From: Syntrophus aciditrophicus SB
GTDB taxonomy: Bacteria > Desulfobacterota > Syntrophia > Syntrophales > Syntrophaceae
Reading direction: 5' to 3'
Assembly: GCF_000013405.1 (NCBI RefSeq)
Contig: NC_007759.1
Span: 2,605,001-2,669,000 of the forward strand
DNA length: 64,000 bases
Part shown: piece by piece, positions 1 to 64,000 of the stretch
Numbering within the stretch: the stretch's first letter is position 1
Layout of the letters: each line of letters starts with the position of its first letter
Notes under the pieces: generated by a model
Told to the model about the DNA's origin: nothing
The model's database searches: none
Seen by the model: only the letters and a program-made list of their open reading frames with translations
Program-made: the position numbers and the translations under genes

Positions 1-1895
1 TAGTGCTTGACATAGGTTCGGAGAAGTTGCCGCACGCCGCCGTCGTCGTTGAGGCCGGGGGTGTCGACAGCGCGGCGGAACTCAGCGAGGATCTGCTCAA
101 TCTCGGACAGGGAATATTTATCCCCGTTGCGGGCCACGAAGATCTTTTCGTGGCGGCTGGCGTCTGTGCCCTCTTCGGCCGTCAGGATTTCCTCGAAGAG
201 CTTCTCTCCCGGACGGAGCCCCGTCACCTCGATATCCACATCCCGGTAAGGCTCCAAACCGTTGATCCGGATCAGCTCCTCCGCCAGGTCGCTGATCTTT
301 ACCGGCTCTCCCATATCCAGCACCAGCACCTCGCCGCCGTTGCCGATCACGGCCGCCTGCAGAACCAGCGTCACCGCCTCGGGAATGGTCATGAAGTAGC
401 GCTTCATCTCCCGATGGGTCACCGTCAGGGGTTGGCCGTGCTTCAACTGCTCCAGGAAAAGGGGGAGCACACTGCCCCGGCTCCCGAGGACATTGCCGAA
501 GCGCACCGACACAAACCGCGCCGGCCCGTCACCCATGCCGTCGCAGGCCCGGCAGAGATACTCCGCCATCCGCTTCGTGGCCCCCATGACGCTCGTGGGC
601 CGGACGGCCTTGTCCGTCGAGATCATGACGAACTTCTTCACCCCGTGCTCCACGGCAGCCCGCACCAGGTTCCATGTCCCGAAGATGTTCACCTTCACGG
701 CCTCCTTGGGGTTGTATTCCATCATGGGCACATGCTTGTAAGCCGCCGCATGGAAAACGACCTCCGGCCTCAGCTCCGCGAAAACCTCCCTCAGCCGCAA
801 GGCATCCCGCACATCCCCCGTCACAAAAGAAATCGCCTTCTGCAGGGAAGGGAAAAGCCTGTTCAGCGTCAGCCCCAGGTTGTGGAGCTCCGTTTCATCA
901 ATGTCAAAGAGGATGATCTTTTCCGGATGGAAGGAACACACCTGCCGGACGATCTCCGAACCGATGGACCCGCCGGCTCCCGTCACCAGCACCGCCCGGC
1001 CTCGCAGAAACCGGCCGATCTCTCCGAAATCCACGGTCACGGCCTGCCGCCCGAGCAGATCCTCGATGCGGATATCCTCCAGGGCTTTCAGATTGATCTC
1101 CGGCTGATCGAAGGAATAAAACCGCGGAACGACCTTGATCGTCTTCACCCCAGCCTTACGGGCGGTTTCATACAGGTTCAGGAGTTTTTTGTGATTGACC
1201 GACGTAATGGCGATGATGACCGCCTCGACCGAATGCCGGGCAATCAACTCCGTCAACCGGTCCGTCCCCCCCAGAACCCGCACGCCGTGGATATAGCGCC
1301 CCTGCAGATCCGGGCTGTCGTCCAGAAAGCCGACCGGGCGGAAATCCGCAAAACGCTGGCGCATCATATCCCGCAGGATCATCTCCCCGCAGCTTCCCGC
1401 CCCCACGATGAGGGTGGTCTTACCTTCGGGAGTCCGCCCCTTCCGGCTGAGGATTTCCAGGTAAAGCCGCTTGGACACCCGCAATCCCACGATCAGAATG
1501 AGGGAGATCAGGCCGTCCACAAAGATGATCCGCTTGGGAAAGCCGTGAAGACTCAGCTCCACGGGAAGAACGCGGGGCAGGCTCAACACCACCAGCAGCA
1601 GTTCCGCCAGCACCAGCGCCGCAGCCAGATTGACGAGATCGCCGATCCCCACATAACGCCAGGTCATCCCGTAAACCCGCAGTACTAAAAAAGACGCCAG
1701 TTTGACGGCAACAAAAAAGGGGAGAACCTCCCCGATCAGAAACGTATAGTTGATCGTTGCGGCGAAATCGAAATGGAAGAGGAAGGCGAGATACAGGGAG
1801 AGGGTGAACAGGGAGACGTCGAAGAGCAGGAAAAAGAGGAATCGTTTCTGCGATGAACGGAGGGTCAGCAGATTTTTCGCCTTTTGCTCTAGCAT
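1..1895 (-). CDS. WbpM/CapD-like nucleotide-sugar 4,6-dehydratase (C-terminus cut by window edge)
   Basis: From the ATG at 1895 an open frame runs off the left edge; about 631 codons are visible and, judged by the paralogue at 26838-28751, only a few residues are missing. Four hydrophobic segments fill residues 20-145. A nucleotide-binding region (GAGSCGEMILRDM, near residue 166) follows, then the dehydratase domain with VTGAGGSIGSEIV and STDKAVRPTSVMGATKR. In this family (FlaA1/WbpM/PglF) the usual YxxxK tyrosine is replaced by methionine, as seen here. Members act at the inner membrane and convert a UDP-N-acetylhexosamine to the 4-keto-6-deoxy sugar. The aminotransferase and acetyltransferase just upstream would complete an acetamido sugar. 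The start is 41 bp after the aminotransferase stop; no strong ribosome-binding site is seen. The exact substrate cannot be read from the sequence. Confidence 0.9.
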   Translation of the reverse strand, partial: MLEQKAKNLLTLRSSQKRFLFFLLFDVSLFTLSLYLAFLFHFDFAATINYTFLIGEVLPFFVAVKLASFLVLRVYGMTWRYVGIGDLVNLAAALVLAELLLVVLSLPRVLPVELSLHGFPKRIIFVDGLISLILIVGLRVSKRLYLEILSRKGRTPEGKTTLIVGAGSCGEMILRDMMRQRFADFRPVGFLDDSPDLQGRYIHGVRVLGGTDRLTELIARHSVEAVIIAITSVNHKKLLNLYETARKAGVKTIKVVPRFYSFDQPEINLKALEDIRIEDLLGRQAVTVDFGEIGRFLRGRAVLVTGAGGSIGSEIVRQVCSFHPEKIILFDIDETELHNLGLTLNRLFPSLQKAISFVTGDVRDALRLREVFAELRPEVVFHAAAYKHVPMMEYNPKEAVKVNIFGTWNLVRAAVEHGVKKFVMISTDKAVRPTSVMGATKRMAEYLCRACDGMGDGPARFVSVRFGNVLGSRGSVLPLFLEQLKHGQPLTVTHREMKRYFMTIPEAVTLVLQAAVIGNGGEVLVLDMGEPVKISDLAEELIRINGLEPYRDVDIEVTGLRPGEKLFEEILTAEEGTDASRHEKIFVARNGDKYSLSEIEQILAEFRRAVDTPGLNDDGGVRQLLRTYVKH

Positions 1896-1936
1896 GTATT
1901 GATCCAATACGGGTTCATTGGAAATAGGGGTTGCCC

Positions 1937-3148
1937 TTAATTTGTCGCTTCCGTGACGACCTGCTCCGCGACGTCCGCCATCGCGGACATGTCCTCGGGA
2001 GAAAGGCCGGGATGGACGAGAAACATCAGGCTGGTCTCCCCTAACTCCTGCGCGACGGGAAGCCGTTCTTCCTGCTGAAATCCGCTTTCCGTGAAGGCTT
2101 TTTCCAGATAAATCTCACTGCAGCTTCCCGTGAAGCAGGGGATGCCCTCCCAGATGATCCGGTTCATGATCCGATCCCGGTTCCAGCCCGGCTTCAGCCT
2201 TTCCGGGCGGACAAAGACGTAATATTTATAATAGGAATGGAAAATCTCCGGAGGCGGGATCGTCACGCGCAGGGCTTCCAGCCTTGAAAAGCGTTCCGTG
2301 AGGATCTCCGCGTTCCGGCGGCGGATCTCCACCCAATCGGTTAACTTCCGCAACTGGACGCGCCCGATGGCCGCCTGCACCTCCGTCATGCGCCAGTTCG
2401 TCCCGAAACTGTCGTGGAGCCAGCGGAATCCGGGCGGGTGCTGTCTGTGAAAGACGCTTTCGTAACTCTTGCCGTGATCCTTGAATGCCCAGGCCGTGGC
2501 CCAGAGGTCTTCGTCACGAGTCAGGAGCATCCCCCCCTCGCCGCCGGTCGTCATGATCTTGTCCTGACAGAAGGAAAAAGCCGCGGCGTGGCCGAAGGAA
2601 CCCACCGGTTTTCCCTTGTAGCGCGCCCCATGGGCCTGGGCGCAGTCCTCGATCACCTTGAGATCGTGCTCGCGTGCCAGCTCCAGGATCGCGTCCATAT
2701 CGCAGGGCCATCCGGCAAGATGAACGGCGATAATGGCTTTGGTCTTTGGAGACAACACTTTCCGAATCGATTCCGCGGAAATATTCTGACTTTCCCGGTC
2801 AACATCGGCAAATACCGGCTTCGCCCCCTGAAGGACCACACAGCTTGCCGAAGCGATGAAGGTCCGCGGCGTTACGATGACCTCGTCGCCAAGTCCGATG
2901 CCGAGGGCACGCAGGACCGCTTCCAGGGCGACCGTCCCGTTGGCCATGGCCACGGCATGAGCCACTCCAACCCAATCCGCGAACTCCCGTTCAAAATACC
3001 GCCCTTCCTTTCCCGTCCAGTAATTGACCTGCCCGGACTGCAGAATCCGCATCGCCGCATCCAATTCATCGGTTGAAAAATAAGGCCAGGGAGGAAACAC
3101 CCGCGTCTGTACCGGAACACCCGCATCCAACATGAAATCCTGCTTCAT
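1937..3148 (-). CDS. DegT/DnrJ/EryC1/StrS-family sugar aminotransferase
   Basis: A 403-residue PLP-dependent aminotransferase of the nucleotide-sugar type. The region NGTVALEAVLRALG near residue 70 is the phosphate-binding part. VIEDCAQAHGARY carries the aspartate that pairs with the PLP ring, and the PLP lysine is in SFCQDKIMTTGGEGG. The protein would transfer an amino group from glutamate to a keto sugar in the cytoplasm. Its position between a PglC-type transferase/acetyltransferase pair and a WbpM-like dehydratase suggests an acetamido- or diacetamido-dideoxyhexose. The start ATG at 3148 is preceded by CAGGGAAA. It is distinct in sequence from the second DegT-type protein at 25586-26749, so the two probably act on different sugars. 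C3 or C4 specificity cannot be decided here. Confidence 0.9.
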   Translation of the reverse strand: MKQDFMLDAGVPVQTRVFPPWPYFSTDELDAAMRILQSGQVNYWTGKEGRYFEREFADWVGVAHAVAMANGTVALEAVLRALGIGLGDEVIVTPRTFIASASCVVLQGAKPVFADVDRESQNISAESIRKVLSPKTKAIIAVHLAGWPCDMDAILELAREHDLKVIEDCAQAHGARYKGKPVGSFGHAAAFSFCQDKIMTTGGEGGMLLTRDEDLWATAWAFKDHGKSYESVFHRQHPPGFRWLHDSFGTNWRMTEVQAAIGRVQLRKLTDWVEIRRRNAEILTERFSRLEALRVTIPPPEIFHSYYKYYVFVRPERLKPGWNRDRIMNRIIWEGIPCFTGSCSEIYLEKAFTESGFQQEERLPVAQELGETSLMFLVHPGLSPEDMSAMADVAEQVVTEATN

Positions 3149-3172
3149 TTTCCCTGAAAATCCCCTGTATCT

Positions 3173-3565
3173 TTATTTCTTGATAACCCTTGCCGGCATG
3201 CCTACCGCCACAGCATTTTCCGGAATATCCGCGTTCACAAAACTGCATGCCCCGACAACGGCATTTTCTCCCACCGTAACCCCAGGCATGACCACACTGT
3301 GCGACCCGATCCGGCAGTTTTTCTTCAGGACAACCGGCCCCTGCCGGTCATCGATTGTCGAAACGGAATAAATGGAGCAGTGAGAACCAACCTGGACGAA
3401 ATCCTCGATGGTGACGCCATATTTCGCGTTGATGTACGTGAAGGCGCCGATATCCGTCTTGTAGCCCAGCTTCAGATTATCCTTGTTCTGAACCAGCCAG
3501 TTGTATCGGGTAAGTTTGCCTTCCTCGATTTCCGGAAATTGCCAGTCGCTGAAACGTTCTTCCAT
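3173..3565 (-). CDS. Left-handed beta-helix (hexapeptide) acyltransferase
   Basis: A short (130 residues) hexapeptide-repeat transferase. Repeating turns are visible from about residue 30 (LGYKTDIGAFTYINAKYG) to the end (VTVGENAVVGACSFVNADIP), closing with the usual VGMPARVIKK tail. The ATG at 3565 lies 2 bp after the stop of the sugar transferase, so the two are translationally linked. Small proteins of this type usually acetylate an amino or hydroxyl group of a nucleotide sugar from acetyl-CoA. With an aminotransferase next in line, N-acetylation of an amino sugar is the most natural role, but O-acetylation is equally compatible with the sequence. The substrate is unknown. Confidence 0.85.
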   Translation of the reverse strand: MEERFSDWQFPEIEEGKLTRYNWLVQNKDNLKLGYKTDIGAFTYINAKYGVTIEDFVQVGSHCSIYSVSTIDDRQGPVVLKKNCRIGSHSVVMPGVTVGENAVVGACSFVNADIPENAVAVGMPARVIKK

Positions 3566-3567
3566 TC

Positions 3568-4197
3568 CTATCCCATAAATTTCTCAGCCGTCGCCTGTCC
3601 CGGCTGATTGATCCCTTCCCGTTTGAAGATTTTCCAGATCGTCATGACGATGATCCGAATGTCCAGCGAAATCGATACGTGATCCACATACCAGACATCC
3701 AGTTTGAACTTGTCTTCCCAACTCAGGGTATTGCGCCCGTTGACCTGCGCCCAGCCGGTGATCCCCGGCCGTACCTCGTGACGCCTGGCCTGTTCCAGCG
3801 TGTAGCGTCCCAGATATTCCATCAGGAGAGGCCGCGGCCCCACCAGGCTCATCTCTCCTTTCAGGACATTCCACAATTCCGGCAGCTCATCCAGGCTTGT
3901 GCTCCGGAGGAATCGCCCGAACCGCGTCAGCCGTTCGGCATCGGGAAGAAGGCTGCCCGCGCTGTTCCGTGCATCGGTCATGGTCCGGAATTTATAAAGG
4001 AAAAAGGGTTTACCCTTAAGGCCGGGGCGCTGCTGGGTGAAAAAGACAGGCGCACCCAGCCTGCAGCGAATCAGCAAAGCCAGCAAACAGAGCAAAGGGG
4101 AAAGGCCGAGCAGGGCTGGAATTACGAGAAGCAGATCGAAGAGACGCTTGGTGACGAGCTTGGAGCTGCCTTTTGAAATAACAGATGATCTATTGAT
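3568..4197 (-). CDS. PglC/WcaJ-type undecaprenyl-phosphate sugar phosphotransferase; start codon unclear
   Basis: Single-domain phosphoglycosyl transferase: one N-terminal membrane segment followed by the conserved core with [28 protein letters not shown] and [14 protein letters not shown]. Such enzymes start a glycan by moving a sugar phosphate onto undecaprenyl phosphate at the inner membrane. The family-typical beginning ([16 protein letters not shown]) is encoded, but between the upstream stop TAA (4198-4200) and the first TTG (4093-4095) there is no ATG, GTG or TTG in this frame. The frame is the same as that of the upstream glycosyltransferase. AGGAG at the end of that gene is well spaced for an ATC codon at 4197; an ATT lies at 4179. 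Starting at the TTG would remove conserved sequence, so the full open frame is given here (up to 209 residues). Confidence 0.85.
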
Positions 4198-5421
4198 TTA
4201 AGGTTCTCCTGCAAGCGTGCATGCAAGACGAACGAATTCCACCGCCTGTGTGGAACGATTGAAGTGTTTTGCCACATAATTTCTGGCGGTGGCTCCCATC
4301 GCTCGCGCCTGCTCAGGATGCAAGGCCATCCATCGCACAGCCTTGGCCAGCGCTTTGTCATCACCGGGCGGCACGAAGATGCCCCCGCCGGCGGCTTCGA
4401 TGACCTCCCGGATTACCCCATCGATGGCCAGAATACTCGGCCTTCCGGCCGCCATGTAATCGAAGACCTTATTGGGATATGTCGTCCGGAACATGGGTAT
4501 GTCCATCAGAATGGCCAGGCATGCATCCGAGGCCGCCAGGATGTCCGGCATATCCGACTTCGGCCTTGAACCGGCAAAGATGACATTGGGAAGATTCATT
4601 TCCTCGGCCATGCTTTCCAGGTTCTGTCGCTCCTTGCCGTCGCCTACGAAAAGAAAACGAATATTCTCCAGATCCCGCAACCTGTCTGCCGCGCGCAAAA
4701 CCGTCGGAATGTCATTGGCCATCCCCAATGCTCCGGCATAAGTGACAACGAAGCAACCATCCAGTCCCAGTTCCCGTCGCACCTTTCCACCCGCGGCTTG
4801 GGGATTGAACAGCTCCGGATCCACTCCATTGGCGACAAGACTGATCTTTTCCAGGACGATGTCTTTATTATGAATATAATCGCGATAAGCCGGGGAATTG
4901 ACCAGGATATGATCGGCGCGGGCGTACAGAAAATTTTCCAGCCAGCGGGAAAGTCTGATCAGAAAAGGATTTTTCAATACTCCCATGTCTATGGCAAATT
5001 CCGGCCAGAGATCCCGGATTTCCAGAAGAAACGGTTTTCTCCGCAGCAGGGCGACGAGCCACGCAGACACGGCCTGGAAAATAGACGGTGAAGTCCCCAT
5101 GACCAGGTCCACAGGACCAGCCCTCAAGCCCGCCCACACCGATGAAATCATGAAGCTCAGGAAAGAAACGATCCGCCAGACAAAACTGCGATGAACGGAG
5201 GGGTAGGTATAAGCTCGCAGAACACGCACCCCTTCAACATTCTGCTCCGTTACCAGGCCGTCGCGCTCGACGACGGGCTTTCCCGTCAAATAGCTCAGGT
5301 CGCTGGCCACGATGGTGAACTGATGTCCTTCCCGCAGCATTCGCTGGGCCAGTTCGAAATGGCGGGTGCCGCCCGCCTCGGAGGGAGATACAAAAGCCTG
5401 GTGAATCAGGAGAACATGCAT
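4198..5421 (-). CDS. Glycosyltransferase family 4 (WbuB-like)
   Basis: A 407-residue GT-B glycosyltransferase. The N-terminal domain opens with HVLLIHQAFVSPSEAGGTRH, typical of the WbuB group (L-FucNAc transferases of O-antigen clusters). The C-terminal nucleotide-sugar-binding domain contains VTYAGALGMANDI, FLFVGDGKER and the YPNKVFDYMAAGRPS segment with the donor-binding region. It should act at the cytoplasmic face of the membrane on a lipid-linked acceptor. The start ATG (5421) overlaps the end of the heparinase-like gene by 16 bp. Its stop is directly followed, in the same frame, by the initiating transferase, so the two products are tightly co-expressed. Donor specificity is not certain from the sequence alone. 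Confidence 0.9.
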   Translation of the reverse strand: MHVLLIHQAFVSPSEAGGTRHFELAQRMLREGHQFTIVASDLSYLTGKPVVERDGLVTEQNVEGVRVLRAYTYPSVHRSFVWRIVSFLSFMISSVWAGLRAGPVDLVMGTSPSIFQAVSAWLVALLRRKPFLLEIRDLWPEFAIDMGVLKNPFLIRLSRWLENFLYARADHILVNSPAYRDYIHNKDIVLEKISLVANGVDPELFNPQAAGGKVRRELGLDGCFVVTYAGALGMANDIPTVLRAADRLRDLENIRFLFVGDGKERQNLESMAEEMNLPNVIFAGSRPKSDMPDILAASDACLAILMDIPMFRTTYPNKVFDYMAAGRPSILAIDGVIREVIEAAGGGIFVPPGDDKALAKAVRWMALHPEQARAMGATARNYVAKHFNRSTQAVEFVRLACTLAGEP

Positions 5422-7556
5422 TCGTTCAGTTCCAATCTATCCGCTGGATTTCCTGTAAGGTTGATATGGGCAATCATTGGAGAAGTTCCGTCCGGTGATA
5501 AAAGAAGATCAGCCTGCCAGGTTGGCGACCTCAGAATCACATGATCCTCAGATTTCTCGACGCAGATCGATTCGGGGCTGAACAGCGTCCAGAAGAACGT
5601 CTGCGAACCATGTACGGTCAGATCCAGCGAAAGGGCCGGTTCCCGGTAGTTGTAATAAGGCGCCCGCCACCCGCGGGGTGAATCCTCATCGGCACAGACA
5701 AGCGTATAAGAACCGTTCCGGGGTTCTGCTCCCGCCTGAAGGTGATAGTCCCCGGCTTCTGTCCGCAGAGTCAGCAATCCAATGGATTCGTCCCACACAT
5801 GGTTAAAATCAGGCAAAAGCCAACGGAGGCGATAACGGTGCGCCTTTGAACCCGATAACCGATCTATGACCAGCCAGCTCTCCGGCCCCAATTGCAAAAT
5901 CCCACGCCGATGCTCCACAGGTGACGGCAGCCGCAGGTAACCATCATGTGTCCCCTCCCAATAGGCCAAATGTCCTGTCTCAGAGCGCTTCATGCAACGG
6001 ACTTTTCCTTTCAGCCAGGGAAACCAGAGAAATTTTCCGGCACGATCCATTTGATCCCGGTCATCCACAGTGACGGTATTATGATAGGCCGTATGGGCCA
6101 GGGGATTATTCCAGGGTTCCGGCGCGTTGTAACTGTATGTTCCCGCATCCAGGGCAATATTCTGGCCCTGCCACCAGAGATCGCAATGCAGAATATCGGC
6201 CTGTCCCGGACGGTCCCGGAAGGTTGCGCAACGGGTAAAAGCAAACCCGGTATCGGCACGCAGGACATAGTAACCACCATCCGGCGCTGCAAAATCTTTT
6301 CTCGTTCCGGTTCTCACAGGCGCAGACAGGGCATTTGGACCGAACAGCCACAGAAGATCTTCGTCCCAAGGCCCGCTCTCAAACAACCGTTCCCAGGTGA
6401 AGTAATAATGCGTCGCCTGCACCACGGGCCGGAAATCAAGATAATCGCAGTTGTTCAACGGCAAAATCAGCGCCCCGTCGTTCTGCCCGCACCAGGGCAC
6501 ACGGCCGGTTGCTTCATCCTGAAGTTGATAAATCCACTCGCCGGCTTTCGCTACCCGATCCTTCAACTCTTCGCTCAAGGGTTGCCAGTTCAAATCCCCA
6601 AGGCGAAAGGCCCACAGATAATCATGCAGCATCAACCGGTGATAATTCACGGAATGCTGGCTGAACGAACCATCCTCGTAAATCAGGGATTTTCCCTGCT
6701 CCTCCAGATAACGGCGGCCCTTTTCCCGCCATCGTTGAGCATTCGGCAATTCGGTGAAAAGCAACCCAATCGTCCACAGACCAAGCGCTTCGCTGATCCC
6801 ATGATTGTTACGCTGACTGAGGGCGTAGGCAATGTTGCCTTCAATCCTCTCCCCCGAAACCGCGATCATCCCGGCCAGCGATGCCAGCCGTTCAGCGGTG
6901 GTTGCCTGCGCATTCAGAAATCCATGAAGCCCGAAACACCAAGCCATAACCCGGAAGGTAATTTCCTGACCGCATTTCCAGTTCGGGCCAAGGTTAGGCT
7001 GATTGTTAAGCCGCCAGTCTTCAAGCAATCTCCAGAAAAGCTCGGGATAGGATTCATCACCGGAACGCCAATAGGCGCGTACAAGAGGATAAACAAAAGA
7101 GAATCGGCTGAGCTCCCAGATCAGCTTTATATCGCCGGCGCCGAAATCACTTATTTGGCTCCAGTGTTTGTCTGACGGCGCGGCGTCTCCCGTGGCGGCA
7201 TTTACATTCCAGCGGGGCGGAAATCCGGCATCAATATGATTATGGGAGAATTGGCTGAATATGCCTTGCTTGATATTTTCAGCCTCGTGAATAATGCCCT
7301 GAGGCTCAACTTCGTTATCAAATGAATTTAAAAGGGGTTGAAAATCAGTGCGTGAATCAGGAGAAAAGAAAAACCGGCCATAAGAGTGGCGGGATTCTTT
7401 AGAGAAGTCCCGATGCGCATCCCAATTTCCAGGCGGCATTTTCTTCTCCAGCAGGCCGCCATTCTGGAGCAGGCTATATTTCAAGCGAAACGCCAGCCAG
7501 GAGGGACCGAAATACCGGGTGGAAAAGAGCAGCCTTCGAAAAACGGAAGGGATCAT
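5406..7556 (-). CDS. Heparinase II/III-family protein (leaderless)
   Basis: A 716-residue protein with the two-part layout of heparinase II/III-type polysaccharide lyases. An alpha-helical toroid covers roughly residues 90-400, with the conserved WELSRFSFVYPLVRAYW and the active-site-like QRNNHGISEA. A beta-sandwich domain follows, with DILHCDLWWQGQNIALDAG and the TAYHNTVTVD segment. The chosen ATG (7556) overlaps the wecB stop as ATGA; a longer frame to 7613 would start inside wecB. There is no signal peptide or membrane anchor at this start. Classical members are periplasmic or secreted, so a cytoplasmic location would be unusual. Homologues in polysaccharide loci often sit beside two-domain oxidoreductases, as here (8650-10761). 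Whether it cleaves or otherwise modifies a glycan is unknown. Confidence 0.85.
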   Translation of the reverse strand: MIPSVFRRLLFSTRYFGPSWLAFRLKYSLLQNGGLLEKKMPPGNWDAHRDFSKESRHSYGRFFFSPDSRTDFQPLLNSFDNEVEPQGIIHEAENIKQGIFSQFSHNHIDAGFPPRWNVNAATGDAAPSDKHWSQISDFGAGDIKLIWELSRFSFVYPLVRAYWRSGDESYPELFWRLLEDWRLNNQPNLGPNWKCGQEITFRVMAWCFGLHGFLNAQATTAERLASLAGMIAVSGERIEGNIAYALSQRNNHGISEALGLWTIGLLFTELPNAQRWREKGRRYLEEQGKSLIYEDGSFSQHSVNYHRLMLHDYLWAFRLGDLNWQPLSEELKDRVAKAGEWIYQLQDEATGRVPWCGQNDGALILPLNNCDYLDFRPVVQATHYYFTWERLFESGPWDEDLLWLFGPNALSAPVRTGTRKDFAAPDGGYYVLRADTGFAFTRCATFRDRPGQADILHCDLWWQGQNIALDAGTYSYNAPEPWNNPLAHTAYHNTVTVDDRDQMDRAGKFLWFPWLKGKVRCMKRSETGHLAYWEGTHDGYLRLPSPVEHRRGILQLGPESWLVIDRLSGSKAHRYRLRWLLPDFNHVWDESIGLLTLRTEAGDYHLQAGAEPRNGSYTLVCADEDSPRGWRAPYYNYREPALSLDLTVHGSQTFFWTLFSPESICVEKSEDHVILRSPTWQADLLLSPDGTSPMIAHINLTGNPADRLELNECMFS

Positions 7557-8653
7557 GAAGAGAGCTTGCTGACGAGGATATCCACGATCCGCTCGGCAGT
7601 TTTTCCATCCCATTTCTCAGGGATGTCGCCCTTTTTCCAATTTCCTGAAAACAATTTTTCCATCGCCGGGGCAATGGCTCTGGGATCCGTGCCGATCAAT
7701 TCGTTTGTCCCAATGCTGATCGTTTCAGGTCTCTCCGTGTTGTCTCTCACGGTTATACACGGAACGTGCATCACCGTGGTCTCTTCCGTAATCCCGCCGG
7801 AATCCGTAATGACGGCTTTGGAATGTTTCACAAGGTAATTGAATTCGAGGTAGCCAAGGGGTTCGATCATATAAAGATTGGGCGCCTGGATTCCCATATT
7901 CTGCAGAATCTTCACCGTTCGGGGGTGGACCGGGAAAACCAGGGGTAGGCCCCTTGAACTGAAAATGATCACATCAAGCAATTCCTTTAGTTTACTTTCC
8001 TCATCGACATTGGCAGGCCGATGCAGGGTCACGACGATATAGCTGCCCGGCTCCAGGCCTGCCCGATCCCATATTTCCGGTTTTCGAAAACGGTCCATAT
8101 TCCGGAGCAGACTGTCGATCATGGTATTGCCCACAAAAAAAATCCGATCCTCAGCCACGCCGTTTTTTCGAAGATTTCTGTTGGCAAACTCGGAAGTTGT
8201 GAAAAAATAACTGGTCAGGCTATCGGTAACGATGCGGTTGATCTCCTCAGGCATGGTCCAGTCCCCGGAACGTATCCCCGCTTCCACATGGGCCACATCG
8301 ACCAGCATTTTGCGCGCGACAATGGAACAGGCCATCGTGGAGGTCACATCTCCCACGACCATGCACAAGTCAGATCGTTCCTGCCGCAACACGTTCTCAT
8401 AGCCCATCATGATCGCCGCGGCCTGTTCAGCCTGAGTGCCACCCCCAGCCCCCAGGTTGATATCGGGATCGGGAATACCGAGCTGCTCAAAAAAGCTTGC
8501 GCTCATGTTTTGATCATAATGCTGCCCCGTATGGATGAGGCGATAACGGAGAGTTGCGCCTTCCTGCTGTCTGGCCTTTATGGCGTCGACAATCGGTGCG
8601 ATTTTCATGAAGTTGGGCCGTGCACCGGCGATGAGGTCGATTAATTTGATCAA
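7553..8653 (-). CDS. wecB: UDP-N-acetylglucosamine 2-epimerase (non-hydrolysing)
   Basis: A 366-residue protein of the WecB/MnaA family. Diagnostic parts are GARPNFMKIAPI at the N-terminus, THTGQHYD-like RLIHTGQHYDQNMS, VAHVEAGIRSGD, VTLHRPANVDEE and ITDSGGITEE, the last in the UDP-binding site. It interconverts UDP-GlcNAc and UDP-ManNAc in the cytoplasm. The only suitable start is a TTG at 8653 that overlaps the stop of the upstream oxidoreductase as TTGA. Its stop overlaps the ATG of the heparinase-like gene, giving a coupled block. UDP-ManNAc could be oxidised to UDP-ManNAcA by the dehydrogenase at 20796-22484. Some members of this family act instead on 2,3-diacetamido uronates (WbpI type), which the sequence does not exclude. 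Confidence 0.9.
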   Translation of the reverse strand: MIKLIDLIAGARPNFMKIAPIVDAIKARQQEGATLRYRLIHTGQHYDQNMSASFFEQLGIPDPDINLGAGGGTQAEQAAAIMMGYENVLRQERSDLCMVVGDVTSTMACSIVARKMLVDVAHVEAGIRSGDWTMPEEINRIVTDSLTSYFFTTSEFANRNLRKNGVAEDRIFFVGNTMIDSLLRNMDRFRKPEIWDRAGLEPGSYIVVTLHRPANVDEESKLKELLDVIIFSSRGLPLVFPVHPRTVKILQNMGIQAPNLYMIEPLGYLEFNYLVKHSKAVITDSGGITEETTVMHVPCITVRDNTERPETISIGTNELIGTDPRAIAPAMEKLFSGNWKKGDIPEKWDGKTAERIVDILVSKLSS

Positions 8654-10761
8654 ATCTTAACCCATTCCCCTTTTTTCAGGCTCTCGATCGCCGCGAAAGA
8701 GGCCAGGGTCACGTTTTCGATCTCAGAAAAGGGGATCAGGGCTTCCCCGCCATGGTTCAAGCGATCCGTAAGCAGTTTAAACTGAGTTTCATGCCCTTTA
8801 TCAATAGAGGTTTTCAGCCCCTTGAATCCGGAAAAACCATAGGCCTCGGTTTTTCGGAAATTATCCATGATGGCAATCCGTCCCTGACTGTAGACTTCCA
8901 CCCTCTCCTTGGAATAGGCCTTGTGCCCGTTGGCAAAATAATTGATCACGCCATTGGAACCGTTGGCAAAACGCAGCAGAAGTGAGGCATTATCTGTATT
9001 TTCCTTTGGGTTGGGACCCAGTGCGTTCATGCAGACCCCCTCGATCAAACTGCCGGTCAGATAAACCAGTAAGTCCAGATAATGACAGGCCTCGCCGATA
9101 ATACGGCCGCCGCCGATTTCCATGTCATGGACCCACACCGATGGGGAAATGGCACCGGCGTTCATTGTGGCAACAATACTGATTGGTCCCGGCTGATCTC
9201 CCAGCGCCTTTTTGATGGCTTGGATATGAGGTGAAAACCTGCGATTAAAGCCCACTGTCAGACTGTTGCTCCCCTTCAGGTAAGTCGTCCTAATCTCCTC
9301 AAATTCCGTTGGGGTCAATGCCAGGGGTTTTTCCACAAAGACATCTTTACCGGCTTTCAGGCATTCGACCACCATCCGGGCATGGAGGTTATGCCGCGTG
9401 GTTATCATAACCATGCTCACCGCAGGATTCGAGAGTATTTCCCAGTAATCCGTAGTGCTGCTGGCTATGCCATATGACTTCGCCAGATGCGTTCCCGACA
9501 AACCATTAGCCGACGAAATAAAGCTTATCGGGGTACCCGCTTTTTTCAACGCGGGAAGCACAGTCATTTTGGTGAAGTTACCCGCACCGATGATGCCCAG
9601 ACTTTTGCCTGCATTAAAACTTTTGGAAATGATAGGAATTGCCCGTTCACGTTTATCCGAACCGGAATAGACCAAAATGGACGCAATGGAATGGGATCGC
9701 CCGATACTTCCATAGATCTTCTGAAAATCGTCCAGACGGACTCTTTCCGTGATCAGGGATTTGACGTCAAGCAGACCCGAGGCAATGGCCTGCAATACGG
9801 CTTCGAAATTACGTTTCTCCGTCCAGCGAACAAAGCCGATAGGATAATCCTGCCCCTTTTGTTCATAGTTTTCATCGTATCGTCCAGGACCATAGGAGGA
9901 ACTGACCTGAAACGTCAGTTCTTTCTCATAGAATTCCGCACGGTTGAGATTAAGCCCCACCACTCCGATCAGGATGATACGACCTCTCTTTCTGCTCATG
10001 CGGGCGGACTGCGAGATGACGTCGTCCGTCTTGGCCGAGGCGGTAATGATCACGCCATCAGCTCCAATATCGGCAGTCTGCTGCATCACCGCTGCAACCG
10101 TATCCGATTCTCTGGGATCGATGGTCGTGCAACCCATTTGCCGCGCCATCGCCAACTTTGACGGATCGAGGTCAATACCGATTACGCGGCAACCGTTAGC
10201 ATTCAGCAATTGAGCGGTGATGAGTCCGATCAGTCCTAATCCGAACACCACAATGGTTTCACCCAGGGACGGCTGGCAAAGCCTGATGCCCTGCAGCCCG
10301 ATAGAACCAATCACGGTAAAGGCTGCTTCTTCATCGGATACGGCATCTGGAATTTTCGCCGCAAGGTTCTGTGGCACACATACGTATTCAGCATGCGGCC
10401 CATTGGAAGCCACCCGGTCACCAACTTTAAACTCAGATACGCCATCCCCCGTTTCCACCACCACGCCGGCATTGCAATAGCCCAAGGGAAGTGGCTCATT
10501 CAACCTTTTAAAGACCGCCTCCAAGGTCGGCAGCAGTCCCTCTGTTTTAATCTTATCCAGAACTTGTTTGACCTTGTCTGGCTGCTGCCTAGCTTTCTGG
10601 ATCAGACTTGCCCTGCCAAACTCAACCAGCATGCGCTCTGTCCCAAGAGAAACCAAACTATGGGTGGTCTTAATCAGAACTTGGCCAAGACCTGATTTCG
10701 GCACGGGTACTTCTTCAAGGAATGTTTCACCGGTCTTGAGGTTTTGAATGAGCTGTTTCAT
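8650..10761 (-). CDS. Two-domain oxidoreductase: alcohol-dehydrogenase-like plus Gfo/Idh/MocA
   Basis: A 703-residue fusion. Residues 1-355 form a medium-chain dehydrogenase-like domain (EVPVPKSGLGQVLIKTTHS, GLGLIGLITAQLL). The usual N-terminal zinc cysteine is not apparent: the spot reads SLVSLGTE. Residues 380-703 form a Gfo/Idh/MocA dehydrogenase domain (LGIIGAGNFTKMTVLPALK, the EKP motif in DVFVEKPLALT, then VGFNRRFSPH). Such bi-domain proteins occur almost only in polysaccharide loci, commonly beside heparinase-like genes. Their reaction is not established; redox chemistry on a nucleotide sugar is likely from the two NAD(P) sites. The ATG overlaps the stop of the upstream glycosyltransferase (ATGA). 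A full paralogue is at 16405-18600. Confidence 0.85.
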   Translation of the reverse strand: MKQLIQNLKTGETFLEEVPVPKSGLGQVLIKTTHSLVSLGTERMLVEFGRASLIQKARQQPDKVKQVLDKIKTEGLLPTLEAVFKRLNEPLPLGYCNAGVVVETGDGVSEFKVGDRVASNGPHAEYVCVPQNLAAKIPDAVSDEEAAFTVIGSIGLQGIRLCQPSLGETIVVFGLGLIGLITAQLLNANGCRVIGIDLDPSKLAMARQMGCTTIDPRESDTVAAVMQQTADIGADGVIITASAKTDDVISQSARMSRKRGRIILIGVVGLNLNRAEFYEKELTFQVSSSYGPGRYDENYEQKGQDYPIGFVRWTEKRNFEAVLQAIASGLLDVKSLITERVRLDDFQKIYGSIGRSHSIASILVYSGSDKRERAIPIISKSFNAGKSLGIIGAGNFTKMTVLPALKKAGTPISFISSANGLSGTHLAKSYGIASSTTDYWEILSNPAVSMVMITTRHNLHARMVVECLKAGKDVFVEKPLALTPTEFEEIRTTYLKGSNSLTVGFNRRFSPHIQAIKKALGDQPGPISIVATMNAGAISPSVWVHDMEIGGGRIIGEACHYLDLLVYLTGSLIEGVCMNALGPNPKENTDNASLLLRFANGSNGVINYFANGHKAYSKERVEVYSQGRIAIMDNFRKTEAYGFSGFKGLKTSIDKGHETQFKLLTDRLNHGGEALIPFSEIENVTLASFAAIESLKKGEWVKI

Positions 10762-11897
10762 TGTAATTCTTCTAATTCTTTATACATTTGTATCAAATGC
10801 TTTGCCTCGGCTTCCCAGTTGTAATGTTGTTGCACAGCTTTCTGAGCGCGTACGCCCATTTCATGAATTAAATCAGGTGAGCTGACCAATTCATCAAGTT
10901 TCTTTGCTAAATCAGCCGGATTGGCGGTGTCAACAAGTAGGCCACACTTGGCTTCCTTGACGAATGGTGCAACTTCCATTGCAAACTCAGGACAGATAAC
11001 AGCCATACCAGCAGCCATATAATCAAACATTTTATGAGGCATTGCATAAACGTGGTTAAGGATTCCGGGTTGAAAGACAACAAGTCCGATGTGGGCCTGC
11101 ATAAGGTGTTTAAAAGCATCTTCAAAAGGCATCCAATCGTACACAACAACGCGATCATTTAACCCATAAGCACTGACAACTGAATCGAAGTCTGCGCGAG
11201 ACCCATCATTGAAATCACCAATAACCACAAGACGCACATTTTTTTGCTTCATAGTCTTTAAGGCTTCAAGGGTTTGCGGCCAACCACGAATTTTACCGAA
11301 CAAGCCAAGATGAATAAGGGTTACATCACTTCCCTTAGGCACTACTTCTCGTACACCCGTAAAGTTTATCCCAGACAAGGGCGTGAAATTGCGCACAAGT
11401 ACTTTTTTGCTGTCGGAATTTGGAAAATCATCAGATACACTTTTTTTGGCAAGAACCAAACGGTCAGTGAAGGGAAGAAACAGGCGAAAAATCAGTTTCA
11501 CAAGTGAAGAAACGGCGGGCTGTATCCATTTTGGAAACCTACTTTCAGCAAAAGTGCTTGGATAGTGTTCATGAACGTCAAACACACACAGTTTTTTTCT
11601 TAATATTTTTAAAAGTACACCAACAAACCAGGAATCAACTTCATTACAGTGATAAACATCTGCATTTATCTTATTCGCCATCCTGTATAGTTGAAATATT
11701 TGTAGGAGGCGACCCTTGATACCCGATGGTCTACAATAAGGCACAATCTCAACATCATTAAATACACCGGAATCTGATGCTGTACCTGGACAAAGATGTA
11801 ATACTTTGTATCCATTAGATGACAGCGTCACAGCCTCTTTATCAAAAACACGTTTATCATGTGGCGGGTGCATGGAGGAAACTAAACAAATTTTCAT
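10758..11897 (-). CDS. Glycosyltransferase family 4
   Basis: A 379-residue GT-B glycosyltransferase. The start ICLVSSMHPPHDKRVFDKEA and the C-terminal part with LGLFGKIRGWPQTLEAL, MPHKMFDYMAAGMAV and the GLLVDTANPADLA segment are typical of family 4. It probably adds one sugar to the lipid-linked repeat unit at the cytoplasmic face. The ATG at 11897 overlaps the stop of the polymerase gene (ATGA), and its own stop overlaps the start of the oxidoreductase. From here to about 20.6 kb the DNA becomes visibly richer in A and T than the surrounding cluster. Donor and linkage cannot be inferred. Confidence 0.88.
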   Translation of the reverse strand: MKICLVSSMHPPHDKRVFDKEAVTLSSNGYKVLHLCPGTASDSGVFNDVEIVPYCRPSGIKGRLLQIFQLYRMANKINADVYHCNEVDSWFVGVLLKILRKKLCVFDVHEHYPSTFAESRFPKWIQPAVSSLVKLIFRLFLPFTDRLVLAKKSVSDDFPNSDSKKVLVRNFTPLSGINFTGVREVVPKGSDVTLIHLGLFGKIRGWPQTLEALKTMKQKNVRLVVIGDFNDGSRADFDSVVSAYGLNDRVVVYDWMPFEDAFKHLMQAHIGLVVFQPGILNHVYAMPHKMFDYMAAGMAVICPEFAMEVAPFVKEAKCGLLVDTANPADLAKKLDELVSSPDLIHEMGVRAQKAVQQHYNWEAEAKHLIQMYKELEELQ

Positions 11898-13237
11898 TTA
11901 CAAATTGTTTGCCTATTTTTAATCGGAACTTCGTGTGAAGTGATGCCCGCGAGCCACACTAAAAGATAAAAAAACCAACCATAACCGAATGCCGCACGAA
12001 ATAGGCTAGATTGGCTTAAGTAATAAATGAAAATAAACCCTGAAACGACAAAAAAAACACGTTGTGTACCAGGGCAAGTACAATAAGCAATATAGTCCAT
12101 CAACAATATTATTATGGCTATTAGAAATGAGTATATTAAAGCGACAAACAAGCCGCCCTGACCATAGGCGTCAAAAAAAACGGATGCAGCAACCGCTCCC
12201 CCTTCCATCCCACTATAATGCATGAAAATAACCCCGGTATCCCGAAAAAGCTCTGTATCTAACAAGCGACTAAACATGCCAACATTTGAAAGCCCATAGA
12301 AGTCATGGCAACCAGGGAAAAAATCTATATACATCGCAGCAGGAATTGAAAGCCTGCCGATTAATCTAGTGAAAACAATCTCACCTATTTTTGGAAATAC
12401 ATTCAATAAATTATTTTCAAATCTATAGCCAGTATATAAATAATAAAAAACAAAAAGCATAACTACACAAATAAGAAGAAAAAGCTTTTGTTTTTTAAGT
12501 AAGTCAAAAACCTTTAAACCAGTCAAACGATCTGTAATACAAGAGTGCTTCCATAAAAAATAAGCTACACCCATCGCACCCCAAAAAACCAATAGAGGTC
12601 TTTTTTGAAATGTCATAAGTAGGCACATGGTTACAAGCAAGAACAAAATTAACAAAATAGTAAAAGTCCATGTCTTTCGTTTTTGAAGGTGTAACAGCAA
12701 AGAAAGCATAGCAGTAGCTGGTAAAACGTTGTAAATCATAATTGTAATTAAATAGTTTGATGTTGAATCTCTTCTGAGGTCGACGAAATCACTCATTTCC
12801 ACAACACTAGAAGCTAGCAATACGCAACTAAATGAGTCAATATTTTCGGCTAAAAACTTTATAGACAAAATCGATGCTAAAATTGCAAGAACAACAACGA
12901 CAGAAGATCTGACTCTTGTTTGCCTTTTTGCATGCTTTTCAATCTGTCTACCTTTTCGTGTGCTGATTAATGTCATTAATGTAAAAAAAAGTACTACGAC
13001 AGTATTGCAGATCAGTAGTAAATAATTAGCAAATTTAAAATCACTATCATTTATTGAAGATAAATTGAACGATGTAAAAGTATTGCTAATATATTCACTA
13101 CCAAGATATGGAAAAATGCATAGGCCAATGCCGATGAAAATAAACTGAAACAGCACAAAAAAGAACAAAAAATAACCGTTTACTTTAGATGAAAAATATA
13201 AAAGTACACACCATGGAAGTAAGAACATCAAACTCAA
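11894..13237 (-). CDS. Wzy-like O-antigen/polysaccharide polymerase (polytopic membrane protein)
   Basis: A 447-residue, very hydrophobic protein with roughly ten to twelve membrane segments and a larger loop near residues 290-345 (KIGEIVFTRLIGRLSIPAAM to GMFSRLLDTE). This layout and its place beside a flippase and glycosyltransferases match Wzy polymerases, which join repeat units at the periplasmic face and have little conserved sequence. The start is a TTG at 13237 that overlaps the flippase stop (TTGA) and has AAGGAG six bases upstream; an ATG three codons later is an alternative. The gene is strongly AT-rich, which is common for wzy and suggests recent transfer. The assignment rests on topology and context, not on a motif. 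Confidence 0.7.
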   Translation of the reverse strand: MSLMFLLPWCVLLYFSSKVNGYFLFFFVLFQFIFIGIGLCIFPYLGSEYISNTFTSFNLSSINDSDFKFANYLLLICNTVVVLFFTLMTLISTRKGRQIEKHAKRQTRVRSSVVVVLAILASILSIKFLAENIDSFSCVLLASSVVEMSDFVDLRRDSTSNYLITIMIYNVLPATAMLSLLLHLQKRKTWTFTILLILFLLVTMCLLMTFQKRPLLVFWGAMGVAYFLWKHSCITDRLTGLKVFDLLKKQKLFLLICVVMLFVFYYLYTGYRFENNLLNVFPKIGEIVFTRLIGRLSIPAAMYIDFFPGCHDFYGLSNVGMFSRLLDTELFRDTGVIFMHYSGMEGGAVAASVFFDAYGQGGLFVALIYSFLIAIIILLMDYIAYCTCPGTQRVFFVVSGFIFIYYLSQSSLFRAAFGYGWFFYLLVWLAGITSHEVPIKNRQTICK

Positions 13238-14484
13238 GTTTTTCTCCTTGAGTTCAACAAATATGTTAAACAGAAAATAATACCTGATAGCATAAGAGTC
13301 GAAAACATGATTTTAGATCCGTAAACTACTGCTCTTATATCTCTATATTCACATATTGCATAACCATATAATAGACCAATCAGAGCCAATACCAAAACAA
13401 TCAGATTACAAGGCAACATGTATCTCAACTCAATATGATTACGCAGGGAATAAAACAGGCATACAGCAGGAGTAAAAATCATCAACTCATCCAGTATGGA
13501 TACAACTTTGCTGAAAGAATGCGGCAACCAAAGCGTTATTAAAAATTCACCCACGGCGTAGTAAGCTGCTACGGCCACCCATCCGCCCGCAAAACTCAGT
13601 AACCCAAGAAGAAAAATGCGTCGTTCTTCTTTGACACGATCATGTTGATAACTGTTTGCGCGAAGTGCAAGCACTTGTGCAACTGGCATGATTAATGTTT
13701 GCGCTATCCGCAAGACAGTGTATGCGATAATAAGGTGGCCTGCTTGGACGGGGGAACCTTTAAGTAACCAAGGTCCTATTGTCATAGTTCCCATGTCTGC
13801 AAAAGCTGTCAAACCACGGGTTAAACCATAGAAAAAGACGGGTCTATCAATTGACCAATTATTATTAATGGATACATTTTTATTAACAAATCGCCTTCCA
13901 AAGGCAATCAAAGAAATCATAGAGACAAGAAGCGTTAGAGATGACAAACAAAGTGCAAAAGACGTATTTGAAAGTTTATTTCCTATCAGAATGCATAAAA
14001 CAAAAATAAGGCTTCCATTTAACCAATCTACCATGTTGGATTGAACAAGTTTAAACTCCACAAGCCATGCCGAACACGCCAGAAAGCCAAAAGCCATACC
14101 TGAAACATAGAGAGCAAAAGACCATGCAAGGGCTTGGTCTGATGCGCTAAAAAGAAAAGAGGAAAACTGAGGTCCATATATGGCTGAAATTAAGAATAAA
14201 GCTGCACTCAATGCCACTACCCATTTCACAAAAACCCACCACAGGCGTGATCTTGAATCTTTATCTGGGTTTGAGGGGTAGAATTTCTGGAGACTTTGGG
14301 AAAATCCCAGTTGCAAGAGATTCCCCCAAAAAGTAACCTGCCTACGCAGCAAAAGCATCAATCCCATCGTCCCTGAAGACAACATGAAATCAGCAAGCCA
14401 TATGCTCAACAGTAGGAAAACACTTTTAATAAGGGTAAAACCAAGATTAATAGATACTTGGGATCGAGCAGCGAGGTAGCTCAT
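13234..14484 (-). CDS. Wzx-like polysaccharide flippase
   Basis: A membrane protein of 416 residues with about twelve hydrophobic segments. It belongs by appearance to the MOP flippase superfamily: the region TMGLMLLLRRQVTFWGNLLQ followed by LGFSQSLQKFYPSN resembles the first helices of Wzx/RfbX proteins. It should move undecaprenyl-linked repeat units across the inner membrane for the adjacent Wzy-like polymerase. The ATG at 14484 overlaps the AsnB stop as ATGA, matching the overlap pattern of the neighbouring genes. An ATG at 14490 or a TTG at 14508 are alternatives. Base composition is AT-rich like the next gene. Other polytopic exporters cannot be fully excluded without a profile search. 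Confidence 0.75.
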   Translation of the reverse strand: MSYLAARSQVSINLGFTLIKSVFLLLSIWLADFMLSSGTMGLMLLLRRQVTFWGNLLQLGFSQSLQKFYPSNPDKDSRSRLWWVFVKWVVALSAALFLISAIYGPQFSSFLFSASDQALAWSFALYVSGMAFGFLACSAWLVEFKLVQSNMVDWLNGSLIFVLCILIGNKLSNTSFALCLSSLTLLVSMISLIAFGRRFVNKNVSINNNWSIDRPVFFYGLTRGLTAFADMGTMTIGPWLLKGSPVQAGHLIIAYTVLRIAQTLIMPVAQVLALRANSYQHDRVKEERRIFLLGLLSFAGGWVAVAAYYAVGEFLITLWLPHSFSKVVSILDELMIFTPAVCLFYSLRNHIELRYMLPCNLIVLVLALIGLLYGYAICEYRDIRAVVYGSKIMFSTLMLSGIIFCLTYLLNSRRKT

Positions 14485-16403
14485 GAGCATGAAAGCTCTT
14501 TTTGCCAAACTAAGAAATTATAAACAACCCATAGTTGGAAAGCTTCATTAACTGTTCGAAGCCCGTATTTCAATTGATACTCGAGCTGCCGGCGGTCAAA
14601 GATGCTTGCACTATCAAGAAAATCTTCAGCAAGCAAATCAAGCAAAGCATCACCCAGCTCCCCCTTGAACCATTGCTGAATCGGCACACCAAATCCTGTT
14701 TTTGGCCTATAAATATCTTCTTTACTGACATATTTAGTTGCCAGCTTCTTGATAGGCTCCTTAGCCACCCCATTCCTGAGTTTGTAAGAATCAGGAACTC
14801 GCATGGAAAAATCCATCAAATCACGATCCAGAAATGGCACTCTAACTTCAACTGAGTTTGCCATGGCCATTTTGTCCGCCCGCATTAATAGCAATTCGGG
14901 GAGGCGTAGTTGCAGTTCAATAAAAGTCAATTGTTGCAAAAAACTGGCATTGGGACATTCATTTTGAATCTTCGTGTAATAAGGTGCTACTACATTAAAA
15001 GAGTCCAAGTTTTCTATCGCATGGCGTAGTTCTGGTGCTAAAATACGCTGTTTTTCCATTTCGTAGTAAGCCACGGCAGAAGACATAAAAAGTTTCTGCC
15101 CCTTCGCGCGGCGAACCAAGACGTCAGAAATTTTACGAGACTTTGGTGAATTGCTGTAGGATAATATATTGGCTCCGATATGGCTTAACCAACAGGGTAA
15201 TTTGCTTAAAGGCTGCCATAAAAAGGAATGATGCCTGAGAAATCGCCGATAATTGTCGTATCCACAAAAGAGTTCATCGGCTCCCTCGCCTGCCTGCAGT
15301 ACGGTGACCCCTCTCTCTTTAGCGAATTTGGTCACAAAATAAAGAGGGACTGAGACAGGGTCAGAAACAGGTTCATCTTGTAACAGTGCTAATTTCTCAG
15401 CCGCAGCCAAAAGATCAGCTTCGTTGATGCGCATTTCATGATGATCGCTACACAACCGCAACGCCATTTCGCGAGCAATAGTCGAATCATCGTGGAAACT
15501 TCCGGCATTATCCATCCCAATGGTAAAAGTCTTTACTTTTTCAGGAGATATCAGTTTACTAAAAGAGCAGAGATTTAACGTCGAATCTACCCCTCCAGAA
15601 AAAAGGACACCAACAGGGACATCCGACATCAGCCTTTTTTTCACTGAAGACGCAAATAAAAACTCAAGTTCGTCATCGAATTCCTCAAAACTACGATGCG
15701 CCTGAACCTTTGGAATAGGTAACCAATATTTCACGAAATGAGGTCTATATCCCTTTTGGGGCTCTAGAGTCATCATACTTGCTGACTCAAGTTTATATAC
15801 CCCTTTTACTAATGTCTGGGGCGGCGGAACTACCAGAAATGTTAGATAATGATAAAAGGAGGTCAAATCAATCGACTTGTCGATACTTGGATACCTGAGT
15901 ATCGCCTTAATCTCTGATGCAAAAATTAAACGACCATCTACATAGGTATAGTAAACCGGTTTAACTCCAGCCCTGTCACGAATAAGAATAAGGCGCCTCT
16001 TCTCGCAGTCCCATAATCCCAACCCAAAATCACCGTCCAAATATTCGTAGAACAGTTCACCATATTCCTGATACAGATAAAGAATTACTTCCGTATCAGA
16101 GTTGGATCGAAAGGAATACCCCCGTGCCACCATATCTTTGCGTAAGGTTGTGTAGTTATAGATCTCACCATTGAACGTTAACCATACTCTTTCGTCTGGG
16201 GTGGACATGGGCTGGTGCCCGGCCTCACTAAGATCAACGATGGCAAGTCTGCGATGTGCCAGCCCGCACTGCCCGTCAGCCTGCACCCAAACTCCTGACC
16301 CATCCGGTCCGCGATGAGTCATGGATGAAGCCATCATAACCAGCAAAGACTGATCTATGGGGTTGCAATTTTCAACATTAATGATGCCAAGAATCCCGCA
16401 CAC
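14481..16403 (-). CDS. Glutamine-dependent asparagine synthase-type amidotransferase
   Basis: A class II glutamine amidotransferase of 640 residues in the AsnB family. The catalytic cysteine must follow the initiator directly, which fixes the start at the GTG at 16403 (protein begins M-CGILGIINVENC); a frame beginning at 16418 would bury it. The N-terminal domain has MTHRGPDGSG and LAHRRLAIVDLS, and the synthetase domain has the ATP pyrophosphatase loop VLFSGGVDST. In O-antigen clusters such proteins (for example WbpS of Pseudomonas aeruginosa) amidate uronic acids. With a nucleotide-sugar dehydrogenase nearby (20796-22484), uronamide formation is more likely here than asparagine synthesis. 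A second, different copy is at 31973-33937. The GTG lies one base after the upstream stop. Confidence 0.9.
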   Translation of the reverse strand: MCGILGIINVENCNPIDQSLLVMMASSMTHRGPDGSGVWVQADGQCGLAHRRLAIVDLSEAGHQPMSTPDERVWLTFNGEIYNYTTLRKDMVARGYSFRSNSDTEVILYLYQEYGELFYEYLDGDFGLGLWDCEKRRLILIRDRAGVKPVYYTYVDGRLIFASEIKAILRYPSIDKSIDLTSFYHYLTFLVVPPPQTLVKGVYKLESASMMTLEPQKGYRPHFVKYWLPIPKVQAHRSFEEFDDELEFLFASSVKKRLMSDVPVGVLFSGGVDSTLNLCSFSKLISPEKVKTFTIGMDNAGSFHDDSTIAREMALRLCSDHHEMRINEADLLAAAEKLALLQDEPVSDPVSVPLYFVTKFAKERGVTVLQAGEGADELFCGYDNYRRFLRHHSFLWQPLSKLPCWLSHIGANILSYSNSPKSRKISDVLVRRAKGQKLFMSSAVAYYEMEKQRILAPELRHAIENLDSFNVVAPYYTKIQNECPNASFLQQLTFIELQLRLPELLLMRADKMAMANSVEVRVPFLDRDLMDFSMRVPDSYKLRNGVAKEPIKKLATKYVSKEDIYRPKTGFGVPIQQWFKGELGDALLDLLAEDFLDSASIFDRRQLEYQLKYGLRTVNEAFQLWVVYNFLVWQKELSCS

Positions 16404-16404
16404 T

Positions 16405-18600
16405 TTAAAGAATCGCACTCACTTGCTTTGTTGTATTGAAAATAAATGCCATGTCTATGGTTCTATTAGTCTCAGCGCTTTTTAGTGCAGCTTCCGTAAT
16501 AGCTGTCGCCCATAATCCAGCCACCGCGTTAGCACCACCTCCGCCATCACCATTTTTTATAGCCCGAGAAAATTCCAGTATGGCCCCATGTTGTCCCTTG
16601 TTTTTCTTATATTTGCGAGGTGCAGCAACGCCACATCCAAATGACTTAATCATTTTATAGTCGTCCATCACAATAGACCTGCCATTACCAAACAACTCAA
16701 AATGTTCTTTCCCAAGCCCGGTATGCCCAACCGTTGTATAGACGACATTGGCAATAGAGCCATCTTCATAGCGAATAGTGACACTGGCATTGGGGTTAAG
16801 GACATTTACTTCCCCCAAAAACTGAGCACTGACAGTGACAGGGTTGCAATCCATCATCCAATTGGCCAGATCGAAAAAATGTACGCCCTCACCAAGCAGC
16901 CGTCCCCCCTCTTCTACTGTATTCGACCAGTGATTGCCCACTTGGCCAACATTTACACGAACATTAAACAACTTACGGCCTATTCCTACGGCCCGTTTCA
17001 TCTCTTGCAAATAAGGAGAAAAACGCCGGTTAAATCCGACTCTAAGAACGAGCCCAGTCTCCTGTTGTAATGAAACAATTTGCAGACAGTCTGCCAAAGT
17101 AATCGCCATTGGCTTTTCCACAAAGACATGCTTTCCCGCAGACAAAGCAGCCAACACGAGTTTTGCATGGCTGGCATGCCGGGTTGATATGACTACTGCA
17201 TCAAGTTGTTTATCGGATAACATCTCCGATATATCAGATGTAGCGTAGGCAGCTTTCACTTTCTTAGCCACCACAGCCGCAGTGGCACCTGACTTGCTGG
17301 ACAATGCTCGAATAATCACATTTTCCAGTTTTTGAATGTTTGGCACGTGAACATTTTTTGCGTAGCCACCAACACCTATCAGGCCAATTTGCAGACACTT
17401 TTTATCTTGAGCAAGGGTATTGGTATCATAGCGACAAATAAAAGCGTGTTGCGGCAACTGCGGCTGAGGCGGCAGGTGATAATCAAGCAACACACCATAG
17501 ACATCGGAGTTGCCTGCCTTGATAAGCGAATAAGCCTTTTTGGCATCTTCGATCCCAATTTTCGCTGATACAAGATCACCTAAATCTAATCGTTTTTCGG
17601 CAAGGAGATGAATAAAAAACTCCAGGTTGCGTCGTTCAGTCCAGCGAACATGGGGCAAAGGATAATCTCTACCACCAAGTTCGTAGTCTGGGTCATAGCG
17701 GCCGACACCGTAGGAACAGGAAAGTCGTACCTCCAGCTCCTTGGAATACATTTTGGCCCGTTCAAGCTCTAAACCAATATCGCCAACCACAGAAACCCGT
17801 CCACGCTTGCGGCACAGCATGAAAGCCTGATTAATAACGCTATCAGCTTTTCCTGAGGCGCAAATCACAATGCCATCAAGGCCGTTGCCGTGTGATGCTT
17901 CCATTGCAACGGATACCGGATCAGTTGAAGCAGAGTTTACAACTAGGCTTGCTTGACTGTGTCGTGCTGCTTTAGCAACCCGGTGATCGGAAATATCAAA
18001 TCCATAGGCTTGGTACCCCATTACTGTTGCCAGACGGAGGGCAATCTGCCCTATCAACCCAAGACCTATGACACCAACCCTCTCACCTGGCGACAATTCA
18101 AGGCGTCTTATTCCCTGCATGGCAATGCAAGCGATTGCAGCAAACGCAGCCTCATCAAAATTGACGTTATCAGATAAAGGTACCGCGAGGTTTTTCGGCA
18201 CAACAACATATTCGGCATGGTTGGCAAAACCGGTCCCCATGCAGGCAACCCGTTGGTCAGGCTTGAAACCAAGATCATCTTTGTCTGTTTCCAAAACCAC
18301 GCCTGCACAACTGTACCCAATGGGGGAGTAGTCGTTGAGTTTATCCCGTATAAGCTTGAGCGTATTGGACATCCCCTGACCTTGAACCATAGCCCAAACT
18401 TGGCCCATTTTGTCACGGGAGTTCAAAGCTTTTTCGTAAAGACCCTGTACACCACTATGCTTGGTTACTGCAGCTCCTTCAGTCCCAGCGCTAATTAGCG
18501 AATAAGCATTGTGAACCAGTATTCCACCACTCAAAAGACTAGGTATAGGCACATCAATAATGTCAATTTGTCCTTGCCCAGAAATAAAAACCTGTTTCAT
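16405..18600 (-). CDS. Two-domain oxidoreductase: alcohol-dehydrogenase-like plus Gfo/Idh/MocA (second copy)
   Basis: A 731-residue paralogue of the protein at 8650-10761 with the same order of domains. The dehydrogenase-like part (residues 1-370) carries SLISAGTEGA where zinc-dependent members have the catalytic cysteine, and GVIGLGLIGQIALRLA as the Rossmann motif. The Gfo/Idh/MocA part (from about residue 405) shows GLIGVGGYAKNVHVPNIQ, HVFVEKPMAIT and VGFNRRFSPYLQEM. It lies between a heparinase-like gene (12 bp upstream) and AsnB (1 bp downstream), repeating the association seen at the first copy. The two copies differ clearly in sequence and in base composition, so they are not a recent duplication. 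The reaction is unknown; redox modification of a sugar or of a glycan end is an inference. Confidence 0.85.
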   Translation of the reverse strand: MKQVFISGQGQIDIIDVPIPSLLSGGILVHNAYSLISAGTEGAAVTKHSGVQGLYEKALNSRDKMGQVWAMVQGQGMSNTLKLIRDKLNDYSPIGYSCAGVVLETDKDDLGFKPDQRVACMGTGFANHAEYVVVPKNLAVPLSDNVNFDEAAFAAIACIAMQGIRRLELSPGERVGVIGLGLIGQIALRLATVMGYQAYGFDISDHRVAKAARHSQASLVVNSASTDPVSVAMEASHGNGLDGIVICASGKADSVINQAFMLCRKRGRVSVVGDIGLELERAKMYSKELEVRLSCSYGVGRYDPDYELGGRDYPLPHVRWTERRNLEFFIHLLAEKRLDLGDLVSAKIGIEDAKKAYSLIKAGNSDVYGVLLDYHLPPQPQLPQHAFICRYDTNTLAQDKKCLQIGLIGVGGYAKNVHVPNIQKLENVIIRALSSKSGATAAVVAKKVKAAYATSDISEMLSDKQLDAVVISTRHASHAKLVLAALSAGKHVFVEKPMAITLADCLQIVSLQQETGLVLRVGFNRRFSPYLQEMKRAVGIGRKLFNVRVNVGQVGNHWSNTVEEGGRLLGEGVHFFDLANWMMDCNPVTVSAQFLGEVNVLNPNASVTIRYEDGSIANVVYTTVGHTGLGKEHFELFGNGRSIVMDDYKMIKSFGCGVAAPRKYKKNKGQHGAILEFSRAIKNGDGGGGANAVAGLWATAITEAALKSAETNRTIDMAFIFNTTKQVSAIL

Positions 18601-18612
18601 ATCAGTACATTA

Positions 18613-20613
18613 CTATTGAATTCGGTAAAATTTAAAATTACAGCAAAAATCCCCAGATGAAAGGCGGCCATCTGCGCAAATTGACCTGCCAGTTTGTTCC
18701 TGGCCATAACCACAACTGAAAAGTGATTCCTTAAGACTAAGTGGAAGATCCGATGTTATTTGAATTGAGTTTTTTATACCGAGCAATAATTCATTGGCTG
18801 ACTGTCGCACACAGTTCTGATTACCTATTGGAAAATGCCATCTTATTTTGGCATCATCGGTAGGAACATGAATCTCATCACAGATAAAGATTTCTTGTCT
18901 GGAGGGGTTTATTACAAATTTCCTACGCACCTTACTGCCAGAAGCAATTCGGCTATATCCATTATGACCGGCACAGATTATAATTTTTTCGCCATCTTCG
19001 GTAACGGAGACATCTATCGGTTGAGCATCATTGGAAATAAGCCAGTGGCCCGCAAATCGTGCGATTTCCTCTCCAAACAATTCAATGGTCGCATGACTCG
19101 CAGTGCTCCGATACAAAGTTTTTTTATCTAAATCAGACGTATATCCAGAACAGCCAGGATCAAGGACAACCGGTTCGCCACCGATATAGAGCTCAAATGC
19201 TAGTAAGTCGTTATGACCATGCCCACCTCTTCCCCCCATACCAACTTCCCCCACATCGACCATTAAAAAGAAGCCCTTGTCTTGATCTCGCACAATGACA
19301 TAACCGCCATTAACAAAATAGAACAATTCGTGAGAGATCGGTGCGGCAGGTGTTGCTCTGCAGCGCCCCAAAAGGAATAAGGGGGTTAGTTTCTCCTCTT
19401 CTCGAAATGCAACACTGCCTATGTTTTCATTAAAAAAGGAACGGGCTAATTCAACTACCGCCCCATGGCTATGTGGATTATGAAAATTGAAGGGTAAAGC
19501 TACAGCATCATCATTGTCCCCAAAGTTAGCCGCAAGGTTATCAGGCCTGATCAAAGCGTCACTAAATCGCGCTGCCTCAACAAGTCGTGCAGATGCTTCT
19601 TTATTAAAGGGTATACCAAGCCTTTCTCGGGTAATCGCAGCAATTAAAAAAAGTTCAAGAACCAATTTGTGATATCCACAAGATTTTTCAAAATTAACAC
19701 CATCTGGTAAAAATTGAAGAAATATCTCTTTATCCAACCAGCGGATTGAATAGCGCATCCACCTTTCTCGTCGATAACCACGTTGTCCGAGCACAGCTGC
19801 CGCCAATAGCAATGCCACAATGTTTGCAGTAAAATGGTTACCACGGATATCCGTAAACTCTCGATTATGCCAGACAAAAAAACCGTGTTCTTTGAGCATT
19901 ATTATTAGCAAACGTTTGAGTTTTTGAATTTCATCTGACAAATCGCTTGGCGCATCATGTGCAATTAAAGTTACAAAATCCAGCATCAGAGTTAAATTGA
20001 CAATACGCATGGAGGCTTCCATGGCGTACCAATTTACGCTATTAGCTATAGGATTTTCATCACGCCATCGTGAAAGAAACTTGTTGACCCAACATAACGC
20101 TTCAGAATCCTCACCTGAATACCAGTGCCATGCAAGAACGGGCACTAAATAGTGAAAGCGTGAAAGCTCCCACGGAAATTTCACATCATATGGTTCAGAC
20201 TTTTGCTCATAAAAATTATACTGCTTGTAATATTGCGGTTGCCATTTTTTCCCGAATCGCCAATCAACAGCAAAATCGCAACTGGTTAGTTCTGGTACAG
20301 GGTGGCTAAAAAGAGTAAATTTGGATGCCCTAACGTTATGCGCTAAAGACTTCAATTCATTTTGTTGAATATTAGAAAGAATGGGACGATTGGAAACAAC
20401 TAACAAAGGATCTATGCAGATATTAGTTGCAGTATTATTTTGTTGTGCTGTTTCTGAAAAACGCTGCCACGCTTTAGTCTTGGCCATCCATTTTAATTTT
20501 AGATATTGCAATACCCTGAAACAAATAACGCGAGGTGGTTTTGATAGAGATCGTCTAAATAAGTCTATATCCCCAATAATAATATCGTTATCTCCAAATC
20601 CATCTCGTATCAA
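18613..20613 (-). CDS. Heparinase II/III-family protein (second, leaderless)
   Basis: A 666-residue protein of the same superfamily as 5406-7556 but only distantly similar. The toroid domain has the shared WELSRFHYLVPVLAWHWYSG segment and RGNHFTANIVALLLAAA with the conserved Asn-His. The beta domain has GGHGHNDLLAFELYIGG and VVLDPGCSGYT, close to the canonical His-containing pattern of heparinase II/III. The start appears to be a TTG at 20613, preceded by AAGGAG ten bases upstream. An in-frame TGA lies just above it, so no longer frame is possible. No signal peptide is seen. It heads the AT-rich block and is followed by the two-domain oxidoreductase. Substrate and even lyase activity are unproven. 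Confidence 0.82.
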   Translation of the reverse strand: MIRDGFGDNDIIIGDIDLFRRSLSKPPRVICFRVLQYLKLKWMAKTKAWQRFSETAQQNNTATNICIDPLLVVSNRPILSNIQQNELKSLAHNVRASKFTLFSHPVPELTSCDFAVDWRFGKKWQPQYYKQYNFYEQKSEPYDVKFPWELSRFHYLVPVLAWHWYSGEDSEALCWVNKFLSRWRDENPIANSVNWYAMEASMRIVNLTLMLDFVTLIAHDAPSDLSDEIQKLKRLLIIMLKEHGFFVWHNREFTDIRGNHFTANIVALLLAAAVLGQRGYRRERWMRYSIRWLDKEIFLQFLPDGVNFEKSCGYHKLVLELFLIAAITRERLGIPFNKEASARLVEAARFSDALIRPDNLAANFGDNDDAVALPFNFHNPHSHGAVVELARSFFNENIGSVAFREEEKLTPLFLLGRCRATPAAPISHELFYFVNGGYVIVRDQDKGFFLMVDVGEVGMGGRGGHGHNDLLAFELYIGGEPVVLDPGCSGYTSDLDKKTLYRSTASHATIELFGEEIARFAGHWLISNDAQPIDVSVTEDGEKIIICAGHNGYSRIASGSKVRRKFVINPSRQEIFICDEIHVPTDDAKIRWHFPIGNQNCVRQSANELLLGIKNSIQITSDLPLSLKESLFSCGYGQEQTGRSICADGRLSSGDFCCNFKFYRIQ

Positions 20614-20795
20614 TAACCACCTTCTCCTTCAACAGATTTACATTAACCTTCTTAAACTCCATGTGTTTCACTCCATCAAGAGCAAACATTTGGAAATTCT
20701 ATATTTTCCCCTTTTCCTATACAGAGTAAATTCCTTTTTCAGAATCTTTACTGTGTTCGGGTAATTATGTTTTTAAATTTACAGAATCAAACTGA

Positions 20796-22484
20796 TTAAA
20801 CCCTCTTCACCCGATCCTTGATCCGTTTGACATGCCCCCGTCCCAGGCCCTTCACTTCGCAGCCCAGTTCAAAGAACCGCTGAATCTTCTCGTCATCGAG
20901 AATGCCGAAACAATCCACCACAGCAATCGGCCGTCCGGCCATGCGGACGATCTCATCGGGCGTTAACGTCAGATAGAGTTGATGGCGAACAGCCAGGACC
21001 ACGGCATCGGCGCCTTTCAGAACGGTCTCTAGATCTTGCTGTATCCGGAGTTCGTTCAGTTTTTCCTGATTCCTGAAGAAGCGAGACCAGGAGTGGCCGA
21101 CGGCCGGATAGGTCTCCTGCTTTTCAAACTCCCACCAGTGCTGGACGTAGGGATCATGAACGGCAATCTCGCCGCCCATCTCCGTCAGCTTGCGGACCAG
21201 GATCTCCGAACCGCTGTAGCGGGTGTCTCCCACGTCTTCCCGATATGAGGCCCCCAGGATGGCAATCTTCGAGGCCGCGACGATCTTGCTCATGTTTCGC
21301 AGGGCATCCCGGACCAGTTCCGCGGCATGGAGCGCGCGGGTGTCGTTGATATCGATGGCCGCCGGCGTAATCTTGAAGATGTCGTCCTCGAATCCCATGA
21401 GGGTGCGATACGCCCACACCCCCAGGCCGCCGTCCTTGGGCAGACAGTAACCGCCGATGCCGGGACCGGGGAAGATCATATTGGAATGCGTGGGCCGCAT
21501 CTTGATGGCGTTGATAACCTTGATCAGATCCACGCCGTTGCGTTCGGCGAACAGGCTCCATTCGTCCAGGAAGGCCAGGAGGGTCGCCCGGTAGGAATTT
21601 TCCACGATCTTGCAGGTCTCGCTTTCAATGGGACGATCCAGGACGGTCAGGGGATATTTTTCCACGTTGAGGATTTCCGACAGGAACTTGCGTACCCGTT
21701 CCCGGGCGGTTTCGTTAATCCCGCTGCAGACTCGCCAGAAATCCCGGATGGAGGCCACATACTCCCGGCCCGGCATGACCCGTTCGAAGGAATGGGACAG
21801 GAGGGGTTCGGCATCAGTGAGGCCCCGCTTTTCGAAGGCTTTCTTGATGATGGGGTAGGCGATGTATTCCGTTGTCCCCGGAGGAACCGTCGTCTCGATG
21901 AGGACCAGGCATTCCGGTTGGATCTTTTCCCCGATGACGCGCAGGCTGTCTTCCAGGGCGGCGATTTCCGCATGCCCTTCCCGGACATTCCCCAGGCATT
22001 CCTTGAAATAGTCGCACTGGACATCGACGACCACGACATCGGCCAGGGAAAGGGCATCTTCGGTGAAGGTGGCCGTCAGGGTCTTTTTTTCGTTCACGCA
22101 GCGGGAGATCAGGGGAACGACTTCCGGATCTTCCGCCTCCACGGGAGCGACGCCGCGGTTGAAGAGGGGGATCTTCCAATAGGATCGGACCGAGGGGCGC
22201 TGCATTCCGATGACGAATTTTGAGGGCTTGCCGGTGGTGCGATCGACCGAATCAGCCACCACGCCCGCCATGACCGCCCCCACAAAACCCAGGCCCATGA
22301 CAACAACGATCTCCCGGCCCAGCTCGCGCTGTTCCTGAACGAGCTGTTGCAGGCGCTCAAATTCCCGGGGATAGTCTTCCGGTGAAGGCAGAGGGAAGCT
22401 TTCACCGGCAGGGCTGGTTGAAGAAAGGGCGTTGAGGGTAGCTTCCGTAGGACCAATAGACAGAATATCGCTGGACGAATTCAT
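20796..22484 (-). CDS. Nucleotide-sugar 6-dehydrogenase (UDP-GlcNAc/ManNAc or UDP-glucose dehydrogenase family) with N-terminal extension
   Basis: A 562-residue UDP-sugar dehydrogenase, longer than the usual 420-450. A Ser/Pro/Glu-rich leader of about 55 residues precedes the Rossmann motif VVMGLGFVGAVMAG. Other landmarks are ETTVPPGTTEYIAYP, VENSYRATLLAFLDEW and the catalytic cysteine in GPGIGGYCLPKDGG; the C-terminal domain contains ILGASYREDVGDTR. The enzyme oxidises C6 of a UDP-sugar to the carboxylate using two NAD+. This uronic acid is a plausible substrate for the two AsnB-type amidotransferases. The ATG at 22484 has a clear AAGGAG five bases upstream and overlaps the last codons of the ORF6N remnant. 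A 182-bp AT-rich gap follows before the heparinase-like gene. The precise sugar is not determined. Confidence 0.88.
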   Translation of the reverse strand: MNSSSDILSIGPTEATLNALSSTSPAGESFPLPSPEDYPREFERLQQLVQEQRELGREIVVVMGLGFVGAVMAGVVADSVDRTTGKPSKFVIGMQRPSVRSYWKIPLFNRGVAPVEAEDPEVVPLISRCVNEKKTLTATFTEDALSLADVVVVDVQCDYFKECLGNVREGHAEIAALEDSLRVIGEKIQPECLVLIETTVPPGTTEYIAYPIIKKAFEKRGLTDAEPLLSHSFERVMPGREYVASIRDFWRVCSGINETARERVRKFLSEILNVEKYPLTVLDRPIESETCKIVENSYRATLLAFLDEWSLFAERNGVDLIKVINAIKMRPTHSNMIFPGPGIGGYCLPKDGGLGVWAYRTLMGFEDDIFKITPAAIDINDTRALHAAELVRDALRNMSKIVAASKIAILGASYREDVGDTRYSGSEILVRKLTEMGGEIAVHDPYVQHWWEFEKQETYPAVGHSWSRFFRNQEKLNELRIQQDLETVLKGADAVVLAVRHQLYLTLTPDEIVRMAGRPIAVVDCFGILDDEKIQRFFELGCEVKGLGRGHVKRIKDRVKRV

Positions 22485-22708
22485 AGGACTCCTTCCTCGC
22501 AGGAATGGTGTGGGGTAAATTGGATTGCGCACCAAAGACGCCGTCGATTAATTCTCCGCTTCTTTTCAGGATTATTCTTTACCGCTTCATTAATGCGTTT
22601 TGTCTCAACTCCATATATCGCGGCAACATCAGCATCCAGCAATACACTTTGGCCTCTGAGTTCAACTATGCGATCCATCAAGTTTTCAAATTTCACAAGA
22701 TCATTCAT
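22481..22708 (-). pseudogene. Truncated ORF6N-domain DNA-binding protein remnant
   Basis: A 75-codon frame whose first 45 residues match the start of ORF6N-domain proteins: NDLVKFENLMDRIVELRGQS, then VLLDADVAAIYGVETKRINE and AVKNNPEK. In complete members the sequence continues with a Phe-Pro-x-Asp-type turn and the rest of the domain. Here it changes abruptly to a basic, unrelated tail (KRRINRRRLWCAIQF). The frame ends over the ATG of the downstream dehydrogenase. ORF6N domains occur in phage and mobile-element regulators, so this is probably a leftover of a mobile element that inserted between manC and the dehydrogenase. It might still be translated, but a functional domain is unlikely. Confidence 0.7.
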
Positions 22709-22770
22709 GACAGTCCATTCATTTCATGGTCTTTTTGCATTATCGAAATCATTGGAGAGCGGATCACACA

Positions 22771-22793
22771 GGGAGCGCCCGGATGGCTTCCCG
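22771..22793. repeat. 23-bp direct repeat, copy 1 (partner at 24475-24497)
   Basis: GGGAGCGCCCGGATGGCTTC plus CCG, matched with two differences at 24475-24497. Each copy lies next to one of the hairpin elements described separately (22803-22858 here). The pair brackets manC and suggests that composite repeat units flank this gene. Confidence 0.6.
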
Positions 22794-22802
22794 GGGAAAA
22801 GC

Positions 22803-22858
22803 AGGGACAGCGCCTGTTTTTTTCAGGAAGCGGAGCACGAAAAACAGGCGCTGCCCCT
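22803..22858. repeat. REP-like hairpin, copy A (overlaps the end of manC)
   Basis: Arms of 19 bp at 22803-22821 and 22840-22858 pair with a single mismatch around an 18-base loop. The core AGGGACAGCGCCTGTTTTT is shared with copies at 24812-24837 and 52502-52563 and with partial copies near 24372 and 26829. The stop codon of manC lies within the element, so its last residues are repeat-encoded. Confidence 0.75.
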
Positions 22859-24352
22859 ATTTATACTTATACGGCCGTAGCGGTCTTCCAGGCGGACGAT
22901 GTCGTCCTCGTCCAGGCAGGAGCCGAACTGGACCTCGATGATCTCCAGGGGGGCCTGTCCGGGATTTTCGACGCGGTGCTTTTCACCGGCGGGGATAAAG
23001 GTGAACTGGTTCTCCGTGAGAAGGACGGTCTCCCTGCCCAGCGTAACTGCGGCGATGCCCCGCACTACGATCCAGTGTTCCGAGCGGTGGCGGTGCACCT
23101 GCAGGCTGGTCATCGCTCCGGGGTTGACGAGCATGCGGTTCACCTGGACCCCATCGCCCTGAGCCAGAGAATCATACCACCCCCAGGGGCGAAAGACCTT
23201 GCGATGGGCGGTCCCTTCCCGGCGTTCCTTCGCTTTGAGGGAGGCGACGATTTTTTTGACGTCCTGGACCTTATCCATATCCGCGACAAGAACCGCATCC
23301 GGGGTTTCAATCACAGCCAGCAGATCGATACCGACACAGGAAACCAGGCGAGAGGTGGAAATCACGAGAGAGTCTTGGGAATTTTCGAGGAGCACATCCC
23401 CGGATGCGGCGTTGCCTTCTTCATCTTTTTCGCTGATGCGCCAGACGGCATCCCACGCGCCGACGTCGGACCACCCCGCATCGAGAGCGACCATGACACC
23501 GCGGATGGATGGATCGGCCAGGGCGCGGAGATTTTCCATGACGGCATAATCGATGGAGTCGGCGGGGCATTCGGAGAAGGATTCGGAATCCAGACGATGG
23601 AAATCCAGGTCGCGCCTCCCCCGGAAAAAGGCGGCGCGGCAGGCGGCCAGCATGGACGGCTGAAGCTGCTCCATCGTTTTGAGCCACGTTTCGGCCCGCA
23701 CGAGAAACATGCCGCTGTTCCAGCAGTAGTCGCCGGTGGACAGATAGGATTCCGCCGTCGTGAAATCCGGCTTCTCGACGAAACGGAGTATCGGGAACGT
23801 CTCCTCGGCAAAGGGAGAGTCCTGATCCGCCTGGATGTATCCATATCCCGTTTCCGGCCAGTCCGGAACGATGCCAAAGGTGACGACGGCCCCGGAAAGG
23901 GCGGGAGCGATGCCTCTTTCGACGGCCTGATGAAAGGCTTCCCGGTTTTTCACCAGGTGATCGGCGGGCATGACCAGCAGGAGGGAATCCCCGCCGTTTT
24001 CCGCCGCGGAAAGAGCGGCGACGGTCAGGGCCGGAGCGGTGTTGCGGCCCTGGGGTTCCAGGATGATGGACGCCCCCGCGCTGCCCGCCTCCTGCAGCTG
24101 CTGGGCGACGACGAAGCGGTGGTCTTCATTGCAGACCACAATCGGGGACGGGGAGAGGATTACATCCGGACAGGCAAAGCCTTCCAGCCGCCGGATCGTT
24201 CCCTGGAGCATCGTTTCCTCTCCCGCCAGAGGCAGAAGCTGTTTGGGGTACTCATCCCGCGAAAGCGGCCACAGGCGGCTTCCCGCCCCACCGCAGAGAA
24301 TCGTGGGAATCAGCATTGTTTCCGCGCAATTCAGATTTTGTGAGTTTCGCAT
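22823..24352 (-). CDS. manC: Bifunctional mannose-1-phosphate guanylyltransferase / mannose-6-phosphate isomerase
   Basis: A 509-residue type II ManC/AlgA protein. The guanylyltransferase domain opens with LIPTILCGGAGSRLWPLSRD and the PKQLLPL motif, and has FVEKPDF further on. The C-terminal cupin with the isomerase motif starts near residue 370 (RPWGWYDSLAQGDG) and includes NPGAMTSLQVHRHRSEHW, with metal-binding His and Glu/Gln residues. It makes GDP-mannose, the precursor for mannose, rhamnose or fucose donors; the last would suit the GT11 fucosyltransferase at 34987-35871. The ATG at 24352 follows GAGGGAGA at good spacing; a TTG at 24364 also fits. The last 15 or so residues (after EDRYGR) have no counterpart in the family and are encoded by the hairpin repeat at 22803-22858, so the native end was replaced. 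Confidence 0.93.
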   Translation of the reverse strand: MRNSQNLNCAETMLIPTILCGGAGSRLWPLSRDEYPKQLLPLAGEETMLQGTIRRLEGFACPDVILSPSPIVVCNEDHRFVVAQQLQEAGSAGASIILEPQGRNTAPALTVAALSAAENGGDSLLLVMPADHLVKNREAFHQAVERGIAPALSGAVVTFGIVPDWPETGYGYIQADQDSPFAEETFPILRFVEKPDFTTAESYLSTGDYCWNSGMFLVRAETWLKTMEQLQPSMLAACRAAFFRGRRDLDFHRLDSESFSECPADSIDYAVMENLRALADPSIRGVMVALDAGWSDVGAWDAVWRISEKDEEGNAASGDVLLENSQDSLVISTSRLVSCVGIDLLAVIETPDAVLVADMDKVQDVKKIVASLKAKERREGTAHRKVFRPWGWYDSLAQGDGVQVNRMLVNPGAMTSLQVHRHRSEHWIVVRGIAAVTLGRETVLLTENQFTFIPAGEKHRVENPGQAPLEIIEVQFGSCLDEDDIVRLEDRYGRISINRGSACFSCSAS

Positions 24353-24394
24353 AGTCTCCCTCAATAAATAAGGACAGCGCCCAATGATTTAAAA

Positions 24395-24422
24395 GGGAAA
24401 CAGGAATCCATGCCTGTTTCCC
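24395..24422. repeat. Hairpin, REP-like family, copy B
   Basis: GGGAAACAGG (24395-24404) and CCTGTTTCCC (24413-24422) form a perfect 10-bp stem with an 8-base loop. The adjacent GGACAGCGCCCAAT at 24372-24385 is the other half of the family consensus. It lies in the leader upstream of the manC start. Confidence 0.6.
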
Positions 24423-24474
24423 TGCCACAGAAGATAAGACACCTGAAAATCAGGGATCGGAATTAGAAAACAGA

Positions 24475-24497
24475 GGGAGCGTCCGGAGGGCTTCCCG
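24475..24497. repeat. 23-bp direct repeat, copy 2 (partner at 22771-22793)
   Basis: GGGAGCGTCCGGAGGGCTTC plus CCG, differing at two positions from 22771-22793 and in the same orientation. It sits upstream of manC, while the partner sits downstream. Confidence 0.6.
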
Positions 24498-24698
24498 CTA
24501 TGCCGCCAGGGACGTCCGGCCCGGTGCTTCCGCGCGTTTGATATTTATTTTTTTATGAATGATTTTGAATGGATAGGAATTTGCCAGGGATGAAACGAAG
24601 GTAAAGCTCCGCTGTGTGGGTTACATAAACCCTTACTTTAAAAGCTCCAAAATCTTATTTTAAAATAATCCATTTACTTAGTTTATCTAATCCAAAAA

Positions 24699-24738
24699 CT
24701 TAGGCCGCCTACCTAAAACTACTTAGTGTATTTGTCAA
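24699..24738 (-). promoter_or_regulatory. Possible promoter/operator upstream of manC
   Basis: On the minus strand TTGACA (24738-24733) is a perfect -35 hexamer, but the -10 at 17 bp (TAGGTA) is weak. The spacer and -10 overlap an imperfect inverted repeat, CTTAGG at 24699-24704 facing CCTAAA at 24712-24717, and CTAAGT-like words recur through 24725. A weak -10 combined with such an inverted repeat suggests activator control. This is inference from sequence pattern only. Confidence 0.4.
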
Positions 24739-24752
24739 GTAAAAAGTTCAAA

Positions 24753-24797
24753 AAAAACGCCGGTCCCGGACCATCTGATCCGAAAACCGGCGTTTTT
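24753..24797. terminator. Symmetrical intrinsic terminator
   Basis: AAAAACGCCGGT (24753-24764) and ACCGGCGTTTTT (24786-24797) form a 12-bp stem ending in T runs on both strands. It can therefore stop transcription from either side. It separates the secreted-protein gene (24972-25514) from the possible manC promoter. Confidence 0.75.
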
Positions 24798-24811
24798 AAT
24801 GTGTAAATAAA

Positions 24812-24837
24812 ATAAACAGGGACAGCGCCCTGTTTAT
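24812..24837. repeat. REP-like hairpin, copy C
   Basis: ATAAACAGGG (24812-24821) and CCCTGTTTAT (24828-24837) form a perfect stem around ACAGCG, the same core word as in the other copies of the family (AACAGGGACAGCGCC). Confidence 0.7.
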
Positions 24838-24971
24838 CACAGTCTACTTTTCAAGCTCTTCTTTTTTCATGGAATACCCCTGGCGGAAAAAAGTCCCTGC
24901 ATCAAATTCACGAATTCTTCCCGGCAAATAAAATGGACACGGTTTCTCGTCGTGCCTGTTCCGGTCTTGTC

Positions 24972-25514
24972 CTATTTCTGATCGGCCGTTCGCCAGGCGG
25001 CGATGAAGCGGTCGACGAGGCGTTCCGTTTCCCTGTATATGCCATCGAGATTGCCGATATGGACAACGCCGGTCGAGTTCAGGGACCACGTATCGGCGAG
25101 CGCCCGGACGGAAGGGCGCGCCTCCATGCAGACCACCTGCTGGAGTTCGAGCGTCACATCGTAGGCGAACCAGTATTTTTCGTTTTCATGAGAATTCACG
25201 TTCAGGTACAGGACAGGCTGACCGCGCGTCTTGAGCCATTCCTCCCGGGAAAGGGTGCGGATGCCCCCGGCCCGGAGGCGCTTTTCGACATTTTCCTTCA
25301 GCCGCGCCCGGCTTAATCCGGCCTTTTTCAGATACCTGTCATATTTTGTGATATTGGGCTGCAGCTCTTCCACCAGCACGTAAACACCCGGCAGTCCGGC
25401 CAGTGTCTTCCGCGAAAGTTCCGAATCCTGGGCGGAAGCGGGAGGCAATCCAGCAAACCACGCGAACGCGATAGCGATAATAAGTGAACAGAGAGCGAAT
25501 TTGCACTTCAGCAT
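24972..25514 (-). CDS. Secreted protein of unknown function
   Basis: A 180-residue protein with a clear signal peptide: basic start (MLKCKF), a hydrophobic core to about residue 25, and a likely cleavage site after ASA, before QDSEL. The mature part is about 150 residues, with YVLVEELQPNITKYDRYL, a helical KENVEKRLRAGGIRTLS, then VLYLNVNSHENEKYWFAYDV and a C-terminal helix ending AAWRTADQK. There are no cysteine pairs or lipobox, so a soluble periplasmic protein is likely. I do not recognise the family. The two flanking genes encode an aminotransferase and ManC; a terminator 175 bp beyond its stop suggests it closes a transcript that began upstream. A role in the polysaccharide cluster is not shown. 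Confidence 0.75.
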   Translation of the reverse strand: MLKCKFALCSLIIAIAFAWFAGLPPASAQDSELSRKTLAGLPGVYVLVEELQPNITKYDRYLKKAGLSRARLKENVEKRLRAGGIRTLSREEWLKTRGQPVLYLNVNSHENEKYWFAYDVTLELQQVVCMEARPSVRALADTWSLNSTGVVHIGNLDGIYRETERLVDRFIAAWRTADQK

Positions 25515-25585
25515 TTAATGATGACCTCCTTATTCAACGTCCCCCTTTGTATCTTTCCTTCTCAAGGAAATTTCACCCTCAGTTT

Positions 25586-26749
25586 CTAAATCCCGTTGAT
25601 TGCATCGGCAATGAGCTTCTGATCGTCCTCTTTCAGGTAGGGGTGCATGGGGAGGCTGAAGATGCGCCGCGCGCAGTCGTCGCTGACCGGTAAATCATCC
25701 GGACGATAGCCGAGGAAGGCAAAGGCGTCCTGGACATGCAGCGGTTTGGGATAATACACCATCGTGGGGATGCCCTCCTTCTGCAGGGCGGCCTGGATGG
25801 CGGCGCGGTGCGCGTTGTCGCGGGCCAGGATGGAGTACTGCGCCCAGACGGAAAGATACCCATCCGGGACATAAGGCAGCACGAGCGACTCGTTCTGTGC
25901 GAGCAGGGCTGAATAGCGTCCTGCGGCCTGCTGGCGGAGGATTGTTTCCTCGGGAAAGAGGGAGAACTTGGCCAGCAGGATGGCGGCCTGAAGCGAGTCC
26001 AGCCGGCCGTTGATCCCGACCCGGACGTTGTTGTACCGGTCGCTGCCCTGGCCGTGAATCCGGATGGAGCGCATGAGATCCGCCAGGGTGTCGTCGTCGG
26101 TGAAGCACATCCCGCCGTCGCCGTAGCCGCCCAGCGGCTTCGCCGGGAAGAAGGACGTGCAGGCGATGTCGGCCAGCGCGCCGGCTTTTTTCCCCTGATA
26201 TTCCGCGCCGAAGGACTGGGCCGCATCCTCGATGACAAAGAGGCCGTGCTCACGGGCAATTGCGGAAATCCGGTCGTAATCCGCCGGCAGGCCGAAGAGA
26301 TCCACGGGGATGATCCCTTTTGGAGTCAGCGCGGCGCTCTGCGAGGCGGCAGGCAGGGGATGGAGGCGGGGATCGTTCTGCTTCACGGCCTGGATGGCCT
26401 GCTTCAGCTTTTCCGGATCGATGTTGAAGGTCCGGGGATCGATGTCCACAAAGACAGGGGTGGCCCCCAGCAGGGCGACCACTTCCGCCGTGGCGATGAA
26501 GGTGAAGGGCGTGGTGAAAACCGCATCGCCCGGCCCGACCCCGTAAGCCATCAGGGCCAGCAGAAGGGCGTCCGTCCCGGACGAGCAGGCGATGGCGTGC
26601 CTCACGCCCGTGTACTCGACCAGGGCCTGTTCCAGCGCCCCGATTTCCGGCCCCATGATGTACTGGCCGTGATCCAGCACTTTCCGGATATTCTCTTCAA
26701 TTTGCATGCGAATTCGCTGCTGCTGTGCGGGCAGATCAATAAAGTTCAT
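25586..26749 (-). CDS. DegT/DnrJ/EryC1/StrS-family sugar aminotransferase (WbpE/WlbC-like)
   Basis: A 387-residue PLP-dependent sugar aminotransferase. It begins NFIDLPAQQQRIRMQIEENI and YIMGPEIGALEQAL, as in the WbpE/WlbC/DesV-like group. CSSGTDALLLALMAYG binds the cofactor phosphate, VIEDAAQSFGAEYQGKKAG holds the PLP-ring aspartate, and SFFPAKPLGGYGDGG carries the PLP lysine. The ATG at 26749 is preceded by AGGAG; a TTG at 26770 also lies in frame. In WbpE-type pathways the substrate is a UDP-3-keto-2-acetamido uronate, which would fit the uronic-acid theme, but a C4 aminotransferase paired with the WbpM-like protein upstream is also possible. It follows that dehydratase by 88 bp, with a partial repeat between them. 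Confidence 0.9.
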   Translation of the reverse strand: MNFIDLPAQQQRIRMQIEENIRKVLDHGQYIMGPEIGALEQALVEYTGVRHAIACSSGTDALLLALMAYGVGPGDAVFTTPFTFIATAEVVALLGATPVFVDIDPRTFNIDPEKLKQAIQAVKQNDPRLHPLPAASQSAALTPKGIIPVDLFGLPADYDRISAIAREHGLFVIEDAAQSFGAEYQGKKAGALADIACTSFFPAKPLGGYGDGGMCFTDDDTLADLMRSIRIHGQGSDRYNNVRVGINGRLDSLQAAILLAKFSLFPEETILRQQAAGRYSALLAQNESLVLPYVPDGYLSVWAQYSILARDNAHRAAIQAALQKEGIPTMVYYPKPLHVQDAFAFLGYRPDDLPVSDDCARRIFSLPMHPYLKEDDQKLIADAINGI

Positions 26750-26828
26750 AAAGCTCCTCTCCTTGTTCAACGTTTTATGTTCTATCTTCTACGTTCAATG
26801 TTCTCTGACGCGGCAAATCTCTGTAACC

Positions 26829-26843
26829 GGCAGCGCCCTATTT
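26829..26843. repeat. Partial REP-like element at the end of the WbpM-like gene
   Basis: GGCAGCGCCCTATTT shares the GACAGCGCCC-TTT core of the hairpin family. It overlaps the stop codon of the dehydratase gene (26838-26840). No second arm is evident, so this is a half copy. Confidence 0.4.
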
Positions 26844-28751
26844 CTCATAATGGCGGACGTATTTTTTCAGGAGCGTCCTGACGGCTTCGGGGCTGTCGGG
26901 ATCGAGGGATTTGACGGCGCTGTCGAAATCAGCAAGGATCGGGGTCAGGTCGTCCAGGGAATACTTCTCGCTGTTCCGGGCGACGAAAATTTTTTCGTGG
27001 CGGCTGGCGACGGTCCCCTCTTCCGCCGTGAGAATTTCCTCGAAAAGCTTTTCTCCCGGCCGCAGACCCGTGAACTCGAATTCAATGTCCTTGTACGGCT
27101 CCAGCCCCTGGAGACGGACCAGCTCTTCGGCCACCTCGAGAATTTTCACCGGCTCCCCCATGTCCAGGACAAAGACCTCCCCGCCGCCGCCCATCGTCGA
27201 GGCCTGCAGGACCAGGGACACCGCCTCGGGGATCGTCATGAAATACCTCAACATGTCCCGGTGGGTGATGGTCAACGGCCCACCGTGCTTGAGCTGATCC
27301 AGAAACAGGGGCAGAACGCTCCCCCGGCTTCCCAGCACGTTGCCGAACCGGACGGAAACATATCGCGTCGACTCGCCGCCCTCCTTCCCGCTGCCCGCTT
27401 CCTGGAAGGCCCGGCAGATATGCTCGGCCATCCTTTTCGTCGCCCCCATCACACTGGTCGGACGGACGGCCTTGTCCGTGGAGATCATAATGAACTTTTC
27501 GACGCCGTAATTCTTCGCCGCCTCGGCCAGGGCATGCGTCCCGAAGATATTGACCTTGACGGCCTCCTTGGGGTTGCTCTCCATCATCGGGACATGCTTG
27601 TACGCGGCCGCGTGAAAAACGATCCGGGGGGCGTAAGCCCGGAAGACCTCATCAAGCCTTCCCCGATCCCGGACGTCGCCGGTCACATACTGAATCCGGT
27701 CTGACAGCTCAGGAAACAGGCGCTGCAGTTTCAGCCCGAGGTTGTGGAGTTCCGTCTCGTCGATATCGAACAGGACCAGGCAGGAAGGGGAAAAGGAACA
27801 CACCTGCGTGACGATTTCCGACCCGATGGAGCCGCCGGCGCCGGTCACCATGATCGACCTGCCTGTCAGAAAGTCCCGGATTCCCTCATAATCCACGGTG
27901 ATGGCCTGACGTCCGATCAGATCCTCGATGGCGATATCCTCCAGGGCCCTGAGGTTGATCTCCGGCCGCTCGAAGTTGTAGATCCGCGGGACGAATTTGA
28001 TGGTTTTCACCCCGGCCCGCCTGGCCGAATCGTACAGCACCCGGAGCTTCTTGTGGTTGAGGGAGGGGATGGCGATGATCACCGCTTCGATGTCATTGCG
28101 GGAGATCAGGGTTCTCAGCTCGCCCAGCCTTCCGAGGACCTTGACGCCGTGGATGTAGACGCCGATCTTGCGCGTGTCGTTGTCCAGCAGACCGACGGGA
28201 TAAAACGCCGAAAAGCGCTGCTTTGCCATGTCCCGCAGGATCATCTCGCCGGTGTTGCCGGCTCCCAGGATCAGAGTCCTTTTTCCCGTCCGGACTGATT
28301 TTTTCCCCCGGATCACCTCCAGGTAGACCCGTTTCGCGACCCTCATTCCACCGATAAAGAACAGTGAGAAAACGCCGTCCACGATGAAGATCCGTTTGAC
28401 GTAGCCTTCAAGGGGGAACTGGATGTGCCAGAACTCGGGAATGGGAATGGGAAAACTGGCGACCATCAGTACCAGGTCGGAAATCATGACCGCCGCCATG
28501 ATGTTGGTCAGATCGGAGACCCCGACGTAGCGCCAGGTCATCCGGTATCCCCGGAAGACGGCAAGGAAAAACAGTTTGACGGCAAGGAAATAGGGCAGGA
28601 CCGGTTCCATCAGCCTGATGTAATCGACCGCCTGGCTGAAGTTGAAGTGAATCAGGAAGGAAAGATAGAGGGACAGGCAGATGAAGAAAATGTCCCCGGA
28701 TAAAAACAATAAAAGCCGCTTCTGCGGCGTCGGCGTCATAAGACTGCGCAT
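26838..28751 (-). CDS. WbpM/CapD-like nucleotide-sugar 4,6-dehydratase
   Basis: A complete 637-residue membrane dehydratase. Four hydrophobic segments occupy the first 140 residues, followed by GAGNTGEMILRDMAKQRF in the regulatory nucleotide-binding region. The catalytic domain has VTGAGGSIGSEIVTQVCSF, HAAAYKHVPMME and STDKAVRPTSVMGATKR, with the Met-for-Tyr change typical of large dehydratases. It converts UDP-GlcNAc to the 4-keto-6-deoxy intermediate. Directly upstream lie a WecA/WbpL-type transferase and a WbpV/WbpK-type reductase, the same three functions that make and load QuiNAc or FucNAc in Pseudomonas O-antigen clusters. The ATG at 28751 is 50 bp after the upstream stop; an in-frame ATG at 28739 is the alternative. 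The C-terminal halves of this gene and of 1-1895 are similar even at the DNA level. Confidence 0.9.
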   Translation of the reverse strand: MRSLMTPTPQKRLLLFLSGDIFFICLSLYLSFLIHFNFSQAVDYIRLMEPVLPYFLAVKLFFLAVFRGYRMTWRYVGVSDLTNIMAAVMISDLVLMVASFPIPIPEFWHIQFPLEGYVKRIFIVDGVFSLFFIGGMRVAKRVYLEVIRGKKSVRTGKRTLILGAGNTGEMILRDMAKQRFSAFYPVGLLDNDTRKIGVYIHGVKVLGRLGELRTLISRNDIEAVIIAIPSLNHKKLRVLYDSARRAGVKTIKFVPRIYNFERPEINLRALEDIAIEDLIGRQAITVDYEGIRDFLTGRSIMVTGAGGSIGSEIVTQVCSFSPSCLVLFDIDETELHNLGLKLQRLFPELSDRIQYVTGDVRDRGRLDEVFRAYAPRIVFHAAAYKHVPMMESNPKEAVKVNIFGTHALAEAAKNYGVEKFIMISTDKAVRPTSVMGATKRMAEHICRAFQEAGSGKEGGESTRYVSVRFGNVLGSRGSVLPLFLDQLKHGGPLTITHRDMLRYFMTIPEAVSLVLQASTMGGGGEVFVLDMGEPVKILEVAEELVRLQGLEPYKDIEFEFTGLRPGEKLFEEILTAEEGTVASRHEKIFVARNSEKYSLDDLTPILADFDSAVKSLDPDSPEAVRTLLKKYVRHYEK

Positions 28752-28801
28752 GGTTTTTTGTTTAACCCCTGCTTGACGTTGCCTGTGGCGAACGTTCTTT
28801 C

Positions 28802-29851
28802 TTACACGATTTCTCTCGTTTTTGCCATCCTGAGAATAACCAGTGTGTAAGCGGCCTGAAAGAGCAGAAACGGCAGGAAAACAAAAAGGCGGCGGTCGCC
28901 CGGGATTTGAACCATCCAGAATGCCGCCCCGCCCTGCATAAGGCACACTCCGTAGTGAAACAGCGTTACGGCGCGATGGCTGAACCCGCTCTGCTGAAAG
29001 AGCTGATACAGATGGCTGCGGTGCGCGTCGAACACCCGTTCGCCCCGAATAAGGCGCCGGAAAAACGTGAAGGTCGTATCATAAATGATGTTGAACATCA
29101 ACAGGGGCATGACGAAAAATGAGGTGTGGGAGTGGTCGTACCGCGCGGCGATAATGGCCAGGACGGCGAAAGCGAATCCGAGAAAGGCACTTCCCACATC
29201 ACCCATGAAGATCCGGGCCGGAGGAAAGTTGTAGAGAAGGAAGCCCGCCGTCCCCGCCAGCAGGGTGTAAGAGGTGATATAAACGAACGTGCTCCCCTGG
29301 GAGAAGGTAATGGCGCAGAAAAAGGCGCTGACAATCACGCCGACGCCGCCCATCAGGCCGTCCAGCCCGTCCATGAAATTGAAGGCGTTGGTCAGACCGA
29401 CGATCCAGAGAAAGGACAGGGGGTACCCCCAGATTCCAAGCGTGACGTTCCCCACCCAGGGCAGGGCCACTTCATCGATCACCAGCCCGAACGCCAGAAC
29501 GAGTAACGCGGCCAGGCACTGCGCGGCCAGTTTTATGAGGAAGGGCTTGTTCTTGACGTCGTCATAAAGGGAGATCCCCGCGATGAGCAGAGCGGAGAAG
29601 ACGAATCCGAGGAAATGCCGGCGGGGGATCATCGTGGCGTCAGCAAAGCAGAAAATAAGGATCACGCCGAGCAGGAAAGTGACAACGATGGAAACGCCGC
29701 CTGATTTCGGGGTGGGGACGCTGTGCGACGAACGCGCTCCGGGGATGTCGATCACTTTGAAATGACGGAGAATGTATCGCGTGGTAAGCAGGGACACGAG
29801 GAACAGGCCGAACGCGAAAGAGAGATGGAGGAAAAAGGCGGTTGGGGTCAT
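28802..29851 (-). CDS. Undecaprenyl-phosphate glycosyl-1-phosphate transferase (WecA/WbpL/MraY family)
   Basis: A polytopic membrane protein of 349 residues with about ten to eleven hydrophobic segments. Family signatures are RSSHSVPTPKSGGVSI in the first cytoplasmic loop, SLYDDVKNKP with the metal-binding aspartates, NAFNFMDGLDGLMGG and FMGDVGSAFLG, and a late HRSHLYQLFQQ. Such enzymes transfer a sugar phosphate from a UDP-sugar to undecaprenyl phosphate. Given the neighbours, the substrate is probably UDP-FucNAc or UDP-QuiNAc (WbpL type) rather than UDP-GlcNAc; this is inference. The ATG at 29851 overlaps the stop of the upstream reductase (ATGA). A second, unrelated initiating transferase is at 3568-4197. 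Confidence 0.92.
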   Translation of the reverse strand: MTPTAFFLHLSFAFGLFLVSLLTTRYILRHFKVIDIPGARSSHSVPTPKSGGVSIVVTFLLGVILIFCFADATMIPRRHFLGFVFSALLIAGISLYDDVKNKPFLIKLAAQCLAALLVLAFGLVIDEVALPWVGNVTLGIWGYPLSFLWIVGLTNAFNFMDGLDGLMGGVGVIVSAFFCAITFSQGSTFVYITSYTLLAGTAGFLLYNFPPARIFMGDVGSAFLGFAFAVLAIIAARYDHSHTSFFVMPLLMFNIIYDTTFTFFRRLIRGERVFDAHRSHLYQLFQQSGFSHRAVTLFHYGVCLMQGGAAFWMVQIPGDRRLFVFLPFLLFQAAYTLVILRMAKTREIV

Positions 29852-30849
29852 CGGATTTTCAAGAGGGCAAGGTCCCGCATCTCCTTGACGGTCTCTTCCC
29901 AACCCGTTTTTAAATCATAGCGGGGGGAAAAACCCAGTTCTCTCTGGAGAAGGCTGCCGTCGACGGCGATATCCTCGGTATATTTATCCAGCATTCCCCG
30001 GGTGACCAGGGGCTTCAAACCGAGAGCGACACTTCCCTTTTCGGTGAGTCCGATCAGAAAGCGGGTCGGCCCCAGAGGCAGAAAACACCGCGGCGGCCTG
30101 CGGCCCAGGGCGGAACAGATGGACTCGATAATTTCATTCAAGGTATGAAATGTCCCGTCCGTAACGTTGAAGATCCTGCCCGCCGCGGCGGGATGAGAAA
30201 CCACCAGCGCAGCGGCATCGCCGACGTCCCTGTCGTAAACCAGCGTCCTCCGATTGTGTCCCCTGCCGACAGGCAAAAAGCGATGACGGGCCAGGGCCTG
30301 GGTCAGGCGCTCGTAGTTTCCCTTGATGCGGGAGCCGTAAACCGCCCCCAGGCGCAGGACCGTGCCCAGAGGTCGGCAATCGGGGCCTTGTGCATTCAAT
30401 ACGATCTGTTCGGCGGCAAGCTTCGTCCGGGCGTAATCCGTTTCCGGCCGCGGCGGCGAAGCCTCATCGATGATCCGCCCGTCCGCCGGCCCGTACACGG
30501 CGATGGTGCTGAACAGAACAACGCGCCGGACGCCCGAGTTCAGTGCCGCCTCGACGACCGTCCTCGTTCCGCAGACATTAACGTGCTCGTATTTTTCCCG
30601 CAGCTCGGGAGGCGGATTGACGATATGCAGGAGCGCCGCCATATGAACGACGGCATCCATGCCCTCCATGGCGGACTGGACGGCTGCCCTGTCCGTGACG
30701 TCGCCGGCAATCGCTTCTACCCCCGGAGGGAACAGCCCTGGTGAAGGTTCATCGATAGAAAAAGCTCGAACCCGGTGGCCGGCATCGCACATCGCGGAAA
30801 CGACCCGCGGTCCGATGGCGCCGGTGGCTCCGGTAACGAGGATGTTCAT
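29848..30849 (-). CDS. NAD-dependent epimerase/reductase (WbpV/WbpK-like SDR)
   Basis: A 333-residue extended short-chain dehydrogenase. MNILVTGATGAIGPRVVSAM is the cofactor motif, VVLFSTIAVYG holds the catalytic serine/threonine region, and DYARTKLAAEQ gives the YxxxK pair. The protein probably reduces the 4-keto product of the WbpM-like dehydratase, as WbpV and WbpK do to give UDP-QuiNAc or UDP-FucNAc. The ATG at 30849 overlaps the stop of the upstream glycosyltransferase (ATGA), and its stop overlaps the start of the WecA-type gene. A longer frame to 30939 would run inside the upstream gene and lacks the family start. The stereochemistry of its product cannot be read from sequence. Confidence 0.88.
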   Translation of the reverse strand: MNILVTGATGAIGPRVVSAMCDAGHRVRAFSIDEPSPGLFPPGVEAIAGDVTDRAAVQSAMEGMDAVVHMAALLHIVNPPPELREKYEHVNVCGTRTVVEAALNSGVRRVVLFSTIAVYGPADGRIIDEASPPRPETDYARTKLAAEQIVLNAQGPDCRPLGTVLRLGAVYGSRIKGNYERLTQALARHRFLPVGRGHNRRTLVYDRDVGDAAALVVSHPAAAGRIFNVTDGTFHTLNEIIESICSALGRRPPRCFLPLGPTRFLIGLTEKGSVALGLKPLVTRGMLDKYTEDIAVDGSLLQRELGFSPRYDLKTGWEETVKEMRDLALLKIR

Positions 30850-31976
30850 GGCTTCAGCAGTTCCCTGTATATGTTCATGGTCTTCGCGACAACCTTCTCC
30901 AGGGCGAATTCGCTGACCACAATTTCCCGACCCTTGCATCCCATCTTTTTCCGCAGTGCAGGCTGTTCGATCAGAAGCTGAAGCGCGTCAGCCAGTTCTG
31001 CCGTGCCGCGGACGGGAACCAGCAAGCCGTTCTCGCCCTGACGGACAACATCACGGCAGCCCGGCGTATCCGTGGTAACAATGGGACGCCCGCAGGACGC
31101 CGCTTCCAGCAGGACCTTGGGCAGCCCTTCACGGTAGGACGGCAGACAGACAATGTGAGACTGTTCAAATACCGCCGGCATGTCGTCACGGCGCCCCCAC
31201 CACTCGACCGCGCCCTCCGCATGCCAGGCCGTCAACTGCTCCGTGTGGATTGCCGAAGGGTTGTGCGGGTCCGCATCCCCCACCAGGACGAAGCGGGCAG
31301 AGATGCCGCGTTTTTTCAGTTGTCCGGCGGCGTCCACGAATTCCCGGACTCCTTTATCCCACAACATGCGGGATGGCAAAATAACGACCGGGACTCCCGG
31401 AGGCTCCGGCGTCGGGACGAAAACAGCCGTATCCACCCCCGATCCCCGAATCAGCCTTATCCGCTTTTCACTGATAAACCTTTTGCGGATAAACTTGGCG
31501 CGGTCATCCTGATTCTGCAAAATCAGGCGCGACCGTCGGCTGTTCAGGAGCCCCCGAAACGCGCTGCCGATGACCGGGCGCAGGAACCGGGCTTTGGGCT
31601 GATCGGAAGTGAAGATATACCCGAGCCCCGCCAGGGCATTCACCACCCGGGACACGCCTGAAAGTCGGGCGGCAAGCGATCCATAGAGCACCGGCTTCAT
31701 GGCCACCTGGTGAACGATGTCCGGTTTTTCTTTTCGATAAAGGGCGATAAGGCGGGCAAGAACGGCCAGCTCGGACGCCGGATTCATGCCTTTACGGGAA
31801 AGATCGAAGGGAATGAGCCGGATGCCTGCCCGACGGATCACATCAGCGTGCTCGTTGACGTTTGTCACGACAGCGACATCATACCCGGCATCCCGCGCCG
31901 CCAGGGCGAGCGGCAGACGGTGAGAGCAGAAATACCAGTCCTCCGTGATGAAATAGAGGATCTTCGGACGGCTCAT
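30846..31976 (-). CDS. Glycosyltransferase family 4
   Basis: A 376-residue GT-B glycosyltransferase of the PglA/WbpT-like group. The N-terminus KILYFITEDWYFCSHRLPLA and HQVAMKPVLYGSLAAR are typical of transferases acting early on a lipid-linked sugar. The C-terminal donor domain has VVILPSRMLWDKGVREFVDA, the PSYREGLPKVLLEAASCG glutamate region and a closing helix. It probably adds the second sugar to the unit initiated by the WecA-like enzyme two genes downstream. The ATG at 31976 overlaps the stop of the AsnB-type gene by four bases. Donor is unknown. Confidence 0.9.
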   Translation of the reverse strand: MSRPKILYFITEDWYFCSHRLPLALAARDAGYDVAVVTNVNEHADVIRRAGIRLIPFDLSRKGMNPASELAVLARLIALYRKEKPDIVHQVAMKPVLYGSLAARLSGVSRVVNALAGLGYIFTSDQPKARFLRPVIGSAFRGLLNSRRSRLILQNQDDRAKFIRKRFISEKRIRLIRGSGVDTAVFVPTPEPPGVPVVILPSRMLWDKGVREFVDAAGQLKKRGISARFVLVGDADPHNPSAIHTEQLTAWHAEGAVEWWGRRDDMPAVFEQSHIVCLPSYREGLPKVLLEAASCGRPIVTTDTPGCRDVVRQGENGLLVPVRGTAELADALQLLIEQPALRKKMGCKGREIVVSEFALEKVVAKTMNIYRELLKP

Positions 31977-33937
31977 GTGTTACTCTCCAGCCAGGCCTGG
32001 AACATCAGGATATCCCAGAGATGATACTGCCAGTTGCGCTGTCCCGAAAGATGTTCCCGCCACTTCAGACCAATGGGTCCGGGATTGAAAAATCCCTCCC
32101 GTTTCAGCCGGTCTTCCGCAAGCAGCGCTTCAGCCCAAGCTTTCAAAGGCCCGCGCAGCCAGGCATCCAGGGGAATGCTGAACCCTGTCTTGGGCCGCTC
32201 GATCAGCTCTCTGGGGACATGGCGATAGAGAACCTGCCGCAGCAGCCACTTGCCCTTCCCTTCACGGATTTTCTGATGAAGAGGAATGCGCCAGGCCAGC
32301 TCGACCACCCGATGATCCAGCAGGGGAATTCGTGCTTCAAGGCTGTTGGCCATGGCCGCGCGATCAACTTTTACCAGGATGTCGTCGGTCATATAGGTCT
32401 GGGCATCCATGGCCATCATCCAGTGTTCAAAACTGTCGGTGTACGGCCACGCGGACGGATTGGTCAGCAGAGTCCGTGGTTCCTGCCCGCCGATGACCAC
32501 TTCCGCAGGATTGTGCCAATGGCTGGCAAGCCGGCGGTAGAACGCCTCCCCGTCCGCAAGGGTCAGCACTTCGGCCAGCTTGTGGGCCTTGTCGCCTGGC
32601 GAGGCGAGACGCATCCCGCTGGGCAGCACAGGACTGACGGCAGAATACAGCCTGTCCCAGATGGCCGGAGCCAGGGCGCAAAGGGTATTTGCCGCCGCGC
32701 GGCGGGCCAACAGCGGCAAACGGTTCATCCTCTGCCAGACCCGACGGGCCGTCAGATAGCGGTTGTAGCCCCCGAAGAGTTCGTCGCCGGCATCGCCGCT
32801 CAGGGCAACCTTCACATGCCTGCCGGCCAGTCGGCTGACCAGGAAGGTGGGGATCTGTGAGCTGTCACTGAAAGGCTCGCAGTATATTGTCGGCAGTTTC
32901 GGGACGACGGCCAGCGCATCTTCGGAAGAGACATGAAGTTCGGTATGGTCTGTCCCAAGATGCCGGGCTACGGCTTTGGCATGTTCCGCTTCGTTGTCCG
33001 CCGAGTCGGTGCCGATGGTGAAGGTGCGGACAGGCAGGCTGCTGTGCGCCTGCATCAGGGCGACAATGGCGCTGCTGTCGATGCCGCCGCTCAGGAATGC
33101 CCCCACGGGCACGTCAGCCAGCATCTGAAGCTTCACACTGTTGGAAAGGCGATCTTCCAGCTCATCGACGGCCTCGGCATCGGAACCGGCGAATGGCCGG
33201 GCCAGGCCGGCTGTCACCACGTCATTGTAACGCCACCAGGCTTGAGGGCTGACCGACTGTGAAACGCGGCCGTCGGAAAAGGAAATGCTCAGATAATGCC
33301 CGGGCATCAATTTGCGGATGCCCTGATAGATGGAGTACGGTGCAGGAATGCAGTTATGCCGCAGCAGCAGCGTCAGCGCGTCGCGATCCACCCCGGCGCG
33401 GAAATCCGGGTGGGCTTTCAGGGCCTTCAGTTCGGAGCCGAACAGCAGCGTGCCGCCCTGCCATCCGTAATAAAGCGGTTTTTCACCCAGGCGGTCCCGG
33501 GCCAGGGTCAGCACTCTGTCTTCAATATCCCACAGGGCCAGAGCAAACATGCCCACCGTAGCGTTCAGGGTACGCTCGATGCCCCAGGCCGAAAAGCAGG
33601 CCAGCAGGGTTTCCGTATCTGCATGGCCACGCCAGAGAGGCTCCTTTCCCCGCGCGGCTAATTCCTTCCGCAGTTCGAGATGGTTGTAAATCTCCCCGTT
33701 GAAGGCAATCACATACCGCCCGCACGCTGACGTCATCGGTTGATGGCCGGCGGAGGAAAGCTCCAGGATCGACAGACGGCGGTGCCCCAGTGCCAGACCG
33801 ATGGACGCGTCAACCCAGTATCCCGCGCTGTCCGGACCGCGATGGGTGATCGCGGCGGTCATGGCTTCCACTGTCCGCATGAATTCCCCGGAAGCCGAAG
33901 CTCCATTTTTTCCCCAAAAACCGGCGATTCCACACAT
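31973..33937 (-). CDS. Glutamine-dependent asparagine synthase-type amidotransferase (second copy)
   Basis: A 654-residue class II amidotransferase beginning MCGIAGFWGKNG, with Cys2 as the glutaminase nucleophile. ITHRGPDSAGYWV and LALGHRRLSILELS mark the glutaminase domain. GAFLSGGIDSSAIVALMQ is the ATP-binding loop, and GDAGDELFGGYNRY lies in the synthetase site. As with the copy at 14481-16403, its place among glycosyltransferases and next to the WbpV/L/M-like genes suggests amidation of a uronic acid on a polysaccharide precursor (WbpS-like) rather than asparagine supply. It is GC-richer than the other copy and differs from it throughout. The upstream GT2 ends 54 bp before its ATG. Confidence 0.9.
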   Translation of the reverse strand: MCGIAGFWGKNGASASGEFMRTVEAMTAAITHRGPDSAGYWVDASIGLALGHRRLSILELSSAGHQPMTSACGRYVIAFNGEIYNHLELRKELAARGKEPLWRGHADTETLLACFSAWGIERTLNATVGMFALALWDIEDRVLTLARDRLGEKPLYYGWQGGTLLFGSELKALKAHPDFRAGVDRDALTLLLRHNCIPAPYSIYQGIRKLMPGHYLSISFSDGRVSQSVSPQAWWRYNDVVTAGLARPFAGSDAEAVDELEDRLSNSVKLQMLADVPVGAFLSGGIDSSAIVALMQAHSSLPVRTFTIGTDSADNEAEHAKAVARHLGTDHTELHVSSEDALAVVPKLPTIYCEPFSDSSQIPTFLVSRLAGRHVKVALSGDAGDELFGGYNRYLTARRVWQRMNRLPLLARRAAANTLCALAPAIWDRLYSAVSPVLPSGMRLASPGDKAHKLAEVLTLADGEAFYRRLASHWHNPAEVVIGGQEPRTLLTNPSAWPYTDSFEHWMMAMDAQTYMTDDILVKVDRAAMANSLEARIPLLDHRVVELAWRIPLHQKIREGKGKWLLRQVLYRHVPRELIERPKTGFSIPLDAWLRGPLKAWAEALLAEDRLKREGFFNPGPIGLKWREHLSGQRNWQYHLWDILMFQAWLESNT

Positions 33938-33991
33938 CAGCCACGCCTCTTCATTCTGTTCCTGGATGGTCAGGGAGCTTGCAGGGCCAGA

Positions 33992-34900
33992 TCATCGGTC
34001 GATCCCGGACGGCCTACCCTTGCGGTCGTCCTGATCATCAAGCCGGACCATGTTTCGCCAAAGCTCCTGCCACACCGCCTCCGTCTGAGGGTCGACTGTA
34101 TCCAGGCGGTTCCTCATGCGATCGATTCCCAGTTCCGTGTTCAAAAAATCGGCTACAATCTTTACAGGCTGGATTATGGAGAGCAGGCACGCATCGGTCC
34201 AGCGGCCGCTTTTCACAGCGTGCCCGGCAATAGCCCGCCAAAAGGCTATGCGTCGGCTGAACATCTTCTTGAAGGAACGGCCGTCCTCCCGGTACCCCAG
34301 CAAGACCTCCGGAAGACCCGCGAAACAGCTTTCTCTGTAAGCGCTGTACAAAACCAGCTGGTCCTCGGCGCCGTTGGCCCGGGTCGTATAAGGATGCGCG
34401 CGGAACCAGGCTGTTTTCCCCAGCCAGGTCGGATGAAAGAAATGGAACCCCTTCCATGGCTTTCCGCATATGTCCTGATGACTTTCAGGCACCGGTATCA
34501 GACCGTACAGGTTGCCCTGATCACGAAAGACAGCGATGGACGAAGCGACTACGTCGACCTTAGGGTGGCTCTCCAGAAACGCCACCTGCCTTTCGAGCCG
34601 GTCTGGAAACGCGATGTCATCGGCATCCATACGGCAGAAATATTTACCTTCAGACATGGACACAGCCTGGTTCAACCGGGCGGAAATGCCCTTGTTCATG
34701 CCGTCGGATACGACCCTTATCCGCTCATCGCCGAAGCTCTTCGCAATTTTACAGCTTTCATCCGTAGAGCCATCATTCATCAGCAGCAATGTCCATTTCG
34801 GATAAGTCTGCGCGATGATGGACTGAACCGCGCTGCGCAGGGTCGCTTCAGCGTTGTATACCGGCAGCCCGATGGTCACAAGGGGTGAATCAGATTTCAT
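33992..34900 (-). CDS. Glycosyltransferase family 2
   Basis: A 302-residue GT-A glycosyltransferase. SPLVTIGLPVYNAEATLRSA opens the fold, LLLMNDGSTDESCKIA holds the nucleotide-binding aspartate, and FCRMDADDIAFPDRLERQ contains the DxD-like metal site. The C-terminal 100 residues are helical, with no membrane segment. It probably transfers a sugar to the growing repeat unit in the cytoplasm. The fucosyltransferase gene ends 86 bp before its ATG. Donor and acceptor are unknown. Confidence 0.9.
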   Translation of the reverse strand: MKSDSPLVTIGLPVYNAEATLRSAVQSIIAQTYPKWTLLLMNDGSTDESCKIAKSFGDERIRVVSDGMNKGISARLNQAVSMSEGKYFCRMDADDIAFPDRLERQVAFLESHPKVDVVASSIAVFRDQGNLYGLIPVPESHQDICGKPWKGFHFFHPTWLGKTAWFRAHPYTTRANGAEDQLVLYSAYRESCFAGLPEVLLGYREDGRSFKKMFSRRIAFWRAIAGHAVKSGRWTDACLLSIIQPVKIVADFLNTELGIDRMRNRLDTVDPQTEAVWQELWRNMVRLDDQDDRKGRPSGIDR

Positions 34901-34986
34901 TTTTCAGTCTTGATAACCTTTCCCTGCATCAGGCCATATAATGGGCAGGCAAATGCCCGTCTGCAGGATCATGCTGAGGATGGGAT

Positions 34987-35871
34987 TCAAATCCTTATCC
35001 AGGAGGCGGGAATATTGTCCGGGGTGTCGAGCCCGTTGTTGAACCATTTCCGGGGGGCATAAACGATTTTTTCCGGATTGCTGCAAAGCCAGGCCCCCCA
35101 CCAGCTGAAACTGCTGTTGGCAATGATATGATGGCGGCAAGCGATCATCAGCCGCAAATCCTCGTCTCCCCGGTCCGGGCCGTTCTGATCCATGAAACAG
35201 GTCTCGAAACCGAGTTTAAGATTCCCTCTCGCCCAGGCAATGTCATCGGAAAACACAAAAAAAACCGGCTCAACCACCTTCCGTGAGATCTGCTCAACCG
35301 CAAGTCGATAGTAGGCCGGCGTACACAGGCCATGGAACGCGTTGGCATCCGGTAGAGTTACATAATCTCCCCGCCGGATGTGAATCGATACCGATTCACA
35401 GGAAGCGATACGCTCCAGAATTTTCCGGTTGCGTTCCGCCGGATCGGTTTGGAAGGAAAATTCCCGCCGGATCTCCGAATCAACATCGGAAAAGTATTTT
35501 TCGCTTTGCCAATAGCCGTCAAGATAGACGTTCCCCTGCAAATTCAAGATTTCCGGATCAAAATTATAGCTTTTTTCGATGATGTGAGTCTGGCGGGTGT
35601 GGAATATTCTTTTTTTCAGAAAAAGGGGAAGGCGCCTGAAGAATGCGTTCTGCCTTCTCGATTTGAAGTCCTTGATATCGCCGACAGAAGCCGATTCCCC
35701 GGCGATGCGAAATGCATCCAGTTCATACTTGCGCGGAGTCCATGATCCCGTCTCCTGAAACCAGCCCAGATCCAGGAACAGCGGCGCGTTGTTGACCAGG
35801 GAAACCCGTCGGGCAGCGGCATATTGAAACATCTGATTGCCGATGCCACCGGTCAGTCGGACAATCACCAT
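34987..35871 (-). CDS. Alpha-1,2-fucosyltransferase-like (GT11)
   Basis: A 294-residue family 11 glycosyltransferase. The N-terminus VIVRLTGGIGNQMFQYAAAR is diagnostic. The donor-binding motif HIRRGDYV lies near residue 165, VFSDDIAWARGN follows, and the C-terminal NSSFSWWGAWLCSNPEK is the third conserved motif. Members transfer L-fucose from GDP-fucose to galactose in alpha-1,2 linkage. GDP-mannose for GDP-fucose could come from manC (22823-24352), but gmd and fcl are not in the window. The ATG at 35871 lies three bases after the stop of a 57-residue ORF. In related loci GT11 proteins sometimes use other 6-deoxyhexoses, so the donor is likely but not certain. Confidence 0.9.
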   Translation of the reverse strand: MVIVRLTGGIGNQMFQYAAARRVSLVNNAPLFLDLGWFQETGSWTPRKYELDAFRIAGESASVGDIKDFKSRRQNAFFRRLPLFLKKRIFHTRQTHIIEKSYNFDPEILNLQGNVYLDGYWQSEKYFSDVDSEIRREFSFQTDPAERNRKILERIASCESVSIHIRRGDYVTLPDANAFHGLCTPAYYRLAVEQISRKVVEPVFFVFSDDIAWARGNLKLGFETCFMDQNGPDRGDEDLRLMIACRHHIIANSSFSWWGAWLCSNPEKIVYAPRKWFNNGLDTPDNIPASWIRI

Positions 35872-35874
35872 GAT

Positions 35875-36048
35875 CTACCGGCTTTCTCCTCTTTTTTTTC
35901 CGTAAAGCAGCGTCATGCCGGGAAGGCCCAGTTCCTGGCGGAGAATCCTGTAGGAAGGCGCCGTCTGCAGAACATCCTGAACCGCCTGATAGGCGAAGCT
36001 CTCAATCTGTCTGCGTCTTCTTTTTAATCGGCCTAAAATGCTTTTCAT
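35875..36048 (-). CDS. Small basic protein of unknown function (57 residues)
   Basis: A short frame with a good operon position: its ATG (36048) overlaps the stop of the upstream GT4 gene as ATGA, and its TAG ends three bases before the ATG of the fucosyltransferase. The product begins MKSILGRLKRRRRQIESFAY, continues with QAVQDVLQTAPSYRILRQEL and ends with a basic GKKRGESR tail. It is strongly positively charged and probably helical, without signal peptide or membrane segment. It could be a real small protein, for example a membrane-surface or RNA-binding accessory, or the stub of a longer gene. I do not recognise a family. It fills nearly the whole gap between its neighbours, which favours translation. 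Confidence 0.55.
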   Translation of the reverse strand: MKSILGRLKRRRRQIESFAYQAVQDVLQTAPSYRILRQELGLPGMTLLYGKKRGESR

Positions 36049-37343
36049 GCCTTCCGAATCTTCTCCTCCAGCAAAGTCAGAAATATTTTTTCATACTCTC
36101 TGCTGATTTTTTCCCATGTGAATTTTTCCCGCCAGTTTTTCTTTCCCGCAGCCCCCAATCTCTGACGCAGCGCCTCATCCTTCACCAGCTTGCACATATG
36201 CTTCGCAAGAACATGGGGATCGACCCGGGTGTATCCTCTGGCATCTCTTTCAGCAGGACAGACAATCCCCGCGCCCGTCCATTGGGCTATTTCTTCCGAA
36301 TTCCCTACGGGAACCGTCAGGAAGGGGGTTCCCGCCGCTGCCGATTCGAAAAGGACCAGCGGAGAATACTCCACATTCGAGGCAAAAACAAAGAGATCGG
36401 CTGCCATGAACGCGTTGACAAGAGATGGCCTTGGCAAGTCGGTTACAACAACGTTTTTGCCGGCGTGCTTCTTTATTCTCCCGATCGTTACATCTATTTG
36501 ATCGTCTTTTCCCACCCGAATGCCTATTGATCTCAGGGAAACCTTGATGACATGCTTGGTAAAATATTTTATTCCGTACTGTCGCATTACACCGAGAAAT
36601 TTGCTGAACATCTGCAACACATCAGAATAATTCTGAATATTCTTATTACCATTCAATATAAGCGTTGCCGCACGGCCATCCATGTCTGCGATCTCAAACG
36701 CCTGTGCCACCTCGAGATGTCCTTTGAGGCCGGTGAAGCTGCCCACTGTCAGAAAAATGAAATCATCTTCCGCAATCCCAAGCGAACGGCGGAAGTCCGG
36801 ATCGCGCTGCTTTTCAAACTCAAGCTCATTTGCCCCATTGGGAACGATCGAATAATTCAGGATTCCATGCTCTTTTGCAAAATTGATATCCCTGTAATCC
36901 GAGGCATAGAAAATAAGCCTGTCAAACTTACGAAGGATATAGGGCAATTGCCTGAAATACTCCGCGTATGACGGTTCATACAGTCCGGAAAATCCGCAGG
37001 GAATAAACACTTTGACCGCCTCGACCTGATCAAGCACAGGCCAGAGGGCATCAAATGTCCATTGCTGGGCCGCTTTAACCATGATGACATCGTATTTTTC
37101 AGATGTGATGAAGTTTTCATACTCATGAATTTCACCACGCATTCCAGATACGAAATTGCCATAGATGGAAAAGTCCCTGATCCGTACACCATTCAGGCTA
37201 TCATCCTTACGAGTGGTCAACCTTGTGGTGGCGACAGTCACATCGTGCCCCATCGCAACAAAGCGCTCGGCAAGCTGCTGTATGACCATTTGAACGCCGC
37301 CGACACTCGGATAATAGAGCTCGCAGCACAAAAGAATCTTCAC
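36045..37343 (-). CDS. Glycosyltransferase family 4
   Basis: A 432-residue GT-B glycosyltransferase. KILLCCELYYPSVGGVQMVI is a typical family 4 start. The donor domain carries FIFLTVGSFTGLKGHLEVAQ, a basic insertion around residues 255-300 (LGVMRQYGIKYFTKHVIKV), and VEYSPLVLFESAAAGTPFLT with the donor-binding glutamate. The insertion makes it longer than most GT4 proteins. The start is a GTG at 37343, 22 bp after the upstream epimerase. Its stop overlaps the ATG of the 57-residue ORF. Donor and acceptor are unknown. Confidence 0.88.
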   Translation of the reverse strand: MKILLCCELYYPSVGGVQMVIQQLAERFVAMGHDVTVATTRLTTRKDDSLNGVRIRDFSIYGNFVSGMRGEIHEYENFITSEKYDVIMVKAAQQWTFDALWPVLDQVEAVKVFIPCGFSGLYEPSYAEYFRQLPYILRKFDRLIFYASDYRDINFAKEHGILNYSIVPNGANELEFEKQRDPDFRRSLGIAEDDFIFLTVGSFTGLKGHLEVAQAFEIADMDGRAATLILNGNKNIQNYSDVLQMFSKFLGVMRQYGIKYFTKHVIKVSLRSIGIRVGKDDQIDVTIGRIKKHAGKNVVVTDLPRPSLVNAFMAADLFVFASNVEYSPLVLFESAAAGTPFLTVPVGNSEEIAQWTGAGIVCPAERDARGYTRVDPHVLAKHMCKLVKDEALRQRLGAAGKKNWREKFTWEKISREYEKIFLTLLEEKIRKA

Positions 37344-37365
37344 CGTTTTTTACCCTTGACTCTTA

Positions 37366-38301
37366 TCACACCGATCGATTGTCACGGTACCAGTTCCACG
37401 TCCTTATAATGCCATCCTCAAAGGGAATCCGCATTGTCCAGCCTGTATCCCAACTGAGCCTGGAACTGTCGAGCACATTGACCGGAACATCGAACTTTCT
37501 GAGTGGAAGTGTTTTCAGTTTCACTTCAAGCCCTTCCGCCTGTGCCAGAGGTTGGAGTGCATCGAGGATATCCCGGTTGTTCCGTCCTTCTCCGCTTCCG
37601 ATATTATAGATGCTTCCGGGGGGCCCTTTCAGCAGAGCGGCAACGATTCCCTCCGCGATATCCTCGACATGGATGTAATCGCGAACCGTTCCCGATTCTC
37701 CATAAAGGGTCAGCTCCAGGCCGCAGAGAATGGATGCGATGGCGGCGGCAATGAAACCCTGGCCGATAAAAGGTTTCTGTGTTTCTCCATAGGCATTCCC
37801 CGGCCTTACGCAAACGACAGGCAAATCGTGCGTCAAGTGGAACATCCGGGCGTACTTTTCAACAGCCAGCTTCGTGATGCCATAGGGAGAAATGGGGTTT
37901 GTCGGATGTTCTTCATTGATCGGCGTATTGAGTGAATGTCCGTAAATAACGCCGCCCGAAGAAATCAGAACAATCTTCTCCAGGTTTAAGGCACTTGCCA
38001 CATCGAGCATGTTGACGAGAGGCGGGAGGTTTTCCAGAATATCCTGAATGGGATTGTCATAACTTGTTTTGGGAACGGTGGCATAGGCAAGGTCGATGAT
38101 TTCATCAACGCCCCGTAGGATGCCCCGGATGAAATATTTGTCACCGAAATCACCCGGCACATACTCGACATTGTCTGGAAGAGACCGTGTTGGAACCTCG
38201 TTGCGCGCCACGACAATGACGTGTCTTCCTTTCCTCAGTAGAGCCCTGACAACAAAAGAACCAATAAACCCGGTCCCACCGATAACACAGCAACACTTCA
38301 T
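37366..38301 (-). CDS. NAD-dependent epimerase/dehydratase (extended SDR)
   Basis: A 311-residue nucleotide-sugar epimerase or reductase. KCCCVIGGTGFIGSFVVRAL binds NAD, VLISSGGVIYG provides the serine region, and PISPYGITKLAVEKYARMF gives the YxxxK pair. Later parts, VRPGNAYGETQKP and YGESGTVRDYIHVEDIAEG, are typical of UDP-hexose 4-epimerases of the GalE-like/WbiG branch. The ATG at 38301 overlaps the stop of the upstream GT2 (ATGA), so the longer frame to 38322 is less likely. It may supply UDP-galactose or UDP-GalNAc, or a 6-deoxyhexose, for the neighbouring transferases. Specificity is unresolved. Confidence 0.87.
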   Translation of the reverse strand: MKCCCVIGGTGFIGSFVVRALLRKGRHVIVVARNEVPTRSLPDNVEYVPGDFGDKYFIRGILRGVDEIIDLAYATVPKTSYDNPIQDILENLPPLVNMLDVASALNLEKIVLISSGGVIYGHSLNTPINEEHPTNPISPYGITKLAVEKYARMFHLTHDLPVVCVRPGNAYGETQKPFIGQGFIAAAIASILCGLELTLYGESGTVRDYIHVEDIAEGIVAALLKGPPGSIYNIGSGEGRNNRDILDALQPLAQAEGLEVKLKTLPLRKFDVPVNVLDSSRLSWDTGWTMRIPFEDGIIRTWNWYRDNRSV

Positions 38302-39338
38302 CGTATGACTCTCAATCTCCATTGCTTTTCAACGAGCTTCCGTCCGGCACGCATAATATGGGCCAGTGCACGCCTTCCCGATTCTCCCAGAAATCCTAAG
38401 TGCCTGGCCTGATAATAATGATAGCGGAGGTTATTGACGCGATACTGAACCTTTTCTTGAATCTCTCTGTACGGGGTGCCGGCATGATCACACAAGGCAA
38501 TTGCAGCATCATGAACTATCGAAATCAGCTCCCCCAATGATGTTTTCCGGGAAAATTGTGGATATGCCCCATGAATCAAAGCGGCAAGATCCCGCAACGA
38601 TTGGTCCGAATAACGCCCTCCCGTGGCCCACATCAGATTTTCCACGTTGATTTTAAGCAGGTGCTGAAGAAACGGGTTGTTTCCGGAACGCGACATGCTT
38701 TGGGGTACTTCCCGATATATGTGAAGGACCTCCGGGATGTTGGCCACCCGGAATTTTCTGGCAACCCGCGACCACATCTCATAGTCTTCGGGAGGTTGTC
38801 GATCTGGATTGGTGCAATACACTCCGACTTCATCAAAAACTGTTTTTCTGATCATCAGCGAGCTGTGGACAAAGGGATTATCGAACAGGAGATCGAATTG
38901 CAGGGAAAGATTATCCGCATCGTGCCTGTGTAACCGTTTCGTCGGCTTCTGTTCCTCAAGGATCGAGGCCCAGGTCCCTGCCATACCACAATCAGGATGG
39001 GTCTCCATAAATGCGACCTGCTTCGATAAGCGATCCGGCAACGAAATGTCATCCTGATCCTGGCGGGCAATATAGGCCCCTTTCGCCAGGGCAATCCCCC
39101 TGTTGAGAGTCGCAGCCAACCCCTTGTTCTCTTGTGAATAAAACCGAATGCGCGGATCGGTAAAGGAGGAAACGATGGAAGCAGAGTCGTCTGTGGAACC
39201 ATCGTCAATGATGAGCAGTTCAAAGTTGGAATAACTCTGCACTAGAATGCAATCGATGGATTCACGCAAGTAGGAAGCCCCATTGTAAACGGGCAGAACG
39301 ACACTGATCATCGGTGCGGAGTTGGATATTACATCCAT
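38298..39338 (-). CDS. Glycosyltransferase family 2
   Basis: A 346-residue GT-A glycosyltransferase. ISVVLPVYNGASYLRESIDC and LLIIDDGSTDDSASI form the nucleotide-binding part, and IARQDQDDISLPDRLSKQ carries the metal-binding acidic residues. The C-terminal part (from about residue 210) is helical with several Arg and His residues and no clear membrane segment. The ATG at 39338 starts ten bases inside the end of the upstream GT2. Starting further upstream (39389) would lie within that gene. Sequence resembles O-antigen side-chain transferases, but no donor can be named. Confidence 0.88.
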   Translation of the reverse strand: MDVISNSAPMISVVLPVYNGASYLRESIDCILVQSYSNFELLIIDDGSTDDSASIVSSFTDPRIRFYSQENKGLAATLNRGIALAKGAYIARQDQDDISLPDRLSKQVAFMETHPDCGMAGTWASILEEQKPTKRLHRHDADNLSLQFDLLFDNPFVHSSLMIRKTVFDEVGVYCTNPDRQPPEDYEMWSRVARKFRVANIPEVLHIYREVPQSMSRSGNNPFLQHLLKINVENLMWATGGRYSDQSLRDLAALIHGAYPQFSRKTSLGELISIVHDAAIALCDHAGTPYREIQEKVQYRVNNLRYHYYQARHLGFLGESGRRALAHIMRAGRKLVEKQWRLRVIR

Positions 39339-40210
39339 TTGGTTACAAACGACGAAGCAGATTGAATCTTCAATCTGAGCCAAAGGCACAGTACCCGATA
39401 TTTCATAATGAGCAAGACTATAAGCCTGATTGGATTATTTGTTGACATCTTATAATAACCATCACGATACTCACGATAATGTGTAATTGGGAACCAACCA
39501 AAAAATTGGAGCATCGGGAAGTTATTATGAGCTGCAATCTTGGCAGTATCAATATCAGACTCGCTTAAAACGCGTTTAAACAGCGTGATATCAGGAATAT
39601 ATTTGTAGTGACCCCGGGCAAGCCCTGCAAATACAAACGTCATATCAGCTCCCCAACCACTTAGCACATTTGGAATGCCACACAGTTCCCGACAAAATCC
39701 TATGCGATATACAGAATAAATCATATTTGCCTTGCCAAGAATTTCAGGTGCGCATAAATATTTTACCAACCTTCGCCATATCCACTTATCGTCAAAGACA
39801 GAAAAACCATCATATTTTCTTAATATTGTACCGGAAAGATCTATATTGGCAACATTACCACTCACAAACTGAACATCGCGGCATGAGTCTAATGTCTTTA
39901 CGCACAATTCCAGAAAATTACTTGACCATTCATCGTCAGCCGCAGCCCACATAAAGTAATCTGATTCAGCTTCATTAACAAGAAAAATGAAGTTGTTTAA
40001 TGCACCGATGTTTGATGGGTGCTGGATATATTTGATGCGAGTGTCTTTGGTAACATACTCCATAGCAATTCTTTCCGTACCATCACTCGAGTAATTGTCA
40101 GCAATCAGCAGCTGCCAGTCACAAAAACTTTGTTTGATGATTGAATCCAGAGCTTTAGAAATATAGGTCTCGCCATTGAATACCGGCATTCCGATAAAGA
40201 GTCTTTTCAT
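39329..40210 (-). CDS. Glycosyltransferase family 2
   Basis: A 293-residue GT-A protein beginning KRLFIGMPVFNGETYISKAL. LLIADNYSSDGTERIAME is the nucleotide-binding strand, and YFMWAAADDEWSSNFLEL takes the place of the DxD site. It is similar in plan to the next GT2 upstream (40207-41124), which carries a nearly identical MWAADDDEW motif, so the two may have arisen by duplication. Its base composition is AT-rich compared with the genes to the left. The ATG at 40210 overlaps the upstream stop by four bases. Donor and acceptor are unknown. Confidence 0.88.
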   Translation of the reverse strand: MKRLFIGMPVFNGETYISKALDSIIKQSFCDWQLLIADNYSSDGTERIAMEYVTKDTRIKYIQHPSNIGALNNFIFLVNEAESDYFMWAAADDEWSSNFLELCVKTLDSCRDVQFVSGNVANIDLSGTILRKYDGFSVFDDKWIWRRLVKYLCAPEILGKANMIYSVYRIGFCRELCGIPNVLSGWGADMTFVFAGLARGHYKYIPDITLFKRVLSESDIDTAKIAAHNNFPMLQFFGWFPITHYREYRDGYYKMSTNNPIRLIVLLIMKYRVLCLWLRLKIQSASSFVTKWM

Positions 40211-41124
40211 ATTCGTGGTCGTTTATAAGACATAACTATTCCGAGAAAATGCGCCCATATTATCCTCCTGGCCATATTGCTGACTGCTCGCTTTGTTGGC
40301 TTATCAATCTTGAGCAAAGTAATAACTGATTGAATATCACGCAAAGCTAACTTGTGGTATTGAAAGTTCGCGGGCAAACCCAAGAAATAACGAAATCCAC
40401 AAGGATTAGGAAGTTTTCCTCCCTGTATTTCCCATTTTGCCTGCGCGTAAGTACTGTCAGTCGTTCTCTTATATAGACCCACCCGAGGAAGAACCATCAA
40501 CTTCCCTTTTGTTGAAACAAAAAGCAGGAGTGGAATTTCATTTAGTGAAACAAGTTCAAATGCGGAAAAGAATGAAGTATTCTGTTCGAATAAAGCGGAC
40601 CTTCTAAAAAGTGAATAATAGAGATTACCATAATTATTCTTCAACATATGGCATAAGCGATCTGAGATATCGTCAAGATTCGAACCATAGAAGGCCTCTC
40701 CCTCAGGGAAAAAATCATAAAGACCAGAATGCGAGAAGTACTGTGCCTCCATCATGACAGCGACAAAGTCTTCGCCCAGTCGGGAAAATTCCTCAGTGCA
40801 ATATTGAATAAAGTGTTCATCCCACTCATCATCATCTGCTGCCCACATAAAATACTCACCAGTTGACTGTTCTAAAACAAATTTGAAATTAGCAACTGGC
40901 CCCTTATTCTGCTCTTGCCTAAAATAGGCTATACGTGGATCACGCTTCATGAACTCATTTACCACATTATAGGTCTCGTCTCCTGAAGAACAGTTATCCG
41001 AAACAATAATCTCCAAGTTCTCATAACTCTGTCCTGTTATACACATGAGTGTACGATGAAGCCCATCTGGCCTGTTGTATGTCGGTAAGCCTACGGAAAC
41101 CAAGGGATGTTTTACTCCCCGCAC
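40207..41124 (-). CDS. Glycosyltransferase family 2
   Basis: A GT-A glycosyltransferase with PLVSVGLPTYNRPDGLHRTL, IIVSDNCSSGDETYNVV and FMWAADDDEWDEHFIQYC. The start chosen is the GTG at 41124, which has CAGGAG nine bases upstream and gives a normal short N-terminus (305 residues). The frame remains open to a TTG at 41184 without a ribosome-binding site. The C-terminus includes the segment TKGKLMVLPRVGLYKRTTDS. It is the last gene of the AT-rich glycosyltransferase block before the decayed insertion sequence. Before that insertion it would have followed the methyltransferase fragment at 42452-42740 closely. Donor unknown. Confidence 0.85.
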   Translation of the reverse strand: MRGVKHPLVSVGLPTYNRPDGLHRTLMCITGQSYENLEIIVSDNCSSGDETYNVVNEFMKRDPRIAYFRQEQNKGPVANFKFVLEQSTGEYFMWAADDDEWDEHFIQYCTEEFSRLGEDFVAVMMEAQYFSHSGLYDFFPEGEAFYGSNLDDISDRLCHMLKNNYGNLYYSLFRRSALFEQNTSFFSAFELVSLNEIPLLLFVSTKGKLMVLPRVGLYKRTTDSTYAQAKWEIQGGKLPNPCGFRYFLGLPANFQYHKLALRDIQSVITLLKIDKPTKRAVSNMARRIIWAHFLGIVMSYKRPRI

Positions 41125-41192
41125 GCTAAATATCTCCTGAAACCTTTGCACAACTCTACAGACGGAGTCTGAGATTGCAGTCAAAAAATAAC

Positions 41193-42460
41193 GTTAAAAT
41201 TTTCAACAACTCATTGATAATACGTGCTTATTTGCATAATTTCTGTTAGTTTTCCTTTCAAATTCAACCCTTTGAAGGAGACCAGCATGTCATTCAAGAA
41301 ATACGATTCTCATCCCTCTTTTTTTGATCTTGAAGTGAAGTAATCATTCGGAAACTCAAGAACTCAGCAATTCCTCTCCGAGGTGACGAATGCCATCGAC
41401 TGGAAACCCATCACCGCCATCCTGACCGAAAACTATCCGGTGGGCAAATCGGAATACGGAAACAAGGCTTATCCTCCTTTGATGCTGATGAAAGGGCTCC
41501 TCCTTCAGAAATGGTTCGGAATCAAGTCCGATCCCGAACTGGAAAACCAGATCAACGACCGTTTATCCTTCAAAGCCTTTATCGGCTTACCCTTCAGTGA
41601 CCCCTCACCGGATCATTCGATTCTCTGCCGTTTCCGGGACAGAATCGGCAGGAAGGGGCTGGAAAAGGTTTTCAGCGAACTGCTGAAGCAATTCAAGAAC
41701 CTGGGCTTTTCCATCGAATCCGGTCTGGCTGTGGATGCCAGGATTATCCGCTCGGCCAGTCGTCCCGTAAGCAGAGACAAACTCGATGAGCTGCGGGAAA
41801 AGCGAAAACAGACAAAGAAGACGCCCCACTTCCAGCGGGATCTTGAATCCGACTGGACAGTGAAGAACAAAAAACCCGTCTTCGGAATGAAGGAACATGC
41901 CTCCGTCGACGTAAAAAGCGGTCTCGTATTGTCCTCCTCGGTTTCCAGAGCCTCCGAGCATGACACCAATTACTTCTCCTATGTGGTGGCCAACAGCCTT
42001 CAAGGGAAAGAGCTTCCTCCAAGTGTTTACGCCGACAAGGGATACTGCAGCGAGGCCAATCGGGACTTCCTGAACATGAACGGCATTCGTGACGGAATCA
42101 TGCGGAAGGACCAGATCAATGCCAGGCTTACGGAAAATGAGATCAAGAGGAACAAGAAAATCTCCAAGGTTCGGTACAAGATCGAGCAGTATTTCGGAAT
42201 TACCGAAAAGTATCATGGTGCAGGCAAGGCCCGCTTTACCTCTCTTGTCAAAGAGGGTTGGGACCATCTCTGCGGGGCGATGCCTTCAACATCAAAAAAA
42301 TCGTTCTCGGCATCAGAAAGCAGGAAGCAACGGTAACCCCATAGGGAAATTATGCAAAGAAACGCTTCCCCTGGTCATCCTGGGAGCTGAAAGATTTTGA
42401 AAGAGCAGTGTTAACGCCGTAAAGGCGGCCGGAAGCGACTGCTTCTGCAAGTTAAAATTT
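41193..42460 (+). mobile_element. Decayed IS5-family insertion sequence (ends approximate)
   Basis: The only plus-strand unit inside the polysaccharide region. It contains a broken IS5-type transposase gene. The 10-bp word GTTAAAATTT occurs on both sides (41193-41202 and 42451-42460) and may mark the target duplication, although IS5 elements usually duplicate about four bases. I could not find convincing terminal inverted repeats. Removing the segment between the repeats would place the end of the methyltransferase fragment about ten bases from the GT2 frame, which supports these limits. Confidence 0.55.
41287..42344 (+). pseudogene. IS5-family transposase, inactivated by a stop codon and a frameshift
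   Basis: The coding frame starts at ATG 41287 with GGAG upstream (MSFKKYDSHPSFFDLEVK). It meets TAA at 41341-41343, then continues in the same frame from residue 20 on (NSRTQQFLSEVTNAIDWKPI). The DDE residues are visible: VDARIIRSAS, VYADKGYCSE and RYKIEQYFGI. Near the end, after CGAM (about 42283), one base is missing. The present frame ends at 42336 with an unrelated Ser-rich tail, while the restored frame reads FNIKKIVLGIRKQEATVTP and stops at 42342-42344. Two independent lesions mean the transposase is very probably dead. A TTG, GTG or ATG restart after the first stop (for example GTG 41383) could still yield a protein lacking its N-terminus. Confidence 0.85.
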
Positions 42461-42740
42461 AAAATTAACGCCCATAATAAGGGCAAAAGAAAAAACTGAA
42501 TTCTGCAAACGTCTCACAAACTCATTACGGTCTTTTAAAAATTCAAGCGCTGCATCGGTTGGATTATCATATCTCCATTCCGCGTCGGCGGTGCTGTCCT
42601 TCGGCTCAATGCCGAGACAGGGATGTCCTCATAGCAACAAAGTTTTTAAGCAGGTATCCATAGTTGGAGGCAATCTCGATTACGGAACGTCCTTTCACCG
42701 ATACGGAATCTCCGGCTTCTTACAAAACTGACTACTTTCA
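42452..42740 (-). pseudogene. Fragment of a sugar C-methyltransferase-type gene, frameshifted
   Basis: On the minus strand a frame encodes SVIEIASNYGYLLKNFVAM, almost the same as FVIEVASNDGYLLRNFVQA in the intact methyltransferase at 47831-49057. One frame over, the sequence continues GHPCLGIEP, again matching CMGIEP there. It then departs to a segment ending DNPTDAALEFLKDRNEFV and a stop at 42452-42454. The last part vaguely resembles the NPRTAVREYL region of the protein at 45001-45801, but this is uncertain. So the interval holds a SAM-binding-motif fragment with a frameshift and perhaps a fusion to another gene end. It sits directly after the ABC exporter gene and before the insertion sequence, and marks a deletion scar. 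Confidence 0.65.
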
Positions 42741-44045
42741 TCCTGATTTCCTAACATCCCAATCAAGATTGGGTCTTACAATTCCTGGCATTACGTTGGC
42801 ATATCCAAATCCATATCGGCCAACACAGTTTTCCATCGGATCACGAATGCTGAATGTCAATACATTGGGCTCAAAAAAATGAATCGTCATCCCTGGTTCA
42901 TAAGATGTGATGGCCAATCCAACATAATATGTACCCTCATTCAGAAAGTTGCCTGGAATATTACAGGTGGCGATGTAGTTACCAGAAGATAATTCTGATA
43001 TTGACGATGGTGAGGAAACAAAAGCATAAGTGCCACCTGGCACTGTAAAATGAAAATTGGGAATGTACCGAATACTTGTGTCTTGCTTGACCGTGAAATG
43101 CATGCTGATCTTTAACGGTTCTCTAATGTCAATTTCAGTAATAACCTCATTATTGGCATCCTGAACAATCCCCATAACTAATTGGACAAAATTGTCACCA
43201 ACAGTGCGACCCAATTTTGTAAAGTCAGCACAACTACTGCCCCCTTCTCCCAAATATTCAAGGATGACTTCAGAAGGCAAGCCTCTTTTCTTAATTTTCC
43301 CTTGATCGAGCAAGATACATTCTCTGCACAATGATGCAATGGTTTGGAGGCTATGGCTGACAAAAACAACTGTCCTGCCACCCTTGCTGATATCATCCAT
43401 TTTGCCGAGGCATTGCTTCTGAAATTGAATATCACCGACAGCCAGCACTTCATCCACAATTAAGATTTCAGGTCCCAAATGAGCAGCAACAGCAAAGGCA
43501 AGTCTGACATACATCCCGGAAGAATAACGTTTTACAGGGGAATCAATAAATTTTTCCACACCAGAAAATGCCACAATCTCGTCAAACTTATTTTTAATTT
43601 CTTTCTTGTTCATGCCAGATATGGCACCATTTAGATAAATGTTTTCCCGTCCGGTAAGTTCAGGATGAAATCCGGTCCCCACTTCAAGCAGGCTGGCAAC
43701 ACGCCCTCTGATTTTCACCACACCACTTGTGGGTGATGTCACCTTTGAGATTATCTTGAGAAGAGTTGACTTGCCCGCACCGTTACGACCGATTATTCCA
43801 AGCGCGTCCCCCTGCCTGACTTCAAAAGTAAGATCGTCCAGAGCCAAAAAGCGACCACCGGAAAGACGACTATTGTCATCCGAGACGAGGTGTTGCTGAT
43901 ATGTTGTTATCAATGAGTTCGGATCCTCTTTACCACGTCGCCGTGCCCACCAACTTTGCAGGTCGCGGAACAAAAAACCATGGTTGATGGTACCTAATCG
44001 GTATTCTTTACTTAGTTTTTCCACCTTAATCACAGTGTCACTCAT
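42738..44045 (-). CDS. wzt: Polysaccharide ABC exporter ATP-binding protein with C-terminal glycan-binding domain (Wzt-like)
   Basis: A 435-residue Wzt-type ATPase. The nucleotide-binding domain shows GIIGRNGAGKSTLLKIISKV (Walker A), RYSSGMYVRLAFAVAAH (signature), ILIVDEVLAVGD (Walker B) and FVSHSL (switch histidine). From about residue 245 an extra beta-rich domain follows (VTEIDIREPLKISMHFTVKQ, FHFTVPGGTYAFVSS), the position of the carbohydrate-binding domain that recognises the chain end in O-antigen exporters. With the permease at 44050-44907 it moves completed undecaprenyl-linked chains across the inner membrane. The ATG at 44045 is five bases after the permease stop. Presence of the extra domain suggests a modified, for example methylated, non-reducing end, which matches the methyltransferase genes upstream. 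Confidence 0.92.
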   Translation of the reverse strand: MSDTVIKVEKLSKEYRLGTINHGFLFRDLQSWWARRRGKEDPNSLITTYQQHLVSDDNSRLSGGRFLALDDLTFEVRQGDALGIIGRNGAGKSTLLKIISKVTSPTSGVVKIRGRVASLLEVGTGFHPELTGRENIYLNGAISGMNKKEIKNKFDEIVAFSGVEKFIDSPVKRYSSGMYVRLAFAVAAHLGPEILIVDEVLAVGDIQFQKQCLGKMDDISKGGRTVVFVSHSLQTIASLCRECILLDQGKIKKRGLPSEVILEYLGEGGSSCADFTKLGRTVGDNFVQLVMGIVQDANNEVITEIDIREPLKISMHFTVKQDTSIRYIPNFHFTVPGGTYAFVSSPSSISELSSGNYIATCNIPGNFLNEGTYYVGLAITSYEPGMTIHFFEPNVLTFSIRDPMENCVGRYGFGYANVMPGIVRPNLDWDVRKSG

Positions 44046-44049
44046 AGCG

Positions 44050-44907
44050 TTATACTGTATCCATGAATGTTTTCTCAATACGACTGAAGAGCACAATTCC
44101 TGCACAGAGAATAAAGATTGTCATCCCTGCACTAACTGCCAGGTGCGCAAGATTAACAGAGCCGGAACCCAGAAATGCATAACGGAAGGTTTCAATCAGG
44201 CTGGCCATGGGATTGAGGGCATAGAGCCATTGCCAGCGTTCCGGTATTTGTGACATGGGGTAAACGATTGGCGTGGCATACATCCAGAGCTGGGTTCCAA
44301 AGCCGACTACAAAAGTCAGATCACGGTACTTGGTGGTTAGTGATGAAACAAGAATTCCGACTCCGAGTCCGAGTATTCCCATCTGCCCAAGAAGGAGTGG
44401 GGTCAGGAGTATCCAGCCGGAGAGATTCACAGGTACCCCCCGCCAGTAAAAATAGAACAGAAATCCCAGGAAGAGCAGAAACTGGATGGCAAAGGTCATC
44501 AGATTGACAATAACAACCGAAATGGGTACCGCTAACCGGGGAAAATAAACCTTGCCGAAGATATTGGCGTTAGCAATGAACGTATTGGAGGTGGTCGTAA
44601 GACAGCTTGAAAAATAGTTCCAGGAAACGATTCCCGCCATATAAAAGAGCATCGGAGGAATGCCGTCTGTAGGTATGTTGGCTATTCTCCCGAAAATGAC
44701 TGTAAAAACAATTGTGGAAAATAGAGGCTGGATCAAGAACCAGAGGGGGCCAAGAATGGTCTGTTTGTAAACGGCAACAAAGTCGCGGCGGACAAAAAGA
44801 GCAATCAGATCACGGTAGCGCCACAATTCTTTCAGGCTGAAATTGAACCACCCGCTGATCGGACTGATGACCGTTGTCCAACCTTCGTTTTCTTCTCTTA
44901 TTTCCAT
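44050..44907 (-). CDS. wzm: Polysaccharide ABC exporter permease (Wzm-like, ABC-2 type)
   Basis: A 285-residue integral membrane protein with six hydrophobic segments, beginning in the cytoplasm (WFNFSLKELWRYRDLIALFV). The conserved FVAVYKQTILGPLWFLIQPL of ABC-2 polysaccharide permeases follows, and the late YPMSQIPERWQWLYALNPMA and ETFRYAFLGSGSVN are also typical. It forms the channel for the Wzt-like ATPase encoded next. The ATG at 44907 has GAGGAAAG upstream; a GTG/ATG-type start at 44937 is less supported. A 63-bp gap to 45001 precedes it beyond the upstream stop. Confidence 0.93.
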   Translation of the reverse strand: MEIREENEGWTTVISPISGWFNFSLKELWRYRDLIALFVRRDFVAVYKQTILGPLWFLIQPLFSTIVFTVIFGRIANIPTDGIPPMLFYMAGIVSWNYFSSCLTTTSNTFIANANIFGKVYFPRLAVPISVVIVNLMTFAIQFLLFLGFLFYFYWRGVPVNLSGWILLTPLLLGQMGILGLGVGILVSSLTTKYRDLTFVVGFGTQLWMYATPIVYPMSQIPERWQWLYALNPMASLIETFRYAFLGSGSVNLAHLAVSAGMTIFILCAGIVLFSRIEKTFMDTV

Positions 44908-45000
44908 ATGCGAGCTTTCCTCAATTCCTAAAACCACCCAGGAGGTCGCTTCTATATTTTTCTATGACGTAATTGTAAACGGACAATGAAAGGACTATTG

Positions 45001-45801
45001 TCAAATGCGTTTCAGGTATCCATCCGGGGCAACGGTGATGAGGAGTTTGTTTTCAATCATCTTGTCGATTTCAAAATGGAGCGGCGCGCCGTCAGCAGCC
45101 TTGCGTCCTTCTAACTTCAGTCGGCGCAGGTACTCACGAACGGCGGTCCTGGGGTTGTTGCCCTTACCCCAGGGGCGGTCGGGAAACATGTCATCGGGCA
45201 TGTTTTCGATGATGGTATCGAATACTACACAGTAGCTTTTTTTCGAAACCAAGGGGGCATAAGCCTCCAGTTCGGCAAGTACATGCTCATGGGTATGGTT
45301 GGAATCAAGACAAACAAAGATGCGCTCATAGTTTTTGGCGTATTCATGTACCCGAGAGATAATTTCAGGAGCAATGCTGGATCCCTGGATCATCTCGATT
45401 TTGTGCGCCAGCGGGTGCGCCTCGATAGCGGCCCGGTTGTGGGCACGGATATCGATATCCAGGCCCAGCACCCTGCGTCGGCTGGCTGCGGGATCAAGTG
45501 CCCTGCCTTCCTTCGCCGCTTCGCAGTAGTCGATCATTGCCAGCATCGATGCACTCAAGATCAAAGATCCTCCATGGGCGATGCCGGTTTCAATTATAAG
45601 GTCGGGCTGAACCTGCCAGAGCAGTTCCTGCATGGCAATCATGTCTTGGGGGTACTGGATGATTGGGCGGCCAAGACAGGAGAAATTATATGAATAACAG
45701 GCCATAATCGATTGATGCATAAATTCTGATCCGGCTTCAAGCAGCAGGGCATTCTTTCCATTATCTCCGATTCTTGACCGGATTTCTTCTTCAAAGCTCA
45801 T
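45001..45801 (-). CDS. CmcI/cephalosporin-hydroxylase-type SAM methyltransferase-fold protein
   Basis: A 266-residue protein of the CmcI/rhamnosyl O-methyltransferase family. LIIETGIAHGGSLILSASML is the SAM-binding motif, RVLGLDIDIRAHNR the second strand, and IFVCLDSNHTHEHVLAELEA and YCVVFDTIIENMPDD hold likely metal-binding acidic residues. The C-terminus DKMIENKLLITVAPDGYLKR is highly typical. In glycan clusters these proteins O-methylate sugars, so this one may cap or decorate the chain exported by Wzm/Wzt. The ATG at 45801 overlaps the upstream methyltransferase gene by 11 bases. The historical name hydroxylase is probably misleading. The acceptor is unknown. Confidence 0.85.
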   Translation of the reverse strand: MSFEEEIRSRIGDNGKNALLLEAGSEFMHQSIMACYSYNFSCLGRPIIQYPQDMIAMQELLWQVQPDLIIETGIAHGGSLILSASMLAMIDYCEAAKEGRALDPAASRRRVLGLDIDIRAHNRAAIEAHPLAHKIEMIQGSSIAPEIISRVHEYAKNYERIFVCLDSNHTHEHVLAELEAYAPLVSKKSYCVVFDTIIENMPDDMFPDRPWGKGNNPRTAVREYLRRLKLEGRKAADGAPLHFEIDKMIENKLLITVAPDGYLKRI

Positions 45802-46882
45802 TTTGATCCACCTTGTAATAAATAAATTGATCTCCCGCAGTGACTTTTATTTCATCAAAGTAGTTGGAGTTCATAACAAATATAGCATCGTGACGGACCA
45901 TGCAAGCCGTGCCATTCTCAGGTGAGAGTACCGGCAAACCAGTCACTGGCATGTACTTTCCCTGTTTGTACGGATTGATGTCAATGACGAAATCCGGAGT
46001 GACTCCGGCATGCCGCAGCAACTGCAAAGCAAAAATGACCCCTTTCGATCCGCCGCCCCATATGATGTGCTTCCTGCTCTCCTGGCTTTTCATTCTGGCT
46101 GCAGCACGGTCAATGCCCCTCAGGAAATCCGTTGGCATGTCAAATTTATGAACGTCCTCCCTGGGTTTTATGCGCAGTGATGAAAGATCTGCCACAACAT
46201 AAAGATATTGCCCGCCAAAGAAACTGCCCGAATCAAGCACCTTGTCGAATATACGGAAGAAGTCGGACAGTCGAAAGTAGTTGACGTGTTCATAAAATAG
46301 ATCAAACCAGGCTCTATGATCTCTTATCCACTCAAGGCAGGGCACTTCAATATAAATCAGCCCCTCGCCACCGTTCGCTTCAGCAATGGAAGTCAGAAAG
46401 CCAATCGGCTCCGGTATGTGTTCAAGAACATGGCGGATAATGATGGCCTGTCCGGTCATGCCAAGCGATGCTGAAAACGTTTTTTTGACAACATGCGGAT
46501 CATCCCCTTCATAGGCAGGATCTATCCCAGTGACAAAGAAGCCCTTATTCCTCATGAGTTTCAGAAATCTGCCCTTACCACAGCCGATTTCGAGTATGGA
46601 TTTTCCAGTGAAGTGGCGCCGAATGATTTCTACAACCTCATACAGGTGTTGTTCAAAGACGCCGGAGTAACCCTGCTCATTCTGATAATTTTCGTCGTAA
46701 GTCATCAACTCCGGCCTGAATGCCTTATTGTGTACGATGCCGGTCAACGGATCTTGAACCAGTATCAGGTCACCGACCTGACACTCAACAGCGTCTTTTC
46801 CGGTTGAAAAAAAACGGTTCTGCTGAACAGGCAGACCCTCCATGCGATAGATGATGTTATCCGTCATGATTTCACGATACAT
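45791..46882 (-). CDS. SAM-dependent methyltransferase (sugar C-methyltransferase-like)
   Basis: A methyltransferase of about 363 residues in two parts. The SAM domain contains KSILEIGCGKGRFLKLMRNK, FVTGIDPAYEGDD, and IIIRHVLEHIPEPIGFL. The C-terminal part has HIIWGGGSKGVIFALQLLRH and FVIDINPYKQGKYMPVTGLP, shared with the C-terminal domain of C-methyltransferases such as 47831-49057 (AYGAAAKGNTLLNY, CDAAPSKQGKFLPGSHIPVL). It lacks the N-terminal four-cysteine zinc site of that neighbour. It may methylate carbon or act on a different intermediate. The ATG at 46882 lies eight bases after the upstream stop; ATG 46867 is an alternative. Confidence 0.82.
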   Translation of the reverse strand: MYREIMTDNIIYRMEGLPVQQNRFFSTGKDAVECQVGDLILVQDPLTGIVHNKAFRPELMTYDENYQNEQGYSGVFEQHLYEVVEIIRRHFTGKSILEIGCGKGRFLKLMRNKGFFVTGIDPAYEGDDPHVVKKTFSASLGMTGQAIIIRHVLEHIPEPIGFLTSIAEANGGEGLIYIEVPCLEWIRDHRAWFDLFYEHVNYFRLSDFFRIFDKVLDSGSFFGGQYLYVVADLSSLRIKPREDVHKFDMPTDFLRGIDRAAARMKSQESRKHIIWGGGSKGVIFALQLLRHAGVTPDFVIDINPYKQGKYMPVTGLPVLSPENGTACMVRHDAIFVMNSNYFDEIKVTAGDQFIYYKVDQNEL

Positions 46883-46889
46883 ATTGCTA

Positions 46890-47834
46890 TTATAACTTGG
46901 CTTGATTGCCCTTCCTTTCCTGCCACCAGTCAATTGTTTCTCTTATTCCTTGATTTATATCATAATCAGGCTGCCAGACAACTTCGTTAAAGAGTCTCCT
47001 TGTATTGCCAAATAATACGGGAGGATCATTTTCTCTTTGCGGCAGAGCACCCAGTTTAACAAGATGATTTTTCCCCAGCATATCAGCAATGGTCAATACA
47101 ATTTCCTTCAGGGCAATCGGCTTCCCTGACGCGATATTGACAGGCCCATCGACATTGCTCATCAACAGTGAAACAAACGCTGAAGCTGCATCTTTAACAT
47201 GCAAAAAATCTCGGATTTGATTTCCGTGCGAACAGGGCGCCACTCTGTTATGGATCAAATTTGAGATGACCGATGAAACAAGACGGTTGGGATTCTCATG
47301 AGGGCCATATAGGAAGAAAATTCTTCCCCAGGCGCTGCTCAGATGCGTTTCCCGGGAAAAGTCTTTCAATAAATGCTGCATCGTGTTCTTACAATGACCG
47401 TATAAAGATGAAGGAACAAGTGGCGTAACAAATTCGGAACAATAACCAAAATTCCAGTCATATTCGGCACAGGTGCCAGCCATAACAAATCTTACGCCAC
47501 CAGTTTTTTGAAAAGCCTGAAGCAAATGCAAGCTGGCTTCCAGCCACCGAATGTTCTCAATAGAATGCCAGTATTCACCCGCCTTAGCATACCATGCAAA
47601 ATGAAGGAGATGGGTTGGATGAATAGTTTCAATCAATTCAAGTGCCCTCTCCTTGTTTAACAAATTGACATCATGCCATTGGACTCCGCAGAAATTATTT
47701 TCCGGAATGATAATGTCCACTGCATGCACATCGAAGCCCCTGGCCAGTAAAATCGGCAGACAGTGCCTCCCGATAAAACCTGACGCACCAGTTACTAAAA
47801 CCCGTTTTGGTACATCATTATTTTTTATTTTCAT
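46890..47834 (-). CDS. NAD-dependent nucleotide-sugar epimerase/reductase (extended SDR)
   Basis: A 314-residue SDR protein. KRVLVTGASGFIGRHCLPIL is the cofactor motif, FVMAGTCAEYDW replaces the usual serine region, and PSSLYGHCKNTMQHLLKDF supplies YxxxK. GRIFFLYGPHENPNRLVSSV and HGNQIRDFLHVKDAASAFV are typical of 4-ketoreductases/epimerases of deoxysugar pathways. The ATG at 47834 overlaps the stop of the C-methyltransferase gene, so it most likely reduces the C4 ketone after methylation. Stereochemistry is not predictable here. Confidence 0.87.
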   Translation of the reverse strand: MKIKNNDVPKRVLVTGASGFIGRHCLPILLARGFDVHAVDIIIPENNFCGVQWHDVNLLNKERALELIETIHPTHLLHFAWYAKAGEYWHSIENIRWLEASLHLLQAFQKTGGVRFVMAGTCAEYDWNFGYCSEFVTPLVPSSLYGHCKNTMQHLLKDFSRETHLSSAWGRIFFLYGPHENPNRLVSSVISNLIHNRVAPCSHGNQIRDFLHVKDAASAFVSLLMSNVDGPVNIASGKPIALKEIVLTIADMLGKNHLVKLGALPQRENDPPVLFGNTRRLFNEVVWQPDYDINQGIRETIDWWQERKGNQAKL

Positions 47835-49057
47835 GTCATTACGGTGATTTCAGGCACTGCAGTCAAAAATTTCCCTCCCCACTCGTGAACATATGCGTGC
47901 TGCTGCATTATTTCTTCAGCTATGTTCCAGGGCAGAATCAGTACGAAATCCGGTTTGTCTTCCTTCAATATGGCAGGTGACAACACAGGAATATGGCTGC
48001 CGGGCAGGAATTTTCCCTGCTTGGAGGGTGCGGCATCACATACATAGGGCAACAGGTCCGGTTTGATCCCCGCATAGTTGAGCAGGGTGTTCCCCTTGGC
48101 GGCGGCTCCGTAGGCAGCTACCTTCCTGCCGGAACGCTTTTGTGCGATCAGAAATGCCAGGAGATTATCCTTTACCCGATCAGCATGACGTTGAAAATAC
48201 CGGTAAGTGGTCAGCATCCGCAGCCCCTTCGTCTCTTCTTCAGCAAGGATTGCCGTCATGGCTGTCGCACAGGGGCGTGGATCATGTTCATGGCAACCAT
48301 ATACACGCAGACTGCCGCCGTGGGTGGACAGTTCTTCCACGTCGAACAGCCGAAGCCCTGCTGCTTCGAAGACACGGTTAACCGTGTAAAGCGAAAAATA
48401 GGAATAATGCTCATGATAAACTGTATCGAACTGAGTCTGCTCAATAAGACGCAACAGGTGGGGAAACTCCAGGGTAATCGTGCCGCCGGGTTTCAGTGCG
48501 GCTTTCAGACCTGCGGTGAAGTCGTTGATGTCAGGCACATGAGCATAGACATTGTTGCCGATAATGAGGTCCGCCTGTCGGCCCTCATTCTTGAGTCGGC
48601 GGGCCAGCGCTTCACCGAAAAATTCTTCCATAACTGGAATGCCGATTTTACGGGCTGCTGCAGCCGTTCCGGCGGTCGGTTCAATACCCATACAAGGGAT
48701 TTTCGCCTGCACAAAGTTTCTCAGAAGGTATCCATCGTTGGAAGCAACCTCAATCACAAAGCTTTCCGGACCAAGGCCAATCCTTTGGGTTATATTTTCC
48801 GCATATCGGGCGGCGTGTTCAAGCCAGCTCTGCGATACGGAGGAGAAATAGGCATAGTCACCCGTGAACAGCTCATCTGGGCAGGCGTGGTCTTCTGTCT
48901 GAACCAGCCAACACTGAGAGCACACATAGAGTTTAAGGGGGAAGTATATCTCCGGTCTGGTCAGGTCTTCCGCTTTAAGGTAGGCATTGGAGGGTGGGGC
49001 AAAGCCGAGATCCAGAAAAACATGCTCCAATTTGGTACGGCAATGGCGGCAGTTCAT
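47831..49057 (-). CDS. Sugar C-methyltransferase (TylC3/NovU-like, zinc-binding)
   Basis: A 408-residue three-domain C-methyltransferase. The N-terminal zinc ribbon shows CRHC (residues 3-6) and CSQC (residues 47-50). The SAM domain contains FVIEVASNDGYLLRNFVQA, and NNVYAHVPDINDFTAGLKAA lies in the catalytic region with the EFPHLLRLIEQTQFDTVYHE segment that includes the active-site YHEH. The C-terminal Rossmann-like part has VAAYGAAAKGNTLLNY. Family members methylate C3 (or C5) of a 4-keto-6-deoxy nucleotide sugar. With rfbF/rfbG just upstream the substrate is probably a CDP-4-keto-6-deoxyhexose. Its ATG overlaps the epimerase stop. A degraded fragment of a related gene is at 42452-42740. Confidence 0.92.
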   Translation of the reverse strand: MNCRHCRTKLEHVFLDLGFAPPSNAYLKAEDLTRPEIYFPLKLYVCSQCWLVQTEDHACPDELFTGDYAYFSSVSQSWLEHAARYAENITQRIGLGPESFVIEVASNDGYLLRNFVQAKIPCMGIEPTAGTAAAARKIGIPVMEEFFGEALARRLKNEGRQADLIIGNNVYAHVPDINDFTAGLKAALKPGGTITLEFPHLLRLIEQTQFDTVYHEHYSYFSLYTVNRVFEAAGLRLFDVEELSTHGGSLRVYGCHEHDPRPCATAMTAILAEEETKGLRMLTTYRYFQRHADRVKDNLLAFLIAQKRSGRKVAAYGAAAKGNTLLNYAGIKPDLLPYVCDAAPSKQGKFLPGSHIPVLSPAILKEDKPDFVLILPWNIAEEIMQQHAYVHEWGGKFLTAVPEITVMT

Positions 49058-49623
49058 AGAGAAAGCCCCTTAAAATCGTCGTTTATGAAAGGATAAGCGC
49101 AATCGCGTTGCGACAGTTCCTTCACAGCTATGGGCCAGGCAATTCCAATTTTTGGATCCTCAACATGAAGTCCGCCTTCCGCCTGCGGATGGAAAGCTTC
49201 GGAATGAAGGTAAAGCAGCTCGCAGTTTTCTGTCAGCGCTTGAAAACCGTGGGCAAAACCTTCGGGGATAAAAAAACTTTTTTGATTGGCCACAGACAGA
49301 ATTTCTCCGTGCCAGCGAAGGAAGGTAGGAGAATCCTTTCTGATATCCACAGCAACATCATACACCTCACCCTGAAGACAACTGACGATCTTGATTTCTG
49401 CATGCGGCGGATGCTGAAAATGCAGACCGCGGACAGTTCCCTTATTTACGGTATAGGTGTGGTTGATCTGTGCAATGGGCCTGTTTAAACCGGCGGTCTG
49501 AAATTCTTCAGCACAAAAGAAGCGGCAGAAAAAGCCCCGCGAATCCTCGATGGGCTTCCGCTGTACAATCCAAAGCCCTTCAATCAGCGTCGGATGGAAG
49601 TCAAATCGCTTGTTCTGCTTCAT
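49054..49623 (-). CDS. Deoxysugar 3,5-epimerase (RfbC-like cupin)
   Basis: A 189-residue protein of the dTDP-4-dehydrorhamnose 3,5-epimerase family. LIEGLWIVQRKPIEDSRGFF and FCAEEFQTAGLNRPIAQINH lead to the catalytic core. GTVRGLHFQHPPHAEIKIVS has the active-site histidine, and YDVAVDIRKDSPTFLRWHGE and IPEGFAHGFQALTENCELLY follow. It epimerises one or both carbons next to the keto group. Since rfbF and rfbG sit directly upstream, the sugar is probably CDP-activated rather than dTDP-activated; that is inference. The ATG at 49623 shares one base with the rfbF stop (TAATG), a tight coupling, which makes a longer frame to 49701 unlikely. Confidence 0.9.
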   Translation of the reverse strand: MKQNKRFDFHPTLIEGLWIVQRKPIEDSRGFFCRFFCAEEFQTAGLNRPIAQINHTYTVNKGTVRGLHFQHPPHAEIKIVSCLQGEVYDVAVDIRKDSPTFLRWHGEILSVANQKSFFIPEGFAHGFQALTENCELLYLHSEAFHPQAEGGLHVEDPKIGIAWPIAVKELSQRDCAYPFINDDFKGLSL

Positions 49624-50411
49624 TACCAGATCTTCCACCTGGCCTCGCCGGCATTCCATATCCTGTTGAGATATTCCATGTCGCGGAGGGTATCCATGCA
49701 AGCCCAGAAACCTCTATGTTTGTACACCATCAGTTGCCCCTCCCTGGCAATCTGTTCCAAAGGGCCGATTTCAAGATCGCAGGAATCATCCGTGGTCAGG
49801 TAATTGAAGATTTCCCTGTTGAATACAAGGAATCCTCCATTGATCAGGCCATTTCCATTCCGAGGCTTTTCACGGAAAGCCTCGACACGATCACCGTCTA
49901 TTTTAAGCTCGCCGAAGCGGGAGGCAGGATTGATCCCGGTGACGGTTGCCATTTTCCCATGCGCTTTATGGAATGCCAGCAGTTCGTTTATATCCACATC
50001 GGCAATGCCGTCACCGTATGTCATCATGAACATGTCACCCCTGATATATCTTTCCACCTTTTTCAAGCGCGCCCCTTTGAGTGTTTTCTCGCCGGTATCA
50101 GCCAGGGTTATCTTCCAGCCGGCTTCATCGTGGGCATAATGGATACAGGTTCTTTCAGGCTGCCCCAACTCTATAGTGACGTCATTGTTCATCAGCTCAT
50201 AATGACAGAAATAATTCTTGATCATCTCGCCTTTATACCCAAGGGCAAGAATAAAGTCCTTATGTCCGAATTGTGAATAATACTTCATGATATGCCAGAG
50301 GATGGGATGTGAACCGATATTGACCATTGGTTTCGGACGGAACTCCGTTTCTTCGCGAAGCCTTGTTCCCACACCGCCGCAAAGGATGACTGTTTGAATG
50401 TTTTCAGTCAT
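49623..50411 (-). CDS. rfbF: Glucose-1-phosphate cytidylyltransferase
   Basis: A 262-residue nucleotidyltransferase. TVILCGGVGTRLREETEFRP and KPMVNIGSHPILWHIMKYYS are characteristic of RfbF, as are ILALGYKGEMIKNYF and MMTYGDGIADVDINELL with the metal-binding aspartate. It makes CDP-glucose from CTP and glucose-1-phosphate, the first step of CDP-deoxyhexose synthesis. The next enzyme, RfbG, is encoded immediately upstream (50417-51508), five bases away. No RfbH-like C3-deoxygenase is present in the window, so a 3,6-dideoxyhexose is not indicated. Confidence 0.95.
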   Translation of the reverse strand: MTENIQTVILCGGVGTRLREETEFRPKPMVNIGSHPILWHIMKYYSQFGHKDFILALGYKGEMIKNYFCHYELMNNDVTIELGQPERTCIHYAHDEAGWKITLADTGEKTLKGARLKKVERYIRGDMFMMTYGDGIADVDINELLAFHKAHGKMATVTGINPASRFGELKIDGDRVEAFREKPRNGNGLINGGFLVFNREIFNYLTTDDSCDLEIGPLEQIAREGQLMVYKHRGFWACMDTLRDMEYLNRIWNAGEARWKIW

Positions 50412-50416
50412 TTATA

Positions 50417-51508
50417 TTATCTCCTGGATGCTAATGTTTCTTCATATTTACGGATTTGAGACACACAGAACTGGTACATGTTTTTCATCCTTGATCCTGA
50501 ATAAAATTCCTTATACCAATCCGCTGTCATCAGCAGACATTCATCGATCGTTAAAACACCGCGCCAGTTAAGCTCCGCATGAGCCTTGTCGCAATTCAGT
50601 TTGAGCAGCGTTGCCTCGTGAGGAGCCTGCGGATCTGACAGGTCTTTCCAGGAGCCATTACCCCAATATTGTATGAGTCGGTCGGCCATTTCACCAACCG
50701 TCAGATGACTGCTGTTACTGGAACCAAAATTCCATGCGCCTGAGTATCTTTGTGGATCATGACGCAGGGCCGCACCAAGCTGAAGATAGCCATAGAGGGG
50801 CTCCAGAACGTGTTGCCAGGGACGGATCGCATGGGGGTTACGGATACCGATTGTCTGCCCGCGGTGGAGAGCTCGGATGCAATCGGGCACAAGGCGGTCC
50901 ACACCCCAGTCACCCCCACCAATGACGTTGCCCGCACGAGCGGAGGCGGTGCCGACCGACCTTTTCTTCGTGGCACTGGAAGAAAAAAAAGAGTTCAGAT
51001 AAGCGTTGAAAACGAGCTCCGCACACCCCTTGGAGGCGCTATAGGGATCATGGCCACCCATGGGGTCGTTCTCCCGGTAGCCCCAGACCCATTCTTTGTT
51101 TTCGTAACATTTATCGCTTGTGATGTTGACCAGGACCTTGACGGAGGGATTCAGCCTGACGGCCTCAAATATATTGACTGTGCCACCGACATTCGTGTCG
51201 AAGGTCATTTTTGGTTCATTGTAGGAAAGGCGAACGATGGGCTGGGCAGCCAAGTGGAAGACAAATTCAGGCTGGTATCTTCTGAAAGCTTCGAGGAGGC
51301 AATTAAGGTCGCAAACATCTCCACGGATGTGGGTGATCTTATCCTGAAGTTCCGTTGCCTGAAAGTTGTTGGGATCAGTGGGAGGATCAAGAGAATAGCC
51401 AATGACGTCCGCCCCTGATTCCGCAAGCCAGAGGGCTAACCACGAACCTTTGAATCCGGTATGGCCGGAGATGAAAACCCTTTTAGCCTGGTATATAGTC
51501 TTCAACAA
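50417..51508 (-). CDS. rfbG: CDP-glucose 4,6-dehydratase
   Basis: A 363-residue extended SDR. RVFISGHTGFKGSWLALWLA is the RfbG-type cofactor motif, FHLAAQPIVRLSYNEP follows, VNITSDKCYENKEWVWGYRE carries the Thr/Asp catalytic residues (as Ser-Asp here), and DPYSASKGCAELVF has YxxxK. It turns CDP-glucose into CDP-4-keto-6-deoxyglucose. The start proposed is a TTG at 51508, six bases after GAGGAG; the frame is open to a GTG at 51541 with weaker signals. The gene is followed by rfbF and preceded by rfbA. The product is the natural substrate of the 3,5-epimerase, C-methyltransferase and reductase encoded next. Confidence 0.93.
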   Translation of the reverse strand: MLKTIYQAKRVFISGHTGFKGSWLALWLAESGADVIGYSLDPPTDPNNFQATELQDKITHIRGDVCDLNCLLEAFRRYQPEFVFHLAAQPIVRLSYNEPKMTFDTNVGGTVNIFEAVRLNPSVKVLVNITSDKCYENKEWVWGYRENDPMGGHDPYSASKGCAELVFNAYLNSFFSSSATKKRSVGTASARAGNVIGGGDWGVDRLVPDCIRALHRGQTIGIRNPHAIRPWQHVLEPLYGYLQLGAALRHDPQRYSGAWNFGSSNSSHLTVGEMADRLIQYWGNGSWKDLSDPQAPHEATLLKLNCDKAHAELNWRGVLTIDECLLMTADWYKEFYSGSRMKNMYQFCVSQIRKYEETLASRR

Positions 51509-51563
51509 TGTCAACTCCTCATCCCTCTTTAAAAAACTCACGAAAGGACCACTGCATATTTAT

Positions 51564-52442
51564 TTACCTCTTCTGCTCGACCAGATTGATTAGGTATTCC
51601 CCATACTGATTCCTGGCCAGGGGCTGCGCCAAAGCCAGCAACTGTTCCCGATCGATATAGCCTTTGGCATAGGCGATTTCTTCTATACAGGAAATCTTGC
51701 GCCCCTGCCGCTGTTCGATGGTCTCCACAAAATTGGACGCCTGCAGGAGCGACTCGTGAGAGCCGGTATCCAGCCACGCGTAGCCCCGGCCCAACGTCAC
51801 CACCCGCAGTGAATTCCTTTCGAGATAACACCGGTTCAGGTCGGTAATCTCCAGTTCCCCTCGAGCGGAGGGCTTCAGGTTCAGGGCGAAATCGACGACC
51901 TGCTCATCGTAGAAATAGAGCCCCGTCACGGCGTAATTGGACTTCGGCTTTTGGGGTTTTTCCTCCAGACTGACGGCCCGGCCATCGCCATCGAATTCCA
52001 CCACGCCGTACTTTTCCGGATCTTTGACCCAGTAAGCGAACACTGTCGCGCCTTCCGGCTGAAAAGTCGCGGTCGTCAGCTTCTCGATCAGCCCATGACC
52101 GTAAAAGATATTGTCTCCAAGGATCAGCGCGCAGGGGTCGCCGGCGATAAACTCCCTGCCGATAATGAAGGCCTGTGCCAGGCCATCGGGGCTGGGCTGC
52201 ACAGCGTACGAAATCCGGATGCCCCACTGGCTGCCGTCAAGCAACTGGGCTTGAAAAAGCGGCTGATCCTGCGGCGTGGTGATCATCAAAATATCCGTGA
52301 TCCCCGCGAGCATCAGCGTGCTTAAGGGATAGTAAATCATCGGTTTGTCGTAGACGGGCATGAGCTGCTTGCTGACCACCTGGGTCAGCGGATAAAGACG
52401 GGTTCCCGATCCGCCCGCCAGAATGATTCCTTTCTGGATCAT
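51564..52442 (-). CDS. rfbA: Glucose-1-phosphate thymidylyltransferase
   Basis: A 292-residue RfbA/RmlA protein. [20 protein letters not shown] and [20 protein letters not shown] form the active site, [14 protein letters not shown] contains the metal-binding Asp, and [20 protein letters not shown] and [17 protein letters not shown] follow. It makes dTDP-glucose from dTTP. The matching dehydratase (rfbB) and reductase (rfbD) are absent from the window, so dTDP-sugar synthesis must be completed elsewhere. It is the first gene of the leftward polysaccharide region after the MarR regulator; the 230-bp gap between holds a long hairpin. Confidence 0.95.
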
Positions 52443-52501
52443 GATTTCTCCTGGATTTTTATCTTAAGCGTTATCAGACCACCCGGAAGTTCGAATGCCC
52501 C

Positions 52502-52563
52502 GCCGGAAAACAGGAACAGCGCGATTTTGTCAGCGAAATTGGGTGCTGTCCCTGTTTTCCGGC
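52502..52563. repeat. REP-like hairpin, copy E
   Basis: Arms of 19 bp (52502-52520 and 52545-52563) pair with one mismatch; pairing may extend partly inward through GCGATTT and AAATTGGG. The arm sequence GGAAAACAGGGACAGC is the same family word as at 22803-22858 and 24812-24837. It lies between the MarR gene and rfbA. Without a T tract it is not a typical terminator, although it may attenuate or stabilise a transcript. Confidence 0.75.
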
Positions 52564-52675
52564 AGATACAGCTCCGCCCACTCGATTACAGACACCCGAT
52601 TGAGACTCTCGGCTCCTGAACCGCGATCCGATTCCGCCACGAACTGCAAGCTGTTAAAAGGTAAACCGTCCGCGA

Positions 52676-53044
52676 TCAGTCATCCGACCCGGAGGGGACT
52701 TCCTTCTGATTCAATTCCGCCTTCAGGAGCTGTATTTCTCTTTCCAGCGCTTCGTATTCCAGTAACTTCCGTTTCAGAAAATGATACGTGATTCTGGCTT
52801 TTTCCTCGAATCCCGCGGGGGTGAGATAATAGAGATAAGCAGAGCGGTTGTCGGCTTTCCTGAAGTTATGAACCTTGACCAATCCTTTCCCGACCAGCGC
52901 CTTCAACAGGAAGTTGACTTTTCCCAGACTGATACCCATCCTCTTCGCGAGTTCACGCTGAGTCAATTCCGGTGAAACAGTCACTTCACGAAGCAGTTTG
53001 AGAACGTTTTCATGTTCCGGATGAGGAAAACCAGGGTCACGCAT
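52676..53044 (-). CDS. EPS-associated MarR-family transcriptional regulator
   Basis: A 122-residue winged-helix protein. VLKLLREVTVSPELTQRELA and KRMGISLGKVNFLLKALVGK form the helix-turn-helix, NFRKADNRSAYLYYLTPAG is the wing, and the C-terminal 45 residues are a long helix (KARITYHFLKRKLLEYEALE). This matches the small MarR-like regulators found beside exopolysaccharide and exosortase loci. It lies at the head of the leftward polysaccharide region, so it probably controls that cluster or itself. A perfect palindrome 18 bp upstream of its ATG and a promoter-like pair just beyond support autoregulation (inference). Its stop is about 230 bp before rfbA. Confidence 0.88.
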   Translation of the reverse strand: MRDPGFPHPEHENVLKLLREVTVSPELTQRELAKRMGISLGKVNFLLKALVGKGLVKVHNFRKADNRSAYLYYLTPAGFEEKARITYHFLKRKLLEYEALEREIQLLKAELNQKEVPSGSDD

Positions 53045-53062
53045 TTTCGAGCACTCCCATAA

Positions 53063-53079
53063 CGTTCATGTCATGAACG
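53063..53079. promoter_or_regulatory. Palindromic operator candidate upstream of the MarR gene
   Basis: CGTTCATG-T-CATGAACG is a perfect 8-bp inverted repeat around one base, centred at 53071. It lies between the promoter-like elements and the regulator's ATG, where bound repressor would block transcription. MarR proteins bind such short palindromes as dimers. I found no second copy in the intergenic sequence of this window. Confidence 0.6.
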
Positions 53080-53089
53080 CTGGCAGACC

Positions 53090-53118
53090 CTATTAAGAGA
53101 AGCCGTCGAAAAAGTCAA
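53090..53118 (-). promoter_or_regulatory. Possible sigma-70 promoter of the MarR gene
   Basis: On the minus strand TTGACT (53118-53113) is followed after 17 bases by TAATAG (53095-53090). The -35 is good, the -10 moderate. Transcription would begin close to the palindrome at 53063-53079. Confidence 0.45.
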
Positions 53119-53147
53119 CCTTTTTGTGAAAACCGCTTCCCCCGATT

Positions 53148-53855
53148 TTATCCTGAATCGTCTTGCGCGGAGGGCTTGTTTGTTCCCGGGAAGGAAGGGG
53201 AGCCTGTCTTTGACGCGTGCCGGCTGAAATAAGCGAGAGTCGAAATGATCAGCATCAGAGGGATGCCGAGTTCGAGAATTTCCTCGGCGCTTTCCGCATA
53301 CAGGGAATTCTGTCCGGCGATGTCCAGTCCCAGGCTTCTCAGCTTGCGGGGCAGCCCGTCGAGGCTCTTCGATATGGCCATGAAGAGCAGGGACACCCCC
53401 GCGGTCATGGACACGACATCCTTCTTTGCACAACCGGCCAGAAAGGGGCGCAGATATTTTTTCAGACAGTCGACGAGGGCGGCCAGCAGAATGAGAATCA
53501 AAAGAACGGCGATGATTTTTTCGCCCAGAGGAACCTGTGGACTCAGGAAAAACTTGATTTTGGTGATGCTCATCGTCGTGAATCTTGCGTTGAAATCCAG
53601 TTCTCTCAGCCCCAGGGCGACAACCAGGACGGCCAGGGAGGCGTGTCTCCTGATGAAACTCCAACCTCCCCTGATGAACATGATCAACGGAACAACAAAG
53701 TACCCCAGGGCGCTCATCAGTTCGATGGGACCGTTTTCCCTGACGAGGTTTGTCCGGGTATGATCATCAACAAGATGAAGGTATATAAACAAGACAACCA
53801 GTCCCGATATCACGGCGGCTGCCAGATGCAGATATCTTTTTTCATTCGGCATCAC
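53148..53855 (-). CDS. Polytopic membrane protein of unknown function
   Basis: A 235-residue protein with about six hydrophobic segments, at roughly residues 10-27, 45-62, 72-85, 113-130, 150-165 and 195-210. Between segments two and four are the conserved-looking words ENGPIELMSALGYF and LGLRELDFNARFTTMSITKI. The pairing of an acidic ENGxIE word with RELDF recalls a widespread family of small inner-membrane proteins without known role. A soluble, charged C-terminal tail follows. It is in the same direction as the MarR gene, 103 bp upstream of it, but the promoter-like sequence in the gap suggests separate control. It diverges from the acyl-CoA synthetase. I cannot name a function. Confidence 0.75.
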   Translation of the reverse strand: MMPNEKRYLHLAAAVISGLVVLFIYLHLVDDHTRTNLVRENGPIELMSALGYFVVPLIMFIRGGWSFIRRHASLAVLVVALGLRELDFNARFTTMSITKIKFFLSPQVPLGEKIIAVLLILILLAALVDCLKKYLRPFLAGCAKKDVVSMTAGVSLLFMAISKSLDGLPRKLRSLGLDIAGQNSLYAESAEEILELGIPLMLIISTLAYFSRHASKTGSPSFPGTNKPSAQDDSG

Positions 53856-54025
53856 AGCAATTCACTCTTACTCCCCGCGCGGTTCAACTTTCGCGGGCGA
53901 CCTTTAACTTTTTTCCCTTCCATATCGCCACAGACAAAAAGATTCCATCATTTTATTTTATTGAAAAAATTACTCTTGCTGTGTTAAGAGGGAGCACGAA
54001 TTTTAGTAATCTGGAGACATAAAAA

Positions 54026-55528
54026 ATGAATTTAGGACGGATGCTGGATGAAACGTGCCGGCGCTATCCTGACCACATTGCCGTCGTTCAAGAAGAACGG
54101 CGGCTGACTTATGCGGCCTTGAATGCGGCGGTCAACGCCCTGGGCAATGCGCTCAAGGACCTGGGGCTGGGAAAAAACGACAAACTGGCTATTGTTCTCC
54201 CCAACTGTCCCGAGTTTATCATTTCCTATTTCGCCGCCCAGAAAATCGGAGCGGTGGCGGTAACGATCAACACGGCCTCGACGCCCCACGAAATCCTTTA
54301 TCTCCTGACCAACAGCGATGCCCGGGCTCTCATCACCACGTCGGCCTGCGCCGGCCGATTCGAATCCATTCTTCAGAACGCTCCGCTCTGCGGGCATCTG
54401 ATCGTTGTCGACAGGCCGGAATACTCCCCCCCTTCCTCCGGCAACTTCGCTTCCTTCTGGTCCCTCATTGAAGAGTCCTCCTCATCCCTGGATATTCCGG
54501 AGCTTTCCGACGACGATCCCGCCGTCATGATTTACACCGCCGGCCTCACGGGAAAACCTCTGGGCGCGGTCCTGACCCAGCGCAATCTCGTCACGCAGTC
54601 CGCCCTTCTGGGTGATTTGTGTCACGTCACCGACACCGACATGGGCCTTTCGGTCATTCCTCTTTTCCATACCTTCGGAGCGGTCGCGAACATGCTGGGC
54701 GCCATCCGGGTAGGCGCGGGCCTCGTTCTGATGGACGCGTTCAATCTTGATGAAATCTTCCAGCTCATCTGCCGGGAAAAGGTCACGTTCATCGCCGCCG
54801 TCCCCCGTCTGTTCCTGGGAATGCTTTTTTATGAAGACGCGGACAAGTACGACGTCAGTTCCCTTAGATTCTGCATCACCGGCGGAGCGGCCATGCCCGC
54901 GCACTACGTTCCTGAATTCAATAAAAAGTTCCAAGCGACCCTCGTCGAGGGCTACGGCTTGACCGAAGCCTCGCCGGTCTGCACCTTGAGCAGGCCTGAC
55001 GGCCCTCAGAAGCCCGGTTCCATCGGAACGGCCATCCCCGGTGTGGAGATCCGCATCGTCAATGACCAGGGTACGGACTGTTCCCTGGGTGAAGTCGGTG
55101 AGCTGATCCTGCGCGGGGACAACGTGATGAAGTGCTACTACAAGGAAGAAGAGGCAACGCGGGAAGTCATCGTTGACGGCTGGCTTCACACCGGCGACCT
55201 GGCATTTCGCGACAGGGAAGGGTTCTTTTTCCTTACCGGCAGGAAAAAGCGGATGATCATCACCAGCGGATTCAACGTCTACCCACGCGAAGTGGAGCTG
55301 GTCCTGGAAGGTCATCCCGCCGTCCGGGCCACCCTGGTGGTCAGCAAGCCGAATCTCCTGCGGGGTGAGATCGTCAAAGCCTTCATCGTCAAGGATCCCG
55401 CCATGCAGGCCGACAGCAGGCAGATTCTCCGGCACTGCAGGACCTATCTCTCTTCCTACAAGGTGCCGCGCGAAGTGGAATTCGTGGAATCTCTTCAGGA
55501 AAAGGATAAGATTCACGCATCAAATTAA
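54026..55528 (+). CDS. AMP-dependent acyl-CoA synthetase-like protein with unusual P-loop and short C-terminus
   Basis: A 500-residue ANL-superfamily protein. Motifs include VEGYGLTEASPVCTLSRPDG, GWLHTGDLAFRDREGFFFLT, GRKKRMIITSGFNVYPREVE and YKVPREVEFVESL. Two features are odd. The phosphate-binding loop reads YTAGLTGKPLGAVLTQ instead of the usual YTSGTTGxPKG, losing the second Thr and the Lys. The protein ends 13 residues after VEFVES without the normal GK(I/V)xRxxL stretch holding the catalytic lysine, although KDKIHAS may be a worn version. It is followed 37 bp later by a thiolase. GGAGA precedes the ATG. It may be a degraded or specialised member; fatty-acid or acetate activation, or the reverse, ATP-forming reaction, is inferred from context only. 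Confidence 0.85.
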   Translation: MNLGRMLDETCRRYPDHIAVVQEERRLTYAALNAAVNALGNALKDLGLGKNDKLAIVLPNCPEFIISYFAAQKIGAVAVTINTASTPHEILYLLTNSDARALITTSACAGRFESILQNAPLCGHLIVVDRPEYSPPSSGNFASFWSLIEESSSSLDIPELSDDDPAVMIYTAGLTGKPLGAVLTQRNLVTQSALLGDLCHVTDTDMGLSVIPLFHTFGAVANMLGAIRVGAGLVLMDAFNLDEIFQLICREKVTFIAAVPRLFLGMLFYEDADKYDVSSLRFCITGGAAMPAHYVPEFNKKFQATLVEGYGLTEASPVCTLSRPDGPQKPGSIGTAIPGVEIRIVNDQGTDCSLGEVGELILRGDNVMKCYYKEEEATREVIVDGWLHTGDLAFRDREGFFFLTGRKKRMIITSGFNVYPREVELVLEGHPAVRATLVVSKPNLLRGEIVKAFIVKDPAMQADSRQILRHCRTYLSSYKVPREVEFVESLQEKDKIHASN

Positions 55529-55565
55529 ATCAAATATCAACATCCAAGAAAGGAGATCGTTAACA

Positions 55566-56858
55566 ATGAAAGATGTCGTCATCGTAAGCGGCGCCAGAAC
55601 CGCCGTGGGTGCTTTTGGCGGATCGCTGAAAGGCGTGAGAGTTACGGATTTGGGAGCGCTGGTCATCAAAGAGGCCATCAAGAGAGCGGGGCTGCGGCCG
55701 GCCATCAGTGAAGAAGTGAAAGGCTGCCGTTGCGATACCTTCGGAGAATTCGACAAGACCGAAATCAACAAGAAATATTATGATTACGATGAATCCCTGA
55801 CCCCCGTTTATTTCGACGAGTGCATCATGGGGAACTGCCTGATCGCCGGCCTGGGACAGAATCCCGGCCGTCAGTCCAGCATCTATGCCGGTCTGCCCGA
55901 AGAAACGAACACCATCACAGTGAACAAGGTCTGCGCATCCGGCATGAAAGCCATCACCCTGGCCGCCCAGATCATCAAAGCCGGCGATGCCGACATCATG
56001 GTGGCCGGCGGCATGGAAAACATGAGCAATGTACCCTACGCCCTGCCCGACGCCCGCTGGGGATACCGGATGAACATGCCTACGGGTTCCATCATCGACC
56101 TCATGGTTCATGATGGTCTCTGGGAAATCTTCAACGGCTATCACATGGGATTCACGGCGGAAAATATCGCCTCCCGTTATGGAATCAGCCGTCAGGCCCA
56201 GGACGAGCTGGCCCTCATGAGCCATCAGCGCGCCCGTGCGGCCATCGCCAGCGGCGCCGTCGCCGATGAAATCATCCCCGTTCCGCTGCCCGTGAAGAAA
56301 GGCGCGGCTCCGCAGTTTTTCTCCGTCGACGAGCGTCCCATGGACACCAGCCTGGAAAAGATGGCGAAGCTGGCCCCAGTCTTCAAGAAGGACGGAACCG
56401 TCACGGCGGCCAACGCCTCGGGTATCAATGACGGTGCGGCGGCTGTCGTCGTGATGAGCGCCGACAAGGCAAAGGAACTGGGCCTCAAACCGCTGGCGAA
56501 GATCCTCGGCTATGCCTCCGGCGGCGTCGATCCGGCATACATGGGTCTGGGTCCGATTCCGGCAACCCGCAAGGTCTTCAAGAAACTCGGCCTGACCATG
56601 AAGGACATGGACATCGTGGAACTGAACGAGGCCTTTGCATCCCAGGCCCTGGGCTGCGTCCAGGAAATGGGTGTGGATCTGGACAAAACCAATCTCAACG
56701 GCAGCGGGATCTCCATCGGTCACCCCGTCGGCTGCACCGGCGCCCGGATCACCTACAGCTTGGCCATGCAGCTGCAGAAGAAGAACGCGCACCTCGGACT
56801 CGCCACGCTGTGTATCGGTGGCGGACAGGGGATGGCCATTGTCCTGGAAAGAGTGTAA
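55566..56858 (+). CDS. Acetyl-CoA acetyltransferase (thiolase)
   Basis: A 430-residue thiolase. The nucleophilic cysteine is in NKVCASGMKAITLAAQ, the catalytic histidine in NEAFASQALGC/ISIGHPVGCTGARI, and the second cysteine in the CIGGGQG end motif. The start ATG (55566) has AAGGAG ahead of it, giving MKDVVIVSGARTAVGAFGGS, the normal N-terminus. An extra stretch near residues 50-80 (KGCRCDTFGEFDKTEINKKY) makes it longer than most 390-residue thiolases. It condenses two acetyl-CoA or cleaves acetoacetyl-CoA in beta-oxidation; in a syntroph the latter is more likely. It forms a probable operon with the synthetase upstream. Confidence 0.93.
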   Translation: MKDVVIVSGARTAVGAFGGSLKGVRVTDLGALVIKEAIKRAGLRPAISEEVKGCRCDTFGEFDKTEINKKYYDYDESLTPVYFDECIMGNCLIAGLGQNPGRQSSIYAGLPEETNTITVNKVCASGMKAITLAAQIIKAGDADIMVAGGMENMSNVPYALPDARWGYRMNMPTGSIIDLMVHDGLWEIFNGYHMGFTAENIASRYGISRQAQDELALMSHQRARAAIASGAVADEIIPVPLPVKKGAAPQFFSVDERPMDTSLEKMAKLAPVFKKDGTVTAANASGINDGAAAVVVMSADKAKELGLKPLAKILGYASGGVDPAYMGLGPIPATRKVFKKLGLTMKDMDIVELNEAFASQALGCVQEMGVDLDKTNLNGSGISIGHPVGCTGARITYSLAMQLQKKNAHLGLATLCIGGGQGMAIVLERV

Positions 56859-56902
56859 GAACAGGTATTCAACCAGATAACTGATTAACGATTGACCCGA
56901 GG

Positions 56903-56933
56903 GCGGGGACGGTTCTGTATTTTCCGTCCCCGC
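56903..56933. repeat. Intercistronic GC hairpin between thiolase and apgM
   Basis: GCGGGGACGG (56903-56912) and CCGTCCCCGC (56924-56933) form a perfect 10-bp stem with an 11-base loop, extendable by GAG/CTC. There is no T run after it, so it may be an mRNA-stability element or a partial terminator. Confidence 0.6.
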
Positions 56934-56955
56934 TCCCTGGATTCAGGAAGAGATC

Positions 56956-58164
56956 ATGGACCCTCAATGGATGGATAAACTGGTCATCAAGAATGACGCA
57001 AAGATGGTTTTTCTCATTATGGACGGACTGGGAGGACTGCCCATGGACGGCAGACCGGGAACGGAGCTGGAAACGGCGAAAACCCCCAATCTGGACGCCC
57101 TGGCCAGAGGCGGCGTATGCGGCCTCCTGGATCCCATCGCCCCCGGCATCACACCGGGAAGCGGACCGGCCCACTTTGCCCTGTTCGGTTACGATCCGGT
57201 GTCCACCAATGTGGGGCGGGGGCTTCTCTCCGCTGCCGGCCTGGATTTCCCCATAACGGAGCGGGATCTCTGCATGCGGGTCAATTTTGCCACAATGGAC
57301 GCCTGGGGGCAGATCACCGATCGCCGGGCTGGCCGCATCGATACAGAAACCAACGAACGGCTCTGCCGAAAGCTGAAGGAAGGCATCCGTCCCGCTCCCG
57401 GAACGGAGCTCTTTTTTGCCACGGAAAAGGAACATCGGGCATTGATCGTGTTGCGCGGAGACAACCTCCACGAGGAAATCACCGAAACCGATCCTCAGCA
57501 GACCGGCCTGCCGCCGATATCTCCCCGGGCGCTCGTCCCGGAAGCTGAATTCACATCAGGCCTGCTGACGGACCTGCTGGCTCAGGCAAAAATGGTCCTT
57601 GCCGATGAACCCAAAGCCAACATGCTCCTCCTGCGGGGTTATGCCCGATATCATCGTTTCAAAAGCATGTCGGAACGATTCGGTCTTTCTCCCGTGGCCA
57701 TTGCGAGCTACCCCATGTACCGCGGCATCGCCCGCCTGCTGGGAATGACCGTTCACACCCCGACATCCTCTCTGGAGGAAGAAATCTCGGCCCTGGAAAC
57801 GACCTGGCCGGATTACGACTTCTTCTTCGTGCACGTCAAACCGACGGATTCCCGGGGTGAAGACGGCAAGTTCGATGAGAAGGTGAAGGTCATCGAAACA
57901 GTGGACGCCCTCCTTCCCCGGATTACGGCGCTGCATCCCGATGTCCTGGTCGTCACCGGCGATCACTCCACTCCCGCCACCCTTGCCGCACACAGCTGGC
58001 ATCCCGTCCCTGTTCTCCTCGCCGCCAAAACATGCCGCCCGGACCGGGTGGAACACTTCGGCGAAGGGGATTGTCTTTTCGGAGGGCTGGGAAGAATGCC
58101 TACGTCTTCCCTGATGACCGTGGCTTTGGCCCATGCCGGACGTCTGACCAAATTCGGGGCCTGA
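56956..58164 (+). CDS. apgM: 2,3-bisphosphoglycerate-independent phosphoglycerate mutase, archaeal type
   Basis: A 402-residue ApgM-type protein. VFLIMDGLGGLPMDGRPGTE holds the first metal-binding Asp. TPNLDALARGGVCGLLDPIA and GITPGSGPAHFALFGYDP contain the phosphorylated serine. The C-terminal half shows YDFFFVHVKPTDSRGEDGKF and VVTGDHSTPATLAAHSWHPV with the remaining metal ligands. It interconverts 3- and 2-phosphoglycerate in the cytoplasm. This alkaline-phosphatase-superfamily type is much shorter than bacterial GpmI and is common in archaea and anaerobic bacteria. The ATG has AGGAAGAG upstream. It follows the thiolase by 97 bp with a hairpin between, and ends 29 bp before the convergent fadD gene. 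Confidence 0.93.
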   Translation: MDPQWMDKLVIKNDAKMVFLIMDGLGGLPMDGRPGTELETAKTPNLDALARGGVCGLLDPIAPGITPGSGPAHFALFGYDPVSTNVGRGLLSAAGLDFPITERDLCMRVNFATMDAWGQITDRRAGRIDTETNERLCRKLKEGIRPAPGTELFFATEKEHRALIVLRGDNLHEEITETDPQQTGLPPISPRALVPEAEFTSGLLTDLLAQAKMVLADEPKANMLLLRGYARYHRFKSMSERFGLSPVAIASYPMYRGIARLLGMTVHTPTSSLEEEISALETTWPDYDFFFVHVKPTDSRGEDGKFDEKVKVIETVDALLPRITALHPDVLVVTGDHSTPATLAAHSWHPVPVLLAAKTCRPDRVEHFGEGDCLFGGLGRMPTSSLMTVALAHAGRLTKFGA

Positions 58165-58193
58165 GAGGCCGACGCCGGAGGAGGGATCCGAGT

Positions 58194-59885
58194 TCAGTCA
58201 TTTTTCCGCTCGGCCTCCCGAAGCTCGCGATGCAGAATTTTTCCCACCCTGGATTTAGGCAGTTCCCTGCGAAACTCGATGATCTTCGGCAGTTTGTAAA
58301 CGGCGAGTCTTGTCCGGCAGTAATCCATTAATTCCTCTTCGGTCGCGATTTCGTCCTTCTTCAGGACGGCGAAGACCTTGACTTTTTCCCCCTTTTTCTC
58401 ATCGGGGATGCCCACCGCGCAGGACTCCGCAATCTTCGGATGACTGTTGAACACCTCTTCGATTTCATGGGGATAGATGTTATACCCCCCGGAGATAATC
58501 AGATTCTTCTTCCGATCCACCAGAAAGACATAGCCGTCACGGTCCATCAAGGCGATGTCCCCCGTATAACACCATCCTCCCCGGATAATGCCGGCCGTCT
58601 CTTCCGGTCGCCCCTTGTATCCCTTCATCACCTGAGGCCCGCGGATAATCAGCTCCCCACGCTCGCCCAGAGGAACATCGTCAACGCCTTCAACAGGATC
58701 AACGATCCGGCAGAGGGTGTCGGAAATGGGCAGCCCCACACTGCCGATCTTCCGTGCGCCATCGGAAAAGGGGTTGATCAGGGTGACCGGACTGGTCTCC
58801 GTCATGCCGTAGCCTTCGACGATCACGGCCCCCGTCTTCAGTTCGAACTCCTGGCGAAGCTTCCCGGAAAGGGGCTCCGCCCCTGAGAAGGCTCCTTTCA
58901 GGCAGGTCATATCCGTTCCGGCAAAATCAGGATGATTCAGCATCCCGGCATACATGGCCGGAACGAGGGGGGCAAAGGTCGGGCGATACTTCCGGATTGC
59001 CTCCAGCAGAGGACCCGATTTCGGCCTGGGAACAAGGATCTGTGCCCAACCCTTGAAGACGGAAAGATTCATTGCCGTCGTCATTCCAAAGGCATGAAAA
59101 TACGGCAGCGCACCCAGCATGATTTCTCCGCCCTTCCTGAATTTCGGGAACCAGGCGGCGCACTGCTGAACCTGCTTGCTCAGATTGGCATGGGTCAGTT
59201 CCACACCCTTGGGCTGTCCCGTTGTCCCGCCCGTGTACTGGTACACGGCCACATCAGAGAAGCCGCAATATCCTTCAGGAAGCAAGAGCGGATCACTCCG
59301 GAGGCAGCTTTTCCACGAATTCACATCCGGCGCTCTTTTTACCGGGGCGGATATTCGCTTTCTCCGGGCAAGAAGCCGAAAGAGGAGGCTTTTCGGAAAA
59401 GGAAGATATTCGCCAAGGGAAGCGACAACGATCTGCCGGATCTTCGTTTTGCCTCTCAGGTCAATCATCCGGTTGCCGAGCAGATCGAGGGTTATGACGG
59501 CGCAGGATTCGGAATCATTCAGCTGGTGTTCCAGCTCCGGGTCCGTGTAGAGTGGGTTGTTCATGACTGCAATCGCGCCGATCCGCAGAATTGCGTAATA
59601 GGCGATAACGCAAGGGATGCAGTTGGGTAGAAGAATCGCCACGGCCCGGCCACGCCCTATGCCCTGACCGGACAGGAAAGCCGCAAAGCGATCCACCAGC
59701 TCATTGAACCGGCGATAGTTCAGGGCATATCCCTGGTACAGCAGGGCGTCCTGATCGGGAAACTCCGCAGCCGACCGCTTCAGGATATCCGACAGGGAAA
59801 GCTCCTCGTAAGCGATGTTTTCCGGTACACTTCGCTCATAGGATTTCAGCCAGGGCTTGTCCTGGTAACTTATTTCCTGCGACAT
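58194..59885 (-). CDS. fadD: Long-chain fatty-acid-CoA ligase
   Basis: A 563-residue complete ANL-superfamily acyl-CoA synthetase. YQYTGGTTGQPKGVELTHAN is the phosphate-binding loop, VEGYGMTETSPVTLINPF follows, GWCYTGDIALMDRDGYVFLV holds the ribose-binding Asp, and VDRKKNLIISGGYNIYPHEI is the hinge. The catalytic lysine is in KSRVGKILHRELRE near the end. It activates long-chain fatty acids with ATP and CoA. The gene lies 140 bp after a FadL-type porin in the same direction, an arrangement for uptake followed by activation. In contrast to the synthetase at 54026-55528, all core motifs are intact. Confidence 0.93.
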   Translation of the reverse strand: MSQEISYQDKPWLKSYERSVPENIAYEELSLSDILKRSAAEFPDQDALLYQGYALNYRRFNELVDRFAAFLSGQGIGRGRAVAILLPNCIPCVIAYYAILRIGAIAVMNNPLYTDPELEHQLNDSESCAVITLDLLGNRMIDLRGKTKIRQIVVASLGEYLPFPKSLLFRLLARRKRISAPVKRAPDVNSWKSCLRSDPLLLPEGYCGFSDVAVYQYTGGTTGQPKGVELTHANLSKQVQQCAAWFPKFRKGGEIMLGALPYFHAFGMTTAMNLSVFKGWAQILVPRPKSGPLLEAIRKYRPTFAPLVPAMYAGMLNHPDFAGTDMTCLKGAFSGAEPLSGKLRQEFELKTGAVIVEGYGMTETSPVTLINPFSDGARKIGSVGLPISDTLCRIVDPVEGVDDVPLGERGELIIRGPQVMKGYKGRPEETAGIIRGGWCYTGDIALMDRDGYVFLVDRKKNLIISGGYNIYPHEIEEVFNSHPKIAESCAVGIPDEKKGEKVKVFAVLKKDEIATEEELMDYCRTRLAVYKLPKIIEFRRELPKSRVGKILHRELREAERKND

Positions 59886-60026
59886 TTTTTCCGCATAGAT
59901 ATTGCTCTCGATTCGAGTATTTTCCAGCCCTCAAGTCCCGGCCGCCGGTTGGTGAGAGAACTGGTTTATCCTTTCTTCCAGATCTTTTGCCAATTCTGCT
60001 GATCGTGAAAATGCCCGACTTTTTAT

Positions 60027-61391
60027 TCAGTATCGGTAGCTGATCGTCATGCCGGCGCCCCAGAGGTGGCCGTCTCCGGAAAGAGAAACCTTCGGCGCTC
60101 CCTGTCCTCCCAGATAGCTCTCATTCAGATTCCGGCTTTCTCCTTCAATTTCTCTTTTCCTGGCCGTGCAGGTGTACTGAACGACTCCATCCAGATTGAC
60201 GGTTCCCCAGTTCAATCCGATTCCCAGGGCATAGGTGCGTTTATCGCCGTCGGGCCACTGCATGTCGAAGGTTGAATCGGGTATCGGCGAGGGGTCATAA
60301 AACCAGGAACCACGCAGTGCCAGAATGTCATTGACCTTCCACTCCACCCCGCAACGAAGCTGCGTCGTATCCTCCCAATTGCGCGCATAATACTGCTCCG
60401 TCCGGCCGGGATTGTACAGTCCCAGAGCCGGTGCATCCAGAAACTTCCTATCGAAGGAGAGCGTGTACCCCTTGATGGAGGACCAGCGCGTCCACACCAG
60501 ATCGACTTCCAGGGAAAGCGACTCGACGGGCTGATAACGGATGCCGCCCTGGATCTGCTCGGGAGAGTCGATTTTCGTCGTCGAAGAAACACAGGTGTTG
60601 TAAACCGATGCGCCTGTCCCGGTCAGGTCGTCTCCCTCGTTCACACCCTTTACCTGCGTCGTTCCCCGGAATTTCGTTTCCGCTCTGCCTCGATACGTCA
60701 GTCCCAGGGAAAGAGCTTTCAAAGGCTTGATCAGCAGCCCGGCATTGATGGACCAGTTTCCTTCATCCTCCATATCCGTATCAACAAAGCGGTTATGAAG
60801 TCCCGGCAGGGCCGGGAAATAGGTCCAGTTTTCCACTCCGGTAAAGGAACGGCCTAAAGCGATGCCCAGACCGACTGAAACCTGATCATGGAGCTGCCAC
60901 GCTGCTGCCGGACTAATCACCTCCCGCCGGTACCATGAATGATAGCTGTTGTAAACCCCGGGATTGTCGGATGTCGTGGGCCACCGAATATCCATGCCGC
61001 AGGGCGCGTAAAGGCCGACGCCTGCGGTTACGGAATCGGATACGGGAAGGGAAAATCCCAGATGGGGAACAATCAGTGTATGTGACCTGTCGCCAAACCA
61101 GTCCGGTCCGATCGCTGAAGAACCGGCATTCATCCCGTTTACGGCATACCTTGAAACCTTCATTTCCGGCTTGACAACATGCGCGCCCAGCGAAATCATG
61201 GCGCTTCTTATCTGCGTCAGCGTGGCGGGATTGTAGTAAACAGCAAAAGGATCATCTCCATAGGCCGAAAATGCGCCTCCCAGGGCTGTCGCCTTGGCTC
61301 CGATCCCCTGGGTGTCGACATTCCCGGCATGAAGTGAAGGAGTAAAGATGATCAACATGAGCATTATACAAAAAGAGCCGAATTTTCTCAT
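60027..61391 (-). CDS. OmpP1/FadL-family outer-membrane transport protein
   Basis: A 454-residue outer-membrane protein. A signal peptide (MRKFGSFCIMLMLIIFTPSL, cleavage after HAG or SLHA) leads to GNVDTQGIGAKATALGGAFS and YGDDPFAVYYNPATLTQIRS, the N-terminal hatch motif of FadL with the NPA turn. The rest alternates as beta-strands and ends in aromatic WGAGMTISYRY, a proper outer-membrane C-terminus. It should allow hydrophobic substrates such as long-chain fatty acids to cross the outer membrane. The ATG at 61391 follows GGAAGGGAT; a longer frame to 61496 would run across a terminator. It pairs with fadD downstream. Confidence 0.92.
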   Translation of the reverse strand: MRKFGSFCIMLMLIIFTPSLHAGNVDTQGIGAKATALGGAFSAYGDDPFAVYYNPATLTQIRSAMISLGAHVVKPEMKVSRYAVNGMNAGSSAIGPDWFGDRSHTLIVPHLGFSLPVSDSVTAGVGLYAPCGMDIRWPTTSDNPGVYNSYHSWYRREVISPAAAWQLHDQVSVGLGIALGRSFTGVENWTYFPALPGLHNRFVDTDMEDEGNWSINAGLLIKPLKALSLGLTYRGRAETKFRGTTQVKGVNEGDDLTGTGASVYNTCVSSTTKIDSPEQIQGGIRYQPVESLSLEVDLVWTRWSSIKGYTLSFDRKFLDAPALGLYNPGRTEQYYARNWEDTTQLRCGVEWKVNDILALRGSWFYDPSPIPDSTFDMQWPDGDKRTYALGIGLNWGTVNLDGVVQYTCTARKREIEGESRNLNESYLGGQGAPKVSLSGDGHLWGAGMTISYRY

Positions 61392-61455
61392 TATCCCTTC
61401 CCTGTCGATTTTCTTGCCGAAGTGTTTGTGTGCTGTGCGCGCCTCCCCTATCGCA

Positions 61456-61490
61456 AAAAAGCCCCTGTCCTGAGCAGACCGGGGCTTTTT
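61456..61490 (-). terminator. Intrinsic terminator after the Fe-S oxidoreductase gene
   Basis: AAAAAGCCCC (61456-61465) and GGGGCTTTTT (61481-61490) form a 10-bp stem with a T run when read on the minus strand (TTTTTT to 61455). It lies about 150 bp after the stop of the Fe-S oxidoreductase and before the FadL-type gene, so it separates the two transcripts. Confidence 0.75.
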
Positions 61491-61638
61491 CGCCATCCTT
61501 GTTATCCTCTTTACGGCTCAGGGCACTTGCCCTTGTCGTTCCAGAGGAGTCTTTCTTCCTCGGAAATATCCTCCTCTTTTTCGCACGAGGGGAGTACGAG
61601 GTTAAACTTCCAGTTTATCTCGAGAATTCAGTTTTTCC

Positions 61639-63759
61639 TTAAGCGGTCTCTTCCGTTTCCGTCCCTGCTTTAGACGGCTCGAGATCCATGGCCTTCCAGA
61701 CGATCTCGGCGATATCCAGAGATACCATGGTTTCTTCCTTCTGGCGATCCTTGATTCCGTCGCTCATCATCGTGAGACAGAACGGGCAGGCCACCGCAAT
61801 GGTCTCCGCGCCGGCTGCAATCGCCTGATCGGTCCGCGCGTCATTAATGCGTTCGCCGATATCTTCTTCCATCCACATCCGGCCTCCACCGGCGCCGCAG
61901 CAGAAGCTCTTCGCGAGATTCCGCTCCATTTCCGTAAGTCTCAGGCCGGGTACAGCATTCAACACCTTTCGGGGCTGATCGTAAATCTTGTTATACCGCC
62001 CCAGGAAGCAGGAGTCATGATAGGTGACAGTGCTTGCCAGAGGTTTCTTCAGTGCGATCTTGCCCTTCGCAAGCAGATCGGCCAGAATCTCCGCATGATG
62101 ATAGACTTCGAAATTTCCACCGAAGTGCGGATAATCCTTTTTCAGAGCATTGTACCCATGGGGGCAGGTGGCGATGATCTTCTTCACGCCATAGCCGTTC
62201 ATGGCCTCGATGTTCATCTGCGCCAGCGTCTGGTACAGATATTCGTTGCCGCCTCTCATGGCCGAGTCGCCGCAGCAGCATTCCTCAGTACCGAGAATAC
62301 CGAATTTCACCCCGGCCGCCTGCAGGATCTTCGCAAACGCGATGGTCACTTTCTTGCCGCGGTCATCGAATGAACCGGCACAGCCGACATAGAAGAGATA
62401 TTCCACGTCGGGATCTTCCGCCAGCGTCTTGACTCCCAGATCCTTTGCCCAGTCAGCCCGGAGGTGAGCGCCCACGCCCCAGGGATTGGAATTGTTTTCC
62501 ATGTTGCGGTAGGTCAACTGGAGTTCCGGCGCGAAATCGGCCTCCGTGAGGACCTTATACTGTCTCATATTGACGATCTTCGGCACATGCTCGATGGCCG
62601 CCGAACAGTTTTCCATGCAGTACATGCAGTTCGTACAGGCCCAGAGCTCATGCAGATCGATGACTTCACCCACCATGGCCTTTTCGGCCTCAGGAACCTG
62701 CAGTTCACTACCTGCCGCCGCGGCCTTCTGCGCCTCGACAAAGGCCGGAGCACGCTGCTCCCAGTAGGTTTTCAAATCCTGAACCAGTTTCTTCGGGGAA
62801 AGCGGCTTGCCGGTCAGATAGGCCGGACAGCCATCCTGGCATCTGCCGCAGCGCGTACAGGCATCCAGGTCGAAAAGCTGCTTCCATGTAAACTCTTCCA
62901 GTTGCCCGACACCGAAGGTTTCCGCGTTCTCGAAATCCCGAATGGGCTCGATCGTTCCGGTCGGCTTCAGATCCGTAAAGAAGTGGTTGGCCGACGTCGT
63001 AACGATATGGAGCAACCTTGAGAAAGGAATATATGCGATAAATCCAAGAGCGATGAAGGTATGCAGCCACCAGAAGAATTTATGGGCCGCCTTTGCCGAA
63101 TCCGTTTCAATGCCGGTGAATAAATGTGAAAGGGTCCAGCCCGCGAAAGACCAGTATTCCCAAGGTGTCTCGTCGATTGTAACAGAAATTCTCAAGGCTT
63201 CGATGATGAATCCCGTAACGATAATACCGCCGATAAGAAGCAGAACAATGGCGTCATCGGGCCTGTTGTCCGGAACTCCCTTGTAACCCAGTCGATCCGG
63301 CTTCGACAGATATCGCCTGTCCGCTGCCATAAGCACGCCCACCAGAACAGCCAGGCCAAACAGATCCATGAGAAATGAAAAACCAAGATAAAAATTCCCT
63401 CTCAGGAAAGCCACGCCCAAGGGTTCCGTAATGTGAAATTCCGTCGCATCAAACGCCGCCCCGAAGATAAGCACAAAAAATCCAAAAAAAATCAATCCAT
63501 GCATAATACCGGGATAGGCATCGGCTGAAGTTTTCACCTGCAGCAGCGCATTGCGAAGCAGCAGTTTGACCCTTTCACCCATGTTGTCCATTCTCAGTTC
63601 GGGCTTCCCCAACGCCTTCCACATCTGCCAACGTCGATAAAGTCCGTAGGCAAGGATAAGCAGGGCTACTCCCGTAAAAAGAAAAAGGAAGGGCTCGAAG
63701 TGTTCCGCGTTCCAGAATACTTCCCTTCCTTCATTCCCTATACCTATAGGCTGTACCAT
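61639..63759 (-). CDS. Membrane-bound Fe-S oxidoreductase (heterodisulfide-reductase-like, ETF-linked)
   Basis: A 706-residue fusion. Five or six hydrophobic segments in the first 260 residues form a NarI-like cytochrome b domain with His residues (GIMHGLIFFGFFVLIFG, HKFFWWLHTFIALGFIAYIP). Two 4Fe-4S motifs follow: CTRCGRCQDGCPAY near residue 298 and CTNCMYCMENCSAAIEHVP near 375. Then come two CCG domains, with EECCCGDSAMRGGNEYL near 495 and SFCCGAGGGRMWMEED near 625. Such proteins take electrons from ETF and pass them to the quinone pool. In syntrophs they are proposed to drive the energetically difficult re-oxidation of acyl-CoA dehydrogenases. The ATG at 63759 has GGGGAGGAG ahead. ETF alpha ends 99 bp upstream, with a hairpin between. 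Confidence 0.93.
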   Translation of the reverse strand: MVQPIGIGNEGREVFWNAEHFEPFLFLFTGVALLILAYGLYRRWQMWKALGKPELRMDNMGERVKLLLRNALLQVKTSADAYPGIMHGLIFFGFFVLIFGAAFDATEFHITEPLGVAFLRGNFYLGFSFLMDLFGLAVLVGVLMAADRRYLSKPDRLGYKGVPDNRPDDAIVLLLIGGIIVTGFIIEALRISVTIDETPWEYWSFAGWTLSHLFTGIETDSAKAAHKFFWWLHTFIALGFIAYIPFSRLLHIVTTSANHFFTDLKPTGTIEPIRDFENAETFGVGQLEEFTWKQLFDLDACTRCGRCQDGCPAYLTGKPLSPKKLVQDLKTYWEQRAPAFVEAQKAAAAGSELQVPEAEKAMVGEVIDLHELWACTNCMYCMENCSAAIEHVPKIVNMRQYKVLTEADFAPELQLTYRNMENNSNPWGVGAHLRADWAKDLGVKTLAEDPDVEYLFYVGCAGSFDDRGKKVTIAFAKILQAAGVKFGILGTEECCCGDSAMRGGNEYLYQTLAQMNIEAMNGYGVKKIIATCPHGYNALKKDYPHFGGNFEVYHHAEILADLLAKGKIALKKPLASTVTYHDSCFLGRYNKIYDQPRKVLNAVPGLRLTEMERNLAKSFCCGAGGGRMWMEEDIGERINDARTDQAIAAGAETIAVACPFCLTMMSDGIKDRQKEETMVSLDIAEIVWKAMDLEPSKAGTETEETA

Positions 63760-63795
63760 AACTCCTCCCCTGTTCCAGAGCGGCCTGTATCGATT

Positions 63796-63834
63796 GATTC
63801 AGCCGCCTTATCGGCATGACAAGGCGGCTGAATC
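63796..63834. repeat. Long intercistronic hairpin between etfA and the Fe-S oxidoreductase gene
   Basis: GATTCAGCCGCCTT (63796-63809) and AAGGCGGCTGAATC (63821-63834) form a perfect 14-bp stem with an 11-base loop. No T run follows on the minus strand, so it is more likely an mRNA stabiliser or partial terminator, setting the ratio of ETF to oxidoreductase. Confidence 0.7.
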
Positions 63835-63858
63835 GGTAACGCTGACCGCTATATCAAA

Positions 63859-64000
63859 CTAACCAACAAGTTTCTTGCACTCTTTTGCCAATTCGGGGAT
63901 CACCTTGAAGAGATCATCAACGATCCCGTAATCCGCCTTCGCAAAAATCGGGGCCTCTTCGTCTTTGTTGACGGCCACGATAAACTTGGATGAACTCATG
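63859..64000 (-). CDS. etfA: Electron transfer flavoprotein alpha subunit, C-terminal end (cut by window edge)
   Basis: The last 46 codons of a gene entering from the right edge. The frame reads [20 protein letters not shown], then [20 protein letters not shown] and stops at 63859-63861. This is the highly conserved end of ETF alpha (FixB), with the NKD-xx-API-Fxx-ADYG-IVxD-LF signature of the FAD-binding domain. ETF carries electrons from acyl-CoA dehydrogenases. The Fe-S oxidoreductase encoded next is its probable partner. etfB is expected upstream outside the window. Confidence 0.9.

Follow-up and report, generated by a model that had tools for sequence, protein, structure and literature searches.

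The window, a stretch of 64,000 nucleotides from Syntrophus aciditrophicus SB, holds a surface-polysaccharide locus with glycosyltransferases, a sugar transferase, AsnB proteins and weak Wzx- and Wzy-like matches. Within it, a bi-domain oxidoreductase (BDO) and a heparinase II/III-like protein (Hep) occur together twice.

1937-3148, minus strand: DegT/DnrJ/EryC1 aminotransferase (PF01041, 335 bits)
3173-3565, minus strand: hexapeptide acetyltransferase-like protein (PF00132)
3568-4095, minus strand: initiating sugar transferase, downstream of the first set (PF02397, 201.5 bits)
4198-5421, minus strand: GT4 glycosyltransferase of the Hep-following clade (PF13692/PF00534; clade test)
5406-7556, minus strand: Hep1, leaderless heparinase II/III-like protein, PxQ class (PF07940, 162 bits; PF16889, 71 bits)
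7553-8653, minus strand: WecB-type non-hydrolysing UDP-HexNAc 2-epimerase (PF02350; TIGR00236, 308.7 bits, cut-off 210.15)
8650-10761, minus strand: BDO1, bi-domain oxidoreductase, zinc-less MDR plus Gfo/Idh/MocA (PF00107, PF08240, PF01408, PF22725)
10758-11897, minus strand: GT4 between the two sets (domain match)
11894-13237, minus strand: Wzy-like protein between the two sets (weak, below cut-off)
13234-14508, minus strand: Wzx-like protein between the two sets (weak, below cut-off)
14481-16403, minus strand: AsnB1, glutamine-dependent amidotransferase (PF00733, PF13537; TIGR01536, 459.8 bits, cut-off 267.1)
16405-18600, minus strand: BDO2, second, diverged bi-domain oxidoreductase (PF00107, PF01408)
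18613-20613, minus strand: Hep2, second heparinase II/III-like protein, HxH (HGHND) class (PF07940, 153 bits)
20796-22535, minus strand: divergent nucleotide-sugar dehydrogenase beside Hep2 (PF03720/PF00984/PF03721; TIGR03026, 185.2 bits, just below the cut-off of 189.8)
31973-33937, minus strand: AsnB2, adjoining neither pair (PF00733, 396.7 bits)

An earlier note on this DNA had described two diverged Hep and two diverged BDO in one polysaccharide cluster, with one AsnB adjoining the second pair and another at 31973; all are present on the minus strand, at or near where it had placed them. Both BDO fuse a zinc-type (MDR) dehydrogenase domain to a Gfo/Idh/MocA domain, and both Hep, the only PF07940 matches in the whole genome, carry the Pfam Hepar_II_III N and C domains above cut-off. 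The full Hep1 open reading frame spans 5406-7613, and the start at 7556 is preferred because residues 1-19 of the AF2 model have a pLDDT below 50 and because of a 4-base overlap with the upstream gene. AsnB1, with a full open reading frame of 14481-16418, probably starts at the GTG at 16403, 1 base past the BDO2 stop, so that the protein begins MCGI; it has GATase_7 and Asn_synthase domains with the N-terminal Cys present. Membership of AsnB2 in the module is doubtful. The WecB-type epimerase between BDO1 and Hep1 and the GT4 gene after Hep1 had not featured in the earlier note.

Within the window, paralogue identity is 35% for BDO, 23% for Hep and 32% for AsnB. A recent duplication of the pair is ruled out by the BDO and Hep values together with the differing Hep classes and neighbours. 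Nor do the pairs resemble two copies of a single unit: Hep1 belongs to the PxQ and Hep2 to the HxH active-site class, and their nearest relatives differ, Hep2 being distant from the remaining Hep that are linked to BDO. Of the two sets, the first (BDO1-WecB-Hep1-GT4) is the canonical one. Trios of Hep, BDO and AsnB resembling the second set occur at L113, L114, L149, L020 and L023. Relatives of Hep2 amount to 11 non-own matches in 395 genomes, three of which adjoin a BDO (L113, L117, L149); in the stretches fetched around the other eight, a BDO was found at none (0/8) and an AsnB at one (1/8).

The BDO-Hep module recurs in many bacterial phyla. Among the best 80 of at least 557 confirmed matches to a BDO1-led profile, a survey biased to BDO1-like loci because these best matches were retained, 69 loci have a Hep no more than 5 kb away from BDO, and in 47 of those 69 the two are directly adjacent. 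A neighbourhood survey had also been named beforehand, in the earlier note, as the test on which the association could fall, and it came out in its favour in an independent sample from the window's phylum: Hep is found at 20/43 BDO loci versus 1/40 sugar-transferase loci (p=1.9e-6), and the sole Hep-positive control is itself a BDO locus. This sample comprises 43 BDO loci from 42 genomes other than the window's own (G248 contributes two), and the controls are the first 40 listed PF02397 matches that begin past 9 kb, with no genome used twice; locus counts miss genes past contig ends, and Hep, AsnB, WecB and UGD were searched for with HMMs derived from window seeds. At 23 of the 43 BDO loci no Hep lies in the fetched stretch, which suggests that BDO can act without Hep. 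Across whole genomes of the class, PF07940 occurs in 8/11 BDO genomes versus 10/138 others. The BDO and Hep trees, from which BDO open reading frames below 600 or above 950 aa and L192 (a duplicate of L126) were left out, are partly congruent over 90 pairs (Mantel r=0.25, reached by 0/999 permutations). The association is thus old and far above chance, and the proposal that the pairing was kept rather than recently copied stands on this recurrence and on the low identity of the paralogues.

Further genes accompany the pair with differing regularity. AsnB is found at 13/43 BDO loci versus 2/40 control loci in the phylum sample, and in 10 of 45 well-flanked loci from the best 80 of at least 557. 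Because it is absent from most BDO loci, though enriched, AsnB is optional, and its candidacy as an obligate member was rejected on these counts. A dedicated GT4 is the more regular third gene, following Hep in 63 of the 89 cases where the sequence leaves space for a further gene; 62 of these 63 belong to one clade. A WecB-type epimerase is present at 20/43 BDO loci versus 2/40 controls (p=1.3e-5) in the phylum sample. The earlier idea that Hep, BDO and AsnB act on one chemistry remains plausible, but with AsnB enriched rather than required and GT4 the steadier companion.

The predicted structures and conserved residues indicate how both proteins depart from their namesakes. In the MDR half of BDO, whose AF2 model (BDO1) has a mean pLDDT of 88.2, the catalytic zinc ligands (Cys and the GHE motif) are not kept: Ser38 and Gly94-Tyr95 occupy these positions in 131/132 BDO, with 1 gap each, and the GHE motif of 5vm2 aligns with GYC. 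The Gfo/Idh/MocA half, in turn, retains EKP and H560 in 132/132 and D563 in 131/132 BDO, and its Foldseek matches include KanD2, levoglucosan dehydrogenase and NAD-dependent glycosidases. BDO also has a mobile loop, residues 290-318, that is conserved. The Hep1 model (mean pLDDT 92.2) is a two-domain fold of an (alpha/alpha) toroid and a beta-sandwich, and the closest sequences with structures are the PL12 heparinase III enzymes (4MMH, 5JMD, 4FNV). These are secreted catabolic lyases in which a His of an HxQ motif has a catalytic role. Hep1 retains the aligned Asn, Tyr, Tyr and His positions, but has Pro469 in place of that His, whereas Hep2 retains HxH. Among 67 aligned Hep of 480-850 aa from the best 80 of at least 557 BDO loci, N270, H271, Y324, Y495 and H511 (Hep1 numbering) are invariant, and the heparinase III position is His in 38 and Pro in 29, including Hep1; in the Pro class a His lies 7 columns further on, as mapped by alignment and spacing only. 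Both classes occur within the same BDO clades. Unlike the secreted lyases, neither Hep1 nor Hep2 nor any of the 67 survey Hep longer than 480 aa has a strongly hydrophobic 19-residue stretch near its N-terminus by crude hydropathy, which bears out the description of Hep as leaderless, and the BDO and Hep proteins look cytoplasmic. The NCBIfam HepC equivalogs score Hep1 at 58.8 (NF045572) and 50.8 bits (NF045573) and Hep2 at 26.6 and 41.4 bits, below the respective cut-offs of 600 and 700.

In structural comparison, the Hep1 model matches heparinase III (Z 29.5) and the dermatan-sulfate epimerase DS-epi1 (6HZN; Z 28.6, rmsd 3.9 A over 578 residues, 11% identity) in a near tie. DS-epi1 is described as a C5 epimerase that acts at polymer level (PMC8006597). 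It has the two-domain fold of the Hep1 model. Of its His/double-Tyr catalytic set, the two Tyr may correspond to Y324 and Y495, which are invariant in Hep, and H450 corresponds to Pro at Hep1 position 469 in our mapping by alignment and spacing. DS-epi1 is a human, Golgi-lumenal enzyme whereas Hep is bacterial and lacks a leader stretch. Agl32, an archaeal GlcA C5-epimerase, was dropped as a relative of Hep; its paper sets it apart from DS-epi1, so its value here is only that of a precedent, showing that a short glycan can be epimerised (PMC13308652).

The BDO-Hep module has been published piecemeal and is a member of a known, biochemically uncharacterised kind. The two-domain oxidoreductase had been said to have no established reaction, which is right as far as found, yet for the pair itself names and mutants have already been published and a product has been postulated; a literature search mostly outside subscription journals found no publication treating it as one family. 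In Pseudomonas aeruginosa PA14, zbdP-hepP (PA14_23420-23430; ORF_10/ORF_11) is an operon of a zinc-binding dehydrogenase and a heparinase II/III gene that was assigned to O-antigen synthesis, and its co-occurrence in other pseudomonads was already noted (PMC5732420, PMC3406104). The gene kinds are those of BDO and Hep, a match by annotation, but the pair was published as a heparinase and virulence factor rather than a sugar epimerase, and the available passages mention no AsnB. The PA14 O-antigen contains alpha-L-GalNAcA (PMC2997053). In Vibrio vulnificus YJ016, deleting either VV0357 (zinc-binding dehydrogenase) or VV0358 (Hep), a pair near the capsule locus that again corresponds to BDO and Hep by annotation only, abolishes the capsule, for which the authors suggested a heparosan- or alginate-like polymer with clean-up by a lyase (PMC6037467). 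The A. junii locus L099 carries WecB, WecC, BDO, Hep, GT4, a sugar transferase and DegT.

In Acinetobacter more broadly, weeE and weeF (also gnlA and gnlB), which we take to be adjacent in the wee cluster, were reportedly first described by Nakar and Gutnick in 2001. Their products are postulated to make UDP-L-GalNAcA (PMC9676051). WeeE and WeeF are probably BDO and Hep.

Taken together, the data are compatible with a tentative model, quite possibly correct, in which BDO and Hep form a biosynthetic tailoring pair acting on a hexosaminuronic acid, with BDO inverting C3 and Hep C5, so that most likely D-ManNAcA is turned into L-GalNAcA; this product is suggested because the step from D-manno to L-galacto is exactly an inversion at C3 and C5. 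In the scheme that we infer, D-ManNAcA would first be made by the WecB-type 2-epimerase and a UDP-HexNAc dehydrogenase. Acting on a UDP- or lipid-linked substrate, Hep would invert C5 via proton abstraction, the chemistry also used by the lyases and the dermatan-sulfate epimerase of like fold; BDO would invert C3, one NAD-binding domain oxidising the C3 hydroxyl and the other re-reducing the 3-ketone from the opposite face. The dedicated GT4 would transfer the precursor or product, AsnB, where present, could amidate the C6 carboxylate, and the second set (Hep2-BDO2-AsnB1) might yield another uronic acid, perhaps an amidated one. A more specific version appears doubtful: a two-enzyme 3,5-epimerase working on the sugar attached to a lipid carrier, with D-ManNAcA converted to L-GalNAcA after GT4 transfer, the heparinase fold turned into a biosynthetic uronate epimerase and BDO a C3 stereo-inverter. 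It would entail two interchangeable Hep active sites, one combining E with HxH and the other combining Q with PxQ, a relocated His and an Asp. Points against the C3/C5-inversion model are Pro469 of Hep1, the 23/43 BDO loci without Hep, the 12/24 dehydrogenases that are not WecC (below), and, as reported for PA14, the heparinase activity of recombinant HepP and the milder phenotype of the zbdP mutant compared with the hepP mutant (PMC5732420).

Recombinant HepP was reported to clear heparin in a plate assay (PMC5732420), which would fit a genuine lyase role for Hep in the cytoplasm, in the trimming, recycling or proofreading of uronic-acid polymer or of lipid-linked intermediates, while BDO processes released or oxidised sugars. 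The His retained in 38/67 Hep, at the site that serves heparinase III and the PL33 lyases, and the kinship with PL12 enzymes point the same way, but this explanation is unlikely given the missing hydrophobic N-terminal stretch, the Pro in 29/67 Hep and the association with precursor-making genes (WecB type, dehydrogenases). Furthermore, the VV0358 deletion leaves the capsule absent rather than altered (PMC6037467), yet losing some trimming enzymes can also block export. Of the roles once offered for the module, making, trimming or proofreading a uronic-acid polymer, making fits best, and the other two are less likely because the proteins look cytoplasmic, the capsule is lost on deletion and His is replaced by Pro in many Hep. 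The pair probably alters the stereochemistry of an acidic sugar while the surface coat is built rather than cutting the coat.

The dehydrogenases bear on which acidic sugar this might be. Typing took in 24 of the 27 open reading frames 380-520 aa long that lie in distinct BDO loci, and 12 of these 24 exceed the curated cut-off for UDP-ManNAc dehydrogenase (WecC), versus 0/3 in control loci, where three of four were typed and the fourth is the L126 gene again. The remaining 3/27 (L018, L019, L022), on plasmids, carry the record label wecC. The other 12/24 are not WecC over cut-off and include 3 AglM-like and 1 TuaD-like proteins, that is, the UDP-glucose type, at L126, L020, L023 and L033. Across whole genomes of the phylum, neither the WecC type (1/43 BDO genomes versus 4/352, E limit 1e-130) nor the TviB type (10/43 versus 83/352, p=1.0, E limit 1e-110) is enriched; this test for precursor dehydrogenases, run on the window's phylum, failed and counts against the D-ManNAcA route. 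The window's own genome has no WecC over cut-off, and its TviB-like gene (533 bits, cut-off 592) lies elsewhere, at 417 kb. Such results leave room for a rather improbable alternative in which Hep inverts C5 or eliminates on lineage-specific uronic acids (GlcA, GalNAcA, GlcNAcA), with no single product, and BDO is a general C3 redox enzyme. The UDP-glucose-type enzymes, the two Hep classes within the same BDO clades and the negative genome-level test speak for it, but the WecB-type enrichment and the WecC half of the typed dehydrogenases point to a common precursor in many loci. Least likely is that BDO makes a 3-keto sugar for 3-amination, WbpB-like and toward 2,3-diacetamido uronic acids, with Hep serving another step: the Gfo half does match NF040723 (UDP-GlcNAc 3-dehydrogenase), at 70-82 bits far under the cut-off of 450, and DegT and hexapeptide genes lie nearby (1937-3565), but DegT best matches the PseC and LegC models, below their cut-offs, and adjoins the sugar transferase rather than BDO, no DegT is listed by window-seeded BLAST at well-flanked loci with a BDO-Hep pair in the survey, among them L069, L079, L082, L094 and L098, and the fused MDR domain and the Hep partner are left unexplained.

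Annotations such as 'heparinase' or 'alginate lyase' in capsule and O-antigen loci are easily taken to denote degradative enzymes. If the C3/C5-inversion model is correct and these proteins are epimerases building L-sugars, many such annotations would need revising, the source of L-GalNAcA in bacterial glycans could be tested directly, capsule structures could be better predicted from sequence, and the reports on zbdP/hepP, VV0357/VV0358 and probably weeE/weeF would merge into one story. For the VPS of Vibrio cholerae, formation of L-GulNAcA from D-ManNAcA by C5 inversion has been suggested (PMC3901696), which gives the model a precedent.

The surface-polysaccharide cluster at 1.9-41 kb of the window, most of whose genes lie on the minus strand, contains two bi-domain oxidoreductases (BDO; an MDR dehydrogenase domain plus a Gfo/Idh/MocA domain), two heparinase II/III-like proteins (Hep) and AsnB1. 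The pairing described in the earlier note is real:

5406-7556, minus strand: Hep1, heparinase II/III-like
8650-10761, minus strand: BDO1, bi-domain oxidoreductase
14481-16403, minus strand: AsnB1
16405-18600, minus strand: BDO2, bi-domain oxidoreductase
18613-20613, minus strand: Hep2, heparinase II/III-like

Paralogue identity is 35% for BDO, 23% for Hep and 32% for AsnB, and a PF07940 search of the window's genome revealed no Hep beyond these two. The first set runs from BDO1 through a WecB-type epimerase, Hep1, a GT4, a sugar transferase and a hexapeptide protein to a DegT aminotransferase; by ORF coordinates, the WecB-type gene shares 4 bases with BDO1 and 4 with Hep1 (Hep1 start at 7556), and Hep1 shares 16 with the GT4 gene. 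The second set consists of Hep2, BDO2 and AsnB1 in succession, with one base from the BDO2 stop to the AsnB1 start.

The neighbourhood survey that the earlier note had called for places Hep near BDO well above sugar-transferase controls. Specifically, in a sample independent of the profile survey below, BDO2 matched in 43 of 395 genomes of the window's phylum, and 43 loci were fetched from 42 of these; counted within fetched stretches, Hep is present in 20/43 BDO loci versus 1/40 controls, each centred on a member of PF02397, a sugar-transferase family (Fisher p=1.9e-6), and the one control locus with Hep is itself the BDO locus of genome G227. Among loci of at least 16 kb, the counts are 14/30 versus 1/31 (p=7e-5). 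The WecB type (20/43 versus 2/40, Fisher p=1.3e-5) and AsnB (13/43 versus 2/40, Fisher p=0.0036) are likewise commoner near BDO in this sample, and a dehydrogenase is not (4/43 versus 4/40).

Across bacteria, a profile of 16 BDOs scanned against a species-genome collection recovered at least 557 confirmed relatives. Judged by record titles and genus names, the best 80, which were kept, span Bacteroidota, several proteobacterial classes, Planctomycetes, Verrucomicrobia, Nitrospirae, Acidobacteria, Bacillota, Actinobacteria, Cyanobacteria and others. Within these best 80 of at least 557, the association is strong: 69 loci have Hep, adjacent in 47 (gap below 300 bp) and at most 5 kb away in the other 22. 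Of the 45 loci flanked by 9 kb or more on each side, 41 contain Hep, 22 a WecB-type epimerase, 14 a nucleotide-sugar dehydrogenase and 10 AsnB. Hep also stands alongside BDO in 5 of 7 plasmid records, and in the window's class (149 genomes) 8/11 genomes with BDO have PF07940 versus 10/138 of the remainder. Over 132 BDOs, Hep lies within 5 kb for 81/95 that are at least 45% identical to BDO1 versus 15/37 of the rest; BDO therefore occurs also without Hep. The BDO and Hep trees are partially congruent over 90 pairs (Mantel r 0.25, reached by 0/999 permutations), so the partners have been both co-inherited and exchanged. One Cytophagaceae locus (L045; 906-3023 and 13218-14858) resembles the window in content: a single BDO is surrounded by two Hep and two AsnB genes.

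The earlier note had counted AsnB as part of the set. At 10/45 well-flanked survey loci and 13/43 phylum loci, it is better described as a frequent extra than as a core member. Directly after Hep, a GT4 resembling that at 4198-5421 of the window is found in 63 of the 89 cases that leave space for a gene, and 62 of these 63 fall into one clade (support 0.993), which also contains 28 other GT4s. In the window, the first set is the canonical module and the second is unusual. The nearest tree distance to another BDO-linked Hep is 4.05 for Hep2 versus 0.61 for Hep1, and 8 of 11 Hep2 matches in the phylum sample have no BDO in the fetched stretch. The closest BDO2 relative in that sample (genome G449, locus L108, 50% identity) adjoins AsnB, and no Hep was found within about 9 kb of it. 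The presence of two sets in the same cluster could be explained by a repeat unit in which two uronic acids are tailored and one is perhaps amidated.

Both BDO halves retain the NAD-binding glycines, and the catalytic EKP and His/Asp of Gfo/Idh/MocA enzymes are retained as well; MDR-family zinc ligands are absent, so the label 'zinc-binding' is a misnomer. In fold, the Gfo half matches, among others, KanD2, levoglucosan dehydrogenase and NAD-dependent glycosidases, enzymes that oxidize sugars at C3. In BDO1, residues 290-318 (window 9808-9894) belong to the most conserved stretch, with 15 checked positions retained in 124-132 of 132 BDOs, and pLDDT in the model falls below 50 at residues 290-300 and 302-313 (301 excepted), as would fit a conserved mobile loop.

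The predicted Hep1 model is confident (pLDDT 92.2, pTM 0.92), and its VIA-align matches are nearly tied between heparinase III (Z 29.5, 6.4 Å over 552), human dermatan sulfate epimerase 1 (Z 28.6, 3.9 Å over 578) and alginate lyases (Z about 28); this predicted common fold is no proof of function. A strongly hydrophobic N-terminal stretch is absent from Hep1, Hep2 and all 67 survey Hep proteins longer than 480 aa. Aligning 67 Hep proteins (65 from the survey, Hep1 and Hep2) revealed invariant N270, H271, Y324, D379, D473, Y495, H511 and R570, and five active-site columns (Hep1 residues 269, 319, 469, 476 and 478) that co-vary between two classes partnered by the same BDO clades. One (38/67) has GNH or ANH, E and HxH; the other (29/67), to which Hep1 belongs with its NNH/Q/PxQ type, has NNH and Q, either PxQ or PxH, and, 7 columns past the Pro, a new His that is followed 2 columns later by an Asp. 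In PL33, N238, Y291 and H444 are described as catalytic, with a second Tyr, Tyr470, capping the Tyr-His dyad (PMC11848413). Pro469 of Hep1 aligns to the heparinase III His and, judged by its distance from the second Tyr, corresponds to H444 of PL33; Hep1 is therefore no standard lyase of this fold, whereas Hep2 and other HxH-class proteins may yet be lyases. Of the earlier note's reading, neither the trimming role nor the part given to AsnB is well supported.

The system is already known piecemeal; here the pieces are united into a single widespread module whose proposed reaction can be tested. In P. aeruginosa PA14, zbdP-hepP is described as an operon encoding a zinc-binding dehydrogenase together with a heparinase, a pair its authors also saw in other pseudomonads; they report that rHepP has heparinase activity and that the pellicle is delayed in the hepP but not the zbdP mutant (PMC5732420). 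The same genes, as ORF_10/ORF_11, are attributed to O-antigen biosynthesis (PMC3406104), and the PA14 O-antigen is reported to contain alpha-L-GalNAcA (PMC2997053). Deletion of VV0357 or VV0358 abolished the capsule of V. vulnificus YJ016 (PMC6037467), and WeeE/WeeF (renamed gnlA/gnlB), which we infer to be BDO and Hep, have a postulated role in making UDP-L-GalNAcA (PMC9676051). An A. junii locus (L099) contains WecB, WecC over the cut-off, BDO, Hep, GT4, a sugar transferase and DegT.

Conversion of D-ManNAcA to L-GalNAcA is an inversion at C3 and C5. PA14 needs genes to make L-GalNAcA. The proton chemistry at C5 could come from the Hep fold, and a redox-neutral inversion at C3 from the fusion of a Gfo dehydrogenase to another NAD(P)-binding domain. 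Consistent with a D-ManNAcA precursor, WecB-type genes are commoner near BDO, and of 24 typed dehydrogenases of BDO loci, 12 exceed the UDP-ManNAc dehydrogenase cut-off (one, in locus L080, with no Hep nearby); the other 12 comprise 5 with TviB as best match (one over cut-off), 3 AglM-like, 1 TuaD-like and 3 unclear, and all 3 typed control dehydrogenases are of the UDP-glucose type. The same precursor logic is suggested for L-GulNAcA of V. cholerae VPS (PMC3901696). Counting against a D-ManNAcA precursor, BDO genomes of the window's phylum show no enrichment of WecC or TviB genes. The window's own genome (G000) has no WecC over the cut-off; it encodes a TviB-like UDP-GlcNAc dehydrogenase elsewhere (G000:C1:417043-418263; 533 bits, cut-off 592) and divergent nucleotide-sugar dehydrogenases, one of which adjoins Hep2 (20796-22535, minus strand; about 75 extra N-terminal residues, just under the general family cut-off). 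Because of this missing enrichment and the lack of a WecC, biosynthetic uronate tailoring in general is held more firmly than the specific product.

Elsewhere in the cluster lies a family 11 glycosyltransferase of the fucosyltransferase type (34987-35871, minus strand). A DUF772/DDE transposase (41383-42336, plus strand) lies at the cluster's border. An ABC transporter ATPase with a weak, below-cut-off Wzt C-terminal domain (42738-44105, minus strand) lies near this Wzx/Wzy-like cluster and possibly indicates a second, ABC-dependent glycan.
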